Positions 1 to 64,000 of a stretch of 64,000 bases of DNA are shown here, piece after piece. How positions within the stretch are numbered: position 1 is the first letter of the stretch; every line of letters begins with the position of its first letter. The translations under genes were made by a program, and so were the position numbers. The DNA is from Rhodocyclaceae bacterium (GTDB taxonomy: Bacteria > Pseudomonadota > Gammaproteobacteria > Burkholderiales > Rhodocyclaceae). The DNA is taken from NCBI GenBank assembly GCA_006218025.1, contig VBWA01000023.1, forward strand, positions 23,848 to 87,847, written 5' to 3'. The notes below the pieces were generated by a model. It was not told the DNA's origin and did no database searches. It saw only the letters and a list, made by a program, of their open reading frames with translations.

Positions 1-508
1 GCGCAAGCCGGAGTGGAGCCTGATTCCGGGCGCCTTCAAGGGCTCGGTATTCCTGCTGTCTCTGGTCACCTGCGCCTCGATGATGCCTGTGGAAGAACTG
101 CCGCCAGCTTCCTGGCCCACGGCGCTGGCGCTGGGCTTCATCTCCGCCGTGTTCGACAATATTCCTTTGACTGCGCTGGCGTTGAAGCAGGGCGGTTACG
201 ACTGGGGCTTCCTGGCCTACGCGGTCGGCTTCGGCGGCTCGATGCTGTGGTTCGGTTCCTCGGCCGGCGTTGCCGTGGCCAACCTGTTCCCCGAAGCCAA
301 GTCGGTCGGCCAGTGGTTGCGTCACGGCTGGTTTATTGCGGTCGGCTATGTGGTCGGTTTCTTTGCCTTGCTGATGGTGCTCGGCTGGCATCCGCACGAA
401 AAGCACAAGGACGCGCCTTCGCCCGCAGTGCAGGTGCAGACGGCGGCGCCTGCCGCCGCCGTGTCGCCAGCGCCGGCTCCCGATGTCGGCGCGGCGGGTT
501 ACAAGTAG
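1..508 (+). CDS. Na+/H+ antiporter-like membrane protein, C-terminal part (5' end outside window)
   Basis: Only the last ~168 residues are visible, read from base 2 to TAG at 506-508. They contain at least four hydrophobic helices, including a segment with the sequence VFDNIPLTALAL and a glycine/serine-rich re-entrant-like stretch (GFGGSMLWFGSSAG). These resemble the last transmembrane repeat of the ion transporter (ArsB/NhaD) superfamily, so a sodium:proton antiporter is the best guess. The C-terminal ~30 residues are an Ala/Pro-rich cytoplasmic tail, and part of that tail is encoded by a copy of the short interspersed motif at 457-478. Substrate is not determinable from this fragment. Confidence 0.6.
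   Translation, partial: RKPEWSLIPGAFKGSVFLLSLVTCASMMPVEELPPASWPTALALGFISAVFDNIPLTALALKQGGYDWGFLAYAVGFGGSMLWFGSSAGVAVANLFPEAKSVGQWLRHGWFIAVGYVVGFFALLMVLGWHPHEKHKDAPSPAVQVQTAAPAAAVSPAPAPDVGAAGYK
457..478 (-). repeat. Short interspersed motif (SIM) copy, in antiporter C-terminal tail
   Basis: Reverse-strand copy of the window-wide motif: CGCCGTGTC then GCCAGCGCCG on the plus strand. Here the tail reads GGCT instead of ACTT. It is translated as part of an Ala/Pro-rich tail. Confidence 0.55.
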
Positions 509-526
509 CCGCGCCCGGTGCGCGGC
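508..526. terminator. Possible stem-loop after antiporter stop codon
   Basis: Perfect 7-bp inverted repeat GCCGCGC / GCGCGGC with a 5-nt loop, beginning at the last base of the stop codon. No T-tract follows immediately (a short T-run appears only at 549-553), so a rho-independent terminator is uncertain. Confidence 0.3.
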
Positions 527-646
527 CTCGGCAGCCGGCCCTCTTGAATTTTTCGCATAGCGCAGCATCTAAGCCAGCGAGTGCGCGCGCCGCGCGTGGT
601 GGATGCGCTGCGGCTGACGTATGACGTCTTTCCCGGGAGAACCGCA

Positions 647-1528
647 ATGAAACGCATCGTGCTGTTTTTGGTCACCAACCTCGCCGTGATGCTGGTGCTG
701 TCGATCGCCGCCAGCGTGCTGGGGGTGAATCGCTACCTGACCGCGAACGGTCTCAATATGGGCATGCTGCTCGGCTTTGCCGGCATCATGGGTTTTGGCG
801 GCGCCTTCATTTCCCTGGCGATGTCGAAGATGGTGGCCAAATGGTCGACCGGCGCCCGCGTCATCGACAGCCCCTCGACCTCGACCGAGTTCTGGCTGGT
901 CGAGACCGTGCGCAAGCAGGCGGAGAAAGCCGGCTTGGCGATGCCCGAGGTCGCCATCTACGAAGGCGAGCCGAATGCCTTCGCCACCGGGCCGAGTCGG
1001 AACAATGCGCTCGTCGCCGTATCCACCGGCCTGCTCGCCAGCATGAGCAAGGAAGAGGTCGAGGCGGTGCTGGCGCACGAAGTCAGCCACGTCGCCAACG
1101 GCGACATGGTGACCCTGACCCTGATCCAGGGCGTGGTCAATACCTTCGTGATTTTCCTGTCGCGCGTCGTCGGCTACCTGGTCGACAGCTTCCTGCGCCG
1201 CGGCGACAACCAGTCCTCCGGCCCCGGCATCGGCTACATGATTACCGTGGTGGTCTGCGACATCCTGTTCGGCGTTCTGGCCAGCATCGTCGTCGCCTGG
1301 TTCTCGCGTCAGCGCGAGTTCCGCGCCGACGCCGGCGCTGCCGGGCTGATGGGCTCGCCGCGGCCGATGATCGCTGCGCTGCAGCGTCTGGGCGGCATGG
1401 CGGTCGAACCTCTGCCGAAGAGCCTGGCCAGTTCGGGCATCGCCGGGGCGCCGGGCTGGATGTCGCTGTTTTCCAGCCATCCGAGCATGGAAGAGCGGAT
1501 CGCCGCGCTTTCCGTACAAGGCCGGTGA
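647..1528 (+). CDS. htpX: Zinc metalloprotease HtpX
   Basis: 293-residue inner-membrane M48 peptidase that takes part in quality control of membrane proteins. The zinc motif HEVSH is at about residues 144-148, and a further acidic ligand lies in QREFRADA near residue 224. Two N-terminal transmembrane segments ([20 protein letters not shown] and [16 protein letters not shown]) and a central pair of hydrophobic segments match the family. I chose ATG 647 over upstream starts because GGGAGAA lies 6 nt before it and MKRIVLFL is the usual family N-terminus. The gene overlaps psd by 4 nt (GTGA), so the two are probably translated together. Confidence 0.95.
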
Positions 1529-2373
1529 CCGACCGTCTGGCCGTACTGCTTCAGTACCTCCTGCCCAAGCAGGCGCTGACGGCGCTTGCCGGCAGCTTCG
1601 CCACGGCCCGCGCGGGAGGCCTCACGACGAAGGTGATCCGCTGGTTTGTCGGCCGCTATGGCGTCAATATGAGCGAGGCGGCCAATCCCGATATTGCCAG
1701 CTATGCGAGCTTCAACGAGTTTTTCACGCGCCCCCTGCGGGCCGACGCGCGGCCGCTGGCGCAAGCCGATTTCATATGCCCGGTGGATGGCGCGATCAGC
1801 CAGTTCGGCGCGATCGAGCGCGACCAGATATTTCAGGCAAAAGGTCATCAGTATTCGACGACGGCGCTGGTCGGCGGCGATGCCGCACTCGCCGCGCTGT
1901 TCGCGGACGGCAGCTTTGCCACGCTTTACCTGAGCCCGAAGGACTACCACCGCATCCACATGCCCTGCGACGGCCGCCTGCGGCGCATGATTCATGTGCC
2001 GGGCGATCTGTTTTCGGTCAATCCGGTGACGGCGCGCGGCGTGCCGGGATTGTTTGCCCGCAACGAGCGCGTTGTCTGCGTCTTCGAGTCGGCGCACGGC
2101 CCGTTTGTGCTGGCTCTTGTCGGCGCCACCATCGTCGGCAGCATGGCCACGGTCTGGCATGGCGTGGTGAATCCGCCGCGCCCGGGCCATCTGCGCGAAT
2201 GGCGCTATGACGATCAGCAACTGCGGTTAAGGCAGGGCGACGAGATGGGCCGCTTCCTGCTCGGATCGACCGTGGTGATGCTGTTTCCGAAGAACACCCT
2301 GCAGTTCAATGCGGAGTGGTCGCCGCAGCGACCGATTCGCCTCGGCGAGAAAATGGGCGGGCGGCCGAACTGA
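1525..2373 (+). CDS. psd: Phosphatidylserine decarboxylase proenzyme
   Basis: 282 residues with GTG start overlapping the htpX stop. It converts phosphatidylserine to phosphatidylethanolamine at the inner membrane. The self-cleavage motif LGST is near the C-terminus; cleavage before Ser248 would generate the pyruvoyl cofactor and the alpha/beta chains, as in proteobacterial type I Psd. Other conserved blocks are [10 protein letters not shown] and [11 protein letters not shown]. Length is normal for the family. Pairing with htpX gives a small membrane-maintenance operon upstream of the dcw cluster. Confidence 0.95.
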
Positions 2374-2410
2374 CAGCCCGCAGGCTGTAGCCGGTCCGCC
2401 GCCGGGCAAC

Positions 2411-2440
2411 AAAAAAGCGTCTTTGTCGGGCCGGGACGCT
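2411..2440 (-). terminator. Hairpin with A-tract; would terminate minus-strand transcription
   Basis: AGCGTC (2416-2421) pairs with GACGCT (2435-2440). The run of six A on the plus strand at 2411-2416 becomes a T-tract in the minus-strand transcript. No minus-strand gene is evident immediately upstream, so the target transcript is unclear. Confidence 0.35.
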
Positions 2441-2520
2441 GCCGGACGATACGGGCCTGGCCAAGCCAGAAAAACCCGCCAAAAACTCCTGAGAAAGCAC
2501 ATTCGGTTTGCTTTCTATCC

Positions 2521-2540
2521 ATATTGATTTCAATCAATAT
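2521..2540. promoter_or_regulatory. AT-rich perfect palindrome upstream of the mraZ promoter
   Basis: ATATTGATT and AATCAATAT form 9-bp arms around a central TC. It lies about 70 bp upstream of the mraZ -35 box in an otherwise GC-rich genome and looks like a protein-binding operator. The binding protein is unknown. Confidence 0.4.
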
Positions 2541-2609
2541 TCTCTTCGTGACTTCCCTTCAGTTTTGCGCCTAAGCCCTTGTTGCGCTTGGGGAAAACTC
2601 GATCCTTTC

Positions 2610-2638
2610 TTGACCGGCGTCAAAAAGTGTCATAAAGT
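2610..2638 (+). promoter_or_regulatory. Sigma70-like promoter of the dcw operon
   Basis: TTGACC at 2610-2615 and TAAAGT at 2633-2638 are separated by 17 nt. The predicted start of transcription falls inside the MraZ operator, which fits autorepression by MraZ. Confidence 0.6.
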
Positions 2639-2661
2639 GGGATTTTGTGGGGGTTAGTGGG
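2637..2661 (+). promoter_or_regulatory. MraZ operator (three GTGGG repeats)
   Basis: GTGGG occurs at 2637-2641, 2647-2651 and 2657-2661, exactly 10 bp apart, so the repeats lie on one face of the helix. This is the known MraZ box architecture (TGGGN repeats with 5-nt spacers) just upstream of mraZ. Confidence 0.85.
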
Positions 2662-2708
2662 AAATTTGAGACCGGTTAGCGGCCAATTTCCCGTTCGGGG
2701 GAGATTAG

Positions 2709-3155
2709 ATGTTCCAAGGTGCGACCGCGCTCAATCTCGATGCCAAGGGCCGCATGGCGGTTCCGGCTCGACACCGCGATGCCTTGGTGGCGGCCGGCGA
2801 CGGGCGCATGGTGGTCACCGCCCATCCGCATCGCTGCCTGCTGCTCTATCCCCAACCCGCGTGGGAACCGATACGCGCCCAGATTCTGGCGGCGCCCAGC
2901 CTGCAGGTGGAATCCGCCATGGTGCGGCGTCTGCTGGTGGGTTTTGCCGAAGATGCGGAACTCGATGGCGCCGGGCGCCTGCTGATTTCCCCTTCCCTGC
3001 GTCAATACGCCGGGCTGGAAAAGGAAATCTGGTTGATCGGGCAGGGGCGCCATTTCGAAATCTGGTCGGCTGCCGGCTGGAAGGCGCAGCAGGAGGCGAT
3101 CTTTGCAGTGGGCGACAAACTGTTGCCCCCGGGCCTGGAAAATCTTGCGCTGTGA
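2709..3155 (+). CDS. mraZ: Transcriptional regulator MraZ
   Basis: 148-residue regulator of the division and cell wall cluster, with two AbrB-like MraZ/SpoVT domains (first block [16 protein letters not shown], second around [14 protein letters not shown]). ATG 2709 follows a strong GGGGGAGA ribosome site. MraZ binds repeated TGGG elements, and three are present just upstream, so the gene is expected to repress its own operon. Its stop overlaps the GTG start of rsmH. Confidence 0.95.
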
Positions 3156-4075
3156 GCGCGGACTCCCACGTCAGCGTGCTGCTGGCCGAAGCGGTCGCGG
3201 CGCTGGCGATCAAGCCGGCTGGAATCTATGTCGACGCCACCTTCGGCCGCGGCGGCCACGCCCGGGCGATTCTCGAATTGTTGGGCCCCGATGGGCGCCT
3301 GATTGCGCTGGATCGCGATCCAGCGGCGATTGCCGCCGGCGCCTCGCTTGCGGACTCGCGCTTCAGCCTGGTCCATGCGGCATTCAGCGAGTTCGATGGA
3401 GTGCTGGACACACTCGGTGTGGCGCAGGTGGATGGCGTGCTGCTGGATATCGGCGTCTCGTCGCCGCAACTGAATACGCCCGAACGGGGCATGAGTTTTC
3501 GTTTCGACGCGCCGCTGGACATGCGCATGGATACGACGCAGGGGGAAACCGCCGCCGAGTTCCTGGCGCGGGCATCGCAGTCAGACATAGAAAAGGTGAT
3601 CAGAGACTATGGCGAAGAACGGTTTGCTCATGCGATTGCAAAGGCGCTTGTTGCTGCTCGGAGCGAGCACGGTATTTCAAGGACAGGACAGCTTGCCACG
3701 CTCGTGGCGCAAGTCGTCCGCACGCGGGAACCGGGTCAGCATCCGGCGACGCGGACCTTTCAGGCTCTACGGATTTACGTCAATCGGGAGCTTGAGGAAC
3801 TGTCGTTAACCCTGCCCCGGGCGGTTGAACGACTGGCTCCGGGTGGGCGCCTCGCCGTGATCTGTTTTCATTCGCTGGAGGACCGCATCGTCAAGCGCTT
3901 CCTGCGCGATGCGGCCAATCCGCCGCAGCCGCCCAAGGGTGTGCCGGTGCGCGCGGTCGATCTGCCGCAGCCGGTGGTCAGGCTGGTGGGCAAGGCGATG
4001 TTTCCGTCGGCCGCCGAAATCGCCGCCAATCCGCGCTGCCGTAGTGCGGTGCTGCGCGTGGCAGAGAAGTTCTGA
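3152..4075 (+). CDS. rsmH: 16S rRNA (cytosine(1402)-N4)-methyltransferase RsmH
   Basis: 307-residue S-adenosylmethionine-dependent methyltransferase (MraW) acting on C1402 of 16S rRNA. The AdoMet motif [10 protein letters not shown] is near residue 25, LDRDPAAI follows, and [12 protein letters not shown] marks the catalytic C-terminal part. GTG 3152 is chosen because it overlaps the mraZ stop (GTGA) and gives the usual N-terminus [10 protein letters not shown]. Length is normal. Confidence 0.95.
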
Positions 4076-4077
4076 GC

Positions 4078-4350
4078 ATGGCCCGTTTGAATCTCATCCT
4101 CATTCTCATCACCCTGGCCTGCGCCCTGTCGACAGTGAGCGCCAATCATCGCGCGCGCAAACTGTTTACCGAGCTGGAGGCCGCGCAGAAGCGCATGCGT
4201 GATCTGGACGTGGAATGGGGCCAGCTGCAGCTCGAACAAAGTACCTGGGCCGGCCACGTTCGGGTCGAGAAGGCTGCGCGCGAAAAACTGAACATGAAAC
4301 CGCCTGCGCCGGGACAGATCATTTCTGTCGATCCGGTGCCGGGGAACTGA
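4078..4350 (+). CDS. ftsL: Cell division protein FtsL
   Basis: 90-residue bitopic membrane protein: one N-terminal transmembrane helix (residues ~4-21) followed by a coiled-coil-like stretch (LFTELEAAQKRMRDLDVEWGQ). It joins FtsB and FtsQ in the divisome and helps to activate septal peptidoglycan synthesis by FtsW-FtsI. Start is 2 nt after the rsmH stop. Sequence conservation is low in this family, so the call also relies on its position between rsmH and ftsI. Confidence 0.9.
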   Translation: MARLNLILILITLACALSTVSANHRARKLFTELEAAQKRMRDLDVEWGQLQLEQSTWAGHVRVEKAAREKLNMKPPAPGQIISVDPVPGN

Positions 4351-4357
4351 TCCGGCG

Positions 4358-6091
4358 ATGAAGGCGATCAAGTTCTCCAGAAGTCCGCTGCTCTCCGAGC
4401 GCCTGCCGCCGTGGCGGCAGCGCCTGGTGCTGGTGGTGCTGCTGGGCGCCTTCGTCGCGCTGATCGGGCGCTCGCTCTATCTGCAGGGCTTCAACAACGA
4501 GTTCCTCGGCGACAAGGGACGTGCCCGTTTCGAACGGGTGATCGACATTTCAGCCACACGCGGCCGCATCACCGACCGCCATGGCGACGTACTGGCGGTG
4601 TCTACCCCGGTACGCTCAATCTGGGCGATTCCGGAAGATGCCCAGCTGGCGCCCGCGCAGTCGCGCAGCCTGGCCGCCCTGCTCGACATGGACGTGCGCG
4701 AGATCACGCGCAAGCTGGCCTCCGAGCGCGAGTTCATCTACGTCAAGCGCCAGTTGCCGCCCGAACTCGCCGATCGCGTGACGGCGCTGAAGCTGCCCGG
4801 CATCCACCAGAAGGACGAATACCGGCGCTACTACCCGTCGGGCGAAGTGGCCGCGCACATGCTGGGCTTTACCGGCATCGAAGACGCCGGTCAGGAAGGC
4901 ATCGAGCTGGCTTTCAACAACGAGTTGTCCGGCAAACCCGGTTCGCGCCGGGTCATCAAGGACAGGCGCGGCAACGTCGTCGAAGATGTCGAAAGCATTC
5001 ATCCGCCGCTGGAGGGCCGCGACATCGTGCTCGCCCTCGACTCGAAGCTGCAGTACCTCGCCTACAGCCATCTCAAGCAGGCGCTCGAGGAAAATCGGGC
5101 CAAGGCGGGCGGCGTGGTCGTGCTCGACGCGAGGAGTGGCGAAATCCTGGCGCTGGCCAATCTGCCGACCTACAACCCGAACAATCGCGTCAAGCTGAGC
5201 GGCGCCCAATTGCGCAATCGCGCACTGACCGACAGCTTCGAGCCGGGCTCGACCCTGAAACCCTTCACCGCGGCACTGGCGCTGGAAAAGGGCAAGGTGC
5301 GCTTCGACACGGCGATCCAGACCGCGCCGGGGAAAATGACCATCGGCACGGCGACGATTCATGACGCGCACATGCATGGCGTATTGACCGTGGCACAGGT
5401 GATCCAGAAGTCCTCCAACGTCGGCGCCGCGAAGCTGGCCCTGTCGATGAAGCCCGAAGAAATGTGGACCATGTTCGACAGCCTCGGCTTCGGCGCGCCG
5501 CTGAAGCTCGGCTTTCCGGGCGAGGTCGGCGGCCGCTTGCGGCCGGCAAAAACCTGGAAGCCGATCGAGCAGGCCACCATGTCCTATGGCCATGGCATTT
5601 CGGTGACGCTGATCCAGCTGGCGCGCGCCTACCAGGTCTTTGCCCGTGACGGCGATCTGGTGCCGATCTCGCTGTCGCGCCTGGATACGCCGCCACAGAG
5701 CGGCAAGCAGGTGTTTTCGGCGCAGACGGCGCGCGAGGTCCGCGCCATGCTGGAAATGGCCGTGCTGCCGGGCGGCACCGCACCCAAGGCGCAGATCCCC
5801 GGCTATCGCGTGGCCGGCAAGACCGGCACGGCGCACAAGATCGAAGGCGGTTCCTACGCCAACAAATACGTCGCGTCCTTCGTCGGCTTCGCCCCGGTTT
5901 CCGATCCGCGGCTGATCATTGCTGTGATGATCGACGAACCGTCCAACGGCAAGTATTACGGCGGCGACGTGGCGGCCCCGGTATTTGCCCAGGTCATGGC
6001 CGGCAGCCTGCGCACTCTGGGCGTGGCGCCCGATGCACCCCTGAAGCCATTGCTGATGACCAGTGCTGCGCCGGTCAAGGAAGAGATGTGA
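4358..6091 (+). CDS. ftsI: Peptidoglycan D,D-transpeptidase FtsI (PBP3)
   Basis: 577-residue septal transpeptidase. A transmembrane helix lies at about residues 21-42, then the PBP dimerisation domain, then the transpeptidase domain with the three penicillin-binding motifs: STLK with nucleophile Ser298, SSN (in [10 protein letters not shown]) and KTG at residues 488-490. It cross-links septal peptidoglycan together with FtsW. The stop overlaps the murE start. Confidence 0.96.
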
Positions 6092-7701
6092 ATACGGCCA
6101 TGTCGATACTTGAACAACTCGAGCGCAAGGGGATCAAGCCGGCGCACCTGACCGCCGACTCGCGGCGCGTGAGCGCCGGCGATGTCTTCGTCGCCTATCC
6201 CGGAGCGCAGGCCGATGGCCGCGACTTCATTGCGCAGGCGGTGGCCAACGGCGCCGCGGCCGTGATTGCAGAGGCCGGACGCAACGCAACTGCGAGAGTC
6301 GGCGCTGGCTCGCTCTGCGTACCTGGGATTCCGCTTCGCGGGCAGGCAACGCCGATTGTCGAAGTGACAGGGCTCGCGGCGCTCTCCGGCGAAATCGCGC
6401 ACCTGGTGTACGGTCGTCCCTCCGAGCATCTCTGGCTCGCCGGTGTGACCGGCACCAATGGCAAGACCTCGGTATCGCAATGGATCGCGCAGGCGATGAA
6501 CGCCCTGCCGTATCTGCCGCCGGGCCGCCCCAAGGCAGATACAGCCAATAATATGGAGTCGCGCAGCGACGAACAGTTGTCACCCCTTTCCACGGGAAAG
6601 GGGCCGGGGGAAAGGCGCCACAAGTGCGCCGTGATCGGCACGCTGGGCAACGGCTTCCTCGACTCGCTCGACGAAAGCCCCAACACCACGCCCGATGCCA
6701 TCACCCTGCATGCGGCGCTCGCCGGCTTCGTTGCTCGCGGCGCGGAAGCCTGCGCGATGGAGGTTTCGTCGATCGGCCTCGACCAGGGGCGTGTCAATGG
6801 CGCGGCCTTCGACGTCGCCGTGTTTACCAATCTGACCCGCGACCACCTCGAATATCACGGCACGATGGAGGAGTATGCGGCGGCCAAGGAACTGCTGTTC
6901 CTGACGCCCGGCCTTGCCGCCGCCGTGCTCAACCTCGACGACCCTGTCGGGGTCGCGCTTGCCGCCAAGCTCAGGGGGCACGTGCGAACCATCGGCTATA
7001 CGCTGGCCGGGGCCGACGGCATTGGCGCAGATGAAATCCTCCGCGCGGAAAACCTGAACATGGGGGCCGCCGGCGTCGAGTTCGATGTGCGCGGCGTGCA
7101 TTTCACGGCGCCCGTGGTGGGGCGCTTCAACGTTTCCAATCTGCTGGCGGTGATCGGTGCGCTGCTGACGCGCAACGAGCGCCCCGAGGACATTGCTGCC
7201 GCCCTGCGCCGCATTCAGCCGCCGCCAGGACGCATGCAGGCGGTCGGCGGCGTGAATGAACCGCTGATCGTGGTGGACTACGCCCATACGCCGGACGCGA
7301 TGGAAAAAGCGCTCGGCGTTCTGCGCGAAACGGCGGTGGCGCGCGGCGGACGGCTGATCTGCGTCTTCGGTTGCGGCGGCGAGCGCGACCCCGGCAAGCG
7401 GCCGCAGATGGGTGCGATTGCCGAGCGTCTGGCCGATCGCGTGGTCGTCACCAGCGACAACCCGCGCAAGGAAGATCCGCAAGCCATCATCGACGACATC
7501 CTCGCCGGGCTGCAGCGCGCGCCGAACGTCGAGATCGATCGCGGCCGCGCCATTGCAGCTGCGGTGGCCGATGCGGATAGGCGCGACGTGATCCTGCTCG
7601 CCGGCAAGGGCCATGAGCCCTATCAGGAAATCGCCGGGGTGCGGCATGCATTCTCCGACCTCGATGCCGCAAAGTCGGCGCTGGCGGGACGGCGCTCATG
7701 A
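6088..7701 (+). CDS. murE: UDP-MurNAc-tripeptide synthetase MurE, with in-frame insertions
   Basis: 537 residues, about 40 longer than typical. It adds meso-diaminopimelate to UDP-MurNAc-L-Ala-D-Glu: the DNPRKEDP motif marks the meso-DAP enzyme and GTNGKT is the ATP-binding loop. GTG 6088 overlaps the ftsI stop; ATG 6100 is the alternative. Two stretches look extra compared with the family. Residues ~65-87 include a copy of the short motif (6294-6309). Residues ~141-178, between the ATP-binding helix and the [11 protein letters not shown] block, contain the two-hairpin element at 6558-6615. Both keep the frame open, so the enzyme is probably functional; it is essential and no second murE is visible here. 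Confidence 0.92.
6294..6309 (+). repeat. SIM copy in murE (short match)
   Basis: GAGAGTCGGCGCTGGC shares the core but not the ACGGCG end. It lies inside a stretch of MurE that looks inserted relative to the family. Confidence 0.4.
6510..6542. repeat. Additional hairpin flanking the murE two-hairpin element
   Basis: GTATCTGCC (6510-6518) is perfectly complementary to GGCAGATAC (6534-6542). It lies within the same extra stretch of MurE, 15 nt before the first arm of the two-hairpin element. Confidence 0.5.
6558..6615 (+). repeat. Two-hairpin element (THE) copy 1, in frame inside murE
   Basis: Hairpin 1 is GTCGC-GCA-GCGAC (6558-6570). A 12-nt spacer ends in GTCA. Hairpin 2 pairs CCCCTTTCC (6583-6591) with GGAAAGGGG (6595-6603). 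A G-rich tail GGGGGAAAGG ends at 6615. It is translated in frame as part of a MurE insertion. Confidence 0.75.
7671..7694 (+). repeat. SIM copy at the murE 3' end
   Basis: AAAGTCGGCGCTGGCG followed by GGACGGCG. It encodes the last residues of MurE (KSALAGRRS), immediately before the murE/murF overlap. Confidence 0.65.
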
Positions 7702-9176
7702 TGATGACCCTGCACGAGGCTGCCGCCGCCATCGCTGCCCGCGCGCAAGGCGCCGACGACGCCTTCAGCGGAGTCTCCACCGATTCGCGCAGCATCGCCG
7801 CCGGCGAACTTTTCGTCGCGTTGATCGGCGACAAGTTCGACGGCCACGCCTACGTCGCCGACGTGCTCGCGCGTGGCGCCAATAGTGCCGCGGGCGCGGT
7901 GGTGAGCGAGGAGTTCGCCGCCGCCCATCCCGATCTGCCGCTGATCTGCGTCGCCGACACGCGCCTGGCGCTCGGTGCGCTGGCGGCGCAGTGGCGCGGA
8001 CGATTCACGATTCCGCTGCTGGGCATCACCGGCAGCAACGGCAAGACCACGGTCAAGGAAATGTGCGCGGCGATTCTGCGTGCGCAGTTCGGCAGCGCGG
8101 ACTCCGTGCTGGCCACTGTCGGCAACCTCAACAACGACATCGGCCTGCCGCTGACCCTGCTCAGGTTGCGCGCCTCGCACCGCGCCGCGGTGATCGAGAT
8201 GGGCATGAACCATACCGGAGAGATCGACTATCTGACGCGCCTCGCGCAACCTTCCGTGGCGCTGGTGAACAACGCCCACCGCGCGCACCTCGAGGGTCTC
8301 GGCTCGGTGCAGGATGTCGCGCTGGCCAAGGGCGAAATATTCACCGGGCTGGGGGCGGATGGCGTCGCCGTATTCAATGCCGACGACGCACATGCCGATA
8401 TCTGGCGCGAACTTTCGCGCGATCGTCGTCAGCTGACGTTTGGCCTCGACCAGCCCGCCGACGTACAAGGACAGTTCACCAGTCACGGCCTCGGCGGGGA
8501 ATTGCAACTTGCCACCCCGTGGGGAGCGCTCACGGTGACGCTGGCCGTGCCGGGCAGCCACAACGCCAGCAATGCCTGTGCGGCAGCGACGGCGACACTG
8601 GCAGCAGGCGCGTCGCTCGGCGCGGTCGAACAGGGACTGACAGGCTTTGCCGGCATCAAGGGCCGGCTGCAACGGCGAGCCGGTCGCGAAGGCGCGTGCG
8701 TGGTGGATGACAGTTACAACGCCAATCCCGATTCGATGCGGGCCGCGATCGACGTGCTGGCGTCGGTGCCGGGCAGGCGCATCCTGGTCATGGGCGACAT
8801 GGGCGAGGCGGGGGCTGCCGCAGGGCAGTTCCACGACGAGATCGGCGGCTATGCCAAGAGCCACGGCATCGACCGCCTGCTGTGCCTCGGCGAATTGTCG
8901 GCGGCGGCGGCACACAATTTCGGCGCGGGCGGCCAGCACTTTCCGCGCGTCGAAGACTTGATAAAAACCCTGCTGGCCGAGCTCGAGGCGCAGACCACGG
9001 TGCTGGTCAAGGGATCGCGCTTCATGCGCATGGAGCGCGTCGTCGACGCGATCGTGGACAGCGCCGACGCAGGGCCGTCCCAAGGCGGCGCAAGCCATCA
9101 ACCGGAGCGGGCGCAGCCCGCGAACAGCCGTCACCCCCTTCCCGGGGAAGGGGGCGGGGGAAAGGTAAATGAATAA
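7698..9176 (+). CDS. murF: UDP-MurNAc-tripeptide-D-Ala-D-Ala ligase MurF
   Basis: 492 residues. It adds D-Ala-D-Ala to the UDP-MurNAc tripeptide in the cytoplasm. The ATP loop [10 protein letters not shown] is near residue 112, and the family C-terminal block [13 protein letters not shown] is present. ATG 7698 overlaps the murE stop (ATGA). The last ~35 residues after that block are not family sequence; they are Pro/Gly-rich and are largely encoded by the two-hairpin element at 9107-9165. The stop overlaps the mraY start by one base. Confidence 0.94.
9107..9165 (+). repeat. Two-hairpin element copy 2, end of murF and upstream of mraY
   Basis: Hairpin 1 is GCGGGC-GCA-GCCCGC (9107-9121). A 12-nt spacer ends in GTCA. 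Hairpin 2 pairs CCCCCTTCCC (9134-9143) with GGGAAGGGGG (9145-9154). The tail GGGGGAAAGG (9156-9165) lies 10 nt before the mraY ATG and is the only good ribosome-binding sequence for mraY. Confidence 0.8.
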
Positions 9177-10345
9177 TGCTGCTTGAACTCGCTCAATGGC
9201 TGGCCAAGGATCTCCGCGCCTTCAACGTCTTCGGCTACATCACGCTGCGCGCGGTGCTGGCGACCATGACCGCACTGGCGATTTCCTTCGTCTTCGGTCC
9301 GGCGGTGATTCGCTGGCTGGCGGCGAAGAAGATCGGCCAGTCGGTGCGCAGCGACGGGCCGCAAACGCATCTGATCAAGGCCGGCACGCCGACCATGGGC
9401 GGCGCGCTGATCCTGATCTCGCTCGGCGTGTCCACGCTGCTGTGGGCGGATCTGTCCAATCGCTTCATCTGGATCGTGCTGATAGTCACCTTCGGCTTCG
9501 GCGCGATCGGCTGGGTCGATGACTGGCGCAAAGTGGTCTATCGCAATCCTGCCGGGCTTTCGGCCCGCTCCAAGTTCTTCTGGCAGTCCGTGGTGGGCCT
9601 GGTCGCCGCAATCTACCTCGCATTCTCGATCTCGGCGCCCAACAACGAAAAAGTCGTCCAGCTGTTCTTCCAGTGGGTGTCCTCCGGCTTCACGCTGGAA
9701 CTGCCGCAGCAGACCGCCCTGATCGTGCCCTTCTTCAAGAGCGTGACCTATCCGCTCGGCATGTTCGGCTTCATCCTGCTGACTTACCTGGTGATCGTCG
9801 GTAGCAGCAATGCAGTGAATCTGACCGACGGCCTCGACGGCCTCGCGATCATGCCGACGGTGCTGGTCGGCGCCGCGCTGGGCATCTTCACCTACGTCGC
9901 GGGCAACTCGGTGTTCTCCAAATACCTGCTGCTGCCCTACATTCCGGGCGCCGGCGAGCTGACGGTATTCTGCGGCGCGCTGGCCGGTGCCGGGCTCGGC
10001 TTCCTGTGGTTCAACGCCTATCCCGCCGAGGTGTTCATGGGCGATGTCGGCGCCCTGGCCCTCGGCGCGGCGCTCGGCGCGGTGGCCGTGGTCGCCCGCC
10101 AGGAAATCGTGCTGTTCATCATGGGCGGCGTCTTCGTCGCCGAGACCCTGTCGGTGATGCTCCAGGTCGGCTACTTCAAGTACACCAAGAAGCGCTACGG
10201 CGAAGGCCGGCGGATCCTGCTCATGGCGCCGCTGCATCACCACTTCGAGCAGACCGGGTGGAAAGAGACGCAGGTGGTGGTGCGCTTCTGGATCATCACG
10301 ATTCTGCTCGTGCTGTTCGGCCTGTCGACGCTGAAGATACGATGA
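9176..10345 (+). CDS. mraY: Phospho-N-acetylmuramoyl-pentapeptide transferase MraY
   Basis: 389-residue polytopic membrane enzyme that transfers phospho-MurNAc-pentapeptide to undecaprenyl phosphate, forming lipid I. About ten hydrophobic segments are visible, with the catalytic/Mg2+ loops [13 protein letters not shown] and FMGDVGAL and the histidine-rich PLHHHFE block. ATG 9176 overlaps the murF stop (TAATG). Its ribosome site appears to be the G-rich tail of the preceding two-hairpin element. Confidence 0.97.
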
Positions 10346-11751
10346 ATCTCGCCGGCAAACACGTCCTCGTTCTCGGCCTCGGCGAATCGGGGTTGGCCTC
10401 TGCGTGCTGGTGCGCGCGGCAGGGCGCACGGGTGCGGGTGGCCGATACGCGTACGGCGCCGCCGTATCTGGACGAGTTGAATCGCCGTGTCACCAGCGCC
10501 GACTCGCAGCTTGAATTCGTTGCAGGCGAGTTCGACAAGGCGCTGCTCGACGGCATCGACCTGCTGGTGTTGTCGCCGGGACTCTCGGGCGGGCTGATGG
10601 TGGTGATCCACGCGCGCGCCGCCGGGATTCCGGTGGTCGGAGAGATCGAATTGTTCGCCCAGGGCCTGCGCAGTCTGAATTCGAGCGCTCCGGTGCTGGC
10701 GATTACCGGCACCAACGGCAAGACCACCACCACCGCGCTGACCGGGCATCTGCTGCGCGGCACGGGGAAGACGGTCGGTGTCGCCGGCAACATTTCTCCT
10801 GCGGCCCTGACGGCATTGATGGATGCGCTGGATGCCAATGCCCTGCCGCAGATCTGGGTGCTCGAGCTGTCGAGTTTCCAGCTGGAAACCACCGAGACGC
10901 TGAATGCCGCCGCGGCAACGGTGCTCAACATTTCCGACGACCATCTCGATCGCTACATCGACCTCGACGAATACGCATCGGCCAAGGCCAAGGTCTTTCA
11001 GAGCGCCGAGGGCGCGCCCGGCGTCCAGGTGCTGAATCGCGACGATCCGCGCGTGTGCCGCATGACGCTGCCCGACCGCCAGATCATCAGCTTCGGCCTC
11101 GACGCACCCGCCGGCGAGGATGACTTCGGCCTGCGCCAGCATCGGGGCGAAGTCTGGCTGGCGCAGGGTCAGCGCCTGTTGCTGCCGGTCTCCGAATTGC
11201 CGCTGGCCGGGCTGCACAATGCGGCCAACGCGATGGCGGCGCTGGCGCTGTGCAGCGCGCTCGGCTTCGATGCAGAAACCTTGCTGCCGGCTTTGCGCAG
11301 TTTCCGCGGCTTGCCGCACCGGGTCGAGCAAGTGGCCGAGATCGGCGGTGTGACCTGGTATGACGATTCCAAGGGCACCAACGTCGGCGCCACGGTCGCC
11401 GCACTGAATGGCATTGGCGGACTGGGGCGCAAGATCGTGGTGATTTTGGGGGGTGACGGGAAAGGACAAGACTTTTCTCCGCTTGAGAAAGCCGTGGCGA
11501 CGCACGCGCGCGCCGCAGTGCTGATCGGCCGCGACGGGCCGCTGATCGAGAAGGTCATCGTCGGCACCGGGGTGGCGATCGAAAACGCAGCCGACATGGG
11601 TGATGCCGTGCGGCGGGCCCGGCGCAGGGCGCAGCCGGGCGATGCCGTACTGCTGTCGCCGGCCTGCGCCAGCTTCGACATGTTCCGCAATTACGAGCAT
11701 CGGGCGCAGGTATTCGTCGCCGCAGTGCACGCACTGGAGAGCGAAGCGTGA
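10342..11751 (+). CDS. murD: UDP-N-acetylmuramoylalanine-D-glutamate ligase MurD
   Basis: 469 residues, ATG 10342 overlapping the mraY stop (ATGA). It adds D-glutamate to UDP-MurNAc-L-Ala. The N-terminal nucleotide-binding fold ([10 protein letters not shown]), ATP loop [10 protein letters not shown] and C-terminal domain block [11 protein letters not shown] are all present. Residues ~48-55 (RRVTSADS) are encoded by a reverse-strand copy of the short interspersed motif. Confidence 0.96.
10483..10505 (-). repeat. SIM copy in murD
   Basis: Plus strand reads CGCCGTGTCACCAGCGCC then GACTC. It is read as RRVTSADS in MurD, almost the same peptide as RRVASADF in ArgJ. Confidence 0.6.
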
Positions 11752-12911
11752 GCCGCGCCTATGCCGCGCCGGCGCAGCGCGCGCCCGCCGAGCTCGACGC
11801 CTTCCTGCTGTGGCCGGCTGTCGGGCTGCTGCTGCTGGGATTGGTGATGGTGTATTCGTCCTCGATCGCGATGGCCGAGGGCAGCCGCTTCACCGGCAAC
11901 CAGTCGGCCTATTTCCTGTTCCGCCACGCGGTGTTTCTCTGCGTCGGATTGGTCGCCGGCATCATGGCCTTCCAGATTCCGTTGCGCCTGTGGCAGCAGG
12001 CGGCACCCTGGCTGTTCCTGACCGGAGTCGTGCTGCTGCTGCTGGTGCTGATTCCCCATGTCGGCCGTTCGGTCAACGGCGCCCAGCGCTGGATCGGCCT
12101 CGGCCCGATCAACCTGCAGCCTTCCGAATTGATGAAGCTTTTCGTCGTGCTCTATGCCGCCGACTACACCACGCGCAAGCTCGACGACATGGGCAGTTTC
12201 CTGCGCGGTTTCGGGCCGATGGCACTGGTCATGGTGCTGGTCGGATTCCTGCTGCTGAAGGAGCCGGACTTCGGCGCGCTGGTGGTGATCCTCTGCATCG
12301 CGACCGGCATCCTGTTTCTCGGCGGCATCAATGCGCGGGTGTTCGGCGTGCTGGTGGTGGTGCTGGCGGTCAGCTTCGTCATCATGATCTGGGTCTCGCC
12401 CTATCGGCGCGAGCGCATCTTCGGTTTCATGGACCCCTGGCAGGACGCCTTCGGCAAGGGCTACCAGCTCTCGCACGCCCTGATCGCCTTCGGCCGCGGC
12501 GAGTGGTTCGGCGTCGGGCTCGGCGCCAGCGTCGAGAAGCTGTTCTATCTGCCCGAGGCGCATACCGATTTCCTGCTGGCGGTGATCGCCGAGGAACTCG
12601 GCTTCGTCGGTGTCTGCGTCGTGGTCGGGCTGTTCGCCCTGCTGGTGCAGCGCTCCTTCGCCATCGGCCGCCAGGCGCTGGTGCTCGGCCGCGTGCATTC
12701 CGGTCTGGTCGCGCAAGGCATCGGCATCTGGCTCGGCGTCCAGGGCTTCATCAACATGGGCGTGAACATGGGCCTGTTGCCGACCAAGGGTCTGACCCTG
12801 CCGCTGATGAGCTTCGGCGGTTCGGGCATCGTCGCCAACTGCCTGGCGCTCGGCATCCTGTTGCGGGTGGACTGGGAGAATCGACAACTGATGCGGGGCC
12901 AGCAGGTATGA
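11748..12911 (+). CDS. ftsW: Peptidoglycan glycosyltransferase FtsW
   Basis: 387-residue SEDS-family polymerase that works with FtsI at the septum. About ten transmembrane segments are visible, with conserved blocks [36 protein letters not shown] and [11 protein letters not shown]. The GTG start overlaps the murD stop (GTGA), and the first transmembrane helix begins near residue 20. Confidence 0.96.
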
Positions 12912-13966
12912 GCAAGACGCTCCTCGTCATGGCCGGCGGCACGGGCGGGCACATCATGCCGGGCCTCGCCGTGGCCGAGCATCTGCGCGAGCAGGGCTGG
13001 AAAATCGCCTGGATGGGCAATCCGGATGGCATGGAAGCAAAGCTGACCACTGGGCGCGGCTACGAGATGGCCTGGGTGCATTTCACGGCCCTGCGCGGCA
13101 AGGGCCTGCTGCGCAAATTGCTGCTGCCTTTCAACCTGCTGCGCGGCTTCAGCCAGGCGTGGTCGCAGCTCAAGCGCATCCAACCCGACGTCGTGCTCGG
13201 CATGGGCGGCTACGTCAGCTTTCCCGGCGGCATGATGGCCGTGCTGCGGGGCATTCCGCTGCTGCTGCACGAGCAGAATTCGGTGGCCGGCCTGGCCAAC
13301 CGCGTGTTGGCCGGTGTCGCCGACCGCATCCTGACCGGTTTTCCCGAGGTGCTGAAGAAGGGTATCTGGGTGGGTAATCCGGTACGTCCGGAAATCGCCG
13401 TGCTGCCAGCGCCGACTATTCGCTACGCGCAGCATAGCGGCCCGCTGCGTGTGCTGGTGGTGGGCGGCAGCCTCGGCGCGCAGGCCTTGAACGAAGTTGT
13501 GCCGAAGGCGCTGGCGCTGATTGCGGAAGACCGGCGACCGGTGGTGCTGCATCAGGCGGGCGAGAAGCATCTGCCGCTGCTGAAAAGCCTCTACCTCTCG
13601 GCGGGTGTCAGCGCCGACTGCGTGGCCTTCATCAACGACATGGCCGGAGCCTACGACTGGGCCGATCTGGTGATCTGCCGCGCCGGCGCACTGACCGTGG
13701 CGGAACTGGCGGCGGCCGGCGTGGCCAGCCTGCTGGTGCCTTTCCCGCATGCGGTGGATGACCACCAGACCTCGAACGCACGCTTTCTCAGTACGGCCGG
13801 CGCCGCGATCCTGCTGCCGCAGGATGAGCTGACGCCGGCGCGACTGGCCGAGATCGCGAATCTGCCGCGGAGCCAACTCGCCCAAATGGCCGAAAAGGCC
13901 CGTGAGCTGGCGCGGCCCGAGGCCACGGCGGCCGTGGCGCAGGCTTGCGCGGAGCTGGCCAAATGA
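12908..13966 (+). CDS. murG: Lipid II synthase MurG (UDP-GlcNAc transferase)
   Basis: 352-residue GT28 glycosyltransferase that adds GlcNAc to lipid I at the inner face of the membrane. The N-terminal [10 protein letters not shown] loop, the GGYVSFPGG block and the C-terminal UDP-GlcNAc site ([11 protein letters not shown]) are present. ATG 12908 overlaps the ftsW stop. Confidence 0.97.
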
Positions 13967-13976
13967 AAGGCACGCC

Positions 13977-15403
13977 ATGAAACACAAAGTCAAACGCATC
14001 CACTTCGTCGGCATCGGCGGCTCGGGCATGTCGGGCATCGCCGAGGTGCTGGCGAATCAGGGCTACGAGGTCAGCGGGTCCGATTTGAGCGAGAGTGCGA
14101 CGACGCGGCGCCTGGCGGCGCTGGGCATCCGCATTGCGATCGGCCACAGCGCGCAGAACGCCGCGACGGCCGATGCGGTCGTGGTGTCCACCGCCGTGCG
14201 CGAAGACAACCCGGAAGTGGTCATGGCGCGCGAGCGCCGCGTGCCGGTGGTGCCGCGGGCGCAGATGCTGGCGGAGCTGATGCGCATCAAGCAGGGCATC
14301 GCGATCGCAGGCACCCATGGCAAGACGACGACCACCAGCCTGGTCGCCAGCCTCCTGGCTGAGGGCGGCCTCGATCCGACCTTTGTCATCGGCGGCCGGC
14401 TGAATTCCGCGGGGGCCAATGCGAAGCTGGGCAGCGGCGAATTCCTGGTGGCCGAGGCCGACGAGTCGGATGCCTCCTTCCTGTATCTGTCGCCCGTGGT
14501 TTCGGTGGTCACCAACATCGACGCCGATCACATGGAAACCTACGGCCATGATTTCGGCCGGCTGAAGCAGGCCTTCGTCGATTTCCTGCATCGCCTGCCC
14601 TTCTATGGCGTGGCCGTGGTCTGCGGCGACGACGCCAACGTGCGCGAGATCATGCCGCGCGTGGCGAAGCAGATCGTCACCTACGGCATCGACAGTGAGG
14701 TCAACTTCCGCGCCGAAGACGTGGTGGCCGATGGCGGCACGATGCGCTTCACCTGTGTGCGCACCAACGGCGGCGTCAGTCGCTTGCCCATCGTGCTCAA
14801 TCTGCCGGGGCGGCACAATGTGCTCAACGCGCTGGCCGCCATTGCGGTGGCGACAGAAGTCGGCGTTGGCGACACGGCGATCATCCGGGCCCTGGCCGAG
14901 TTCCGGGGCGTCGGCCGGCGCTTCCAGCGCTACGGCGAGCTTGCCTGCCCGGCGGGCGGAACATTTACCCTGGTCGATGACTACGGCCATCATCCGGTGG
15001 AAATGGCCGCGACGCTGGCGGCGGCGCGCGGCGCTTTCCCCGGCCGCCGGCTGTTCCTGGCGTTTCAGCCGCATCGCTACACGCGCACACGGGATTGTTT
15101 CGAGGATTTCGTCAAGGTGCTGTCCGGGGTCGATGCGCTGGTGCTCGGCGAAGTGTATGCCGCCGGCGAGGCACCGATCATCGCCGCCGACGCCCGCGCG
15201 CTGGTGCGTGCCTTGCGCGTTGCCTGCGCGCAAAGCGCCATTCCAGGCATGCAAGGCACCGGCAAGGTCGAGCCGATCTTCGTCGAAGACATCGCGGCCA
15301 TGCCGGCAGCGATTCTCGCCGCGGTGCGCGACGGCGACGTGGTGATCACCATGGGCGCCGGTTCCATCGGCGGCGTGCCGGGGCGATTGAGCGGGGCAGC
15401 TGC

Positions 15404-15407
<4 letters not shown>
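13977..15407 (+). CDS. murC: UDP-N-acetylmuramate-L-alanine ligase MurC
   Basis: 476 residues. First amino-acid ligase of the pathway. ATG 13977 gives the conserved N-terminus with [11 protein letters not shown]; an in-frame start 75 nt upstream would lie inside murG and is rejected. The ATP loop is [10 protein letters not shown], and DDYGHHPVE is the C-terminal signature. A short-motif copy (14856-14879) encodes EVGVGDTAI. Confidence 0.96.
14856..14879 (+). repeat. SIM copy in murC
   Basis: GAAGTCGGCGTTGGCGAC then ACGGCG; one base of the core differs (GTT for GCT). Confidence 0.5.
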
Positions 15408-18036
<2,629 letters not shown>

Positions 18037-18037
<1 letters not shown>

Positions 18038-19269
18038 TGGCTAAAGAAGCAAAACGCGACCTGATCGTCGGCCTCGACATCGGCACCTCGAAGATCGTCG
18101 CCATCGTCGGCGAACTGGATGCCGAAGGGCGGCTGGCCATACTCGGGCTGGGCACCCAGGAGTCCAGCGGCCTGAAGCGCGGCATGGTGATCAATATCGA
18201 GGCCACCGTGCATTCGATTTCCAAGGCCATCGCCGAGGTCGAGATGATGGCCGGCTGCAAGGTACGCGAGGTGTACACGGGCATTGCCGGCAGCCACATC
18301 AAGAGCAAGGATTCCACCGGCATGGCCGTGGTGCGCGACAAGGAAGTCACCCAGTTCGATGTCGAGCGCGCGATCGAGGCGGCCAATGCGACTTCGATTT
18401 CGGCGGACGACCAGATATTGCACACGCTGGTGCAGGAGTTCATCGTCGATGGCCAGGACGGCGTCAAGGAACCGATAGGCATGGATGCCAGGCGGCTCGA
18501 CGTCAAGGTGCATCTGGTCACCGGCGCGGTCACCGCGGTGCAGAACATCGTCAAGTGCGTGCATCGCTGCGGCCTCGAAGTGGTCGACCTGGTGCTGCAA
18601 CCGCTGGCCTCCGGCTACGCGGTGCTGACCGAGGACGAAAAGGATGTCGGCGTCTGCCTGGTCGACATCGGCGGCGGCACCACCGACGTCGCCGTCTTCG
18701 TGCATGGCGCGATCCGCCACACCGCGGTCATTCCGATCGCCGGCGACCAGCTGACCAATGACATCGCCATCGCCCTGCGTACCTCGACCCAGGATGCCGA
18801 GGAAATCAAGATTCGCTACGGTGTCGCGCTGCAGCAGCTGGCCGATCCGGAAGACATGATCGAAGTGCCCGGCGTCGGCGATCGTCCGGCGACCCAGTTG
18901 TCACGTCAGACGCTGGCCGGCTTCATCCAGCCGCGCGTCGAGGAGATATTCCAGAAGGTGCAGGAGGAACTGCACCGCAGCGGCAAGGAGCGTCTGTTGC
19001 GCGCCGGCATCGTGCTGACTGGTGGCGCGGCGCAGATGGCCGGCATGGCCGAGCTGGGCGAGGAGATTTTTCACAATACCGTGAAGCTGTCGATGCCGCA
19101 TTACGACGGCAACTTGCGCGATTACGTGCGTAATCCGCGCTATTCCACGGCGATGGGTTTGTTGCTGGAAGGGGTGGCGCAGCGCCACCGTGGCATGAAG
19201 GCGCAGAGCCCCAAAAGTCTCGGCCAGATTCTGGCTCGGATGCGGGCGTGGTTTACCAAGAATTTTTGA
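18037..19269 (+). CDS. ftsA: Cell division protein FtsA
   Basis: 410-residue actin-like ATPase that tethers FtsZ to the membrane and recruits the divisome. Actin-fold phosphate loops (VGLDIGTSKI and VDIGGGTTDVAVF) are present. The C-terminal end (ILARMRAWFTKNF) is the amphipathic membrane-targeting helix. ATG 18037 shares one base with the ftsQ stop. Confidence 0.97.
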
Positions 19270-19295
19270 TTCAGTGGGTCTAAAAGGAGGCGAGT

Positions 19296-20477
19296 ATGTT
19301 TGAACTTGAAGAAGTAGTGACGGCGGAGACGGGCTCGACGGTCATCAAGGTCGTCGGCGTCGGTGGCGCAGGCGGCAACGCGGTCGAGCACATGATCCGC
19401 GAAGGCGTCGGCGGCGTCGAATTCATTTGCTGCAACACCGATGCGCAGGCGCTGAACAAAAGCACTGCCCACGTCAAGTTGCAGCTCGGCCCAGGCCTGG
19501 GCGCCGGCGGCAAACCGGAAAAGGCCAGAGAGCTGGCAGTGCTCGACCGCGAACGCATCGCGGACGCGCTGCGTGGCGCACACATGGTCTTCATCACCGC
19601 CGGCATGGGCGGCGGCACCGGCACCGGCGCCGGTCCGGTGGTTGCCGAGGTCGCGCGCGAACTCGGCATCCTGACCGTGGCGGTGGTGACCAAACCCTTC
19701 GAGTACGAGGGCAAGCGCAAACGCCTGGCCGAAGAAGGCGTGGCCGAACTCGCGCTTCACGTCGATTCGCTGATCATCATCCTCAACGAGAAGCTCGAAG
19801 AAGTGCTCGGCGACGAGATCAGCATGCTCGAGGCCTTCCAGGCGGCCGACAACGTGCTGCGCAATGCGGTGGGTGGAATCGCCGAAATCATCAACGTGCC
19901 GGGTCTGGTCAACGTCGACTTCGAAGACGTGCGCACGGTGATGGGCGAGATGGGCAAGGCGATGATGGGTTCCGCCGTTGCCGCCGGCGTCGATCGCGCC
20001 CGCGTCGCTGCCGAAGAGGCGGTGGCCAGTCCCTTGCTCGAGGGCATCGAGCTTTCAGGCGCCCGCGGCGTGCTGGTGAACATTACCGCCAGCACCACGC
20101 TCGGTCTCAAGGAATACAAGGAGGTGATGAGGACCATCCGTCAATACACGGCGCCCGAAGCCACCGTGATCTGCGGCGCGGTGTTCGACGAGACCATGGA
20201 AGACCAGTTGCGGGTTACCGTGGTCGCCACCGGCCTCGGCATCGTCGCGGCACGCGAGGCAGCCAAGCCGAGCATGCGCGTGGTCGAGACCATCGGTCTG
20301 CGCACCGGCACCGACAACCTGCAGGTATTCGATGTAGGGACCGGCCAGGTCGATCTTTCCAGCGTCACCAGCAGCGCGCGCGGCAGCATGCCGCGCAACG
20401 CACAGGCGGATGCCATGGCGGCTTCCGGAGTGGACAAGTACGACATCCCCGCCTTCCTGCGCCGCCAGTCGGACTGA
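19296..20477 (+). CDS. ftsZ: Cell division protein FtsZ
   Basis: 393-residue tubulin-like GTPase that forms the Z-ring. The signature loop GGGTGTGAGP lies near residue 110, and NTDAQAL and the T7-type region are intact. The C-terminal peptide DKYDIPAFLRRQ is the conserved FtsA/ZipA-binding tail. Spacing to ftsA is 26 nt, with a near-perfect ribosome site AAAGGAGG, consistent with high expression. Confidence 0.98.
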   Translation: MFELEEVVTAETGSTVIKVVGVGGAGGNAVEHMIREGVGGVEFICCNTDAQALNKSTAHVKLQLGPGLGAGGKPEKARELAVLDRERIADALRGAHMVFITAGMGGGTGTGAGPVVAEVARELGILTVAVVTKPFEYEGKRKRLAEEGVAELALHVDSLIIILNEKLEEVLGDEISMLEAFQAADNVLRNAVGGIAEIINVPGLVNVDFEDVRTVMGEMGKAMMGSAVAAGVDRARVAAEEAVASPLLEGIELSGARGVLVNITASTTLGLKEYKEVMRTIRQYTAPEATVICGAVFDETMEDQLRVTVVATGLGIVAAREAAKPSMRVVETIGLRTGTDNLQVFDVGTGQVDLSSVTSSARGSMPRNAQADAMAASGVDKYDIPAFLRRQSD

Positions 20478-20534
20478 ATGGCCGGCCGCAGAACCGGTCC
20501 GGCGGGCGCCTCCTCCCGTCGGGCCGGGCTTGCG

Positions 20535-20543
20535 TGGTAGAAT
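20535..20543 (+). promoter_or_regulatory. Possible extended -10 promoter for lpxC
   Basis: TGG followed by TAGAAT (20538-20543), 36 nt before the lpxC ATG. No convincing -35 box is present, so this is weak. Confidence 0.35.
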
Positions 20544-20579
20544 TATTGCCCCGCACCATTCCATTTACATCGCAGCACT

Positions 20580-21494
20580 ATGCTTCGTCAGCGCACCCTG
20601 AAATCAGTCGTCAAGGCCACCGGCGTGGGTCTCCATTCCGGGGTCAAGGTGTCGCTCATGCTGCGTCCGGCGCAGGTCAATACGGGCGTGGTGTTCCGCC
20701 GCGTCGATCTGACGCCCCCGGTAGACCTCAAGGCCGATCCCTTCGGCGTCCGCGATACGCGGCTGGCCTCCTGCCTGGAAAAGGATGGGGTCAAGGTCGC
20801 CACGGTCGAGCACCTGATGTCGGCGCTGGCCGGCTTGGGTATCGACAACATCTATGTCGATGTCGACGCCGCCGAACTGCCGATCATGGATGGATCTGCC
20901 GCTCCGTTCGTGTTTCTGCTGCAATCGGCAGGCATCGAGGAACAGAACGCCGCGAAGAAATTCCTCCGCGTGAAAAAGACCGTGGAAGTGAAGGATGGCG
21001 ACAAATGGGCCAAGCTGTCGCCCTACGACGGATTCAGCCTCGATTTTTCGATCGTCTTCAACCACCCGGCCGTGGACCGCGCCGCCTCGCGCGCCCACAT
21101 TGATTTTGCCGATCAATCCTACCTGCGCGAAGTGGCGCGGGCCCGCACCTTCGGCTTCATGCAGGACGTCGAAACCCTGCGCGACCAGGGTCTGGCGCTG
21201 GGCGGCAGCCTCGAAAACGCCATCGTGATGGATGAATACCGGGTTCTGAACAGCGAAGGCCTGCGTTACGCCGACGAGTTCGTCAAGCACAAGATCCTCG
21301 ATGCCATCGGCGACCTCTACCTCGCCGGCCATCCCCTGCTGGGGGCATTTTCGGCGCACAAGTCGGGCCATGCGTTGAACAATCAGCTGCTGCGTGCCTT
21401 GCTGGCCGACGCCTCCGCCTGGGAACTGGTCAGCTTCCAGCGCGCCGAGGAAGCGCCGGGAAGCATCGCCCGGCTCTACCCGAAACTGGTCTAG
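20580..21494 (+). CDS. lpxC: UDP-3-O-acyl-N-acetylglucosamine deacetylase LpxC
   Basis: 304-residue zinc deacetylase, the committed step of lipid A synthesis. Zinc-site residues are in VEHLMSAL (His) and [12 protein letters not shown] (His and Asp), with a further catalytic His in [10 protein letters not shown]. Position after ftsZ is typical for proteobacteria. A separate promoter may exist at 20535-20543. Confidence 0.97.
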
Positions 21495-21496
21495 AG

Positions 21497-21679
21497 ATGC
21501 TCCTGCTGCGGATCGTCGGCATACTCACGGCGATCACCATCGGCAGCGGACTCGTCGCCTGGTTGTTTACCCGTGATCGGCGCTATCTTGTCCTGTCGGG
21601 GCGCGTCGCCAAGGCTGCGCTGATCTTCTCGCTGCTTGTGCTGGTCCTGATGGCCGCCGAGCGCCTGATCATTCTTTGA
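21497..21679 (+). CDS. Small two-helix inner-membrane protein
   Basis: 60 residues beginning 2 nt after the lpxC stop. It consists of two hydrophobic segments (residues ~4-24 and ~39-56) joined by a short basic loop (TRDRRYLVLSGR), so both termini would be on the same side of the membrane. I do not recognise a named family. Tight linkage to lpxC suggests it is a real gene. Its end overlaps the convergent dciA stop by 11 nt. Confidence 0.6.
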   Translation: MLLLRIVGILTAITIGSGLVAWLFTRDRRYLVLSGRVAKAALIFSLLVLVLMAAERLIIL

Positions 21680-22106
21680 CGCTGCGGAGCAAACGCTCCA
21701 GCGCATCCTTCAGCGGAGACTCAACGGGCAGGCGTTGCGCCAAGGCAGTGAGTCCTTGCTTTTGTTTTAAACCAGGCAGGGCGGGCCTTTCGTGAGGGGG
21801 CTGGGGCGGGGAAGGGTTGCGGGCTTGCACTCGTACCTCGATTTGAGTAATCTTCACCTCCTTGTTCGACAAATCGCTGGCGAGACTAGGTCCGAATTGA
21901 CGGATTTTCGCGGCGACCGCGCCATTGGCGGCGTGGATAAAAAGTTTCCCCAGACGGAAGTTGGCTACCCGGACATGAGGCCTCAGCGCCTCCGGCAATG
22001 CAGCTTCCAGAAGACGCTGGAATTGGAGCAGACGATGGGCGTGGCTTGCAAGCCGCGCCATGCTGTCACCGGAGGCGAGATGTTCCTGGAGACTGCGCGC
22101 TGTCAT
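21669..22106 (-). CDS. dciA: DUF721 protein, DciA-like helicase-loading factor
   Basis: 145 residues from ATG 22106 (MTARSLQEHL). The N-terminal ~85 residues match the DUF721 pattern (leucine-rich helix, then RVANFRLGKLFIHAANGAVAAKIRQF). DciA is the replacement loader of the replicative helicase DnaB in bacteria lacking DnaC. The C-terminal part is Pro-rich and ends in a helical segment. The longer open frame to 22181 is rejected as it would overlap the divergent M23 gene. Located between lpxC and secA, as in many betaproteobacteria. Confidence 0.75.
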   Translation of the reverse strand: MTARSLQEHLASGDSMARLASHAHRLLQFQRLLEAALPEALRPHVRVANFRLGKLFIHAANGAVAAKIRQFGPSLASDLSNKEVKITQIEVRVQARNPSPPQPPHERPALPGLKQKQGLTALAQRLPVESPLKDALERLLRSVKE

Positions 22107-22134
22107 CGATAACGAAGTTTTAGGGAGGGAAGGG

Positions 22135-23082
22135 ATGCATATTATTCTCGTCTCCGACCGGCTGGCAACTGCCAGAAGCATTACGCTGACCTGGCGCCAT
22201 GCCTTTCTCTTTGCAGGCGCCCTGTTCGGCTCGGTCCTTGTACTGTCTTCGCTGTTTTCCTATGTCACCGTCCGCCATGCGGCGGAAATTCGCCTGCCCT
22301 TCCTGCAGGACATGGTCCGCGCCGTCAATGCCGAAGAGACCCAGCGCTCCAAGGATTTCGTCCGTGAAAACCTCAACGCCATGGCGGTCAAGCTGGGCGA
22401 GATGCAGGCGCAATTGATGCGCCTCGACACCATAGGCGAGCGACTCGCCGCCATGGCAGGCGTCAAGCCCCAGGCACTCAAGGCATTCGACGCCAGCGTC
22501 GATGGCCGTGGCGGTCCGCTGGTGCTGCCCGCAGCGATGTCTTCAACCGACCTGCAGCGCGCGGTCGATGCGCTGGCGAACCAGGTGGAAGCAAAATCCG
22601 ACGCAATTTCGATGATCGAGTCCCAGATGCTGGAGGACCGGATCAGGAAAAGCCTGTTGCCCACCAGCCTGCCGGTCGAGGCCCAATGGAACGCTTCGAC
22701 CTATGGCTGGCGTGTCGATCCCTTCACCGGCGAGCGGGCGATGCACGAAGGCGTCGATTTCGTGGCGAATCCCGGAACCGGCATTCGCGCCGCGGCGGCC
22801 GGAGTCGTCATCAGTTCAGAGCGCCATCCGCAATACGGCAATATGGTCGAAATCGATCACGGCAAGGACCTGACCACGCGCTACGCCCATGCATCGAAGC
22901 TTCTGGTCAAGCCAGGGCAACTGGTCAAACGTGGCCAGAAGATTGCCGAAGTGGGTACCACCGGCCGTTCCACCGGGCCGCACCTTCATTTTGAAGTGCG
23001 CATTCGCGGTCTGGCGCAGAATCCGGATCGATTCCTGCGCATGGCGCAGGCGACGCAGCGGCCGGCTGCGAATCGTCACTGA
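22135..23082 (+). CDS. M23 family metallopeptidase (peptidoglycan hydrolase-like)
   Basis: 315 residues from ATG 22135, preceded by AGGGAGGGAAGGG. One transmembrane helix lies at about residues 21-43, followed by a periplasmic helical region and a C-terminal LytM/M23 domain. Zinc-binding motifs HEGVDF and HLHFEV are intact, so it is likely an active D,D-endopeptidase rather than a degenerate activator. Divergent from dciA (28 nt apart) and followed by a hairpin before secA. Confidence 0.88.
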   Translation: MHIILVSDRLATARSITLTWRHAFLFAGALFGSVLVLSSLFSYVTVRHAAEIRLPFLQDMVRAVNAEETQRSKDFVRENLNAMAVKLGEMQAQLMRLDTIGERLAAMAGVKPQALKAFDASVDGRGGPLVLPAAMSSTDLQRAVDALANQVEAKSDAISMIESQMLEDRIRKSLLPTSLPVEAQWNASTYGWRVDPFTGERAMHEGVDFVANPGTGIRAAAAGVVISSERHPQYGNMVEIDHGKDLTTRYAHASKLLVKPGQLVKRGQKIAEVGTTGRSTGPHLHFEVRIRGLAQNPDRFLRMAQATQRPAANRH

Positions 23083-23087
23083 GCTTC

Positions 23088-23108
23088 CGGGGAGGTCTGA
23101 CCTCCCCG
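23088..23108. terminator. Perfect inverted repeat after the M23 gene
   Basis: CGGGGAGGTC and GACCTCCCCG form 10-bp arms around a single T, starting 6 nt after the stop. It is strong enough for a terminator stem but has no T-tract; a symmetric protein-binding site is an alternative. Confidence 0.45.
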
Positions 23109-23110
23109 CA

Positions 23111-23119
23111 TGCTAAAAT
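23111..23119 (+). promoter_or_regulatory. Possible extended -10 promoter for secA
   Basis: TGC followed by TAAAAT (23114-23119), right after the inverted repeat and about 124 nt before the secA ATG. No clear -35 box is visible. Confidence 0.35.
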
Positions 23120-23182
23120 TCCCTCCTTGTTTTCACGGCCAATTTGCGGCCGCGCACCCCATGATCTCCGGTTTTGGTTCCA

Positions 23183-23210
23183 GCCGAGGCCCGCTTGCGC
23201 GGGCATCGGC
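23183..23210 (+). promoter_or_regulatory. Hairpin in the secA 5' leader
   Basis: GCCGA/TCGGC plus GCCCGC/GCGGGC, with a G-A mismatch between the two helices and a TTGC loop, lies 32 nt upstream of the secA start. It could act as an attenuator or an RNA control element, or be a remnant of a repeat. No SecM-like arrest peptide is seen. Confidence 0.4.
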
Positions 23211-23242
23211 TTTCTCTGAAGCCAGTTTCTGACTGATAAAAA

Positions 23243-25930
<2,688 letters not shown>

Positions 25931-26243
25931 GTTGAGCCAGGAGCGGCACCCGACACTGATCGAGGACGGCGAGTCCGTCCTCATTCTCGACCAGACACGC
26001 TTGCCGCGCGAAGCGGTGATGCTGCGGCTGGCCACCCTGGAAGATGTCGCCCACGCCATTCGCGTCATGCAGGTACGCGGTGCGCCGCTGATCGGAGCTA
26101 CCGCCGCCTACGGCGTGGCACTAGGGCTGACGGACGATGCCGGCGATGCACGTCTCGTCGAGGTGATCGATACGCTTGCCGCGACGCGGCCGACCGCCGT
26201 CAATCTGCATTGGGCCCTGGCACGTATGCGCCGTGTGCTGCAA

Positions 26244-26266
26244 GAGTCGGCGCTGGCGACACGGCG
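26244..26266 (+). repeat. SIM copy in mtnA
   Basis: GAGTCGGCGCTGGCGACA then CGGCG, read as ESALATRR. This same reading ([14 protein letters not shown]) recurs in hrpA and in the second dehydrogenase. Confidence 0.65.
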
Positions 26267-26329
26267 CCAAGCCGCCTGGAACGAAGCGCGCGCCATCGCC
26301 ACGGAAGACAAGGCCGCCAATGCGAAGGG

Positions 26330-26350
26330 GGTGCGCGTGCCGCGCCCCCC
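26330..26350. repeat. GC-rich hairpin at the left side of the mtnA insertion
   Basis: GGGGG(T)GCGCG pairs with CGCGCCCCCC around a TGC loop. It flanks the two-hairpin element, as the extra hairpin does in murE. Confidence 0.45.
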
Positions 26351-26367
26351 AAGGGGAAATCGGACAG

Positions 26368-26427
26368 CCATCCCCCCAGCCCCCTTCCCGGGGAAGGGGG
26401 TGACTATTTCAGGCAGGCTGCGCCTGC
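26368..26427 (-). repeat. Two-hairpin element copy 3 (reverse), breaking mtnA
   Basis: On the plus strand, hairpin 2 pairs CCCCCTTCCC (26380-26389) with GGGAAGGGGG (26391-26400). A 12-nt spacer begins TGAC, then hairpin 1 is GCAGGC-TGC-GCCTGC (26413-26427). Same order and spacing as copies 1 and 2 in reverse. Confidence 0.8.
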
Positions 26428-26979
26428 AATCGTGAATGTCATGACCCATTGCAACGCCGGACGCCTGGCGACCGTTGAACATGGCACGGCGCTCGCGCCG
26501 GTGTATGCGGCGCACGCGGCCGGTTTGCCGGTTCATGTCTGGGTCTCCGAAACGCGACCGCGCAACCAGGGGCTGCTCACCGCCTGGGAACTCGCCGAGA
26601 CCGGCGTGCCGCATACCCTGATTGCCGACAACGCCGCGGGCCTGCTGTTGATGCAGGGCAAGGTCGATCTGGTGATCGTCGGCGCCGACCGCATTGCCGC
26701 CAACGGCGACACGGCGAACAAGGTCGGCACCTATCTCAAGGCACTCGCCGCGCGCGCCCATGGCGTGCCCTTCTATGTCGCGGCGCCGCTGTCGACCATC
26801 GATTTCGCCTGCGCTTCGGGCGCTCAGATACCCATCGAGGAACGCGCCGCGGATGAACTCGGCGCTGGCAACACACCGGTCGCGAACCCGGCTTTCGACG
26901 TGACGCCGGCAGACCTGATCAGCGGCATCATCTCCGAGCGCGGCATTGCCCGGGCCGGCGAGCTTGGGCAGTGGAAGCC

Positions 26980-27624
26980 ATGAGCGATCCCGCCACTGGT
27001 TTGGCCAGCAAGGTGCTCGCCACGGCGCGGGCGATGAACGCCTCGGGCATCAATCGCGGCAGCGCAGGGAATGTCAGCGCGCGCTGCGAAGGCGGCTTTC
27101 TGATCACGCCGACCGGCATGGCCTACGACGACTGCGAGCCTGCCGACATGGTGAAAGTCGGCGCTGATGGTACGCCGACCGGCCGCCGCAAGCCTTCATC
27201 CGAATGGCGTTTCCATCGCGACATCTATGCCGCATGGCCCGAGGCGGGCGCCGTGGTGCATACCCACTCGCCCTTCGCCACCGCGCTGGCCTGCCAGGAG
27301 CAGGGTGTGCCGGCGTTTCATTACATGGTGGCGCGCTTCGGCGGCGCCGACGTGCGCTGCGCCGCGTATGCCACTTTTGGCAGCCAGGAACTGTCGGATG
27401 CCATCATCAGCGCCCTTGCCGGTCGCTGCGCCTGCCTGATGGCGCATCACGGCCTGGTGGTGTTCGGCCGCGACGTGGATCACGCACTGGCCCTGGCGAT
27501 CGAGCTGGAAACTTTGTGCGAGCAGTATTGGCGGGTGCTGCAACTGGGCGCGCCAAAGCTGCTGCCGTCCGACGAAATGACGCGCGTGATCGCGAAGTTC
27601 GCCACCTACGGACAGCAGGACTGA
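26980..27624 (+). CDS. Class II aldolase/adducin family protein (Ald2/MtnB-like)
   Basis: 214 residues from ATG 26980, overlapping the mtnA stop (ATGA). The class II aldolase fold is clear: GNVSAR, TPTGM, KPSSEW, the zinc ligands VHTHS and the C-terminal HHGLVVFG. Next to mtnA two roles fit: methylthioribulose-1-P dehydratase (MtnB), or the aldolase of the DHAP shunt, which cleaves (methylthio)ribulose-1-P to DHAP and an aldehyde. No other mtn genes follow, so I favour the aldolase. L-fuculose-phosphate aldolase is a third possibility. Confidence 0.8.
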
Positions 27625-27649
27625 ACAGCCCCGCAGCCCGACGCGCCTC

Positions 27650-28648
<999 letters not shown>

Positions 28649-28780
28649 GGTGGCTGCCGTCGATGGACAAGAAGGCGGGAATTATACCGACCAGGCGTTC
28701 TGGCTTGCGGCAAGGCTACTGCGCCGTGGAGCCCGTCTTTGCTGCTATTCTGGGCGTCATGTCCAGCGCTGGTTGATCGC

Positions 28781-31700
28781 GTGAACGCACTTTCCCTGAA
28801 ATCGATTCTCACTACCGATGTAGTGACTTGCCGCACCGAAGAGGTGCTGGGCGAGGTGCTGCGCGTCATGGAGCGCAATCGGATCAGCTGCGTTGTAGTG
28901 GTCGATGAAGAACGGCGTCCCTGCGGCATTTTCACCGAGCGCGATGCCGTGGCCCTGCTGGCCGCGGACGGGCTTTCTCCGACAAGACCCGTTGGCGAGG
29001 TGATGAGTTGCCGGGTGGTGAGCTTTTCCCTTCCGTTCGATTCGCGCGATGCGTACCGGCTCATGCTGGCGAACGATGTGCGCCATCTGGTGGCCGTGGA
29101 TCCCGGGGGCCGGGTCGCGGGCGTGCTGACCGAGGCGGATCTTCTTGCGGAGTTCGGCGACGTCGATCCGCTCGCTGGCGGCGCATCGCCGGGCGACGCC
29201 CTGCGTCGCGAAGCCGTCGGGTCCGGTGGGCGCGACGGCGAGTTCGGCCGGCACATGATTCTGGGTGGCGTCTTCGACCGCATCGGTGACGGCATTTTCC
29301 TGGTGGACGCCGCGAGCGGTGTCTATGTCGAAGCCAACGACAGGGCTTGCGAGTTTCTTGGCTATTCGCGCGACGAAATTCTTGGCCGCCACGTCTGGGA
29401 GATTTCCACCAGTTTTGCGGATACCGCGGCGTGGCGTGCAAGAAATGCGGATTTGAGCGACAAAGTGCGAGTGGTCAATACCGACTTTCGGCGCCGCGAC
29501 GGCAGCCTGCTCCCGGTCGAGGTTCGCGTTTATCAGGTGCACGATGGCGAGCGCCTGCTGCATGTAGCGATTTTTCGCGACGTCTCGGCCACGCGCAAGA
29601 TCGAAGCCGCGCTGCGCGAGGGCGAACGCTACTATCGGCATGTGATCGACAGCGCCGTCGACGGCTATTTCGCCATGGACCCGCAGCGCCGCTTCATTGA
29701 GGTCAATGACACGCTGTGCACTCTGTTCGGCTATCCACGCGAGGAATGGCTGGGACAAACGCCGATCGGCTTCATCGCCGAGGAGAGCCGTGCCGAGCTG
29801 ATCGCCCAGATGCAGCGCATCGACACCACCGATCGCCGCCGTTATCAACTGCTTGCCCGGCGCAAAGATGGCAGCACATTCCCCATCCTGCTCAACAACA
29901 CGACCCATCGCAACGAGGAGGGCGAGATCGTCGGTTCTTTCGGCTTTATCACCGATCTGACGCCGATTGTCGAAGCGCAGCGCGCCGTGGCCGAATCGGA
30001 GCGCGAGCTGCGCGGAATTCTCGACGACCTGCAGGATACCTACTACCGTACCGACCAGACCGGCACGATCGTGCGCGCTTCGCGCTCCGTCGAACAACTG
30101 CTCGGCTATACGGCGGAGGAGATGCTGGGCCGCAAGCTGGCCGATTTTTACTGCTCGCAGGCCGACCGCGACGAGTTTCTCGCCAGGATGCAGGCCAATG
30201 GCGGACATATCGTCGGTGGCGAGTCGCGCTTGCGGCACAAGGACGGCCACGAGCTGTGGGTACTGACCACGGCGCATTTCATTCGTGACGCCGCCGGCAA
30301 TATCGTCGGCGTCGAGGGCACCACCCGCGACAACACCCGCCAGCGTCGCGCCGAAGAGGAGTTGCGACTGGCGGCAAAGGTGTTCGAGAGCAGCGGCGAA
30401 GCGATCATGATCACCGACGCCGAAGGCTGCATGATCTCGGTTAACCACGCGTTTTCAAGGATTACAGGCTATGCCGCCGCCGATGCCGTCGGCCGCAACG
30501 CCAGCGTGCTGGCGTCAGGCAGGCATGGCCGCGAGTTCTTTGCCGAGATGTGGCGCGAGATGCTCGATTCCGGATACTGGCATGGCGAGATATGGAATCG
30601 GCGCCGCAATGGCGAGGTCTTTCCCGAGTGGCTGGGCATTTCGTCGGTGCGCGATGCGAATGGAAGGATCACGCATTTTGTCGGGATATTCTCCGACATC
30701 AGCGAACGCAAGGCGGCCGAAGCCAAGATCGCGTTTCTCGCCCATCACGATCCGCTGACGGGCCTGCCCAACCGTCTGCTGCTGAAGGATCGCATGGAGC
30801 AGGCCATGGTTCACAGCGAGCGCAGCGGCAACAAGGTGGCGCTGTTGTTTGTCGATCTCGATCGCTTCAAGGCGGTGAATGATGCCTTCGGCCATCCGGT
30901 GGGTGATGCGCTGTTGCGCGATGCGGCGCAGCGACTGCTGGACTGCGTGCGCGACTCCGACACGATCAGCCGTCATGGCGGTGACGAATTTCTGGTGGTG
31001 CTCACGGATATGACCAGTTCCGAAGTGCCGGCCCAGATCGCCGGCAAGATAATGGCGGCGCTGGGCGAACCGTTTCACATTGAAGGGCACGAGGCGACGA
31101 TCTCCGCCTCGGTCGGCATTGCGGTATATCCGGAAGACGGCGCGGCGTTCGACGAGCTGCTGAAGAAGGCCGACATCGCCATGTACCACGCCAAGGAAGC
31201 CGGTCGCAACGCCTTCCGTTTCTACACCGAGCGCATGAACGCAGATGCGCAGGCAAGGCTGGATCTGCACAGCCGCCTGCGCCGCGCGGTTGAGCGCGGG
31301 GAGTTCGTACTGCACTATCAGCCGCTGGTCGATCTGAGGAGCGGCCGCATCGTCGGCGGCGAAGCGCTGCTGCGCTGGCAGAGCCCCGAGCACGGGCTGA
31401 TCGGGCCGGAGCATTTCATTGCCGCCGCTGAGCACAGCGGCCTGATCGTGCCGCTCGGCGAATGGGTGTTGCAGGAAGCCTGCCGTGAGCTCGCGCACTG
31501 GCACGCGCAGGGCTACCTGGAGCTTTCAGTGGCGGTGAATATCTCCGCCATCCAGTTTCGCCGCGGCGATGTCGAGGAGACCGTGCTGCGCGCGCTGGAT
31601 GCCGCAGGCGCGACACCTGCGGCGCTGGAACTGGAACTTACCGAGTCGATCCTGATCGACGGCGCCGAACAGGTGCTGGCGACCATCACGCGCCTGCAGG

Positions 31701-32026
31701 CGCTGGGTGTGAGGCTGGCGATCGACGATTTCGGTACCGGCTATTCCAGCCTCGCCTACCTCAAGCGCTTCGCGGTGGACAAGCTGAAGATCGATCAGTC
31801 ATTCGTCCGCGACATCGTGACCGATCAGGACGACGCGGCGATCGTGCGCGCCGTGATCCAGATGGCCCGCAGCCTCGGCCTGAAGGTGCTGGCCGAAGGC
31901 GTCGAGAGCGAAGCGGTGGCCGCCGAACTGCGCGCCATGGATTGCGATCTGGTGCAGGGCTACCATTTCGGCCGGCCCATGCCGGCCGCAGAATTCCGTC
32001 GCCTGATCGGCACGGAACCGGGCTAG
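28781..32026 (+). CDS. CBS-PAS(x4)-GGDEF-EAL cyclic-di-GMP signalling protein
   Basis: 1081 residues, GTG 28781. Order: a pair of CBS domains (residues ~1-125), four PAS domains (~159-280, 284-405, 410-525, 530-650), GGDEF (~653-815) and EAL (~827-1075). GGDEF is intact at 733-737, with an RDSD inhibitory site five residues before it. EAL is intact at 861-863 and the [10 protein letters not shown] loop is present. Both synthesis and hydrolysis of c-di-GMP are therefore possible. No transmembrane helix is seen, so it is a cytoplasmic sensor; CBS domains may sense adenine nucleotides and PAS domains redox or ligand cues (inference). No good ribosome site is visible, so the start is uncertain. 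Confidence 0.9.
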   Translation: MNALSLKSILTTDVVTCRTEEVLGEVLRVMERNRISCVVVVDEERRPCGIFTERDAVALLAADGLSPTRPVGEVMSCRVVSFSLPFDSRDAYRLMLANDVRHLVAVDPGGRVAGVLTEADLLAEFGDVDPLAGGASPGDALRREAVGSGGRDGEFGRHMILGGVFDRIGDGIFLVDAASGVYVEANDRACEFLGYSRDEILGRHVWEISTSFADTAAWRARNADLSDKVRVVNTDFRRRDGSLLPVEVRVYQVHDGERLLHVAIFRDVSATRKIEAALREGERYYRHVIDSAVDGYFAMDPQRRFIEVNDTLCTLFGYPREEWLGQTPIGFIAEESRAELIAQMQRIDTTDRRRYQLLARRKDGSTFPILLNNTTHRNEEGEIVGSFGFITDLTPIVEAQRAVAESERELRGILDDLQDTYYRTDQTGTIVRASRSVEQLLGYTAEEMLGRKLADFYCSQADRDEFLARMQANGGHIVGGESRLRHKDGHELWVLTTAHFIRDAAGNIVGVEGTTRDNTRQRRAEEELRLAAKVFESSGEAIMITDAEGCMISVNHAFSRITGYAAADAVGRNASVLASGRHGREFFAEMWREMLDSGYWHGEIWNRRRNGEVFPEWLGISSVRDANGRITHFVGIFSDISERKAAEAKIAFLAHHDPLTGLPNRLLLKDRMEQAMVHSERSGNKVALLFVDLDRFKAVNDAFGHPVGDALLRDAAQRLLDCVRDSDTISRHGGDEFLVVLTDMTSSEVPAQIAGKIMAALGEPFHIEGHEATISASVGIAVYPEDGAAFDELLKKADIAMYHAKEAGRNAFRFYTERMNADAQARLDLHSRLRRAVERGEFVLHYQPLVDLRSGRIVGGEALLRWQSPEHGLIGPEHFIAAAEHSGLIVPLGEWVLQEACRELAHWHAQGYLELSVAVNISAIQFRRGDVEETVLRALDAAGATPAALELELTESILIDGAEQVLATITRLQALGVRLAIDDFGTGYSSLAYLKRFAVDKLKIDQSFVRDIVTDQDDAAIVRAVIQMARSLGLKVLAEGVESEAVAAELRAMDCDLVQGYHFGRPMPAAEFRRLIGTEPG

Positions 32027-32030
32027 CCGG

Positions 32031-33791
32031 CTACTTTCCCTTCGTCCACGAATCCTTCAGCGTCACCGCGCGGTTGAACACCGGCGCACCGGCTTTGGAG
32101 TCGAGGCGGTCAGCGACGAAATAGCCGTGGCGCTCGAACTGGAAGCGGTCTTCGGCGGCCGCGTCCTGCAGCGCCGCTTCGAGTTGCGCGGTGATGACGA
32201 CCTTCGAATTCGGGTTGAGATCGGCGATGAAGTCGCTCCCATCCGCGCCGGGTGCCTCGGCGGCGAACAGGCGGTCGTACAGGCGCACTTCGGCGGCATA
32301 GGCGTGCTTCGCCGAGACCCAGTGGATATTGCCCTTGACCTTGTAGTTGTCGGAGCCCGGCGTGCCGGATTTGGAATCGGGCATGTATTCGCAATGTATT
32401 GCCGTGATCCTGCCGTCGGCATCCTTGTCGCAGCCAATGCACTTGATCACGAAGCCGTAGCGCAGGCGCACGGTGTTGCCGGGGAACAGCCGGAAGTAGC
32501 CCTTGGACGGCGCTTCCATGAAGTCCTCGCGCTCGATCCAGAGTTCCTTCGAAAACAGCACCGGGCGCTTGCCCCACTCGGGCTTTTGCGGATGATTGGG
32601 GGCGAGGCATTCTTCTTCCTGCCCTGCCGGGTAGTTGTCGATGACCAGCTTGACCGGATCGAGCACGGCGATGCGGCGCGGCGCCGTTTCGTTGAGGTGC
32701 TCGCGCTGGCATTCTTCCAGCACGCTGATGTCGATCCAGGAATCCGACTTGGTGACGCCGTTCATTTCGTTGAAGCGGCGGAAGGCTTCGGGCGTGAAGC
32801 CGCGGCGGCGCGCCCCGACCAGGGTCGGCAGGCGCGGATCATCCCAGCTGTCGACGTAGCCCTCCTCGACCAGCTGGATCAGCTTGCGCTTGGATAGCAC
32901 GACGTAGGAAAGATTCAGCCGGGCGAATTCGATCTGCTGCGGCAGCGGCGTATTGACGCAATCGAGCTCGGCCAGCCGCGTCAGCAGCCAGTCGTAGAAG
33001 GGGCGCTGATCCTCGAATTCCAGGGTGCAGATGGAGTGGGTGATGTTCTCCAGCGCATCCTCGATGGGATGGGCGTAGGTGTACATCGGATAGATGCACC
33101 AGGTGTCGCCGGTGGCATGGTGGGTGGCGTGGCGGATGCGGTAGATGGCCGGGTCGCGCAGGTTGATGTTGCCCGAGCTCATGTCGACCTTGGCGCGCAG
33201 GATGTGCGTGCCGTCGGCGAACTCGCCGGCCTTCATGCGGCGAAACAAATCGAGATTCTCGGTCGGGGTACGATCCCTGTACGGCGAGTTCTTCCCGGCC
33301 TCGGTCAGCGTGCCGCGGCTGGCACGCATTTCGTCGGCGGATTGCGAATCGACGTAGGCATGGCCGGCTTCGATCAGCCTCTCGGCGAAGTCGTACATCC
33401 ACTGGAAATAGTCGGAGGCGAAATACTGGTTGATCGTGCCCGCATTTTCCCAACTGAAACCCAGCCAATGCACGGCGTCGATGATGGAGTCGACATACTC
33501 CTGCTCTTCCTTTTCCGGATTGGTGTCATCGAAGCGCAAGTGGCAGGCGCCGCCGTAATCCCGCGCCAACCCGAAATTCAGGCAGATCGACTTGGCATGG
33601 CCGAAGTGCAGGTAGCCGTTGGGCTCCGGCGGGAAGCGGGTACGGATTTTTGCCGTGTCGCCAGCGCCGACTTTCTGCTGTGCGGCCGGGCCGGGTTTGC
33701 CCGACCAGTGGCGAGTGGCATAGACATCGGCGGCCAGATCGGCATCAATGATGTGACGAATGAAGTTGGAAGGTTTTTCAATATCAGCCAT
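32031..33791 (-). CDS. glnS: Glutaminyl-tRNA synthetase
   Basis: 586 residues from ATG 33791 (MADIEKPSNF); an upstream ATG at 33806 would add five residues. Class I synthetase with HIGH-like YLHFGHA and KMSKS-like VLSKRKL. Just before TRFPPEPNGYLH there is a linker longer than in E. coli GlnS, part of which (KVGAGDTA) is encoded by a short-motif copy. Its stop is 4 nt from the convergent EAL gene stop. Confidence 0.96.
   Translation of the reverse strand: MADIEKPSNFIRHIIDADLAADVYATRHWSGKPGPAAQQKVGAGDTAKIRTRFPPEPNGYLHFGHAKSICLNFGLARDYGGACHLRFDDTNPEKEEQEYVDSIIDAVHWLGFSWENAGTINQYFASDYFQWMYDFAERLIEAGHAYVDSQSADEMRASRGTLTEAGKNSPYRDRTPTENLDLFRRMKAGEFADGTHILRAKVDMSSGNINLRDPAIYRIRHATHHATGDTWCIYPMYTYAHPIEDALENITHSICTLEFEDQRPFYDWLLTRLAELDCVNTPLPQQIEFARLNLSYVVLSKRKLIQLVEEGYVDSWDDPRLPTLVGARRRGFTPEAFRRFNEMNGVTKSDSWIDISVLEECQREHLNETAPRRIAVLDPVKLVIDNYPAGQEEECLAPNHPQKPEWGKRPVLFSKELWIEREDFMEAPSKGYFRLFPGNTVRLRYGFVIKCIGCDKDADGRITAIHCEYMPDSKSGTPGSDNYKVKGNIHWVSAKHAYAAEVRLYDRLFAAEAPGADGSDFIADLNPNSKVVITAQLEAALQDAAAEDRFQFERHGYFVADRLDSKAGAPVFNRAVTLKDSWTKGK
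33653..33675 (-). repeat. SIM copy in glnS
   Basis: Plus strand CCGTGTCGCCAGCGCCGA then CTTTC. Identical over 23 nt to the copy in argJ (50076-50098), though genes and reading frames differ. Confidence 0.7.
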
Positions 33792-33841
33792 GGTGGCGGT
33801 GGGCATTGCGGCGAAGCTGCAATTCTACCGGCAGGCGTAAA

Positions 33842-34234
33842 ATGACGACAATGAATTGGACAAGTCTTCTCGCCATCGGCGGCGGTGCCGTATTGGGCGC
33901 CTGGCTGCGCTACGGGCTGGGGCTCTGGCTGAATCCGGTGTTCGTCGCCGTGCCGATGGGCACGCTCGCCGCCAACCTGATCGGCGGCTATCTGGTCGGT
34001 GCCGCGGTGATGGTGTTCCACATCAATGCCGAGATGCCGGCCGAACTCAAGCTGTTCTTCATCACCGGCTTCCTCGGCGCGCTGACCACCTTCTCGACTT
34101 TTTCGGCGGAGGTGGTGCACCTGATCCAGAGCGCTCGCTACGGTTGGGCGGCAGGTGCCGCCGCCTTGCACCTGTTCGGTTCGCTCATCATGACCGGGCT
34201 GGGGATTTTCACCATCCACAAGCTGGCGCAATGA
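33842..34234 (+). CDS. crcB: Fluoride-specific ion channel CrcB/Fluc
   Basis: 130 residues, four hydrophobic helices. The conserved GTLAANLIGGYLVG and TTFSTFS (phenylalanine box and Na+ site) motifs identify a Fluc channel, which as a dual-topology dimer exports fluoride. ATG 33842 is preferred; the ATG at 33851 is possible. No fluoride riboswitch is recognisable in the 50-nt gap to glnS. It overlaps hrpA by 4 nt. Confidence 0.93.
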   Translation: MTTMNWTSLLAIGGGAVLGAWLRYGLGLWLNPVFVAVPMGTLAANLIGGYLVGAAVMVFHINAEMPAELKLFFITGFLGALTTFSTFSAEVVHLIQSARYGWAAGAAALHLFGSLIMTGLGIFTIHKLAQ

Positions 34235-37200
34235 GGTTCGACCCCGAGGCGCGGCGGGCGGCGCGGCCCGCGCTGAGCTATGACGAAGCGCTGCCGGTGA
34301 ATGTGCGGCGGCAGGAGATCGGCGCGGCCATACTCAAGAACCAGGTGGTGGTGATCTGCGGCGAGACCGGCTCCGGCAAGACCACCCAGTTGCCCAAGAT
34401 ATGCCTTGAAATCGGCCGCGGGCTCAATGGCCTGATCGGCCACACCCAGCCGCGGCGCATCGCCGCGCGCGCCACCGCGACGCGCATCGCGCAGGAGCTG
34501 AAGTCCGAGCTCGGCCGCCATGTCGGCTTCAAGATCCGCTTCACCGACCGCGTCACCTCGGACAGCTACATCAAGCTGATGACCGACGGCATCCTGCTCG
34601 CCGAAACCCAGACCGACCCGCTGCTGCGACAGTACGACACGATACTGATCGACGAAGCCCACGAGCGCAGCCTGAACATCGACTTCCTGCTCGGCTATCT
34701 CAAGCAGCTGCTGCCCAGGCGGCCGGACTTGAAGGTCATCGTCACCTCGGCGACGCTCGACGCCGAGCGTTTCAGCAAGCACTTCGATGGTGCTCCTGTC
34801 ATTGAAGTTTCAGGCCGACTGTATCCGATCGAAACGCGCTTCCGCCCCTTCGACGAGAAGAAGGACAGCGACCTCAACGACGCCATCGTCGATGCCGTCG
34901 ACGAAGCCCATCGCACGGGGCCCGGCGACGTGCTGGTGTTCCTGCCCGGCGAGCGCGAGATACGCGAGGCGGCTGAGGCGCTGCGTAAGCATCATCCACC
35001 CGGTCTCGAAGTGCTGCCTCTGTTTGCACGGCAGACCGCCGTCGAGCAGGCCCGCGTCTTCGCGTCGCACCAGGGGCAGCGCGTGGTGCTGGCGACCAAC
35101 GTCGCCGAGACCTCGCTGACCGTGCCGGGCATCCGCTACGTGATCGACTCGGGGCTGGCGCGCGTCAAGCGCTACTCGCATCGCAGCAAGGTTGAGGCCC
35201 TGCAGGTCGAGCCGATTTCGCGCGCGGCGGCCAGTCAGCGCGCCGGGCGCTGCGGTCGGGTCTCGGCCGGCGTCTGCTTCAAGCTCTACGACGAGGAGGA
35301 TTTCAATCAGCGGCCGGCCTACACGGAACCGGAGATCCTGCGCTCCAGCCTTGCCGGCGTCATCCTGCGCATGAAGTCGCTGCACCTGGGCGACGTCGAG
35401 GACTTCCCTTTCCTCGAAGCGCCGCTGCCGCGCATGATCGCCGACGGCTACCAACTCCTGACGGAGTTGGGAGCTTTAACCACACCCCCTCCCAGCCTCC
35501 CCCGCCAGGCGGGGGAGGTGACCGATCAGCCCGCTGGCGCGGGAAATGAACAGTGGCAACTCACGCCACTTGGACACGAGCTGGCGAAACTGCCACTGGA
35601 CCCGAAGATCGGCCGCATGATCCTCGCCGCACGGGAGCACAACTGCCTGCGCGAAGTGCTGATCATCGCCGCCGCGCTGGGCACCCAGGACCCGCGCGAC
35701 CGGCCGCAGGAGCATGCCGCGACGGCCGATCAGGCCCACGCCAAGTGGAAGGACGAGAAATCCGAGTTCCTTTCCTACCTGAAACTCTGGGCCGCCGGCG
35801 ACGAAATCTGGAAGCACGAGACATCGAACAAGCAGCGGCAGTGGTGCCGGCAGAATTTCATCAACTGGTTGCGCCTGCGCGAGTGGCGCGACGTGCATGG
35901 CCAGCTGATGACCCTGTGCCACGAACACGGCTGGAAGGAGAACCAGATTCCCGCTTCCTACGAGGCGATCCACAAGGCGCTGCTGACCGGCCTGCTCGGC
36001 CACATCGGCCTAGTCAGCGAAGAAGACAAGAACTACCTCGGCGCGCGCGGCATCCGCTTCTACATCCATCCCGGCTCGTCATTGATCAAGAAGGCCGGGC
36101 GCTGGATCGTCGCCGCCGAACTGGTGGAAACCTCGCGCCTGTTCGCGCGCTGCATCGCGAAGGTCGAGCCGGAATGGCTGGAGCAGGTCGGCGCGCATCT
36201 GATCCGCAAGCATGTCTATGAGCCGCACTGGGAGAAGGGCCCGGGCCAGGTCGTGGCTTGGGAGCGCGTGACGCTGCACGGCCTGATGCTGCATGCCAAG
36301 CGGCGCGTGCATTACGGGCCGAGCGATCCGAAGCTCGCGCGCGAAATCCTGATCCGCGAGGCGCTGGTCGAGGGTCAGGTCGGCGAAGACTGGGTGCGCA
36401 AGTGGCGCTTCTTCCAGCACAACGCCAAGCTCATGAAGGAAATCCAGGCGCTGGAGCACAAGTCGCGGCGGCCCGATGTGCTGGTCGATGACGAGCTGAT
36501 TTACGCCTTTTACGACGACAGGATTCCCGAGGGCGTCATCACGCTGGCGGCCTTCGATCACTGGCGGCGCGAGGCCGAGGCCGCCAACCCGAAACTGCTT
36601 TGCCTGGAAAAGGAGCAGTTGATGCGCCACGAGGCGGCGGGCATTACGACCGACGCTTTTCCGCCGGCACTGACCCATCGCGGCCAGAGCTTCAGGCTCA
36701 GTTACCACCATGACCCCGGCGCGGCGGACGACGGCGTCACGCTGACGTTGCCGCTGGCCGCGCTCAACCAGCTGCCGGCCAATCGCTGCGAATGGCTGGT
36801 GCCGGGCCTGCTCAAGGAAAAGATCCTCGCGCTGCTGAAGACGCTGCAACAGAAGTACCGCCATCGCCTGCAGCCGCTCGACGAGTTCGCCTCGGACTTC
36901 TGCGAGACCGAACATGATCTCGACGAGCCACTGGTGCGCGCGCTGACGCGAGCCGCGGAGGAGCATCTGGCGATGAAGCTGCCGCTCGACGCCTTGCGCA
37001 GCGGCGAGTTGCGCCCTCACCTGTTCATGAACTTCCGCCTCACCGACGAGCATGGCGGCACGCTGGCCATTTCGCGCAACCTGGCCGAATTGCGTGCCGA
37101 GTATCGCGACCGCGTCGAGCAGGCCTATGCCGCGGCGGAAATGCAGCACGAGGCCGCGGCCGGCGATTTGTCCGGGCTCACCGCGTGGACCTTCGGTGCC

Positions 37201-38028
37201 TTGCCCGAGTTGATGGAAGTGAAAGTCGGCGCTGGCACTACGGTGGGTTTCCCGGCGCTGGTCGACATGGGCGAGAGCGTGCGCCTGGCCGCCTTCGATA
37301 CCGAGGACAAGGCGCGTACCGAGCACAGACGCGGCATGGCGCGGCTGTTCGCGCTGCAACTGGCCGCCCAGGTCAAGGCCATCGAGAAGCTGCCGGGGCT
37401 GCGCGAACTGGCCTTGCAATTCATGTCGCTGGGCACAGAGAAGGAACTCAGGGAGCAGTTGGTCGCGGTGACGCTGGAGCGCACCTGCCTGATGGACCCG
37501 CTGCCCGCCGAAGAGTCGGCGTTCGCGACACGGCGCGAAGCGGCGCGCGGCCGCATTCTGTTGGTGGCGCAGGAGATCCTGCGCCTGATCGGGACGATTC
37601 TGGCCGAGCATGCCGTGCTGGCGAAGAAACTCGCCGCGATGCAAAAGGCTTACCCGCAGGCTTGCGCCGACATCGGTGCGCAGCTCGCCGAACTAATGCC
37701 CAGGAGATTCATCGCTACCACCCCCTTCGAGCGGCTGCAACACTATCCACGCTACCTCAAGGCCATCAGCCTGCGGCTCGAAAAGGCCCGCAGCGATCCG
37801 GCGCGCGACACGCGCCTCATGGCAGACTGGCAGGCCCTGGGCAAACCCTGGGAGCGCGAACGCAATGCGATGCTGAAGTCCGGCCAGATGGGCGACGCGT
37901 TTCTCGACGAATTCCGCTGGCTGCTCGAAGAACTGCGCGTCGCGCTGTTTGCGCAGGAACTGAAGACCTCGTCGCCCGTTTCGGTGAAGCGATTGCAGAA
38001 GATGTGGGATAGTCGGGTACACAAATGA
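34231..38028 (+). CDS. hrpA: ATP-dependent RNA helicase HrpA
   Basis: 1265-residue DEAH-box helicase. Walker A GETGSGKTTQ, DEAH (LIDEAHERSLN), SAT (VTSATLD) and QRAGRCGR motifs are intact, followed by the HA2, OB-fold and DUF3418-like C-terminal regions. ATG 34231 overlaps the crcB stop. Residues ~417-442 interrupt the segment between ELGAL and QLTPLGHELAKLP and are encoded by a two-hairpin element in frame. Two short-motif copies lie further on (37221-37245 and 37513-37535). Confidence 0.95.
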   Translation: MRFDPEARRAARPALSYDEALPVNVRRQEIGAAILKNQVVVICGETGSGKTTQLPKICLEIGRGLNGLIGHTQPRRIAARATATRIAQELKSELGRHVGFKIRFTDRVTSDSYIKLMTDGILLAETQTDPLLRQYDTILIDEAHERSLNIDFLLGYLKQLLPRRPDLKVIVTSATLDAERFSKHFDGAPVIEVSGRLYPIETRFRPFDEKKDSDLNDAIVDAVDEAHRTGPGDVLVFLPGEREIREAAEALRKHHPPGLEVLPLFARQTAVEQARVFASHQGQRVVLATNVAETSLTVPGIRYVIDSGLARVKRYSHRSKVEALQVEPISRAAASQRAGRCGRVSAGVCFKLYDEEDFNQRPAYTEPEILRSSLAGVILRMKSLHLGDVEDFPFLEAPLPRMIADGYQLLTELGALTTPPPSLPRQAGEVTDQPAGAGNEQWQLTPLGHELAKLPLDPKIGRMILAAREHNCLREVLIIAAALGTQDPRDRPQEHAATADQAHAKWKDEKSEFLSYLKLWAAGDEIWKHETSNKQRQWCRQNFINWLRLREWRDVHGQLMTLCHEHGWKENQIPASYEAIHKALLTGLLGHIGLVSEEDKNYLGARGIRFYIHPGSSLIKKAGRWIVAAELVETSRLFARCIAKVEPEWLEQVGAHLIRKHVYEPHWEKGPGQVVAWERVTLHGLMLHAKRRVHYGPSDPKLAREILIREALVEGQVGEDWVRKWRFFQHNAKLMKEIQALEHKSRRPDVLVDDELIYAFYDDRIPEGVITLAAFDHWRREAEAANPKLLCLEKEQLMRHEAAGITTDAFPPALTHRGQSFRLSYHHDPGAADDGVTLTLPLAALNQLPANRCEWLVPGLLKEKILALLKTLQQKYRHRLQPLDEFASDFCETEHDLDEPLVRALTRAAEEHLAMKLPLDALRSGELRPHLFMNFRLTDEHGGTLAISRNLAELRAEYRDRVEQAYAAAEMQHEAAAGDLSGLTAWTFGALPELMEVKVGAGTTVGFPALVDMGESVRLAAFDTEDKARTEHRRGMARLFALQLAAQVKAIEKLPGLRELALQFMSLGTEKELREQLVAVTLERTCLMDPLPAEESAFATRREAARGRILLVAQEILRLIGTILAEHAVLAKKLAAMQKAYPQACADIGAQLAELMPRRFIATTPFERLQHYPRYLKAISLRLEKARSDPARDTRLMADWQALGKPWERERNAMLKSGQMGDAFLDEFRWLLEELRVALFAQELKTSSPVSVKRLQKMWDSRVHK
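35484..35543 (-). repeat. Two-hairpin element copy 4 (reverse), in frame inside hrpA
   Basis: On the plus strand, hairpin 2 pairs CCTCCCCCGCC (35496-35506) with GGCGGGGGAGG (35508-35518). An 11-nt spacer begins TGAC, then hairpin 1 is CCCGC-TGGC-GCGGG (35530-35543). Arms differ from copies 1-3 but pairing is kept. Confidence 0.75.
37221..37245 (+). repeat. SIM copy in hrpA (first)
   Basis: GAAAGTCGGCGCTGGCAC then TACGGTG, read as KVGAGTTV. The middle CACTACGG variant also occurs at 44179-44202. Confidence 0.65.
37513..37535 (+). repeat. SIM copy in hrpA (second)
   Basis: GAGTCGGCGTTCGCGACA then CGGCG, read as ESAFATRR. Located 292 nt after the first hrpA copy and in a different reading frame. 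Confidence 0.55.
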
Positions 38029-38050
38029 ACTGCATCCGTGAGGGAAGGCG

Positions 38051-38764
38051 ATGATCGAGGTAGTTGCGGCATTCAGCAAATCGCTGCGCGACCTGACGCG
38101 GGCCGACGTCCTGTGGCAGGCGCTCTGGCCGCCGCTGGCCGCGCTGGTGTTGTGGATTGCCGTGGCCGTCGCCGTGTGGACGCACGGCGTGGCGCTGATG
38201 GCGCGCGTCGTGCCCGAACTGCCGTGGTCAGGCTGGGAATGGGTGGCGCACTGGGGTGCCGTGTTCCTGTTGCTGGCATCCTTCGCTGCGCTGGTCTATT
38301 TCACCGCGATTTTCCTGGTGGCGGTGTTCGCCCTTCCGCGCCTGGTCAATCTGGTGGCGGCGCACGACTACCCGGATCTCGGGCGTCATGGCGAAAACGT
38401 GTTCTGGGGCAGCCTGGGCAATACCCTGGGCGTTGGCGCGATCTTCGTTCTAGGCTGTCTCGTAACGCTGCCCCTGCTGTTGATTCCGGGAGTGCTGCTG
38501 GTGCTGCCGCTGGTATGGGCCAGCTGGTTGAACCAGCGTACCTTCCGCTTCGATGCCCTGGCCGAGCATGCCACGCGTGCGGAAATGCGGCGCCTGGTGG
38601 CGGAGAATCGCAGCAGCTTCTACTTCGCCGGGGTTGGTACGGCGGCGGCAGCGCACCTGCCGCTGGTCAATCTGCTGGTGCCTGCGTTTACTGCGCTGGT
38701 CTTCGTGCATCTGGGTCTGAGGACGCTGCGCCGTCAGCGTCACGAAGGAGGAGTTGAACTGTGA
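38051..38764 (+). CDS. EI24 domain (CysZ/Etoposide-induced 2.4-like) membrane protein
   Basis: 237 residues with four or five hydrophobic segments (for example residues ~29-55, 72-97, 127-157) and a family-like block LVWASWLNQRTFRFDALAEH. The EI24 superfamily includes sulfate transporter CysZ, but substrate and function are unknown here; no cys genes are nearby. It starts 22 nt after hrpA and overlaps the next gene (GTGA). Confidence 0.75.
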   Translation: MIEVVAAFSKSLRDLTRADVLWQALWPPLAALVLWIAVAVAVWTHGVALMARVVPELPWSGWEWVAHWGAVFLLLASFAALVYFTAIFLVAVFALPRLVNLVAAHDYPDLGRHGENVFWGSLGNTLGVGAIFVLGCLVTLPLLLIPGVLLVLPLVWASWLNQRTFRFDALAEHATRAEMRRLVAENRSSFYFAGVGTAAAAHLPLVNLLVPAFTALVFVHLGLRTLRRQRHEGGVEL

Positions 38765-39519
38765 CAGGCATCGGCGCCATCATCATCGGTGACGAGATCA
38801 CCCGCGGAAAGCGCGAGGACAAGCATTTTGCGAAGCTCATCGAGCTGCTCGCGGCGCGCGGCCTGGTGCTGGACTGGGCGCTGCATATCGGCGACGACCG
38901 GGAACGCCTGACCGAGACTCTGCGCCGCACCCTGGCGAGCGAAGACATCGTGTTCAGCTTCGGCGGCATCGGCAATACGCCGGACGACCACACGCGACAG
39001 GCCGCCGCTGCTGCTGCCGGCGTCGACCTGGTGCTGCATCCCGACGCCGAGCGCGAGATCAAGGCGCGCTTTGCCGAGCTCAAGTTCGAGCTCACCGAGA
39101 TGCAGCTGGCGCTGGGCAATTTGCCGAAGGGCAGCCGCATCATCCCCAACCCTTTCAATCGCATCCCCGGCTTTTCGCTGGGCGACCATCATTTCGTGCC
39201 GGGATTCCCGCAGATGGCCTGGCCGATGATCGAGTGGGTGCTCGACAGCTATTACTCCTGGCGCTTCAACGCGAACCCGACCGACGAGGCCGCGATTCTG
39301 GTGTGGAAGGGCAGCGAGGGCGCGCTGATTCCCCTGATGCGGCATGTGGAAGCCGACTTCCCCGGCGTCAAGGTATTCAGCCTGCCCTTCCTCGGCTCGA
39401 AGGAAATCCAGCGCCATATCGAACTCGGAGTGCGCGGCGCGCCGGAACTGGTGCCAGCGGCGATGGCGGCAATTCGACGCGGGGTGGCAGAGTTGGGCTA
39501 CAGCATCGACGAGAAGTAA
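38761..39519 (+). CDS. CinA-like molybdopterin-binding domain protein
   Basis: 252 residues, GTG 38761 overlapping the previous stop. The N-terminal MoCF_biosynth/CinA fold is clear (IIIGDEITRGKREDKH, FSFGGIGNTPDDHTR). The C-terminal nicotinamide-nucleotide amidase domain of full CinA is absent, so this is the short, stand-alone form common in proteobacteria. The family has been linked to pyrophosphatase activity on nucleotide derivatives; a role in molybdenum cofactor synthesis is not supported by neighbours. Confidence 0.8.
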   Translation: MTGIGAIIIGDEITRGKREDKHFAKLIELLAARGLVLDWALHIGDDRERLTETLRRTLASEDIVFSFGGIGNTPDDHTRQAAAAAAGVDLVLHPDAEREIKARFAELKFELTEMQLALGNLPKGSRIIPNPFNRIPGFSLGDHHFVPGFPQMAWPMIEWVLDSYYSWRFNANPTDEAAILVWKGSEGALIPLMRHVEADFPGVKVFSLPFLGSKEIQRHIELGVRGAPELVPAAMAAIRRGVAELGYSIDEK

Positions 39520-39587
39520 TTCCGCCAGGGTTCGGGTCTATTTGATTTATGCTGTTCACCTTGGTCAATGAAAAATGAGATCCCGCC

Positions 39588-40532
39588 ATGATCGATAGCA
39601 AAGACCGTCTGCTTCTCGACCGCGCCAGCTTGTTCGCCAGTGTCAGCCTGGAAAGCGTCGAGCACCTGTTCGAACGCTGCTATCCCCTGACTCTGGAACG
39701 CGGGGAGCATCTGCTGGAAGCCGGCGCGGCCAACAATAATCTGTATCTGATTCTGGACGGCGAACTGCGCGTTTACCTGAGCGATCGCAGCCTGCCGCCG
39801 CATGCCGTGTTGGGTGCGGGCGATTGTGTCGGCGAGATGTCGCTGCTGGATGGCCAGATGGCCTCCGCCCTGGTGCTGGCGGCAAAGGATACGCGGCTGC
39901 TGGCGGTGCCGCGTGACGTGCTCTGGTCGCTGGTGGATTGCTCCCACGGCGTGGCGCGCAACCTGTTGGCGATACTTTCCGGGCGCATGCGCGACACCAG
40001 CCAGGCGCTGGTCGCCGCGCAGAGCCAGAGTCTCGAATTCGAACAGGCGTCGAGCGTCGATGCGCTGACCGGGATCCACAACCGGCGCTGGGCGCTCGAG
40101 GCCTTCCCGCGCGCCATCGCCCGCTGCAACCACGACCACGATCCGCTCTGCATGGTCGTCGCCGACATCGATTTGTTCAAGAATTTCAACGAGCGCTTCG
40201 GCCACCTCGCCGGCGACGCCGTATTGCGCCGCATGGCGCGCCGCCTGGCCGACGGTTTGCGTCCCAACGACCTGATCGCCCGCTACGGCGGCGAGGAGTT
40301 CCTGATCCTGTTGCCGCACACGACCGTGGACGAGGCGCTGCCCATCGCCGAACGCCTGCGCGAACTGGTGGCGATCGGCAGCGGGCAGCAGGCAGGGCAG
40401 GGCGTGACGCTCAGTTGCGGCGTGGCGCAGATGTTCCGCGGCGAAACGCTCGAGGAACTTCTGGTCCGCCTCGAAGCTGCATTGCGGCGCGCCAAGGAAG
40501 ACGGCCGCGACCGGGTTGAAATCGCCGGTTAG
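39588..40532 (+). CDS. Cyclic nucleotide-binding-domain diguanylate cyclase
   Basis: 314 residues. An N-terminal cNMP-binding/Crp-like beta-roll (residues ~15-140, with AGDCVGEMSLLDG) precedes a GGDEF domain (~155-310). The active site GGEEF is at 234-238 and an RPND inhibitory site lies five residues before it, so product inhibition is expected. No membrane segment is seen. Its stop directly abuts the stop of tldD on the other strand. Confidence 0.9.
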   Translation: MIDSKDRLLLDRASLFASVSLESVEHLFERCYPLTLERGEHLLEAGAANNNLYLILDGELRVYLSDRSLPPHAVLGAGDCVGEMSLLDGQMASALVLAAKDTRLLAVPRDVLWSLVDCSHGVARNLLAILSGRMRDTSQALVAAQSQSLEFEQASSVDALTGIHNRRWALEAFPRAIARCNHDHDPLCMVVADIDLFKNFNERFGHLAGDAVLRRMARRLADGLRPNDLIARYGGEEFLILLPHTTVDEALPIAERLRELVAIGSGQQAGQGVTLSCGVAQMFRGETLEELLVRLEAALRRAKEDGRDRVEIAG

Positions 40533-42002
40533 CTAGCCCGTTCCACCGACGGTCAGCCCGTCGATGCGCACCGTGGGCTGGCCGACGCCGACCGGCACGC
40601 TCTGGCCTTCCTTGCCGCAGGTGCCGACGCCCGAATCGAGCGCCATGTCGTTGCCGATCATCGAGACGCGGTTCATCGCGTCGGGGCCGTTGCCGATCAG
40701 CGTGGCGCCCTTGACCGGTGTGGTGATCTTGCCGTTTTCGATCAGGTAGGCCTCGGCGGTCGAAAAGACGAATTTGCCGCTCGTGATATCCACCTGCCCG
40801 CCGGCGAAGTTGGCGGCATAGATGCCTTTCTTCACCGACTTGATGATTTCTGCGGGGTCGTGGCTGCCGTTGAGCATCGTGGTGTTGGTCATGCGCGGCA
40901 GCGGCAGATGGGCAAAAGATTCGCGGCGCGCATTGCCGGTGATGGGCACATTCATCAGGCGGGCATTCAGCGTGTCCTGCAGATAGCGGACGAGAATGCC
41001 GTCTTCGATCAACACGGTGCGCTGCGTCGGGTTGCCTTCGTCATCGATGGTCAGCGAACCGCGGCGGTCGGCAATCGTGCCGTCATCGACGACGGTGACG
41101 CCTTTCGACGCGACACGCTGGCCGATGCGTCCGGCGAAGGTGGAACTGCCCTTGCGGTTGAAGTCGCCCTCGAGGCCGTGGCCGACTGCTTCGTGCAGCA
41201 GGATGCCGGGCCAGCCGGGGCCGAGCACCACGGTCATTTCGCCGGCCGGGGCGGGCTTCGCGGCAAGATTGACGCTGGCCTGATGCACGGCGCGGCTGGC
41301 GTAGTCGTGCAGCACGGCGTCGGTGAAGTAAGCGTAATCGAAACGTCCGCCGCCTCCTGCGGAACCTTGCTCGCGCCTGCGACCGGTGCCAACCCCGTCC
41401 TCCATGATCACGGAAATCGAAATGCGCACCAGCGGCCGCACGTCGGCCGCCATCTGGCCATCGGCGCGGGCCACCAGCACGACCTCCCAGGTGCCGGCGA
41501 TGCTGGCCATGACTTCCTTGACGCGCGGGTCGGCGGCGCGCGCCATGGCTTCGAGGCGCTCCAGCAGCCTGACCTTGGCCGCATCGTCGAGCGAGGCGAT
41601 CGGATCGTTGCCGGCGTAGAGCGGCGCCGGCTGCCTGCTCCGGCGCAGCAACGGGGCCAGGCGCTGGGCGCCTGCCGCGGCGATCGCGCGGGTGGTGTTG
41701 GCGGCGGCCTTGAGCGCCTCCAGGCTGATGTCGTCGGAATAGGCGAAAGCGGTTTTCTCGCCCGCTATCGCGCGCACGCCGACGCCCTGTTCGATGTTGA
41801 AACTGCCCGACTTGACGATGCCTTCTTCGAGGCTCCAGGCTTCGGAGCGCGCGTACTGGAAATACAGGTCGGCGTAATCGACGTGATTGCCGAAGAGCTG
41901 GCCGAACACGCGCTCGAGCATGTGGGGCGCCAGACCGTGGGGTTTGAGCAGGACTTGTTCGGCGATTTCGAAGTGGGGGATGGGGCTGGCGGGAGCGTTC
42001 AT
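40533..42002 (-). CDS. tldD: Metalloprotease TldD
   Basis: 489 residues. TldD/TldE complexes degrade unfolded peptides and process some modified peptides. The zinc motif HEAVGHGLEGD (HExxxH form) is intact. TldE/PmbA is not in this window. It is third in the minus-strand group yhdP-nit-tldD; the gap to nit is 22 nt. Confidence 0.96.
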   Translation of the reverse strand: MNAPASPIPHFEIAEQVLLKPHGLAPHMLERVFGQLFGNHVDYADLYFQYARSEAWSLEEGIVKSGSFNIEQGVGVRAIAGEKTAFAYSDDISLEALKAAANTTRAIAAAGAQRLAPLLRRSRQPAPLYAGNDPIASLDDAAKVRLLERLEAMARAADPRVKEVMASIAGTWEVVLVARADGQMAADVRPLVRISISVIMEDGVGTGRRREQGSAGGGGRFDYAYFTDAVLHDYASRAVHQASVNLAAKPAPAGEMTVVLGPGWPGILLHEAVGHGLEGDFNRKGSSTFAGRIGQRVASKGVTVVDDGTIADRRGSLTIDDEGNPTQRTVLIEDGILVRYLQDTLNARLMNVPITGNARRESFAHLPLPRMTNTTMLNGSHDPAEIIKSVKKGIYAANFAGGQVDITSGKFVFSTAEAYLIENGKITTPVKGATLIGNGPDAMNRVSMIGNDMALDSGVGTCGKEGQSVPVGVGQPTVRIDGLTVGGTG

Positions 42003-42024
42003 GGCTTTCCTTGAGTGGCACTTT

Positions 42025-42837
42025 TTACAGTATGCGGTGTTTCAGGGCGGGAAGGCTGGTCCTGATATCGACCAGGCGTTCCCGGTTCAGTTCGGCCATG
42101 ACCACGCCTTCGCCTTTGTCCATGCGCGCCAGCACCTCGCCCCAGGGGTCGATGACCATGCTGTTGCCATGGGTCATGCGCCCGTTCGGGTGCCGGCCGC
42201 CTTGCGCCGCGGCCAGAACATAGCACTGGTTTTCCACGGCGCGCGCGCGAAGCAGCATTTCCCAGTGGGCGCGGCCCGTGGTTTCGGTGAAGGCGGCCGG
42301 CAGCACCAGCAGATCCACCGGGTTTGGCAACTGAGCCATGGCGCGGAAAAGTTCCGGAAAACGCAGGTCGTAGCAAATGGCGATGCCGACGCGTCCGAGC
42401 GGCGAGTCGAAGCTCACCAGCTGGTCGCCGCGTTCGATGGTGGCGGCTTCGTCGTAGGCTTCGTCGCCCTTATTGAAGCCGAACAGATGGATCTTGTCGT
42501 AGCGCGCGACGCGCTTGCCCTGGGGATCGAACACCAGGCAGGCGTTGCGCAGCTTGGCCGGGTCATTCGCCTGCAGCGGAATCGAGCCGCCGACCAGCCA
42601 CAGGCCGTGTTTCTGCGCGGCACCGGCGAGAAAGTCCTGGATCGGACCGCTGCCATCCGCTTCGCGTGCCGCGAGACGGTCGATGTCGGTGGCGCCGATC
42701 AGCGGGAAGTATTCGGGCAGGGCGACGAGCTGCGCGCCCGCCGCTGCCGCCTCGGCGATCAGGCGGCCGGCGGTGGCGAGATTCGGCTCCACGTCCGGCC
42801 CTGAAATCATCTGCACGGCGGCGATCTTCGCATTCAT
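42025..42837 (-). CDS. Carbon-nitrogen hydrolase, Nit1/deaminated-glutathione amidase-like
   Basis: 270 residues from ATG 42837, overlapping the yhdP stop (ATGA). The nitrilase-superfamily triad is visible: Glu42 (LPEYF), Lys115 (YDKIHLF) and Cys155 (AICYDLRFPE). Proteins of this type next to yhdP and tldD are usually assigned as omega-amidase or deaminated-glutathione amidase, a metabolite-repair role. The substrate is inferred from family only. Confidence 0.87.
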   Translation of the reverse strand: MNAKIAAVQMISGPDVEPNLATAGRLIAEAAAAGAQLVALPEYFPLIGATDIDRLAAREADGSGPIQDFLAGAAQKHGLWLVGGSIPLQANDPAKLRNACLVFDPQGKRVARYDKIHLFGFNKGDEAYDEAATIERGDQLVSFDSPLGRVGIAICYDLRFPELFRAMAQLPNPVDLLVLPAAFTETTGRAHWEMLLRARAVENQCYVLAAAQGGRHPNGRMTHGNSMVIDPWGEVLARMDKGEGVVMAELNRERLVDIRTSLPALKHRIL

Positions 42838-45800
42838 TTTGCATTCTCCGGGGCCTTCTGCGGCGTCTGCCCCAGCTTTTCCACTTTCGGGTCGGCCCAG
42901 CTGCCGGTCACCGCGTATTCGAAGGCGAAGGCCTGATCGAGGGGGTCTTTGAGGATCTTCTGCGCCGCCCAGACTACCGCTCCGGCGATCGGGTTGGCAA
43001 GCATGGCCCCGACCGCAATCGATTCGCCCACGGCGGGTTGCACGCGCACCTTGAGGTTCTGCGTTTCGGCGCCGAGATTGACCGAGCCGCTCATCAACAC
43101 TTTTGCGGAGGGGCCCTGAATCTGGAGGTCCTTCGTTTCCATCACGCCGCGCGCGACTGCAAACTGGCCGCCGATGCTGTCGAAGGCAAAGCCTTCGCTG
43201 AACACATCTCGAAAATCCAGCGTAATGCGGCGCGGCAGGGATTGCAGGCTGAGAATCCCGAGCAGGCGGCCGACGCCAGGTTCGAGCTTGACGAACTGGC
43301 CGCCGGAGGCGGCGAGGGTGAAGTTGCCGCCGAGGGTCGGATAGTCGATAGTGAAGGGCGAGCCGGTCCATGAAAGATTGCCGGAGAGGTTGGCGCTGCC
43401 GCGTCGCACCGCGTCCGGGTAGCCGATGCGGGTCAGCAGTTTCTCGATGCTCCTGGCGCCGAGTTTGAACTCGATGCGCGTATCGGGCTGGGTCGGGCTG
43501 GGCCGCCAGCGACCTGTGGCTTCCAGCGTGCCGTCGTCGTTCTTCATATCGACTTTGGTGTTCCAGTAGCCCTCGCGGTTTTCGGCCGCGATGCGCACGC
43601 TGCCAAGCGCCCGCTCCTTGAACGACAGCTGGTCGACCGTGATGTCGAGCGCGGGAATCCGGTCGATCACCTCGGTGGCCTTCGCCTGCAGCACCGCCGG
43701 CGTCGCGACGGCTTCCGGAATCGCAAACTGCGCGATGCGCCCGGACAGTTTGCCGCCGCCGGTGCTGTTCCACTCGAAATTGCCGGCCAGTTCGCGGCTC
43801 TTCAACTCGAAGCGCGTGCCGGGCGCGCCTTCGGGCCGGCTGCCGTTGATGCGCACTTCATGAAAGCTCTTGTCCAGCAGGCTCAGTTCGGCAGTGCGCA
43901 GATCGAACTGCACGGCAGGCAGGGGCGGCAGTACCGATTCGCCCTGAGCCGTCCCGTTGCCCTGATTCAGCAGCTTGCGCCAGAAATCGGCGTTGATGCG
44001 CGGCAGATTCACGGCCACCAGCAGGTTGCGCTCGGGCAGGGTGGCACTGACATCCCCGACGGCCAGCAGGCCGCGCGTGATGGCCGGCGGGCTGCTGTCG
44101 TGACGGCGTACGACATGGAAGCGCATGGCGCGGCCGAGGCTGATGTCGAGCATATCCTGCGTTGGGCCCGGGTTTGCCGGAGTCGGCGCTCGCACTACGG
44201 CGCCGCCGGGCCTGGCGCCTGCGCGCGGCGCGACTTCGGGTGGCGGCTTGCGCTCGAAGCTGAAGGCCAGTGCATCGGTGGCTGTCTTGTTGAAGGGCTC
44301 CGGCAGGCTCGACGAGAGCCCGACCAGATTCGAGCTCAGCTTCACCTCCGCGGATTTCTTTTTTACTCGCACGTTGCCGGTCCATTTCGCGCTGCCCGCC
44401 AGATGGTCGAGCACCGGATGGACGAACTGCCGCCGCAGCGCGGCGATGCCGACTTCTCCGCTGGCATTGACCTGGACATTGCCGTCGCCCGCCGTGCGCA
44501 GATCGACATTCAGCGGCGTGCCCAGCAGGGTGCCTCGAATGCCGCGCGCCTCCAGATGGTTGGCGGAAAAATGCAAGGTGCCGCGAACCTCGGCCAGCGG
44601 CGGCAGGTCGCTGTCGACCGTCAGGCGGTTGCCGTCGAAGCGATAGCTGCCGTCGATGCCGGAATTGGCCAGTTGGCGCAATGGCAGCTTGAGCTTGAGA
44701 TCGAGTTCGCCGCTGCCTTCCGCCTTCATCTCTTCGGTGAAATGATCGATGCGCTCGCCGACCGGGCTGGCCTCGATGAAGCGCAGAAAATCCGCCGTCG
44801 GTCCGGCGGCTTTGCCGGTGACGGTGAGCAGTTCCTCGGTCTGCTCGATATCGGCAATCTCGGCGCGTACCTCGCGCAAGCCGACACCGAAGATTTTGCC
44901 GCTCTTGCCGGTAATCAGCATGCGCTGGCCGGCGAAGAGCAATTCGCCCTCGATACCTGTGATTTCCGGCCAGCTGCCGGCATATTTCAAAGTGGCATCG
45001 TGGAATTTGCCGCGCACCTCGAACACGCCGCCCTTGCCGTCGCGGAAAGGAAACTGGCGCAAATCGCCGCGCAACTTCAGCGTCGTGTCTGTGGCCTTGC
45101 CGCCGATAATGGCGACGCGCAGCCAGTCGCGCACGTTCTTGCCCACGGCCAGCGGCATGTAGCGCCAGACGCTGCCGCCACTGCCGCGCGTGAGGCGGGC
45201 GTCGAGCTCGATCGCGCCCGGTCCTTCGGGGAGGGCATGCCAGTTGCCGTTGGCTTCCCCGGCGGCATCCTTGTTGTGGAACGAGGCCTTGCGCAGATTC
45301 ACCTGCAAGCCTTCGGTGGCGGCCTTCCAGTCGAGGTCCGCGGAGAAGGCTTCCAGGTCGAGCTTCGGATCGGCGAATACGGTGGGCAACTCGAAAGTCG
45401 CGCGCTGTCCTTCGAGCTTGAGGGTGCCGCCCTTTTCGGTTCCGTCGATGCGGCCATTGATGCCGGAAATGCCCGGCACCGGTCCGAGGGCGGTGAGTCC
45501 GAGGCCTTCGAAGCGACTCTTGACGCTCCATGTCTGAAGCGCTCCGGGATTGTTCGCGGCGCCCTTCCAGTCCAGTTTCAGATCGAAGACGCGGCCGTGC
45601 GGAGCGTGACGCGCGAGGCGCGCGCGGCTTGCATCGTCGAGCGGCAGATGCGCGGCGAGACGCGCCAGGGCGTCGAGATCGAGGCCGTTGGCACTGGCCG
45701 TGCCCTGCGGCGGCCGATTGGCGGCGGCGTCTTGCCAGGTCACTTTCAGGTCCGTGGGTTGCAGCGCCAGCCCATCCCGCGTCGCCAGCGTCAGGTGTTT

Positions 45801-46811
45801 GAGCTCGGCCTCGAATCCGCTGTCGAGTCGGCGTCCGGCGAGGCGCCCATCGAGCCGGAGCAGATCCAGTTCCGGCAGGTCGGGGCGCAGTTGCAGACGC
45901 AGGTCGGCCAGCCGGACATCGGCGGTGGCGGAGCTCAATTGCCTGTCGGCAAATCCCAGCCACAGCCTCAGGGCGCCGCTGCCTTGCGGCAAGGCGACCG
46001 GATAGTCGACCCAGGCGCGCCAGCCGGCGAGGTCGGCATAGTCGAGTTCGGCGTAGACCTCGCCCTTCCAGGCGTCGAACTGATCCAGGTCGCGCCCCTT
46101 GAAATCGCCGCGGATGTCGATCCGCGCTGCCAGCTGGCGCGGAGGTTCGGCGGTCAAGGCAAAGCGATGGCGGCTGCCGCTATTGTCGAGGCGGAAGTTC
46201 AGCTTTTTCAACTCCAGCGGCGTGGCGCCGCGCAACTCGTCGTGCCAGGCGATGCTCGCATCGCGGATAACGACGCGCTCCTGTGCGAGCAACCAGTCGG
46301 TGAAGTCCGCTTCGTCATTCGGCTGCGGAGTGATTTCCAGTCCGGCGGCGAAGAAGCGCCCGTCGCGGTCGCGGCGCAGCAGCAGCGTCGGCGCATTCAG
46401 TTCCAGCCGTGCCAGACGAAGCTGGAAGTGCCACAACGAACTCCATGACAGCTCGGCGCCGACCTGATCGAAGGCCAGCGCGGAACGGCCCTGCGTGTCA
46501 CGAATCTCGAAGCCTTCAAGATTCAGCGCGGGGCGCAGGCCGGCCCAATGCGCCTCGATCCGGCGAATGCCCACCGGGCGATTGATGGCCGTGCTGATCA
46601 TTTGCTCGACATCGCCGCGGTAGCTTTCGATCTGCGGCAGGATCGCGTAGCGCAAGGCCAGCAGCAGCAGGGCAAAGGCGAAGTAGCCCAGCGTCAGCCC
46701 CCACAGGAGCACGCGCAGCAGAACTCCCAGTCGTGGGTAGACTTGGGGCAGCTGGCGCAAACGGGAAAGCAGCTGGGAAATGATGGACTTGTCGGTTCTT
46801 GATGCTGACAT
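42834..46811 (-). CDS. yhdP: YhdP family AsmA-like envelope protein
   Basis: About 1325 residues from ATG 46811; a GTG at 46853 is an alternative. An N-terminal transmembrane anchor (WGLTLGYFAFALLLLALRY) is followed by a very long, beta-rich periplasmic region with DUF3971 and AsmA-like C-terminal repeats. YhdP, with TamB and YdbH, bridges the periplasm and moves phospholipids to the outer membrane in E. coli. First gene of a minus-strand operon with nit and tldD, divergent from glnE. Confidence 0.9.
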   Translation of the reverse strand: MSASRTDKSIISQLLSRLRQLPQVYPRLGVLLRVLLWGLTLGYFAFALLLLALRYAILPQIESYRGDVEQMISTAINRPVGIRRIEAHWAGLRPALNLEGFEIRDTQGRSALAFDQVGAELSWSSLWHFQLRLARLELNAPTLLLRRDRDGRFFAAGLEITPQPNDEADFTDWLLAQERVVIRDASIAWHDELRGATPLELKKLNFRLDNSGSRHRFALTAEPPRQLAARIDIRGDFKGRDLDQFDAWKGEVYAELDYADLAGWRAWVDYPVALPQGSGALRLWLGFADRQLSSATADVRLADLRLQLRPDLPELDLLRLDGRLAGRRLDSGFEAELKHLTLATRDGLALQPTDLKVTWQDAAANRPPQGTASANGLDLDALARLAAHLPLDDASRARLARHAPHGRVFDLKLDWKGAANNPGALQTWSVKSRFEGLGLTALGPVPGISGINGRIDGTEKGGTLKLEGQRATFELPTVFADPKLDLEAFSADLDWKAATEGLQVNLRKASFHNKDAAGEANGNWHALPEGPGAIELDARLTRGSGGSVWRYMPLAVGKNVRDWLRVAIIGGKATDTTLKLRGDLRQFPFRDGKGGVFEVRGKFHDATLKYAGSWPEITGIEGELLFAGQRMLITGKSGKIFGVGLREVRAEIADIEQTEELLTVTGKAAGPTADFLRFIEASPVGERIDHFTEEMKAEGSGELDLKLKLPLRQLANSGIDGSYRFDGNRLTVDSDLPPLAEVRGTLHFSANHLEARGIRGTLLGTPLNVDLRTAGDGNVQVNASGEVGIAALRRQFVHPVLDHLAGSAKWTGNVRVKKKSAEVKLSSNLVGLSSSLPEPFNKTATDALAFSFERKPPPEVAPRAGARPGGAVVRAPTPANPGPTQDMLDISLGRAMRFHVVRRHDSSPPAITRGLLAVGDVSATLPERNLLVAVNLPRINADFWRKLLNQGNGTAQGESVLPPLPAVQFDLRTAELSLLDKSFHEVRINGSRPEGAPGTRFELKSRELAGNFEWNSTGGGKLSGRIAQFAIPEAVATPAVLQAKATEVIDRIPALDITVDQLSFKERALGSVRIAAENREGYWNTKVDMKNDDGTLEATGRWRPSPTQPDTRIEFKLGARSIEKLLTRIGYPDAVRRGSANLSGNLSWTGSPFTIDYPTLGGNFTLAASGGQFVKLEPGVGRLLGILSLQSLPRRITLDFRDVFSEGFAFDSIGGQFAVARGVMETKDLQIQGPSAKVLMSGSVNLGAETQNLKVRVQPAVGESIAVGAMLANPIAGAVVWAAQKILKDPLDQAFAFEYAVTGSWADPKVEKLGQTPQKAPENAK
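44179..44202 (+). repeat. SIM copy in yhdP (antisense to the gene)
   Basis: GGAGTCGGCGCTCGCACT then ACGGCG. One core change (CTC for CTG), otherwise the same CACTACGG variant as in hrpA. Confidence 0.5.
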
Positions 46812-46879
46812 TGAGGGAGGCTGCGCCTGCCCCACGTTAAAATGGGCGATCACAGCGCTTTAGGCACAAATTCTAACCG

Positions 46880-49558
46880 ATGCCCCCCCTCGTCGATATC
46901 GTTGAAACATCGCCTTACCTCGGGCGCCTGCTGGGAGCGCGGCCGGCCCTCGCGGCTGAAGTGGAAGCCTCCCTGCATCAGCCGGTAAGCGCCGGCGAGC
47001 TGTCGACCTGGCTGGCCGCCCAACCCGTTGCCGAAGGCAATCTCAAGCCCGTGCTGCGGCAGCTCAAGCAGCGGGCATACGCACGCATCGCCGCGCGCGA
47101 TCTGGCCGGCCTGGCGCCCTTGTCCGAAGTCACGGAATGCATGACCCTGATCGCCGAACTGGCGGTAAGGAAGGCGGTGGATGTGCTGAGCCAGGGCCTG
47201 GTCGAGCGCTATGGCACGCCGCGTGGCGCCGATGGCCGTACCCAGGAACTGATCGTGATCGGGATGGGCAAGCTCGGCGGGCGCGAACTGAATGTGTCTT
47301 CCGACATCGACCTGATTTTCGTTTTCCCCGAAGACGGGCAGACCGACGCAGTCAACCCAAACTCGCGGTCAATTTCCAATTTCGAATTTTTCACCCGCCT
47401 CGGACGCGCACTGATCAATGCGATCGCCGAGCCGACCGAAGACGGGCAGGTGTTTCGCGTCGATATGCGTCTGCGGCCCAACGGCGATTCCGGGCCGCTG
47501 GTCTGCTCCTTCGAGATGCTGGAGAACTACCTGATCACCCAGGGCCGCGAATGGGAGCGCTACGCGTGGATCAAGGCGCGAGCCCTGACGGGAAGCCGTC
47601 ACGACGAGCTGGAACAGATCCGGCAGCCCTTCGTTTTTCGCAAGTATTTCGATTTCGGCGCCATCAATGCGATGCGCGAACTGCACGCGCAGATTCGGCG
47701 CGAGGTGGCGAAAAAGGACATGGCCGACAACGTCAAGCTCGGCCCCGGCGGCATACGCGAAATCGAATTCATCGCCCAGGTGTTCCAGCTGATCCGCGGC
47801 GGGCGCGACACGCCGCTGCAGATCAAGCCGACGCAGGAAGTGCTGAAGCTGCTGGCCGAACGCGGCATTCTGAGTCCGGAAGCCGCGGTGGAGCTGGCGT
47901 CCGCCTACATTTTCCTGCGTCGCCTCGAACATCGCCTGCAATATCTCGACGACGCGCAGACGCACAGCCTGCCGGCGGCCGGCGAGGATCGCCGGCGGGT
48001 GGCCAGGGCGATGGGTTTTGCCAGCTTCGAGGCTTTGCTCGAGGAACTGGACGATCACCGCGCGACGGTATCGCGCCACTTCGAACAGGTGTTCGCCGAT
48101 CCGAATCATGGCGAGCATGTCCTGGCAGGACTCTGGCACGACGCCGGCGGCGAGGCGCAGGAAGACAGCTTCGAAGGCCTGGGCTACCGCAATCCGCCGG
48201 CCGCCGCGCAGCGGATTTCGGCGCTGCGTGCGGGGCCGCTCTACCAGCAGATGTCGCAGGAGATCCGCAGCCGCTTCGATGTTCTCGTGCCGCGTCTGAT
48301 CGAGGCGGCCGCCGCGTTGCCGAACCCGGATGAAACGCTGTCGCGCGGCGTCGACCTGCTCGAGTCGATTTCACGCCGCGCGGCCTATCTGGCATTGCTG
48401 CAGCAGTATCCGCAGGCGCTGCAAAAGGTCGCGCAACTGGTCAGCAGTTCGAGCTGGGCCGCAAGCTACCTGCAACGCCATCCGATTCTGCTCGACGAAC
48501 TGCTCGATCCGCGCCTGCTCGACGCCATGTCCGACTGGGCTGGCTTTCGAGTCCAATTGTCGGCGCGGCTGGAGGAACTCGAGCCCGATACCGAGCAGCA
48601 GATGGACACCCTGCGTGAACTGCATCACGCCCAGGTATTCCGCCTGCTGACGCAGGACGTCGCAGGCCTCTTGACGGTGGAAAAACTGGCCGACCACCTG
48701 TCGGAGCTGGCCGACATCCTGCTCGCTGCGGCGATCGAACGGGCCTGGAAAAAGATGCCGAAACGCCACATCGATGCGCCCCGATTCGCGGTCATAAGCT
48801 ATGGCAAGCTGGGCGGCAAGGAGCTGGGCTACGCATCGGATCTCGACCTGGTGTTCCTGTTCGACGATCCGGCGCCCGAGGCGGGTGAAAATTACGCGCG
48901 GCTCGCGACCCGCCTGAATACCTGGCTGTCGGCGCAGACCTCGGCCGGTCAGCTGTTCGAGACCGACCTGCGGCTGAGGCCCAACGGCGACTCGGGTCTG
49001 CCGGTGAGTTCCATCGAGGCCTTCCGCAAGTACCAGCTCGAATCGGCCTGGGTCTGGGAACATCAGGCCCTGACGCGTGCCCGCTTCTCGGCGGGCGATC
49101 GCACCGTGGGCGACGCCTTCGAGCGCATTCGCTGCGAAGTGCTGCGACAGCAGCGCGATCTCGCCAAGCTGCGCGAGGAGGTGCTGGCGATGCGGCAGAA
49201 GATGATCGATGCCCATGGCACCAAGGGCGAGCAGCGGGAAACCGTGTTCGACCTCAAGCACGATCCGGGCGGTCTGGTCGATGTCGAGTTCATCGTTCAA
49301 TACCTGGTACTCGGGTATTCACATCGGCACGTCGAGCTCACCGGCAACCTCGGCAACATCGCGCTGCTGAAAATCGCCGCCGGCCTTGGCCTGATTCCAC
49401 CGGATCTCGCCGACGAAGTGCGCAATGCCTATCGCGACTACCGTCGCATGCAGCATGCGCTGCGCCTCAACGCCGCCCGGGCGCGGGTTGCGCCGGAACA
49501 GGTGCAGCAGCGCGTCGATGCGGTGCGCGGCTTGTGGCGTTTCGTGTTTGAATCTTGA
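46880..49558 (+). CDS. glnE: Bifunctional glutamine synthetase adenylyltransferase/adenylyl-removing enzyme
   Basis: 892 residues. It adds and removes AMP on glutamine synthetase according to nitrogen status. Two nucleotidyltransferase domains are visible with GMGKLGGRELNVSSDIDL (deadenylylating half) and SYGKLGGKELGYASDLDL (adenylylating half), each followed by a helical GlnD-UR-like domain. Divergent from yhdP; argJ follows 20 nt later. Confidence 0.96.
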   Translation: MPPLVDIVETSPYLGRLLGARPALAAEVEASLHQPVSAGELSTWLAAQPVAEGNLKPVLRQLKQRAYARIAARDLAGLAPLSEVTECMTLIAELAVRKAVDVLSQGLVERYGTPRGADGRTQELIVIGMGKLGGRELNVSSDIDLIFVFPEDGQTDAVNPNSRSISNFEFFTRLGRALINAIAEPTEDGQVFRVDMRLRPNGDSGPLVCSFEMLENYLITQGREWERYAWIKARALTGSRHDELEQIRQPFVFRKYFDFGAINAMRELHAQIRREVAKKDMADNVKLGPGGIREIEFIAQVFQLIRGGRDTPLQIKPTQEVLKLLAERGILSPEAAVELASAYIFLRRLEHRLQYLDDAQTHSLPAAGEDRRRVARAMGFASFEALLEELDDHRATVSRHFEQVFADPNHGEHVLAGLWHDAGGEAQEDSFEGLGYRNPPAAAQRISALRAGPLYQQMSQEIRSRFDVLVPRLIEAAAALPNPDETLSRGVDLLESISRRAAYLALLQQYPQALQKVAQLVSSSSWAASYLQRHPILLDELLDPRLLDAMSDWAGFRVQLSARLEELEPDTEQQMDTLRELHHAQVFRLLTQDVAGLLTVEKLADHLSELADILLAAAIERAWKKMPKRHIDAPRFAVISYGKLGGKELGYASDLDLVFLFDDPAPEAGENYARLATRLNTWLSAQTSAGQLFETDLRLRPNGDSGLPVSSIEAFRKYQLESAWVWEHQALTRARFSAGDRTVGDAFERIRCEVLRQQRDLAKLREEVLAMRQKMIDAHGTKGEQRETVFDLKHDPGGLVDVEFIVQYLVLGYSHRHVELTGNLGNIALLKIAAGLGLIPPDLADEVRNAYRDYRRMQHALRLNAARARVAPEQVQQRVDAVRGLWRFVFES

Positions 49559-49578
49559 TCGTATTCCAGGAGTGATCC

Positions 49579-50841
49579 ATGCCCGTCAATTACGCTACCC
49601 CCGCCCCTGAAGCCCTGTTCCCCGTTGCCGGCGTTCGCCTCGGCACGGCGGAAGCGGGCATCCGCAAGAAGAACCGGCGCGACTTGACGCTGATCGAGTT
49701 CGCGCCGGGCAGCCAGGCCGCCGGCGTGTTCACGCAGAATCGCTGCTGCGCGGCGCCGGTCACCCTGTGTCGCGAGCATCTGGCGACCGACAACCGCATT
49801 CGCGCGCTGGTGATCAACACCGGCATTGCCAACGCGGCGACCGGCGAGCAGGGCATGCGCGCCGCGCGTGATACCTGCGCCGCGGTGGCGAAGCTGCTGG
49901 GTTGCGCGGCCGATGAAGTGCTGCCGTTTTCGACCGGGGTGATCCTCGAACACCTGCCGGTGGATCGCCTGATCGCCGGCCTGCCGGCGGCGCAGGCCGA
50001 CCTCGCCGCCGACCACTGGCATGCCGCGGCGCACGCCATCATGACCACGGATACCGTGGCGAAAGCCGCCAGCCGCCGTGTCGCCAGCGCCGACTTTCAG
50101 CTGACGGTGACCGGCATCAGCAAGGGCGCGGGCATGATCCGTCCCAACATGGCGACCATGCTCGGCTTTGTCGCCACCGATGCCGGCCTCAGTCCGGCCC
50201 TGCTGCAGAAACTGGCGAAGGATGCCGCCGATGCCTCGTTCAACTGCATCACCGTCGACGGCGACACGTCGACCAACGATTCCTTTGTCGTCATCGCCAC
50301 CGGCGCGTCGGGCTGCATGATCGACAGCGAGTCCTCCCCGCACTGGCCGGCGCTGCGCGACGCCGTCGTTGATGTGGCGCGGGAACTGGCGCAGGCCATC
50401 GTGCGCGACGGCGAAGGCGCGACCAAGTTCATCACCGTGAAAGTCGGCGGTGGCGGCACGGTGGCGGAGTGCCGTCTGGTGGCCTATGCGATCGGCCACT
50501 CGCCGCTGGTGAAGACGGCGTTCTTCGCCTCCGATCCGAATCTCGGCCGGATTCTCGCCGCCATCGGCTACGCAGGGATCGACGACCTGGAGGCGGCGGG
50601 CGTGCGCGTCTGGCTCGGCAGTCAAGTTGGCAATGTGAGCGAAGAGGTACTGGTTTCCGAGAACGGCGGTCGGGCGGGCAGCTACCGCGAGGACGACGGC
50701 GCGCGGATCATGCAGGCCGCGGAAATCTCCGTCCGCGTCGATCTCGGCCGCGCGCTTGATGGCAAAGGCGCCGAGGCCACCGTCTGGACCTGCGATTTCT
50801 CCTATGATTACGTCAAGATCAACGCCGACTACCGCTCTTAA
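49579..50841 (+). CDS. argJ: Bifunctional glutamate N-acetyltransferase/N-acetylglutamate synthase ArgJ
   Basis: 420 residues. It recycles the acetyl group in arginine synthesis. Self-cleavage occurs at NMATMLG before Thr193, which becomes the nucleophile. Residues ~166-174 (RRVASADFQ), just before [11 protein letters not shown], are encoded by a reverse-strand short-motif copy, at a position where family members usually vary. Good ribosome site CAGGAGTG before ATG 49579. Confidence 0.95.
50074..50098 (-). repeat. SIM copy in argJ
   Basis: Plus strand CGCCGTGTCGCCAGCGCC then GACTTTC. 23 nt are identical to the glnS copy. Confidence 0.7.
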
Positions 50842-50860
50842 TCATTGCATCGAGGACATC

Positions 50861-51460
50861 ATGACCATTCAAGACCAGCAACGTTTCGACCGCGCCATTG
50901 CCCTGTTCGATGCCGCCAATGCCGCAGACCCCAACCTCGACGAGGGACAGCCGAAAGAACTTCTCTATGCCCAGCGCATGACCGGGATGATCGGCCGCTA
51001 TGCGCCGGATGCCAGCGAGGTTGCCCAACTCGCCGTCCGCGCCCAGCACATCAAGCGCTGGACGGTGCCGCGCAGCAGCTATCCGATGACCAAGGAAGGC
51101 TATTTCGCCTGGCGCACCGGGCTCTACAAGTTCCATGCCGAAACGGCGGGCCAACTGATGCGCCAGGCGGGCTACGACGACGCCATGATCGACAAGGTCA
51201 AGGCCGCCGTGGGCAAGCGCGGGCTCAAGGTCAATGCGGACACGCAGATGATGGAAGACGTGACCGACCTCGTATTCATCGAGTATTACATGCTGGGCTT
51301 TGCCGGCCAGCATGCCGACTACAGCGAGGAAAAGTGGCTGGATATCATCCGCAAGACCTGGAAGAAAATGTCGGATCGCGCCCACGGTTTCGCCACGGGC
51401 GGCGGCATCAAGCTGCCGGAGCCCCTGGTGCCCCTGATTCTCAAGGCGATCGGCGCCTGA
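50861..51460 (+). CDS. DUF4202 domain protein
   Basis: 199 residues from ATG 50861. The pattern DAANAADPN, PKELLYAQRMT, RAQHIKRW, YPMTKEGYFAWR and KMSDRAHGF matches DUF4202, a family of alpha-helical cytoplasmic proteins of unknown function. The His/Asp pattern is slightly reminiscent of HD-type helical folds, but I would not assign catalysis. It lies between argJ and two dehydrogenases with short gaps and is probably co-transcribed. Confidence 0.75.
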   Translation: MTIQDQQRFDRAIALFDAANAADPNLDEGQPKELLYAQRMTGMIGRYAPDASEVAQLAVRAQHIKRWTVPRSSYPMTKEGYFAWRTGLYKFHAETAGQLMRQAGYDDAMIDKVKAAVGKRGLKVNADTQMMEDVTDLVFIEYYMLGFAGQHADYSEEKWLDIIRKTWKKMSDRAHGFATGGGIKLPEPLVPLILKAIGA

Positions 51461-51502
51461 CAAGAAGCACAACAATATGAAAAATCCCGAGGAGACAACA
51501 TC

Positions 51503-52390
51503 ATGAAAGTCGGATTCATAGGCCTTGGCCTGATGGGCCGTCCGATGGCCCTGCACCTGGAAAAGGCCGGACACGAACTGCATCTGTGGGCGCGCCGGCC
51601 GGAATCGCTGGCGCCTTTCGCCAACGTCAATGCGAAAACCCATGCCAGCCCGGCCGAGGTGGCGAAGCATGCCGAGGTGGTGATCGTCATGGTGGCCGAT
51701 GCGCCCGACGTGGAAGCGGTCTGCCTCGGCGCCGACGGCCTCGCGTCGGGTGCCGCGTTGAAAAATGAGCCGGGCCTGATCGTGGTCGACATGTCGACCA
51801 TCAATCCCAATGCGGCGCGCAGCATCGGCCTGCGTCTCGCCGAGAAGGGCATCGAGTTCGTCGATGCGCCGGTGTCCGGAGGCGAAACCGGTGCGATCAA
51901 CGCGGCGCTGACGATCATGGTCGGCGGCAAGGCCGCGGCCTTCGAGAAGGTGAAGCCGCTGCTGGAAAAGATGGGCAAGTCGGTGACGCTGATCGGCGAT
52001 TCCGGTGCCGGCCAGGTGGCCAAGGCCTGCAACCAGATCCTCACCGGCGTTGGCGTCCTCGCCGTGGCGGAAGCCTTCAACTTTGCGACAAAGAGCGGTG
52101 TCGATGCGGGCAAGGTGCGCGAAGCCCTGCTGGGCGGTTTCGCCTATTCGAAGATCCTGGAGAACCACGGCCAGCGCATGCTCGACCGCAACTTCAAGCC
52201 CGGCTTCAAGGCCTGGATGCACCAGAAGGACTTGCGCATCGTGATGGAAGAGGCGCACCGCATGGGCCTCATGCTGCCTTCGGCGGCGGCCACGGCACAA
52301 GTCTTCAACGCCATCGTCGGCAGCGGCATGGGCGAGAACGATTCGATTTCGGCGCTGATGCTGCTGGAGAAGATGAGCACTCCGGAGTAG
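51503..52390 (+). CDS. NAD(P)-dependent beta-hydroxyacid dehydrogenase (tartronate semialdehyde reductase-like)
   Basis: 295 residues. N-terminal Rossmann motif GLGLMGRPMA, substrate block DAPVSGGETGA and catalytic lysine in [11 protein letters not shown] are all present. The family includes GarR/GlxR, 3-hydroxyisobutyrate dehydrogenase and succinic semialdehyde reductases; residues do not separate these with confidence. Good ribosome site GAGGAGA. A clear paralogue follows 5 nt downstream. Confidence 0.9.
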   Translation: MKVGFIGLGLMGRPMALHLEKAGHELHLWARRPESLAPFANVNAKTHASPAEVAKHAEVVIVMVADAPDVEAVCLGADGLASGAALKNEPGLIVVDMSTINPNAARSIGLRLAEKGIEFVDAPVSGGETGAINAALTIMVGGKAAAFEKVKPLLEKMGKSVTLIGDSGAGQVAKACNQILTGVGVLAVAEAFNFATKSGVDAGKVREALLGGFAYSKILENHGQRMLDRNFKPGFKAWMHQKDLRIVMEEAHRMGLMLPSAAATAQVFNAIVGSGMGENDSISALMLLEKMSTPE

Positions 52391-52395
52391 TCGCG

Positions 52396-53280
52396 GTGCG
52401 TGTCGGCTTTGTCGGTTTCGGCGCCATGGGCCGCCCGATGGCGGAGCATCTGCTGCGCGCAGGGCATGCGCTGTCGGTCTGGTCGCGGCGGCCCGAGTCT
52501 GCGGCCGCGCTGCTTGCCCAGGGCGCGCAGTGGCGCGCCTCACCCGCCGAGGTCGCGCGCGACGCCGAAATCGTTTGCACCAATGTCACCGGCAGCGCCG
52601 ATGTGGAGGGACTGGCGTGCGGCCCGCAGGGTCTGGCGCCAGGCTTTGCGGCGGGCAGCCTGCATGTCGATTTTTCCACCATTGCGCCGTCTGCCGCGCG
52701 CCGCATCGCGACGCGTTATGCCGCACATGGCATCGATTTCGTGGATGCTCCGGTGTCGGGGGGCAGCGCGGGCGCGCAGGCTGCGACGCTGGCCATCATG
52801 TGGGGCGGAAAGTCGGCGCTGGCGACACGCCTCCAGCCGATCTTCGAGGTGCTCGGCAAGAGCATTGTGCATGTCGGCGCGACGGGCGCGGGGCAGGTGG
52901 CCAAGGCCTGCAACCAGATGGTGATGGTGGCGGCGATCGAGGCCGCAGCGGAAGCGGCGCGGCTGGCGGCCGCGGCCGGCATCGACTTCGCCAAGGTGCG
53001 CACCGCCATGCTCGGCGGCTCGGCCGGCTCGCGAGTGCTGGAGGTGTTCGGCGAGCGCATGGCGACCCGCGAGTTTGCGGCGGGCGTCGAAGCGAGGCTG
53101 CATCACAAGGACTACGCGCTGCTGCTGGACGAAGCGACGCGGATCGGTGCGCCGTTGCCGGTGGCGGCCGCGGTAGGGCAGCAATTGAACGCATTGATGG
53201 CTCTGGGCTGGGGGCGCGATGACACGTCGTCGCTGCTGCGCGTTCTCGAAGCAGGCGGCCAGCGAGGCCCGGTGCGATGA
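52396..53280 (+). CDS. Second beta-hydroxyacid dehydrogenase, tandem paralogue
   Basis: 294 residues, GTG 52396. It aligns with the preceding gene along its full length ([32 protein letters not shown]), so the pair is an old tandem duplication with diverged substrate pockets. At [16 protein letters not shown] the SALATR part is encoded by a short-motif copy, whereas the paralogue has VGGKAAAFEKVKPLLE. It overlaps the next gene (ATGA). Confidence 0.88.
52808..52830 (+). repeat. SIM copy in second dehydrogenase
   Basis: GAAAGTCGGCGCTGGCGA then CACGC. The tandem paralogue lacks it at the aligned position. Confidence 0.65.
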
Positions 53281-55853
53281 GCAGCGGTCCGGTTGCGCCG
53301 CCACCGAAGAAGGCCGTACTCGAGCTGAATGCGATTTTCGAGAACGCCACGGTCGGAATTCTGTTCACCCACAACCGGAGGCTGATTCAGGCCAATCGCC
53401 TGTGCGCGGAGATGTTCGGTTACGCCCTGGATGAGTTCATCGACCAGTCCGCACTGATCCTCTATGCCGATCAGGAAGCCTACTCCGCGCTGGGACGCGA
53501 GGCCGGGCCGGTGCTGGGCGCCGGGCGCCCGTTCCGCACCGAAACCCGGCTCAAGCGCAAGGACGGCAGCCTGTTCTGGTGCCGTGTTTCGGCCAAGGCG
53601 GTCGATCCCGAGCATCCCCGGGACGGCACGCTGTGGATCATCGAGGACATCGCCGAAGACCGTCTGATGACCGATGCGCTGGAGCGCAGCACGCGCGAGC
53701 TGTCGGCCATCCTCGATACGGCCTCGGTAGGCATTGCCGTGGTGCGCAACCGCGTCTTCGTGCGCTGCAACCGTCGCTTCGAAGAGTTGTTCGATCTGCC
53801 CGACGGGTCCCTGGCGGGCCAGTCTTCGCGCCGGCTGTTCAACAGCGACGAGGAGTTCGAGCGAATCGGCGAACAGGTTTACGCCGAGTTCGCCGCCGGC
53901 GCGGTGCATCGGCGCGAACAGATGTTCATGCGTCGCGACGGCAAGGCTACATGGCTGCGCGTCAGCGGCAGCGCCTTTGATCCAGCGAACCCGCATGCCG
54001 GCTCGGTCTGGGTGACGGAAGATTTCACGGCCACGCGTGAGGCCGAAGAGCGTGCGCGGCACGCCTTCGACGAGCAGCAGCTGATTTTCGACAACGCGGC
54101 GGTGGGCATCCTGTTCGCGCGGGACCGCACGGTTCAACGTTACAACCGCCGGCTGGCGGAGATTTTCGGCTATCAGCCGGAGGAACTGACGGGACGTTCG
54201 ACCCGTGTTTTCTATCTCAACGAAGAGGACTACCAGCGCGACGAGGTCCTCGTCGATCCGGTCGTCAGGGCAGGTGGAACCTATATCGGCGAGAACCGGG
54301 TGCGACACAATGATGGCCATGCGTTCTGGGTGCGCACCACCGGGCGGCGCGTCGACACCGAGAACGACAGCATCATCTGGATAATCGAGGACGTGACGGA
54401 ACGCCATCAGGCGGAGGAGGCGCTGCTGCATGCCCGTGACGAACTGGAACAACGTGTGGTCGAGCGCACTGCCGAGCTGGCGACGGCCAATACGCAGTTG
54501 CAGGAGGAAGTGTTCGAACGCATGCAGGCCGAGCAGCGCATCTGGCATGTCGCCCACCACGACAGCCTGACCGGCCTGCCCAATCGCACCCTGCTGCACG
54601 ACCGGCTGCAGCAGGCCCTGACGCAGGCGCAGCGCGGGCGGCATCGCGTCGCCGTGATGTTTCTGGACCTTGACCGGTTCAAGACCATCAACGATACCCT
54701 CGGCCACTCCGTCGGCGATGAGCTGCTGAAGCAGGTGGCAGAGCGCCTGAGCAGCGTGGTGCGGGCAGTCGATACCGTGTCGCGCCTGGGCGGCGACGAG
54801 TTCGTCGTCGTCCTGCACGAAATGTCCTCGCCTGATGACGTGGTTCAGGTGGCGGAAAAGATGCTCCAGGCGCTGGCGGCCGTAGTGACCGTCGACGGCC
54901 ACCAGTTGCACGTCACCTCGTCGATCGGCATCAGCATTTTCCCCGATGACGGCGACGAGGTTTTCGCCCTCATGAAGAATGCCGATACGGCGATGTATCG
55001 CGCCAAGGCGGCCGGGCGAAACAACTTCCAGTTCTTTGCGCGCAAGATGAACGAGCAGGCCTCGCACTTCTTCACCCTCGAAAACAGGCTGCGCGAGGCC
55101 ATCGGCACACGCCAACTGGTCCTGCACTATCAGCCCCTGGTGGACTGGCCGCGCCGCGCCGTGTGCGGCATGGAGGCGCTGGTGCGCTGGAACGACGCGG
55201 AGCAGGGGCTGATCGATCCGGGCGAGTTCATTGCGGTCGCCGAGGAAACCGGGCTCATCGTGCCGCTGGGTGAATGGGTGCTGGGCGAGGCGCTACGGCA
55301 GAATCGCGTCTGGCAGCAGGAGGGGCGGCCGCTGCTGCCCATCTCGGTCAACCTCTCGCTGCGTCAGTTCCGGCAGAAGGATCTGGTCGAGAGCCTGCGC
55401 CGCATCCTGGCCGACACCGGGCAGCCGGCCCGGCTCCTGGAACTCGAAATCACCGAGACGACCCTGATGCACGACATCGAAGATACCCAGGCCAGACTGC
55501 AGGAGATTGCCGCCATGGGCGTGCGGCTGGTCATCGATGACTTCGGCACGGGGTATTCGAGCCTGAGTCACCTGAAGCGCTTTCCGGTGCAAAAGCTGAA
55601 AATCGACCGGAGTTTCGTGCGCGACCTCAACGTCGATCCCGATGATGCGGCGATCGTCACCGCGATCATCGGACTGGCCCGGAGCCTGGAGCTCGACACG
55701 CTGGCCGAGGGCGTGGACACCCGCGAGCAGCTCGATGCCCTGCTCGGACTCGGCTGTGAGAAGTTTCAGGGATTTCTGTTCTCGCGTCCGCTGCCGCCGG
55801 AGGAGGCCGATGGAATCTTCGCGCCCGCGCTGGCGTCGGGCTCTCGGGCATAA
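53277..55853 (+). CDS. PAS-GGDEF-EAL cyclic-di-GMP signalling protein
   Basis: 858 residues, ATG 53277 overlapping the previous stop. Three PAS domains (~15-135, 140-260, 262-385) with PAC-like ends, a short coiled coil (~385-415), GGDEF (~420-580) and EAL (~600-850). GGDEF is intact at 505-509 with an RAVD inhibitory site five residues before. EAL begins at Glu633 and [10 protein letters not shown] is present. No membrane helices. Coupling to the dehydrogenase gene is unusual but may only reflect compact packing. Confidence 0.92.
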
Positions 55854-55890
55854 TGCGCAGATCGACAAATTACCAACATGGAGTAGCGCA

Positions 55891-56235
55891 ATGAGTCAGA
55901 TCACCACGGCCAGCGGCCTTGTCATCGAAGAACTGCTTGTCGGCGCGGGCGCGGAAGCCTGCGCCGGGCAGACGGTTTCCGTGCATTACACGGGCTGGCT
56001 GACGAACGGTTCGAAGTTCGATTCGAGCAAGGATCGCAACGAGCCTTTCGAGTTTCCGCTCGGCGCCCGGCACGTGATTGCCGGCTGGGATGAGGGCGTG
56101 CAAGGGATGAAAATAGGCGGCAAGCGCAAGCTGACGATTCCGCCGGCGCTGGGCTATGGCGCTCGCGGTGCGGGTGGCGTGATTCCGCCCAATGCGACTC
56201 TCGTGTTCGAGGTGGAACTGCTCGGACTGACTTGA
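55891..56235 (+). CDS. FKBP-type peptidyl-prolyl cis-trans isomerase
   Basis: 114 residues, a single FKBP domain with no signal peptide, so cytoplasmic. The active-site pattern [30 protein letters not shown] and [11 protein letters not shown] is complete. ATG 55891 is chosen over longer frames that lie inside the EAL gene. Confidence 0.95.
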
Positions 56236-56278
56236 AGTTCAGGAGAGAGGACAGCGCGCCCGGGTCCTCTCGCCCGCC

Positions 56279-57451
56279 ATGACGCTATTTCTTCCTTCCC
56301 GTCTGCCGAACGTCGGCACCACGATTTTTACCGTCATGTCGCGGTTGGCCGCGGAACATGGCGCGATAAACCTGTCGCAGGGCTTCCCCGACTTCTCTCC
56401 GTCGCCGGCGCTGCTGGATCGCGTCACGCACCATATGGCGGCCGGCGCAAACCAGTATCCGCCCATGGCTGGCGTGGCCTCGCTGCGCGAGGCCATTGCG
56501 GAAAAGGTCGCGCGGCTGTACCTCGCCGCCTATGACCCGGAAACCGAAGTGACGGTGACGGCCGGGGCGACCCAGGCGATCTACACGGCCATCGCCGCCT
56601 GCGTCCGGCCCGGCGACGAGGTGATCGTGTTTGCGCCGGTATATGACTCCTATGTGCCCGGCATCGATCTCAATGGCGGTCATGCCGTGTTCGCGCATTT
56701 GCGCTTTCCCGAGTTCAAGCCCGATTGGGACGAAGTCCGCGCCCTGATCACGCCGCGCACGCGCATGATCATCGTCAACTCGCCGCATAACCCGAGCGGT
56801 TCGGTGTGGTCGGCCGACGACATGGCGATGCTGGAATCCCTGGTGCGGGACACGAAGATCGTCGTGGTCAGCGACGAGGTATACGAACACGTGGTGTTCG
56901 ACCAGAAGGAGGACGGGAATGGAATGCTGGGACACCAGAGCGTGACCCGCTATCCCGGGCTGCGCGAGCGCAGCTTCGTCGTTTCCAGTTTCGGCAAGAC
57001 CTATCACGTGACCGGCTGGAAGGTCGCCTACTGCTTGGCGCCGCGTGCCTTGATGAACGAATTTCGCAAAGCCCACCAGTTCATCGTCTTCACCGTGCAT
57101 CATCCGGCGCAGCTCGCGCTCGCCGATTTCATGCGCGAGCATCCCGAGTTCGCCGACCAGCTGGCTGCCTTCTATCAGGCCAAGCGCGATTTCTTTCGCA
57201 AGCAACTGGAGGGCTCGCGCTTTGTCCTGCTGCCCTGTGCCGGAACCTACTTCCAGCTGGCGACCTATGCCGCGATCAGCGACGAACCGGATACGCGCTT
57301 TGTCCAGCGCCTGACCACGGAACACGGCGTCGCCGCGATTCCTGTTTCAGCCTTCAATCCCGACGGAGAAGACCAGCGCGTGATCCGCTTCTGCTTTGCC
57401 AAGAACGAGGCCACCCTGGCGGCGGCCGGCGAACGCCTGCGCGCGCTTTAG
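56279..57451 (+). CDS. Pyridoxal-phosphate aminotransferase, methionine aminotransferase (YbdL)-like
   Basis: 390-residue class I/II aminotransferase. NLSQGFPDF, NSPHNPSG and the PLP lysine in SSFGKTYHVTGWK are intact. NLSQGFPDF and the overall pattern fit the YbdL/kynurenine-oxoglutarate group, which transaminates methionine. This could complete methionine salvage, but the mtn genes are 30 kb away. Its TAG is followed at once by an array of repeats. Confidence 0.88.
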   Translation: MTLFLPSRLPNVGTTIFTVMSRLAAEHGAINLSQGFPDFSPSPALLDRVTHHMAAGANQYPPMAGVASLREAIAEKVARLYLAAYDPETEVTVTAGATQAIYTAIAACVRPGDEVIVFAPVYDSYVPGIDLNGGHAVFAHLRFPEFKPDWDEVRALITPRTRMIIVNSPHNPSGSVWSADDMAMLESLVRDTKIVVVSDEVYEHVVFDQKEDGNGMLGHQSVTRYPGLRERSFVVSSFGKTYHVTGWKVAYCLAPRALMNEFRKAHQFIVFTVHHPAQLALADFMREHPEFADQLAAFYQAKRDFFRKQLEGSRFVLLPCAGTYFQLATYAAISDEPDTRFVQRLTTEHGVAAIPVSAFNPDGEDQRVIRFCFAKNEATLAAAGERLRAL

Positions 57452-57452
57452 T

Positions 57453-57477
57453 CGCCGTAGTACCAGCGCCGACTTTC
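57453..57477 (-). repeat. SIM copy downstream of the aminotransferase
   Basis: Plus strand CGCCGTAGTACCAGCGCC then GACTTTC, beginning 1 nt after the stop codon. It abuts the 41-bp tandem array. This is the only copy that is wholly intergenic. Confidence 0.7.
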
Positions 57478-57481
57478 GACA

Positions 57482-57604
57482 ATATCCCGCCGGGGGATAC
57501 CGTCTCCGCGTCCCGCTCGGACATATCCCGCCAGGGGATACCGTCCGCGCGTCCCGCGGAGACATATCCCACCAGGGGATACCGTCCGCGCTTCCAGCGC
57601 GGAC
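57482..57604. repeat. Three tandem 41-bp repeats, each with two inverted repeats
   Basis: Units begin ATATCCC at 57482, 57523 and 57564. Within each, TATCCC pairs with GGGATA. The second half holds a less conserved inverted repeat, perfect in unit 3 (GTCCGCGC / GCGCGGAC). Units differ mainly in the second half. It is not a CRISPR: units are directly joined with no spacers. Confidence 0.85.
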
Positions 57605-57606
57605 AT

Positions 57607-57639
57607 AAAAAAGACCCGACGCCTTGCGGGGTCGGGTCT
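57607..57639 (-). terminator. Rho-independent terminator of the phasin gene
   Basis: On the minus strand AGACCCGAC pairs with GTCGGGTCT (57631-57639 and 57612-57620), followed by six T. It lies 49 nt beyond the phasin stop codon. Confidence 0.9.
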
Positions 57640-57688
57640 GAAACCAGCCCTTTTGCGGGGCCGGAGGAGGAGACGTTACGAAAGTCGC

Positions 57689-58252
57689 TTAGGCGGCTTT
57701 CTTGGCCTTCGGCGCAGCGGCGCCGGTGCCGACAGCCTTGACGGTCGCGGTGGTAGCGGCAGCGACGTTGGCTTCGGCGATTTCGGCGACTTGCTTGGCA
57801 GCCTTGGTCATGCTGTCGTAGGCCGAGTTCGCGGCGGCAATCGCCGACTTCACGGCAGCCACGGCGACATCGGAACCGGCCGGGGCGTTCTTGGCGGCCT
57901 TGTCGAGGGCGGAAGCGACATTCTTGTTGATTTCGGAGAACTGGCCTTCGACGACCTTGGACAGTTCTTCCTGGGTCTGGGTGGCGATCTCATACACGCT
58001 GCGCGAGTAGGCGACGGCTTTTTCAACAGCGGGCTGGGCCAGCGTGGTCTGCATGGCGATCAGTTGCTGGATGTCCTTGACGCCGAGCAGAGCCTTGGCG
58101 TTGGCGACGCTGTCTTCCAGCAGGGCGCGGGCGGTGTTGAGGTTGAGGGCGGCAAGGCGCTCGGCGCTGGCGAATGCCGTGTTGGCAATGGTCAGCATGG
58201 TTTCTACGTTGGCCTTGTTGGCGCTGGCGAATTGTTCGGTAGTGGCGTTCAT
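57689..58252 (-). CDS. Phasin family protein (PHA granule-associated)
   Basis: 187 residues, almost entirely helical and Ala-rich, with a Lys/Ala-rich C-terminus (APKAKKAA). The pattern EQFASANKANVETMLTIANTAFASAERLAALNLN is typical of PhaP-type phasins, which coat polyhydroxyalkanoate granules. No pha synthesis genes are in this window. Start ATG 58252 has AGGAGATCACC before it. A consensus promoter and two palindromes lie upstream and a strong terminator downstream, so it is a single-gene unit with potentially high expression. Confidence 0.92.
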   Translation of the reverse strand: MNATTEQFASANKANVETMLTIANTAFASAERLAALNLNTARALLEDSVANAKALLGVKDIQQLIAMQTTLAQPAVEKAVAYSRSVYEIATQTQEELSKVVEGQFSEINKNVASALDKAAKNAPAGSDVAVAAVKSAIAAANSAYDSMTKAAKQVAEIAEANVAAATTATVKAVGTGAAAPKAKKAA

Positions 58253-58332
58253 GGTGATCTCCTGAGAATGAGTGTCGAAACGGATTTCAGATTCGGTTTT
58301 TGTCGCTCACCCCCATTCGGCCGGGGCGATGT

Positions 58333-58341
58333 TGCACTGCA
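58333..58341. promoter_or_regulatory. TGCA-C-TGCA palindrome downstream of the phasin promoter
   Basis: TGCACTGCA lies about 12 nt downstream of the -10 box in the direction of transcription, within the expected first transcribed bases. It shares the TGCA-N-TGCA form with the upstream palindrome; together they fit a pair of PhaR-type repressor sites (inference). Confidence 0.5.
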
Positions 58342-58352
58342 TCATGGTTCGT

Positions 58353-58380
58353 ATTATAGGGGTGAAAAGTGGCATGTCAA
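58353..58380 (-). promoter_or_regulatory. Consensus sigma70 promoter of the phasin gene
   Basis: On the minus strand TTGACA (58380-58375) and TATAAT (58358-58353), both perfect, are separated by 16 nt. Transcription should start near 58346, giving a leader of about 94 nt. Confidence 0.9.
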
Positions 58381-58383
58381 GAC

Positions 58384-58408
58384 TTTTTTGGTGCAATGCA
58401 CCAAAAAA
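58384..58408. promoter_or_regulatory. 25-bp perfect palindrome upstream of the phasin -35 box
   Basis: TTTTTTGGTGCA and TGCACCAAAAAA form 12-bp arms around one A, ending 3 nt from the -35 box. The TGCAATGCA centre resembles reported PhaR operators. An activator site or a bidirectional terminator with T-tracts are alternatives. Confidence 0.65.
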
Positions 58409-58446
58409 TATTGAACGGACGACAATCATTAGAAAACAAATAGTTA

Positions 58447-58477
58447 CAAAAACACAAAAGGCCCCGAAGGGCCCTTG
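58447..58477 (-). terminator. Terminator of the kdsD-lpt-crotonase operon
   Basis: On the minus strand AAGG(G)CCC pairs with GGGCCTT around a TTCG loop, followed by TTTTGTGTTTTT. It lies 25-50 nt after the crotonase stop. Confidence 0.75.
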
Positions 58478-58499
58478 ATGTTGCGGCGCGAAACAGCGC

Positions 58500-59272
<773 letters not shown>

Positions 59273-59276
<4 letters not shown>

Positions 59277-59908
59277 TGCGCTGCCTCCTGGCGGGGGATC
59301 GTGATGTTCGGTGCGCCTTTCAGCGGCGGTGTCTTGGTGCCGGCCGGTTGCGGTGGCGCTCCGGCGCCGGCGTCCTTGTTCTTCGGCTGGATCACGGCAC
59401 GCACCCTCTCGCCGCTTCCCGGACGGGCGCGGGTCCCGTTGGGCCCGCTGGTGACAAAGTAGTTTTCCGTCCTGGCGTCATACGAAATGAACTGGCCGCG
59501 AACTTCGTCGAGGCCGCTCTTGACCCAGGCGCGGTTGAAGAACTCGGTCTTTTCGGCCTTGGCATCGTGTTCGATGCGCTCGGCTTCGCCCTCGACAAAT
59601 TCGTCCTGGCCTTCGCGCTTCTGGCGGAAGCGCGGCAGCGTGCTGCCGCTGCCGGTGGCGACGCCGCGCTGGTAGCCGTCGTCGTCCTGGGTGACGACGA
59701 TGCGCTCGGCGCGGATGGTCAGGGTGCCCTTGACCAGTTGCACGTTGCCTTCGAAGGTCTGTACCTTCTTCACGTCATCGACCGAGACCCGGTCGGCTTC
59801 GATATTGACCGGCTTGTCGCGGTCGGCCTTTTCGGCCCTGGCCACCGTTGCGGCAAGCGTTGCACCGGCGATTCCGGCAATGAAAGCGAGTCGAAGGAAA
59901 GGTTTCAT
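59273..59908 (-). CDS. lptA: LPS transport periplasmic protein LptA
   Basis: 211 residues with a signal peptide (LAFIAGIAGATLAATVARA, cleavage near residue 25), then an OstA/LptA beta-jellyroll (DKPVNIEADRVSVDD onwards). It forms the periplasmic bridge between LptC and LptD. The C-terminal ~45 residues are Pro/Gly-rich and extra. ATG 59908 overlaps the lptC stop. Confidence 0.93.
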
Positions 59909-60480
59909 GGTGTCTCGGTCCGGTTGCGATGGAGGGTGCCGGTCACGCGGCCGCGCAGGACCGTGATGCCGGACCTGTTGTCAATGTCGAGTCCGGTGCC
60001 GCGCATGATGCTCATGCCCTGGGAAATGACTACCGCATCGTTGGTGCTTCCCCTCTCGGCGTCGGGAAAGACCTTCAGGGTTCTGGTTTCAAGCAAGGTG
60101 GGCGGTGTATCGCCGATGGCGCTATGACGAATGATCCGCACCTCGTCGACCAGATCGACTTCCTTGCCATCCTTGCCGATGTACCCCATGCGGGCGGAGA
60201 CTTCGGTCGGTGGCTGCTGATGGTAGGTGATGTGCGGCGTGGTGACGACGGTCGTGTCGTCGTCAGGGTAATGCAGCAGCTTGGCGGCGGTCAGCGTATG
60301 TTGCAACTTGCCTTCGATGTCGAAGCGGCGAACTTCGAAGCGTTCCACCCGGTAGTCGGGGTCGTGGCGCTGCGGGCCGCGCGGGGTATCGGCCTGGATC
60401 ACGCGGTTGAGCCACAAGGTGAGGGCGGCCAGCAGCAACAGCATGACCAGCGGGAACAGCGAGGCGGCGCGATCCTTCAC
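59905..60480 (-). CDS. lptC: LPS export ABC transporter periplasmic protein LptC
   Basis: 191 residues, GTG 60480 overlapping the kdsC stop (GTGA). One N-terminal transmembrane helix (FPLVMLLLLAALTLWLN) and a periplasmic jellyroll (YRVERFEVRRFDIEGKLQHTL onwards). It passes LPS from LptBFG to LptA. Confidence 0.92.
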   Translation of the reverse strand: MKDRAASLFPLVMLLLLAALTLWLNRVIQADTPRGPQRHDPDYRVERFEVRRFDIEGKLQHTLTAAKLLHYPDDDTTVVTTPHITYHQQPPTEVSARMGYIGKDGKEVDLVDEVRIIRHSAIGDTPPTLLETRTLKVFPDAERGSTNDAVVISQGMSIMRGTGLDIDNRSGITVLRGRVTGTLHRNRTETP

Positions 60481-61025
60481 GCGAGATATTCCTTCATTGC
60501 CTCGTCCCACTTGCCTTGGGCGCGAAGCAGCAGGTCGCAGACTTCGCGCACGGCGCCATGGCCGCCGCCCCTGGTGGCGACGTAATCGACCCGGGAAACG
60601 ACTTCGCCGTGCGCGTCAGCCACGGTGGCGGAAAAGCCGCAGGCTCTGAGGACGGGCAGATCCACCACATCGTCGCCCATGTAACCCGTCTGTGCGAGCT
60701 CGATCCCGCGCTGCGCCGCAAGCGCGGTCAGCAGAGCGCGCTTGTCCACGACGCCCATGTGCAGTGCTTCGATGCCGAGGTTCTGTGCGCGCAATTCAAG
60801 CGCGCGCGAACTGCGCCCGCTGATGATGGCCACCTCGACTCCGGCCTGCTGCAACATCTTCAGGCCGTGGCCGTCGAGGCTGGAGAAGGCTTTCATCTCG
60901 TCGCCCTGGGAACTGAAGTAGAGCGTGCCATCGGTGAGCACGCCGTCGACATCGAATCCCATCAGCACGATTCCGGCCGCCTTGCCGGCGGCCCTGGTCA
61001 TGCTGCCGGCCATGACCCGGGTCAT
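60477..61025 (-). CDS. kdsC: 3-deoxy-D-manno-octulosonate 8-phosphate phosphatase KdsC
   Basis: 182-residue HAD-family phosphatase for Kdo synthesis. The nucleophile motif is FDVDGVLTDG; YMGDDVVDLPVL is the metal-binding C-terminal motif. ATG 61025 shares one base with the kdsD stop; ATG 61013 is an alternative. Confidence 0.94.
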   Translation of the reverse strand: MTRVMAGSMTRAAGKAAGIVLMGFDVDGVLTDGTLYFSSQGDEMKAFSSLDGHGLKMLQQAGVEVAIISGRSSRALELRAQNLGIEALHMGVVDKRALLTALAAQRGIELAQTGYMGDDVVDLPVLRACGFSATVADAHGEVVSRVDYVATRGGGHGAVREVCDLLLRAQGKWDEAMKEYLA

Positions 61026-62038
61026 CAGACGACTTTCGCCTGGAACAGGTCGTGCATGTTGAGCGCACCGCACAGCGCGCCGGCATCATCCGTCACCAGC
61101 AGCTGGTTGATCTTGCTGGCTTCCATCATCTCCACCGCCTCGACGGCCAGGCGGCGGACGCCAATGCTGCGCGGATGGCGCGTCATGACCTCGGCCACCT
61201 TCGTCGCGCGCAGGTCGCCAAGGCGCTCCATGGCGCGACGCAGGTCGCCGTCGGTGAATATTCCGGTGATTTTCTCCGCGGCATCGAGCACCACCGCCAT
61301 GCCCATGCCGCCGCGCGTCATCGCCGCCAGCGCGACAGGCACCGAAACGCTTTCGGCAAGCGTCGGCACATCGATTCGCATTACGTCGCCGACATGGGTG
61401 AGCAGCTTGCGGCCCAGCGCACCGCCGGGATGCGAGCGGGCGAAGTCCTCGGCGCCGAAGCCGCGTGCGTCGAGCAGCGCGACGGCAAGCGCATCGCCGA
61501 GGGCCAGCGCCGCCGTGGTGCTGGCCGTCGGCGCCAGGTTCAGCGGGCAGGCCTCCTGATCGACGCGGGCGTCGAGATGAATGTCGGCTTCCTGCGCCAG
61601 GGACGAGGTCTCGTTGCCGGTGATGGCGATCAGCTTGCCGCCCAGGCGCTTGACCAGCGGCACGATCATCAGCAGTTCGTCGTTCTCGCCCGAATTGGAA
61701 ATGGCGATCAACACGTCGTCGCGGGTGATCATGCCCAAGTCGCCGTGCACCGCTTCGGCGGCATGGACAAAATAGGCCGGAGTGCCGGTGCTGGCGAAGG
61801 TGGCGGCCAGCTTGCGCGCGATATGGCCGGATTTGCCGATGCCGCTGACGACGACGCGGCCGCTGCTTCCCATTATCAGCGCCACGGCGGCGCAAAACTC
61901 GGGTCCGATCCGCCGCGCCAGCGCCGCTACTGCCGCCGCCTCGATCTCGAGCACCTGACGTCCCATGGCCGCGACGCGAGCATCGTCACGGGCGCGAACC
62001 ATGGACGAAAATTCCGGCGGCTTGATGGCTTGGTTCAT
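61025..62038 (-). CDS. kdsD: Arabinose-5-phosphate isomerase KdsD
   Basis: 337 residues: an SIS domain (~40-180; GIGKSGHIARK, SNSGENDELL) and two CBS domains at the C-terminus. It makes arabinose-5-P from ribulose-5-P for Kdo synthesis. ATG 62038 is chosen over a long Arg-rich extension. It is the first gene of the operon kdsD-kdsC-lptC-lptA-crotonase. Confidence 0.94.
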   Translation of the reverse strand: MNQAIKPPEFSSMVRARDDARVAAMGRQVLEIEAAAVAALARRIGPEFCAAVALIMGSSGRVVVSGIGKSGHIARKLAATFASTGTPAYFVHAAEAVHGDLGMITRDDVLIAISNSGENDELLMIVPLVKRLGGKLIAITGNETSSLAQEADIHLDARVDQEACPLNLAPTASTTAALALGDALAVALLDARGFGAEDFARSHPGGALGRKLLTHVGDVMRIDVPTLAESVSVPVALAAMTRGGMGMAVVLDAAEKITGIFTDGDLRRAMERLGDLRATKVAEVMTRHPRSIGVRRLAVEAVEMMEASKINQLLVTDDAGALCGALNMHDLFQAKVV

Positions 62039-62066
62039 CGGAGGCTGGCGTTTATGATGGAACCAA

Positions 62067-62072
62067 ATTATA
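62067..62072 (-). promoter_or_regulatory. -10 box for the kdsD operon
   Basis: A perfect TATAAT on the minus strand (62072-62067), 28 nt upstream of the kdsD ATG. The -35 is poor. Confidence 0.45.
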
Positions 62073-62121
62073 GCAACCGCGCCAGCTTGGCTTCCTCTCT
62101 TATTCCGCCCATGCCTGTTCG

Positions 62122-64000
62122 ATGACCGACACCCTGCCCCTGATTCTGTTGCTGCTCGCCGCCGCCGTCGTCGTCGTCGTGGTCTTCCGCATGCTCGGCC
62201 TGCCACCGATCATGGGCTATCTGCTGGTGGGGGCGGCGCTGGGGCCGCATGCCGCGGGCTGGGTGCCGGATACCGAGCAGACGCGGCATCTGGCCGAATT
62301 CGGTGTGGTGTTCCTGATGTTCAGCATCGGCCTCGAGTTCTCTCTGGCTCGGCTGTACAGCATGAAGCGCATCGTTTTCGGCCTCGGGCTGTTGCAGGTG
62401 GTGGTGAGCGTGCTGGTGGCGACTCTCCTCGCCAGGCTTGCCGGTATTCCCTGGCTGGCGGGTATCGCGCTGGGTGGCGCCCTGGCGATGTCATCGACGG
62501 CCATACTGTCCAAGCTGTTGACCGAACGCGGCGAACTCGATGCGCCGCATGGTCGCGAGGTGATCGGCGTCCTGCTGTTCCAGGATATCGCCGTGGTGCC
62601 GCTGCTGGTGCTGATCCCGGCGCTGTCGCAGCCTCTGGATGTGATGGCGGAGGCCTTGTTGGTGGCAGCCCTCAAGGCCACGGTCCTGCTCACCTTGGTG
62701 CTGTTCCTTGGTCAGCGCGTTCTATCCGCGTGGTTCTATCTGGTGGCGCGCAGAAAGTCCGGCGAGCTGTTCATGCTCAATGTGCTGCTGGTCACTCTTG
62801 GTCTGGCCTGGCTCACCGAACTCGCGGGCCTGTCGCTGGCGCTGGGTGCGTTCACCGCCGGCATGCTGATCGGCGAAACCAAATACCGTTATCAGGTCGA
62901 AGGAGACATCAAGCCCTTCCGCGACGTGCTGCTGGGACTGTTCTTCGTGGCGATCGGCATGCGGCTCAACGTGCCGCAGATCGTCGGCCAGTGGCCTCTG
63001 GTGACGGGCATCCTGGTGGCGCTGGTGACGCTCAAGCTGGTGATTGTCGGTGCTTTTTCCCGGCTCATGGGCAGTTCGCCGGGTACGGCGCTGCGCAGCG
63101 GCTTGTGGCTGTGCGCAGGCGGCGAGTTCGGCTTTGTCATTCTCTCCCGCAGCGGCGATGTACATCTGCTCGATCCCGCGACGCTTCAGCCGGTGCTGGC
63201 GGCCATGGTGCTCTCGCTGCTGCTGGCGCCGCTGATCGTGAAGTTCTCCGATCGCCTCGTGTTCCGCTTCGTCGCCTCGGAATGGCTGCTGCGCTCGATG
63301 CAGCTGACGCAGTTGGCTGCGCAGTCGCTGACCACCGACAAGCATGCGATTCTGTGCGGCTACGGGCGCACCGGCCAGCATCTGGCGCGCTTTCTCGAAG
63401 CCGAGGGGGTTTCCTTCATGGCCCTCGACCTCGATCCCGAGCGGGTGCGCGAAGCCAGCATTGCCGCCGAGTCGGTCTCCTATGGCGATTCGTCGAAGAA
63501 GGAAACGCTGCTGGCCGCGGGCCTGTCGCGGGCCAGCGTGGTGATCATCACCTTTGCCGACATCGATGCCGCGCTCAGGGTGATCCACCAGGTCAGGGAA
63601 CTGCGCCCCGATGTCGCCATCGTGTCGCGCGCCAAGGAGCAGGACGACGTCGAAAAGCTCTACGCTGCCGGTGCCGCCGAAGTCGTGCCGGAAGCCCTCG
63701 AGTCGAGCGTGATGCTGGCCACCCATGCGCTGGCGCTGTCCGGCATCCCGATGCACAAGGTAATCAAGCGTCTGCGCGAGATGCGCGAACAGCACTACGC
63801 GCTGCTGCGCGGCTTCTTTCACGGCGCCACCGATGCCGGCGCCCATCTGGCCGATGCCGACCAGCCGCGCCTGCACGCGGTGACCCTGACGCCCGGCACC
63901 TGGGCCATCGGGCATCGGGTCGGTGAAATCGACCTGGCAGGAGTCGGCGCTGGCGTCACGGCGATCCGGCGCCGCACGCAGCGCGGCCTCAAGCTGGCAC
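62122..64000 (+). CDS. Monovalent cation:proton antiporter-2 (KefB/KefC-type), 3' end outside window
   Basis: At least 626 residues from ATG 62122. A dozen hydrophobic segments form the CPA2 antiporter domain (residues ~1-380; GPHAAGWVPDT, SSTAILSKLL, FFVAIGMRLN). A TrkA-N Rossmann domain follows (ILCGYGRTGQHLARFLE, LDLDPERV), then the start of a TrkA-C domain. It exports K+ or exchanges it for protons. Divergent from kdsD; this antiporter next to kdsD is a common proteobacterial arrangement. The end of the protein is not seen. Confidence 0.93.
   Translation, partial: MTDTLPLILLLLAAAVVVVVVFRMLGLPPIMGYLLVGAALGPHAAGWVPDTEQTRHLAEFGVVFLMFSIGLEFSLARLYSMKRIVFGLGLLQVVVSVLVATLLARLAGIPWLAGIALGGALAMSSTAILSKLLTERGELDAPHGREVIGVLLFQDIAVVPLLVLIPALSQPLDVMAEALLVAALKATVLLTLVLFLGQRVLSAWFYLVARRKSGELFMLNVLLVTLGLAWLTELAGLSLALGAFTAGMLIGETKYRYQVEGDIKPFRDVLLGLFFVAIGMRLNVPQIVGQWPLVTGILVALVTLKLVIVGAFSRLMGSSPGTALRSGLWLCAGGEFGFVILSRSGDVHLLDPATLQPVLAAMVLSLLLAPLIVKFSDRLVFRFVASEWLLRSMQLTQLAAQSLTTDKHAILCGYGRTGQHLARFLEAEGVSFMALDLDPERVREASIAAESVSYGDSSKKETLLAAGLSRASVVIITFADIDAALRVIHQVRELRPDVAIVSRAKEQDDVEKLYAAGAAEVVPEALESSVMLATHALALSGIPMHKVIKRLREMREQHYALLRGFFHGATDAGAHLADADQPRLHAVTLTPGTWAIGHRVGEIDLAGVGAGVTAIRRRTQRGLKLA
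63940..63963 (+). repeat. Possible SIM copy in the antiporter TrkA-C domain
   Basis: GGAGTCGGCGCTGGCGTC then ACGGCG. The encoded GVGAGVTAI also fits a normal TrkA-C sequence, so chance is plausible. Confidence 0.35.

Follow-up and report, generated by a model that had tools for sequence, protein, structure and literature searches.

A palindromic repeat family of Rhodocyclaceae genomes with terminal hairpins matched to the host at some loci

Four short structured sequences lie within or at the end of genes in the window (the whole 64,000-nt stretch of Rhodocyclaceae DNA analysed here), which raises the question of what they are, how they came to lie in such genes, and what keeps their arms paired. 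The first-pass annotation had located these four copies and given them a common plan of hairpin H1, a spacer ending in GTCA, hairpin H2 and a tail, and a covariance model recovered all four with that plan, at scores of 33–78 bits (c1 78, c2 70, c3 70 and c4 33). As the model was built from c1–c3 and three other copies, c4 is the sole independent match among the four. The copies and their parts are as follows.

6507..6614, plus strand: c1, a 108-nt in-frame insert in murE (ORF 6088-7701), ends placed within a base or two
6507..6545, plus strand: c1 H0, arms 6507-6518 and 6534-6545, constant loop 6519-6533 (GCCGGGCCGCCCCAA)
6558..6570, plus strand: c1 H1, GTCGC gca GCGAC
6579..6615, plus strand: c1 GTCA head, H2 (6583-6603) and G-rich tail
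9060..9174, plus strand: c2, insert at the murF-mraY junction, ends approximate
9061..9091, plus strand: c2 H0, GCGCCG ... CGGCGC
9107..9165, plus strand: c2 H1, H2 and G-rich tail, with GGGGGAAAGG upstream of the mraY ATG at 9176
26369..26428, minus strand: c3, comprising H1, H2 and tail; the gene around it is mtnA-like, of the IF-2B family (the gene name is a presumed one)
35485..35545, minus strand: c4 H1, H2 and tail, inside the HrpA-like helicase ORF 33856-38028

The repeat family and its hairpins

A lack of further copies would have refuted the first-pass reading; the covariance model found many, with 71 same-sense matches in the home genome, 70 of them full-length and 59 at E<0.01. This number is what remained of 81 rows at E up to 1 after 10 antisense partials were removed and the same-sense partial C18:70480 was retained, and it is a lower bound, since 150 of 1213 first-look candidates were scored and c4 was absent from that list. 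Under filters stricter than those of the home-genome count, the model found 8–85 copies per genome across 31 members of the genus, copies were present in 50 of the 199 genomes sampled from the family, and 0 of 24 genomes of other families had a copy. Candidatus Desulfobacillus denitrificans is one of the relatives with copies. A tandem array of about four 113-nt copies, 99% alike, in another genome was counted as a sign of activity. The window had no Rfam match at the gathering score, and searches of open-licence PubMed Central articles, which returned mainly listings and the starts of abstracts, gave no description of this repeat or of host-matched terminal hairpins in bacterial repeats.

The core of H1 and H2, with the spacer between them ending in GTCA, recurs in the family, so that this part of the two-part form proposed earlier stands; full copies are longer, about 100–125 nt, and carry at one end a third, terminal hairpin that had been missed, including in c1 and c2. 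It is either H0 at the 5′ end, with a variable stem and a constant 15-nt loop (38 of 71 copies), or the palindrome H3 at the 3′ end (18 of 32 H0-less copies). Palindromes scoring ≥9 were found downstream of these 18 H0-less copies and in 10 of 600 control windows, upstream of 1 of the 32, and downstream of 2 of 39 H0 copies. The pairing proved to be kept through covariation, as had been claimed: across 32 full copies (32 of 34 H0 copies were aligned, C107:20663 and C104:71931 being omitted) the covariation score was 0.487, compared with 0.142 (sd 0.014) in shuffles, 0 of 500 of which scored as high, and at most 0.094 in slid structures. In this alignment (A5), columns 78-81 read GTCA, with G in 28, T in 32, C in 31 and A in 31 of the 32 copies, and the first two pairs of H2 are C-G in 31 of 32 each, followed by a loop of 3 nt in the model and a G-rich tail.

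It is extremely improbable that intrinsic terminators of the usual kind, or GC-rich palindromes that arose at gene ends by chance, account for these structures; several H3 copies do lie at gene 3′ ends, but dozens of copies share one covarying core, some are found at the starts of genes or within them, control windows rarely reach the palindrome score, and the empty-site comparisons below disfavour both readings. The terminator reading was rejected for the three gene-3′-end cases C14, C65:32727 and C122:102612, in which no T-run follows the stem.

Insertion sites and operon junctions

From a list of 54 loci, 53 were taken forward, L078 being omitted as a repeat of L062. An empty orthologue was found in at least one relative at 34 of the 45 loci tested (20 of 24 and 10 of 18 in two sets, plus c1, c2, c3 and c4), and the length added per insertion was about 60–125 nt. 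Comparison with orthologues, which had been suggested for murE and the HrpA-like gene, indicated that c1 adds 36 codons to murE, 11 of 12 aligned same-genus relatives being without the insert, and that c4 is a 63-nt in-frame net gain (+21 codons) lacking in 6 of 6 relatives, so that two copies keep the reading frame, as had been stated. At c2, the MurF frame runs through the insert and its stop overlaps the mraY start, giving murF a C-terminal extension; this insert is common to G028, G010, G006 and G017, seven relatives are empty and two have other repeats there. The c3 copy breaks the mtnA-like frame in the home genome and is out of frame relative to the relatives, and the orthologous insert in G010 and G006 is larger, exceeds the empty site by a multiple of three and is followed by a palindrome.

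The placement of the four copies had suggested a bias towards coding DNA, and the full set of copies reversed this: only 22 of 71 lie inside genes predicted by our own simple gene caller, in surroundings that are about 93% coding. The repeat is thus depleted inside genes, and it is frequent at stop-start junctions, the points at which a stop codon and the start of the following gene overlap. Among in-gene loci with an empty orthologue, 12 of 17 gain a multiple of three, in a set that leans towards kept frames because the gene caller favours unbroken ones.

Junction copies are bordered by characteristic words. ATGA or GTGA stands on both sides of 8 of 12 junction copies with H0 in the '+' orientation, and TCAT or TCAC on both sides of 10 of 12 H0 junction copies in the '-' orientation and 2 of 4 of unclear orientation, compared with 9–14% per side in background windows. 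Flanking direct repeats averaged 5.30 nt against 4.70 nt in pairs permuted within orientation, with 0 of 200 permutations as long, and the longest exact matches were 3–13 nt, mostly with ATGA/TCAT; c1, c2 and other copies had no convincing flanking direct repeat. Furthermore, Shine-Dalgarno words are present at both element ends and are re-supplied at junctions. CTCC, which reads GGAG before the start of a reverse gene, occurs in the outer arm in 10 of 12 '-' and 3 of 4 unclear-orientation junction copies, and in 0 of 12 '+' junction copies (10/12 against 0/12, Fisher P 7e-5) and 0 of 9 in-gene copies. Frames and start signals are here readings of the sequence.

Insertion may make a short target duplication. 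ATGA sites presumably predominate because neither gene is damaged by a copy at such a site, the duplicated ATGA keeping the stop of one and the start of the other, and not through target choice.

Host-matched arms of the terminal hairpins

Some copies have a terminal hairpin in which one arm is the adjacent gene itself. Among 10 H3 loci with empty relatives, the outer arm is clearly host sequence at four, where the empty relatives already carry most of its letters (C58 18-20/23, C3:43839 19-21/24, C33 12-14/15 and C14 15/19), and is not host at one (C129:41685, 3/11); at the other five the match to the host is ambiguous (C122:25313 8-11/13, C7:39704 8/11, C101 8-10/15, C121:114721 8-9/15 and C3:45316 6-10/15). 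The best palindrome score was 3–9.5 in 27 empty sites of the 10 loci and 9.5–19 in the filled sites; none of these 27 had a full-strength H3 palindrome, and the C33 empty sites already had a weaker one, at 6–9.5.

The inner arm tracks the outer one between orthologues. In 18 orthologues at 8 loci, each compared with G000, 45 outer-arm differences were counted (non-independent events), and the inner arm was Watson-Crick matched in 33, wobble-paired in 5 and mismatched in 2, the other 5 lying outside the arm; the tolR start in four genomes is an example of such tracked pairing. Most H0 arms come with the element, and close orthologues differ little in them: there were six differences, of which four were Watson-Crick paired, one wobble and one unpaired.

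The loop of C14 reads as inverted between two orthologues (CTTG and CAAG), a mark of template switching, and is the only inversion seen.

Selection alone could in principle keep this pairing through compensatory changes if the terminal hairpins were functional mRNA structures serving translation control or 3′-end protection. The strong covariation, the wobble pairs kept in 5 of 40 changed cells inside arms and the Shine-Dalgarno words in the outer arms of reverse copies all accord with such a role. We nevertheless consider it doubtful as the whole account, since arms at different loci, next to unrelated genes, are not alike, translation of tolR should probably suffer from a hairpin over its start, the C14 loop reads as inverted, and G.T and A.C mismatches, though too few to tell RNA selection from DNA templating, favour neither strand (H0: G.T 12, A.C 8), leaving the transcribed strand without a G.T excess.

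Alternatively, the inner arm could be a guide, the element inserting where this arm pairs with the target, as with the guide sequences of IS200/IS605 and the EBS-IBS pairing of group II introns. At C107, C36:6044, C1:25045 and C39:120987, part of the outer arm of H0 falls within sequence that recurs on the far side of the insert, as a guide would have it. This reading is unlikely, in that most H0 arms are element-borne, host sequence beyond the ATGA is unmatched, and a guide alone leaves unexplained why the outer arm is still tracked by pairing after insertion. As a general rule for the H0 left arm it was dropped, because the c1 insert includes its own left arm as well.

The family is best read as a new, non-autonomous palindromic element whose terminal hairpins are host-matched. 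On the mechanism, we think it probable, by a modest degree, that these elements are spread by a transposase and that their terminal hairpin is written, and kept matched to the host, by template switching during replication. This account builds on the hairpin anatomy, the empty sites, the ATGA/TCAT and Shine-Dalgarno words, the loci at which the H3 outer arm is of host origin and the inner arm's tracking of outer-arm changes. Template switching has been proposed as both maker and keeper of stems (PMC8794818). Here the inner arm would receive its sequence from the host through a template switch, beyond what selection on mRNA structure alone would do, and slippage of DNA copying across the hairpin is the likely reason why the element arm changes with the host gene between species. 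More tentatively, the element end may be written from the host at insertion and the inverted gene copy rewritten as the gene evolves, with both ends supplying a ribosome binding site, which would let the operon go on working after an insertion where stop and start codons overlap.

Mobilisation, significance and known systems

A transposase may move the element in trans. The first-pass annotation had suggested looking for a RAYT transposase gene. Short palindromes, high copy number and Y1_Tnp genes in 26 of 31 genus genomes are all in keeping with REPs or REPINs moved by such an enzyme. We judge this reading very unlikely, however: five genomes with no Y1_Tnp match have 19–68 copies (two of them 99% complete, three 83–90%), 0 copies were found in 30 of 45 listed Y1_Tnp loci searched mostly to 1.5 kb on each side (best E 0.99), the GTAG tag is absent, and the five Y1_Tnp genes inspected for flanking repeats carry inverted repeats of their own. 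Y1_Tnp/RAYT was the only mobiliser candidate tested; it had no link to the element, and no mobilising gene was found.

At several loci the family shares one hairpin with a host gene, which allows changes in the two arms to be traced together from locus to locus and between species. Natural data can thus be used to test whether templated mutation or selection on RNA is the source of compensatory changes in stems. The family also shows how a repeat can reside in a tight operon where stop and start codons overlap while the stop and start of both genes stay readable, and repeats that, as judged by reading frame, add 20–36 codons to conserved proteins such as MurE.

The relatives include Thauera. 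REPs inside genes are reported in Thauera, GTAG-1 being the GTAG-tagged REP of that genus (Di Nocera 2013; PMC3733652), and Rickettsia palindromic elements (RPE-1, RPE-4 and RPE-6) and intragenic REPs are described as short, many-copy and lineage-limited, with some copies in frame (PMC3733652). The Rickettsia elements resemble the present family in being short, palindromic, multi-copy and lineage-limited, with some in-frame gene copies, here c1 and c4, absent in relatives. The likeness drawn earlier therefore stands for insertion and for frame, but here most copies lie outside genes, often at operon junctions, up to three hairpins are present, the terminal one host-shared at some loci, and the CGTC tag of CGTC REPs, RPE-4 and RPE-6 is not conserved, the base before GTCA being C in 12 of 32 copies. 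CGTC- and GTAG-tagged REPs (Di Nocera 2013) are likewise stem-loops bearing an unpaired tag on one side, to which RTCA ahead of H2 corresponds here; GTCA stands at the stem instead of GTAG, the full length is about 100–125 nt, and in place of a CGTC REP stem of 8-9 bp starting A-T, a 4-5 nt loop and a CCA tail, H2 begins C-rich with a C-G pair and has a 3-nt loop and a G-rich tail. Bacterial MITEs such as ERIC, RUP and NEMIS, named in PMC3733652, are alike in size, lack of coding capacity and gene-adjacent insertion; here no parent insertion sequence was found and there are no clear terminal inverted repeats, the longest inverted match between the ends of 37 H0 copies averaging 5.0 (max 8) against 4.4 (max 6) in a control. 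Finally, the inverted repeats resemble template-switch hairpins (PMC8794818) and the perfect inverted repeats within coding sequence of Nematomorpha mitochondria (PMC6649704), whereas in the present case the partner arm belongs to a mobile repeat, and several loci of a single repeat family show the pattern.

Anatomy and distribution of the repeat

The four repeat copies that the first-pass annotation had located in the window, in murE (c1), at the murF-mraY junction (c2), in an mtnA-like gene (c3) and in an HrpA-like gene (c4), were present at those positions, and all were recovered at E values of 5e-13 to 2e-4 by a covariance model (R1) for the two-hairpin core, built from six copies including c1-c3. 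The plan of two covarying hairpins, H1 and H2, held in that pairing is kept by covariation, but it was incomplete, as the element is longer and a 5′ terminal hairpin (H0) had been missed. A full copy consists, in order, of H0 (a ~9-nt arm, the loop GCMGGGCCGYCCCAA and the second arm), AGCCA, H1 with a stem of 4-6 bp, a spacer, RTCA, H2 with a stem of 9 bp or more, and a G-rich tail. Across 32 aligned full copies the three helices were 92.8% paired, with changes on both sides in 17 of 22 pairs, and the covariation score was 0.487; 500 shuffles gave 0.142 (sd 0.014), and slid structures did not exceed 0.094.

The R1 search of the own genome (G000) returned 71 same-sense matches with a cut-off of E 1, of which 70 are full-length and 59 fall at E<0.01; this count is a lower bound because 150 of 1213 candidates were scored. 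H0 was found by motif upstream of 39 of the 71 copies and was convincing in 38. Further copies exist both here and in relatives, with 8-85 matches in each of the 31 genus genomes (own included). Two of six other genera sampled within the family had matches, as did 50 of 199 genomes, spread over 21 of 68 genera, in a family sample at E up to 1e-6; none was found in 24 genomes from other families of the order. An exact-pattern scan of species genomes gave 54 stretches, of which 53 were labelled as Rhodocyclales members, betaproteobacteria, Proteobacteria or Pseudomonadota and one as Gammaproteobacteria. Tandem copies of ~111-122 nt are present in other genomes, one locus (L342) carrying about four that are 99% alike. 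Some copies and orthologues hold in the H2 loop a ~75-nt two-hairpin cassette (GCGGAGCACTGCTCCGC plus GCCGGCYGGC...GCCGGCC):

Loci in other genomes: L338, L250, L252, L307, L310, L311, L314
Own genome (contig:position): C20:2655, C86:164438, C3:50447, C18:70480

Insertion sites, reading frames and start signals

The view that the repeat is inserted and absent from relatives was borne out, since the murE site is empty in 11 of 12 aligned same-genus relatives and the HrpA-like gene, with a net gain of 63 nt, in six of six. In murE a 108-nt insert lies at the identical point in G000 and one relative (G013), with H0 stems that differ on both sides (GTATCTGCC/GGCAGATAC vs GTCTCTGCC/GGCAGAGAC), and in an alignment of MurE with PDB 8f5d_A query residues 139-178 (40) stand opposite four chain residues. 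The two inserts are 85% identical and the G013 flanks 70-76%; murE itself is apparently mosaic, with 76-77% identity to its two closest relatives upstream of the insert (window 6088-6510) and 86-88% downstream (6624-7700). Among 14 aligned murF-mraY junctions, five are filled (own included), seven empty and two occupied by different repeats, the latter being other palindromic repeats (L163 and L181). For the mtnA-like gene, which is 50 nt longer in G000 than the empty site, one of five relatives has an empty site, two carry inserts whose extra length is a multiple of three and two show other sequence; in the own genome the gene (window 25932-26983) is apparently split into two frames at c3. 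Empty orthologues were found for 20 of 24 further H0 copies and 11 of 18 H0-less copies (c3 included), giving 34 of 45 loci with c1, c2 and c4 counted.

The proposed coding bias was not supported: predicted genes contain 22 of 71 copies, although 93% of the DNA is coding; many copies occupy the gap between co-directional genes. At 17 in-gene loci with an empty orthologue (16 of those 22, plus c4), the gain was a multiple of three in 12, in keeping with the likeness to Rickettsia palindromic elements drawn earlier, but the gene caller prefers unbroken frames and this count is therefore no unbiased test. Of the five exceptions, C7:108306 and C3:43839 are close to gene starts and c2 and C121:114721 close to stops; the fifth is c3.

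At H0 junction copies, ATGA/GTGA or its complement occurred on both flanks in 8/12 forward, 10/12 reverse and 2/4 ambiguously oriented copies, against a background of 9-14% per flank. The stop-start word is single in empty relatives, as at C36:6044, where GCCATGAGCGCCTACAAG becomes ATGAGCGCCT-element-ATGAGCGCCT. By eye, the tail (GGGGGGAAGG and similar) lies directly upstream of the next start in most listed forward copies, and in reverse copies GGAG(G) ahead of the start comes from the outer H0 arm in 10/12, versus 0/12 forward. The element ends, as read from these positions, provide putative start signals of the neighbouring genes.

A terminal hairpin matched to the host at some loci

Some H0-less copies end in a 3′ palindrome (H3). 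Downstream palindrome scores reached 9 or more in 18 of 32 H0-less copies and 15 or more in seven, compared with 10/600 and 0/600 control windows, 1/32 upstream flanks and 2/39 H0 copies; the 18 include some that are not host-matched, a few of them being conserved element cassettes. Comparison with empty relatives identifies the outer arm as host sequence (12-21 letters in common, 75% or more) at C58, C3:43839, C33 and C14, leaves it ambiguous at C122:25313, C7:39704, C101, C121:114721 and C3:45316, and shows it not to be host sequence at C129:41685. Apart from a weaker palindrome at C33, the empty sites have nothing comparable. At C1:94623, where a 26-bp palindrome spans an apparent tolR start, and likewise at C65:32727 and C122:102612, the outer arm looks like part of a gene, and no empty relative was found for comparison. 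From encoded motifs we take the genes to be tolR, miaA (C3:43839) and FAD-monooxygenase-like (C33). In a subfamily (C36:66359, C1:16106 and C18:36306), a common 3′ hairpin ACGGGCATGACTTT...AAAGTCATGCCCGT with near variants stands in place of the host-matched one.

Between orthologues the inner arm evidently tracks the outer arm: 45 outer-arm differences from G000 (18 orthologues, eight loci), which are not independent events because orthologues share history, comprise 33 that are Watson-Crick paired, five wobble, two mismatched and five outside the arm. In the L319 orthologue the palindrome is replaced, and two genomes differ in the C14 loop, which reads CTTG in one and CAAG in the other. Most H0 arms belong to the element, but at C107, C39:120987, C36:6044 and C1:25045 the arm overlaps host sequence repeated across the insert; H0 arms changed between orthologues at six places, four keeping Watson-Crick pairing, one wobble and one unpaired. 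Taken together, the data show a mobile repeat that at some loci has its terminal hairpin in common with the host gene.

Template switching, proposed in PMC8794818 as a mechanism that makes and keeps stems, would yield such tracking after insertion. Strong selection on RNA pairing would likewise do so, and a comparison of G.T with A.C mismatches favoured neither strand. We favour templating as the probable source of arm tracking, because the arms are almost perfect, have unrelated sequences at different loci and occur at both gene starts and ends, and because one loop is inverted.

Relation to transposase genes and known repeats

Genes for Y1_Tnp, used here to trace REP-associated tyrosine transposases (RAYTs), occur in 26 of the 31 genus genomes. 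The RAYT link suggested by the first-pass annotation finds no backing, as the five genomes without a Y1_Tnp match carry 19-68 copies each and no repeat copy was present in 30 Y1_Tnp loci examined. An inverted repeat, AAAGGGGYCAG..., flanks the Y1_Tnp gene in four of five inspected loci (L258, L260, L263 and L269; other sequence in L272), resembling the TIR-flanked type of PMC3733652. A second, very dense repeat, AGTCGGCGCTGGCGACACGGCG, has 16 copies in the 64 kb at most 4 mismatches, and stands in tandem beside the Y1_Tnp gene of L260. Other repeats in the window are:

26245-26266, 50074-50095, 33651-33672, 14858-14879: examples of AGTCGGCGCTGGCGACACGGCG
57482-57607: three tandem 41-nt units, ATATCCCGCCAGGGGATACCGTC...

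A piece resembling the 41-nt unit adjoins the copy at C7:147419.

The papers found hold no description of a host-matched terminal hairpin, and we file the repeat as a new palindromic element family with such a hairpin at some loci. Among known systems, REPs located inside genes and the Rickettsia palindromic elements (PMC3733652) come nearest, but the repeat has neither a CGTC nor a GTAG tag, its stem type and tail differ from theirs, and no RAYT link was found; inside genes, it behaves like the Rickettsia elements.
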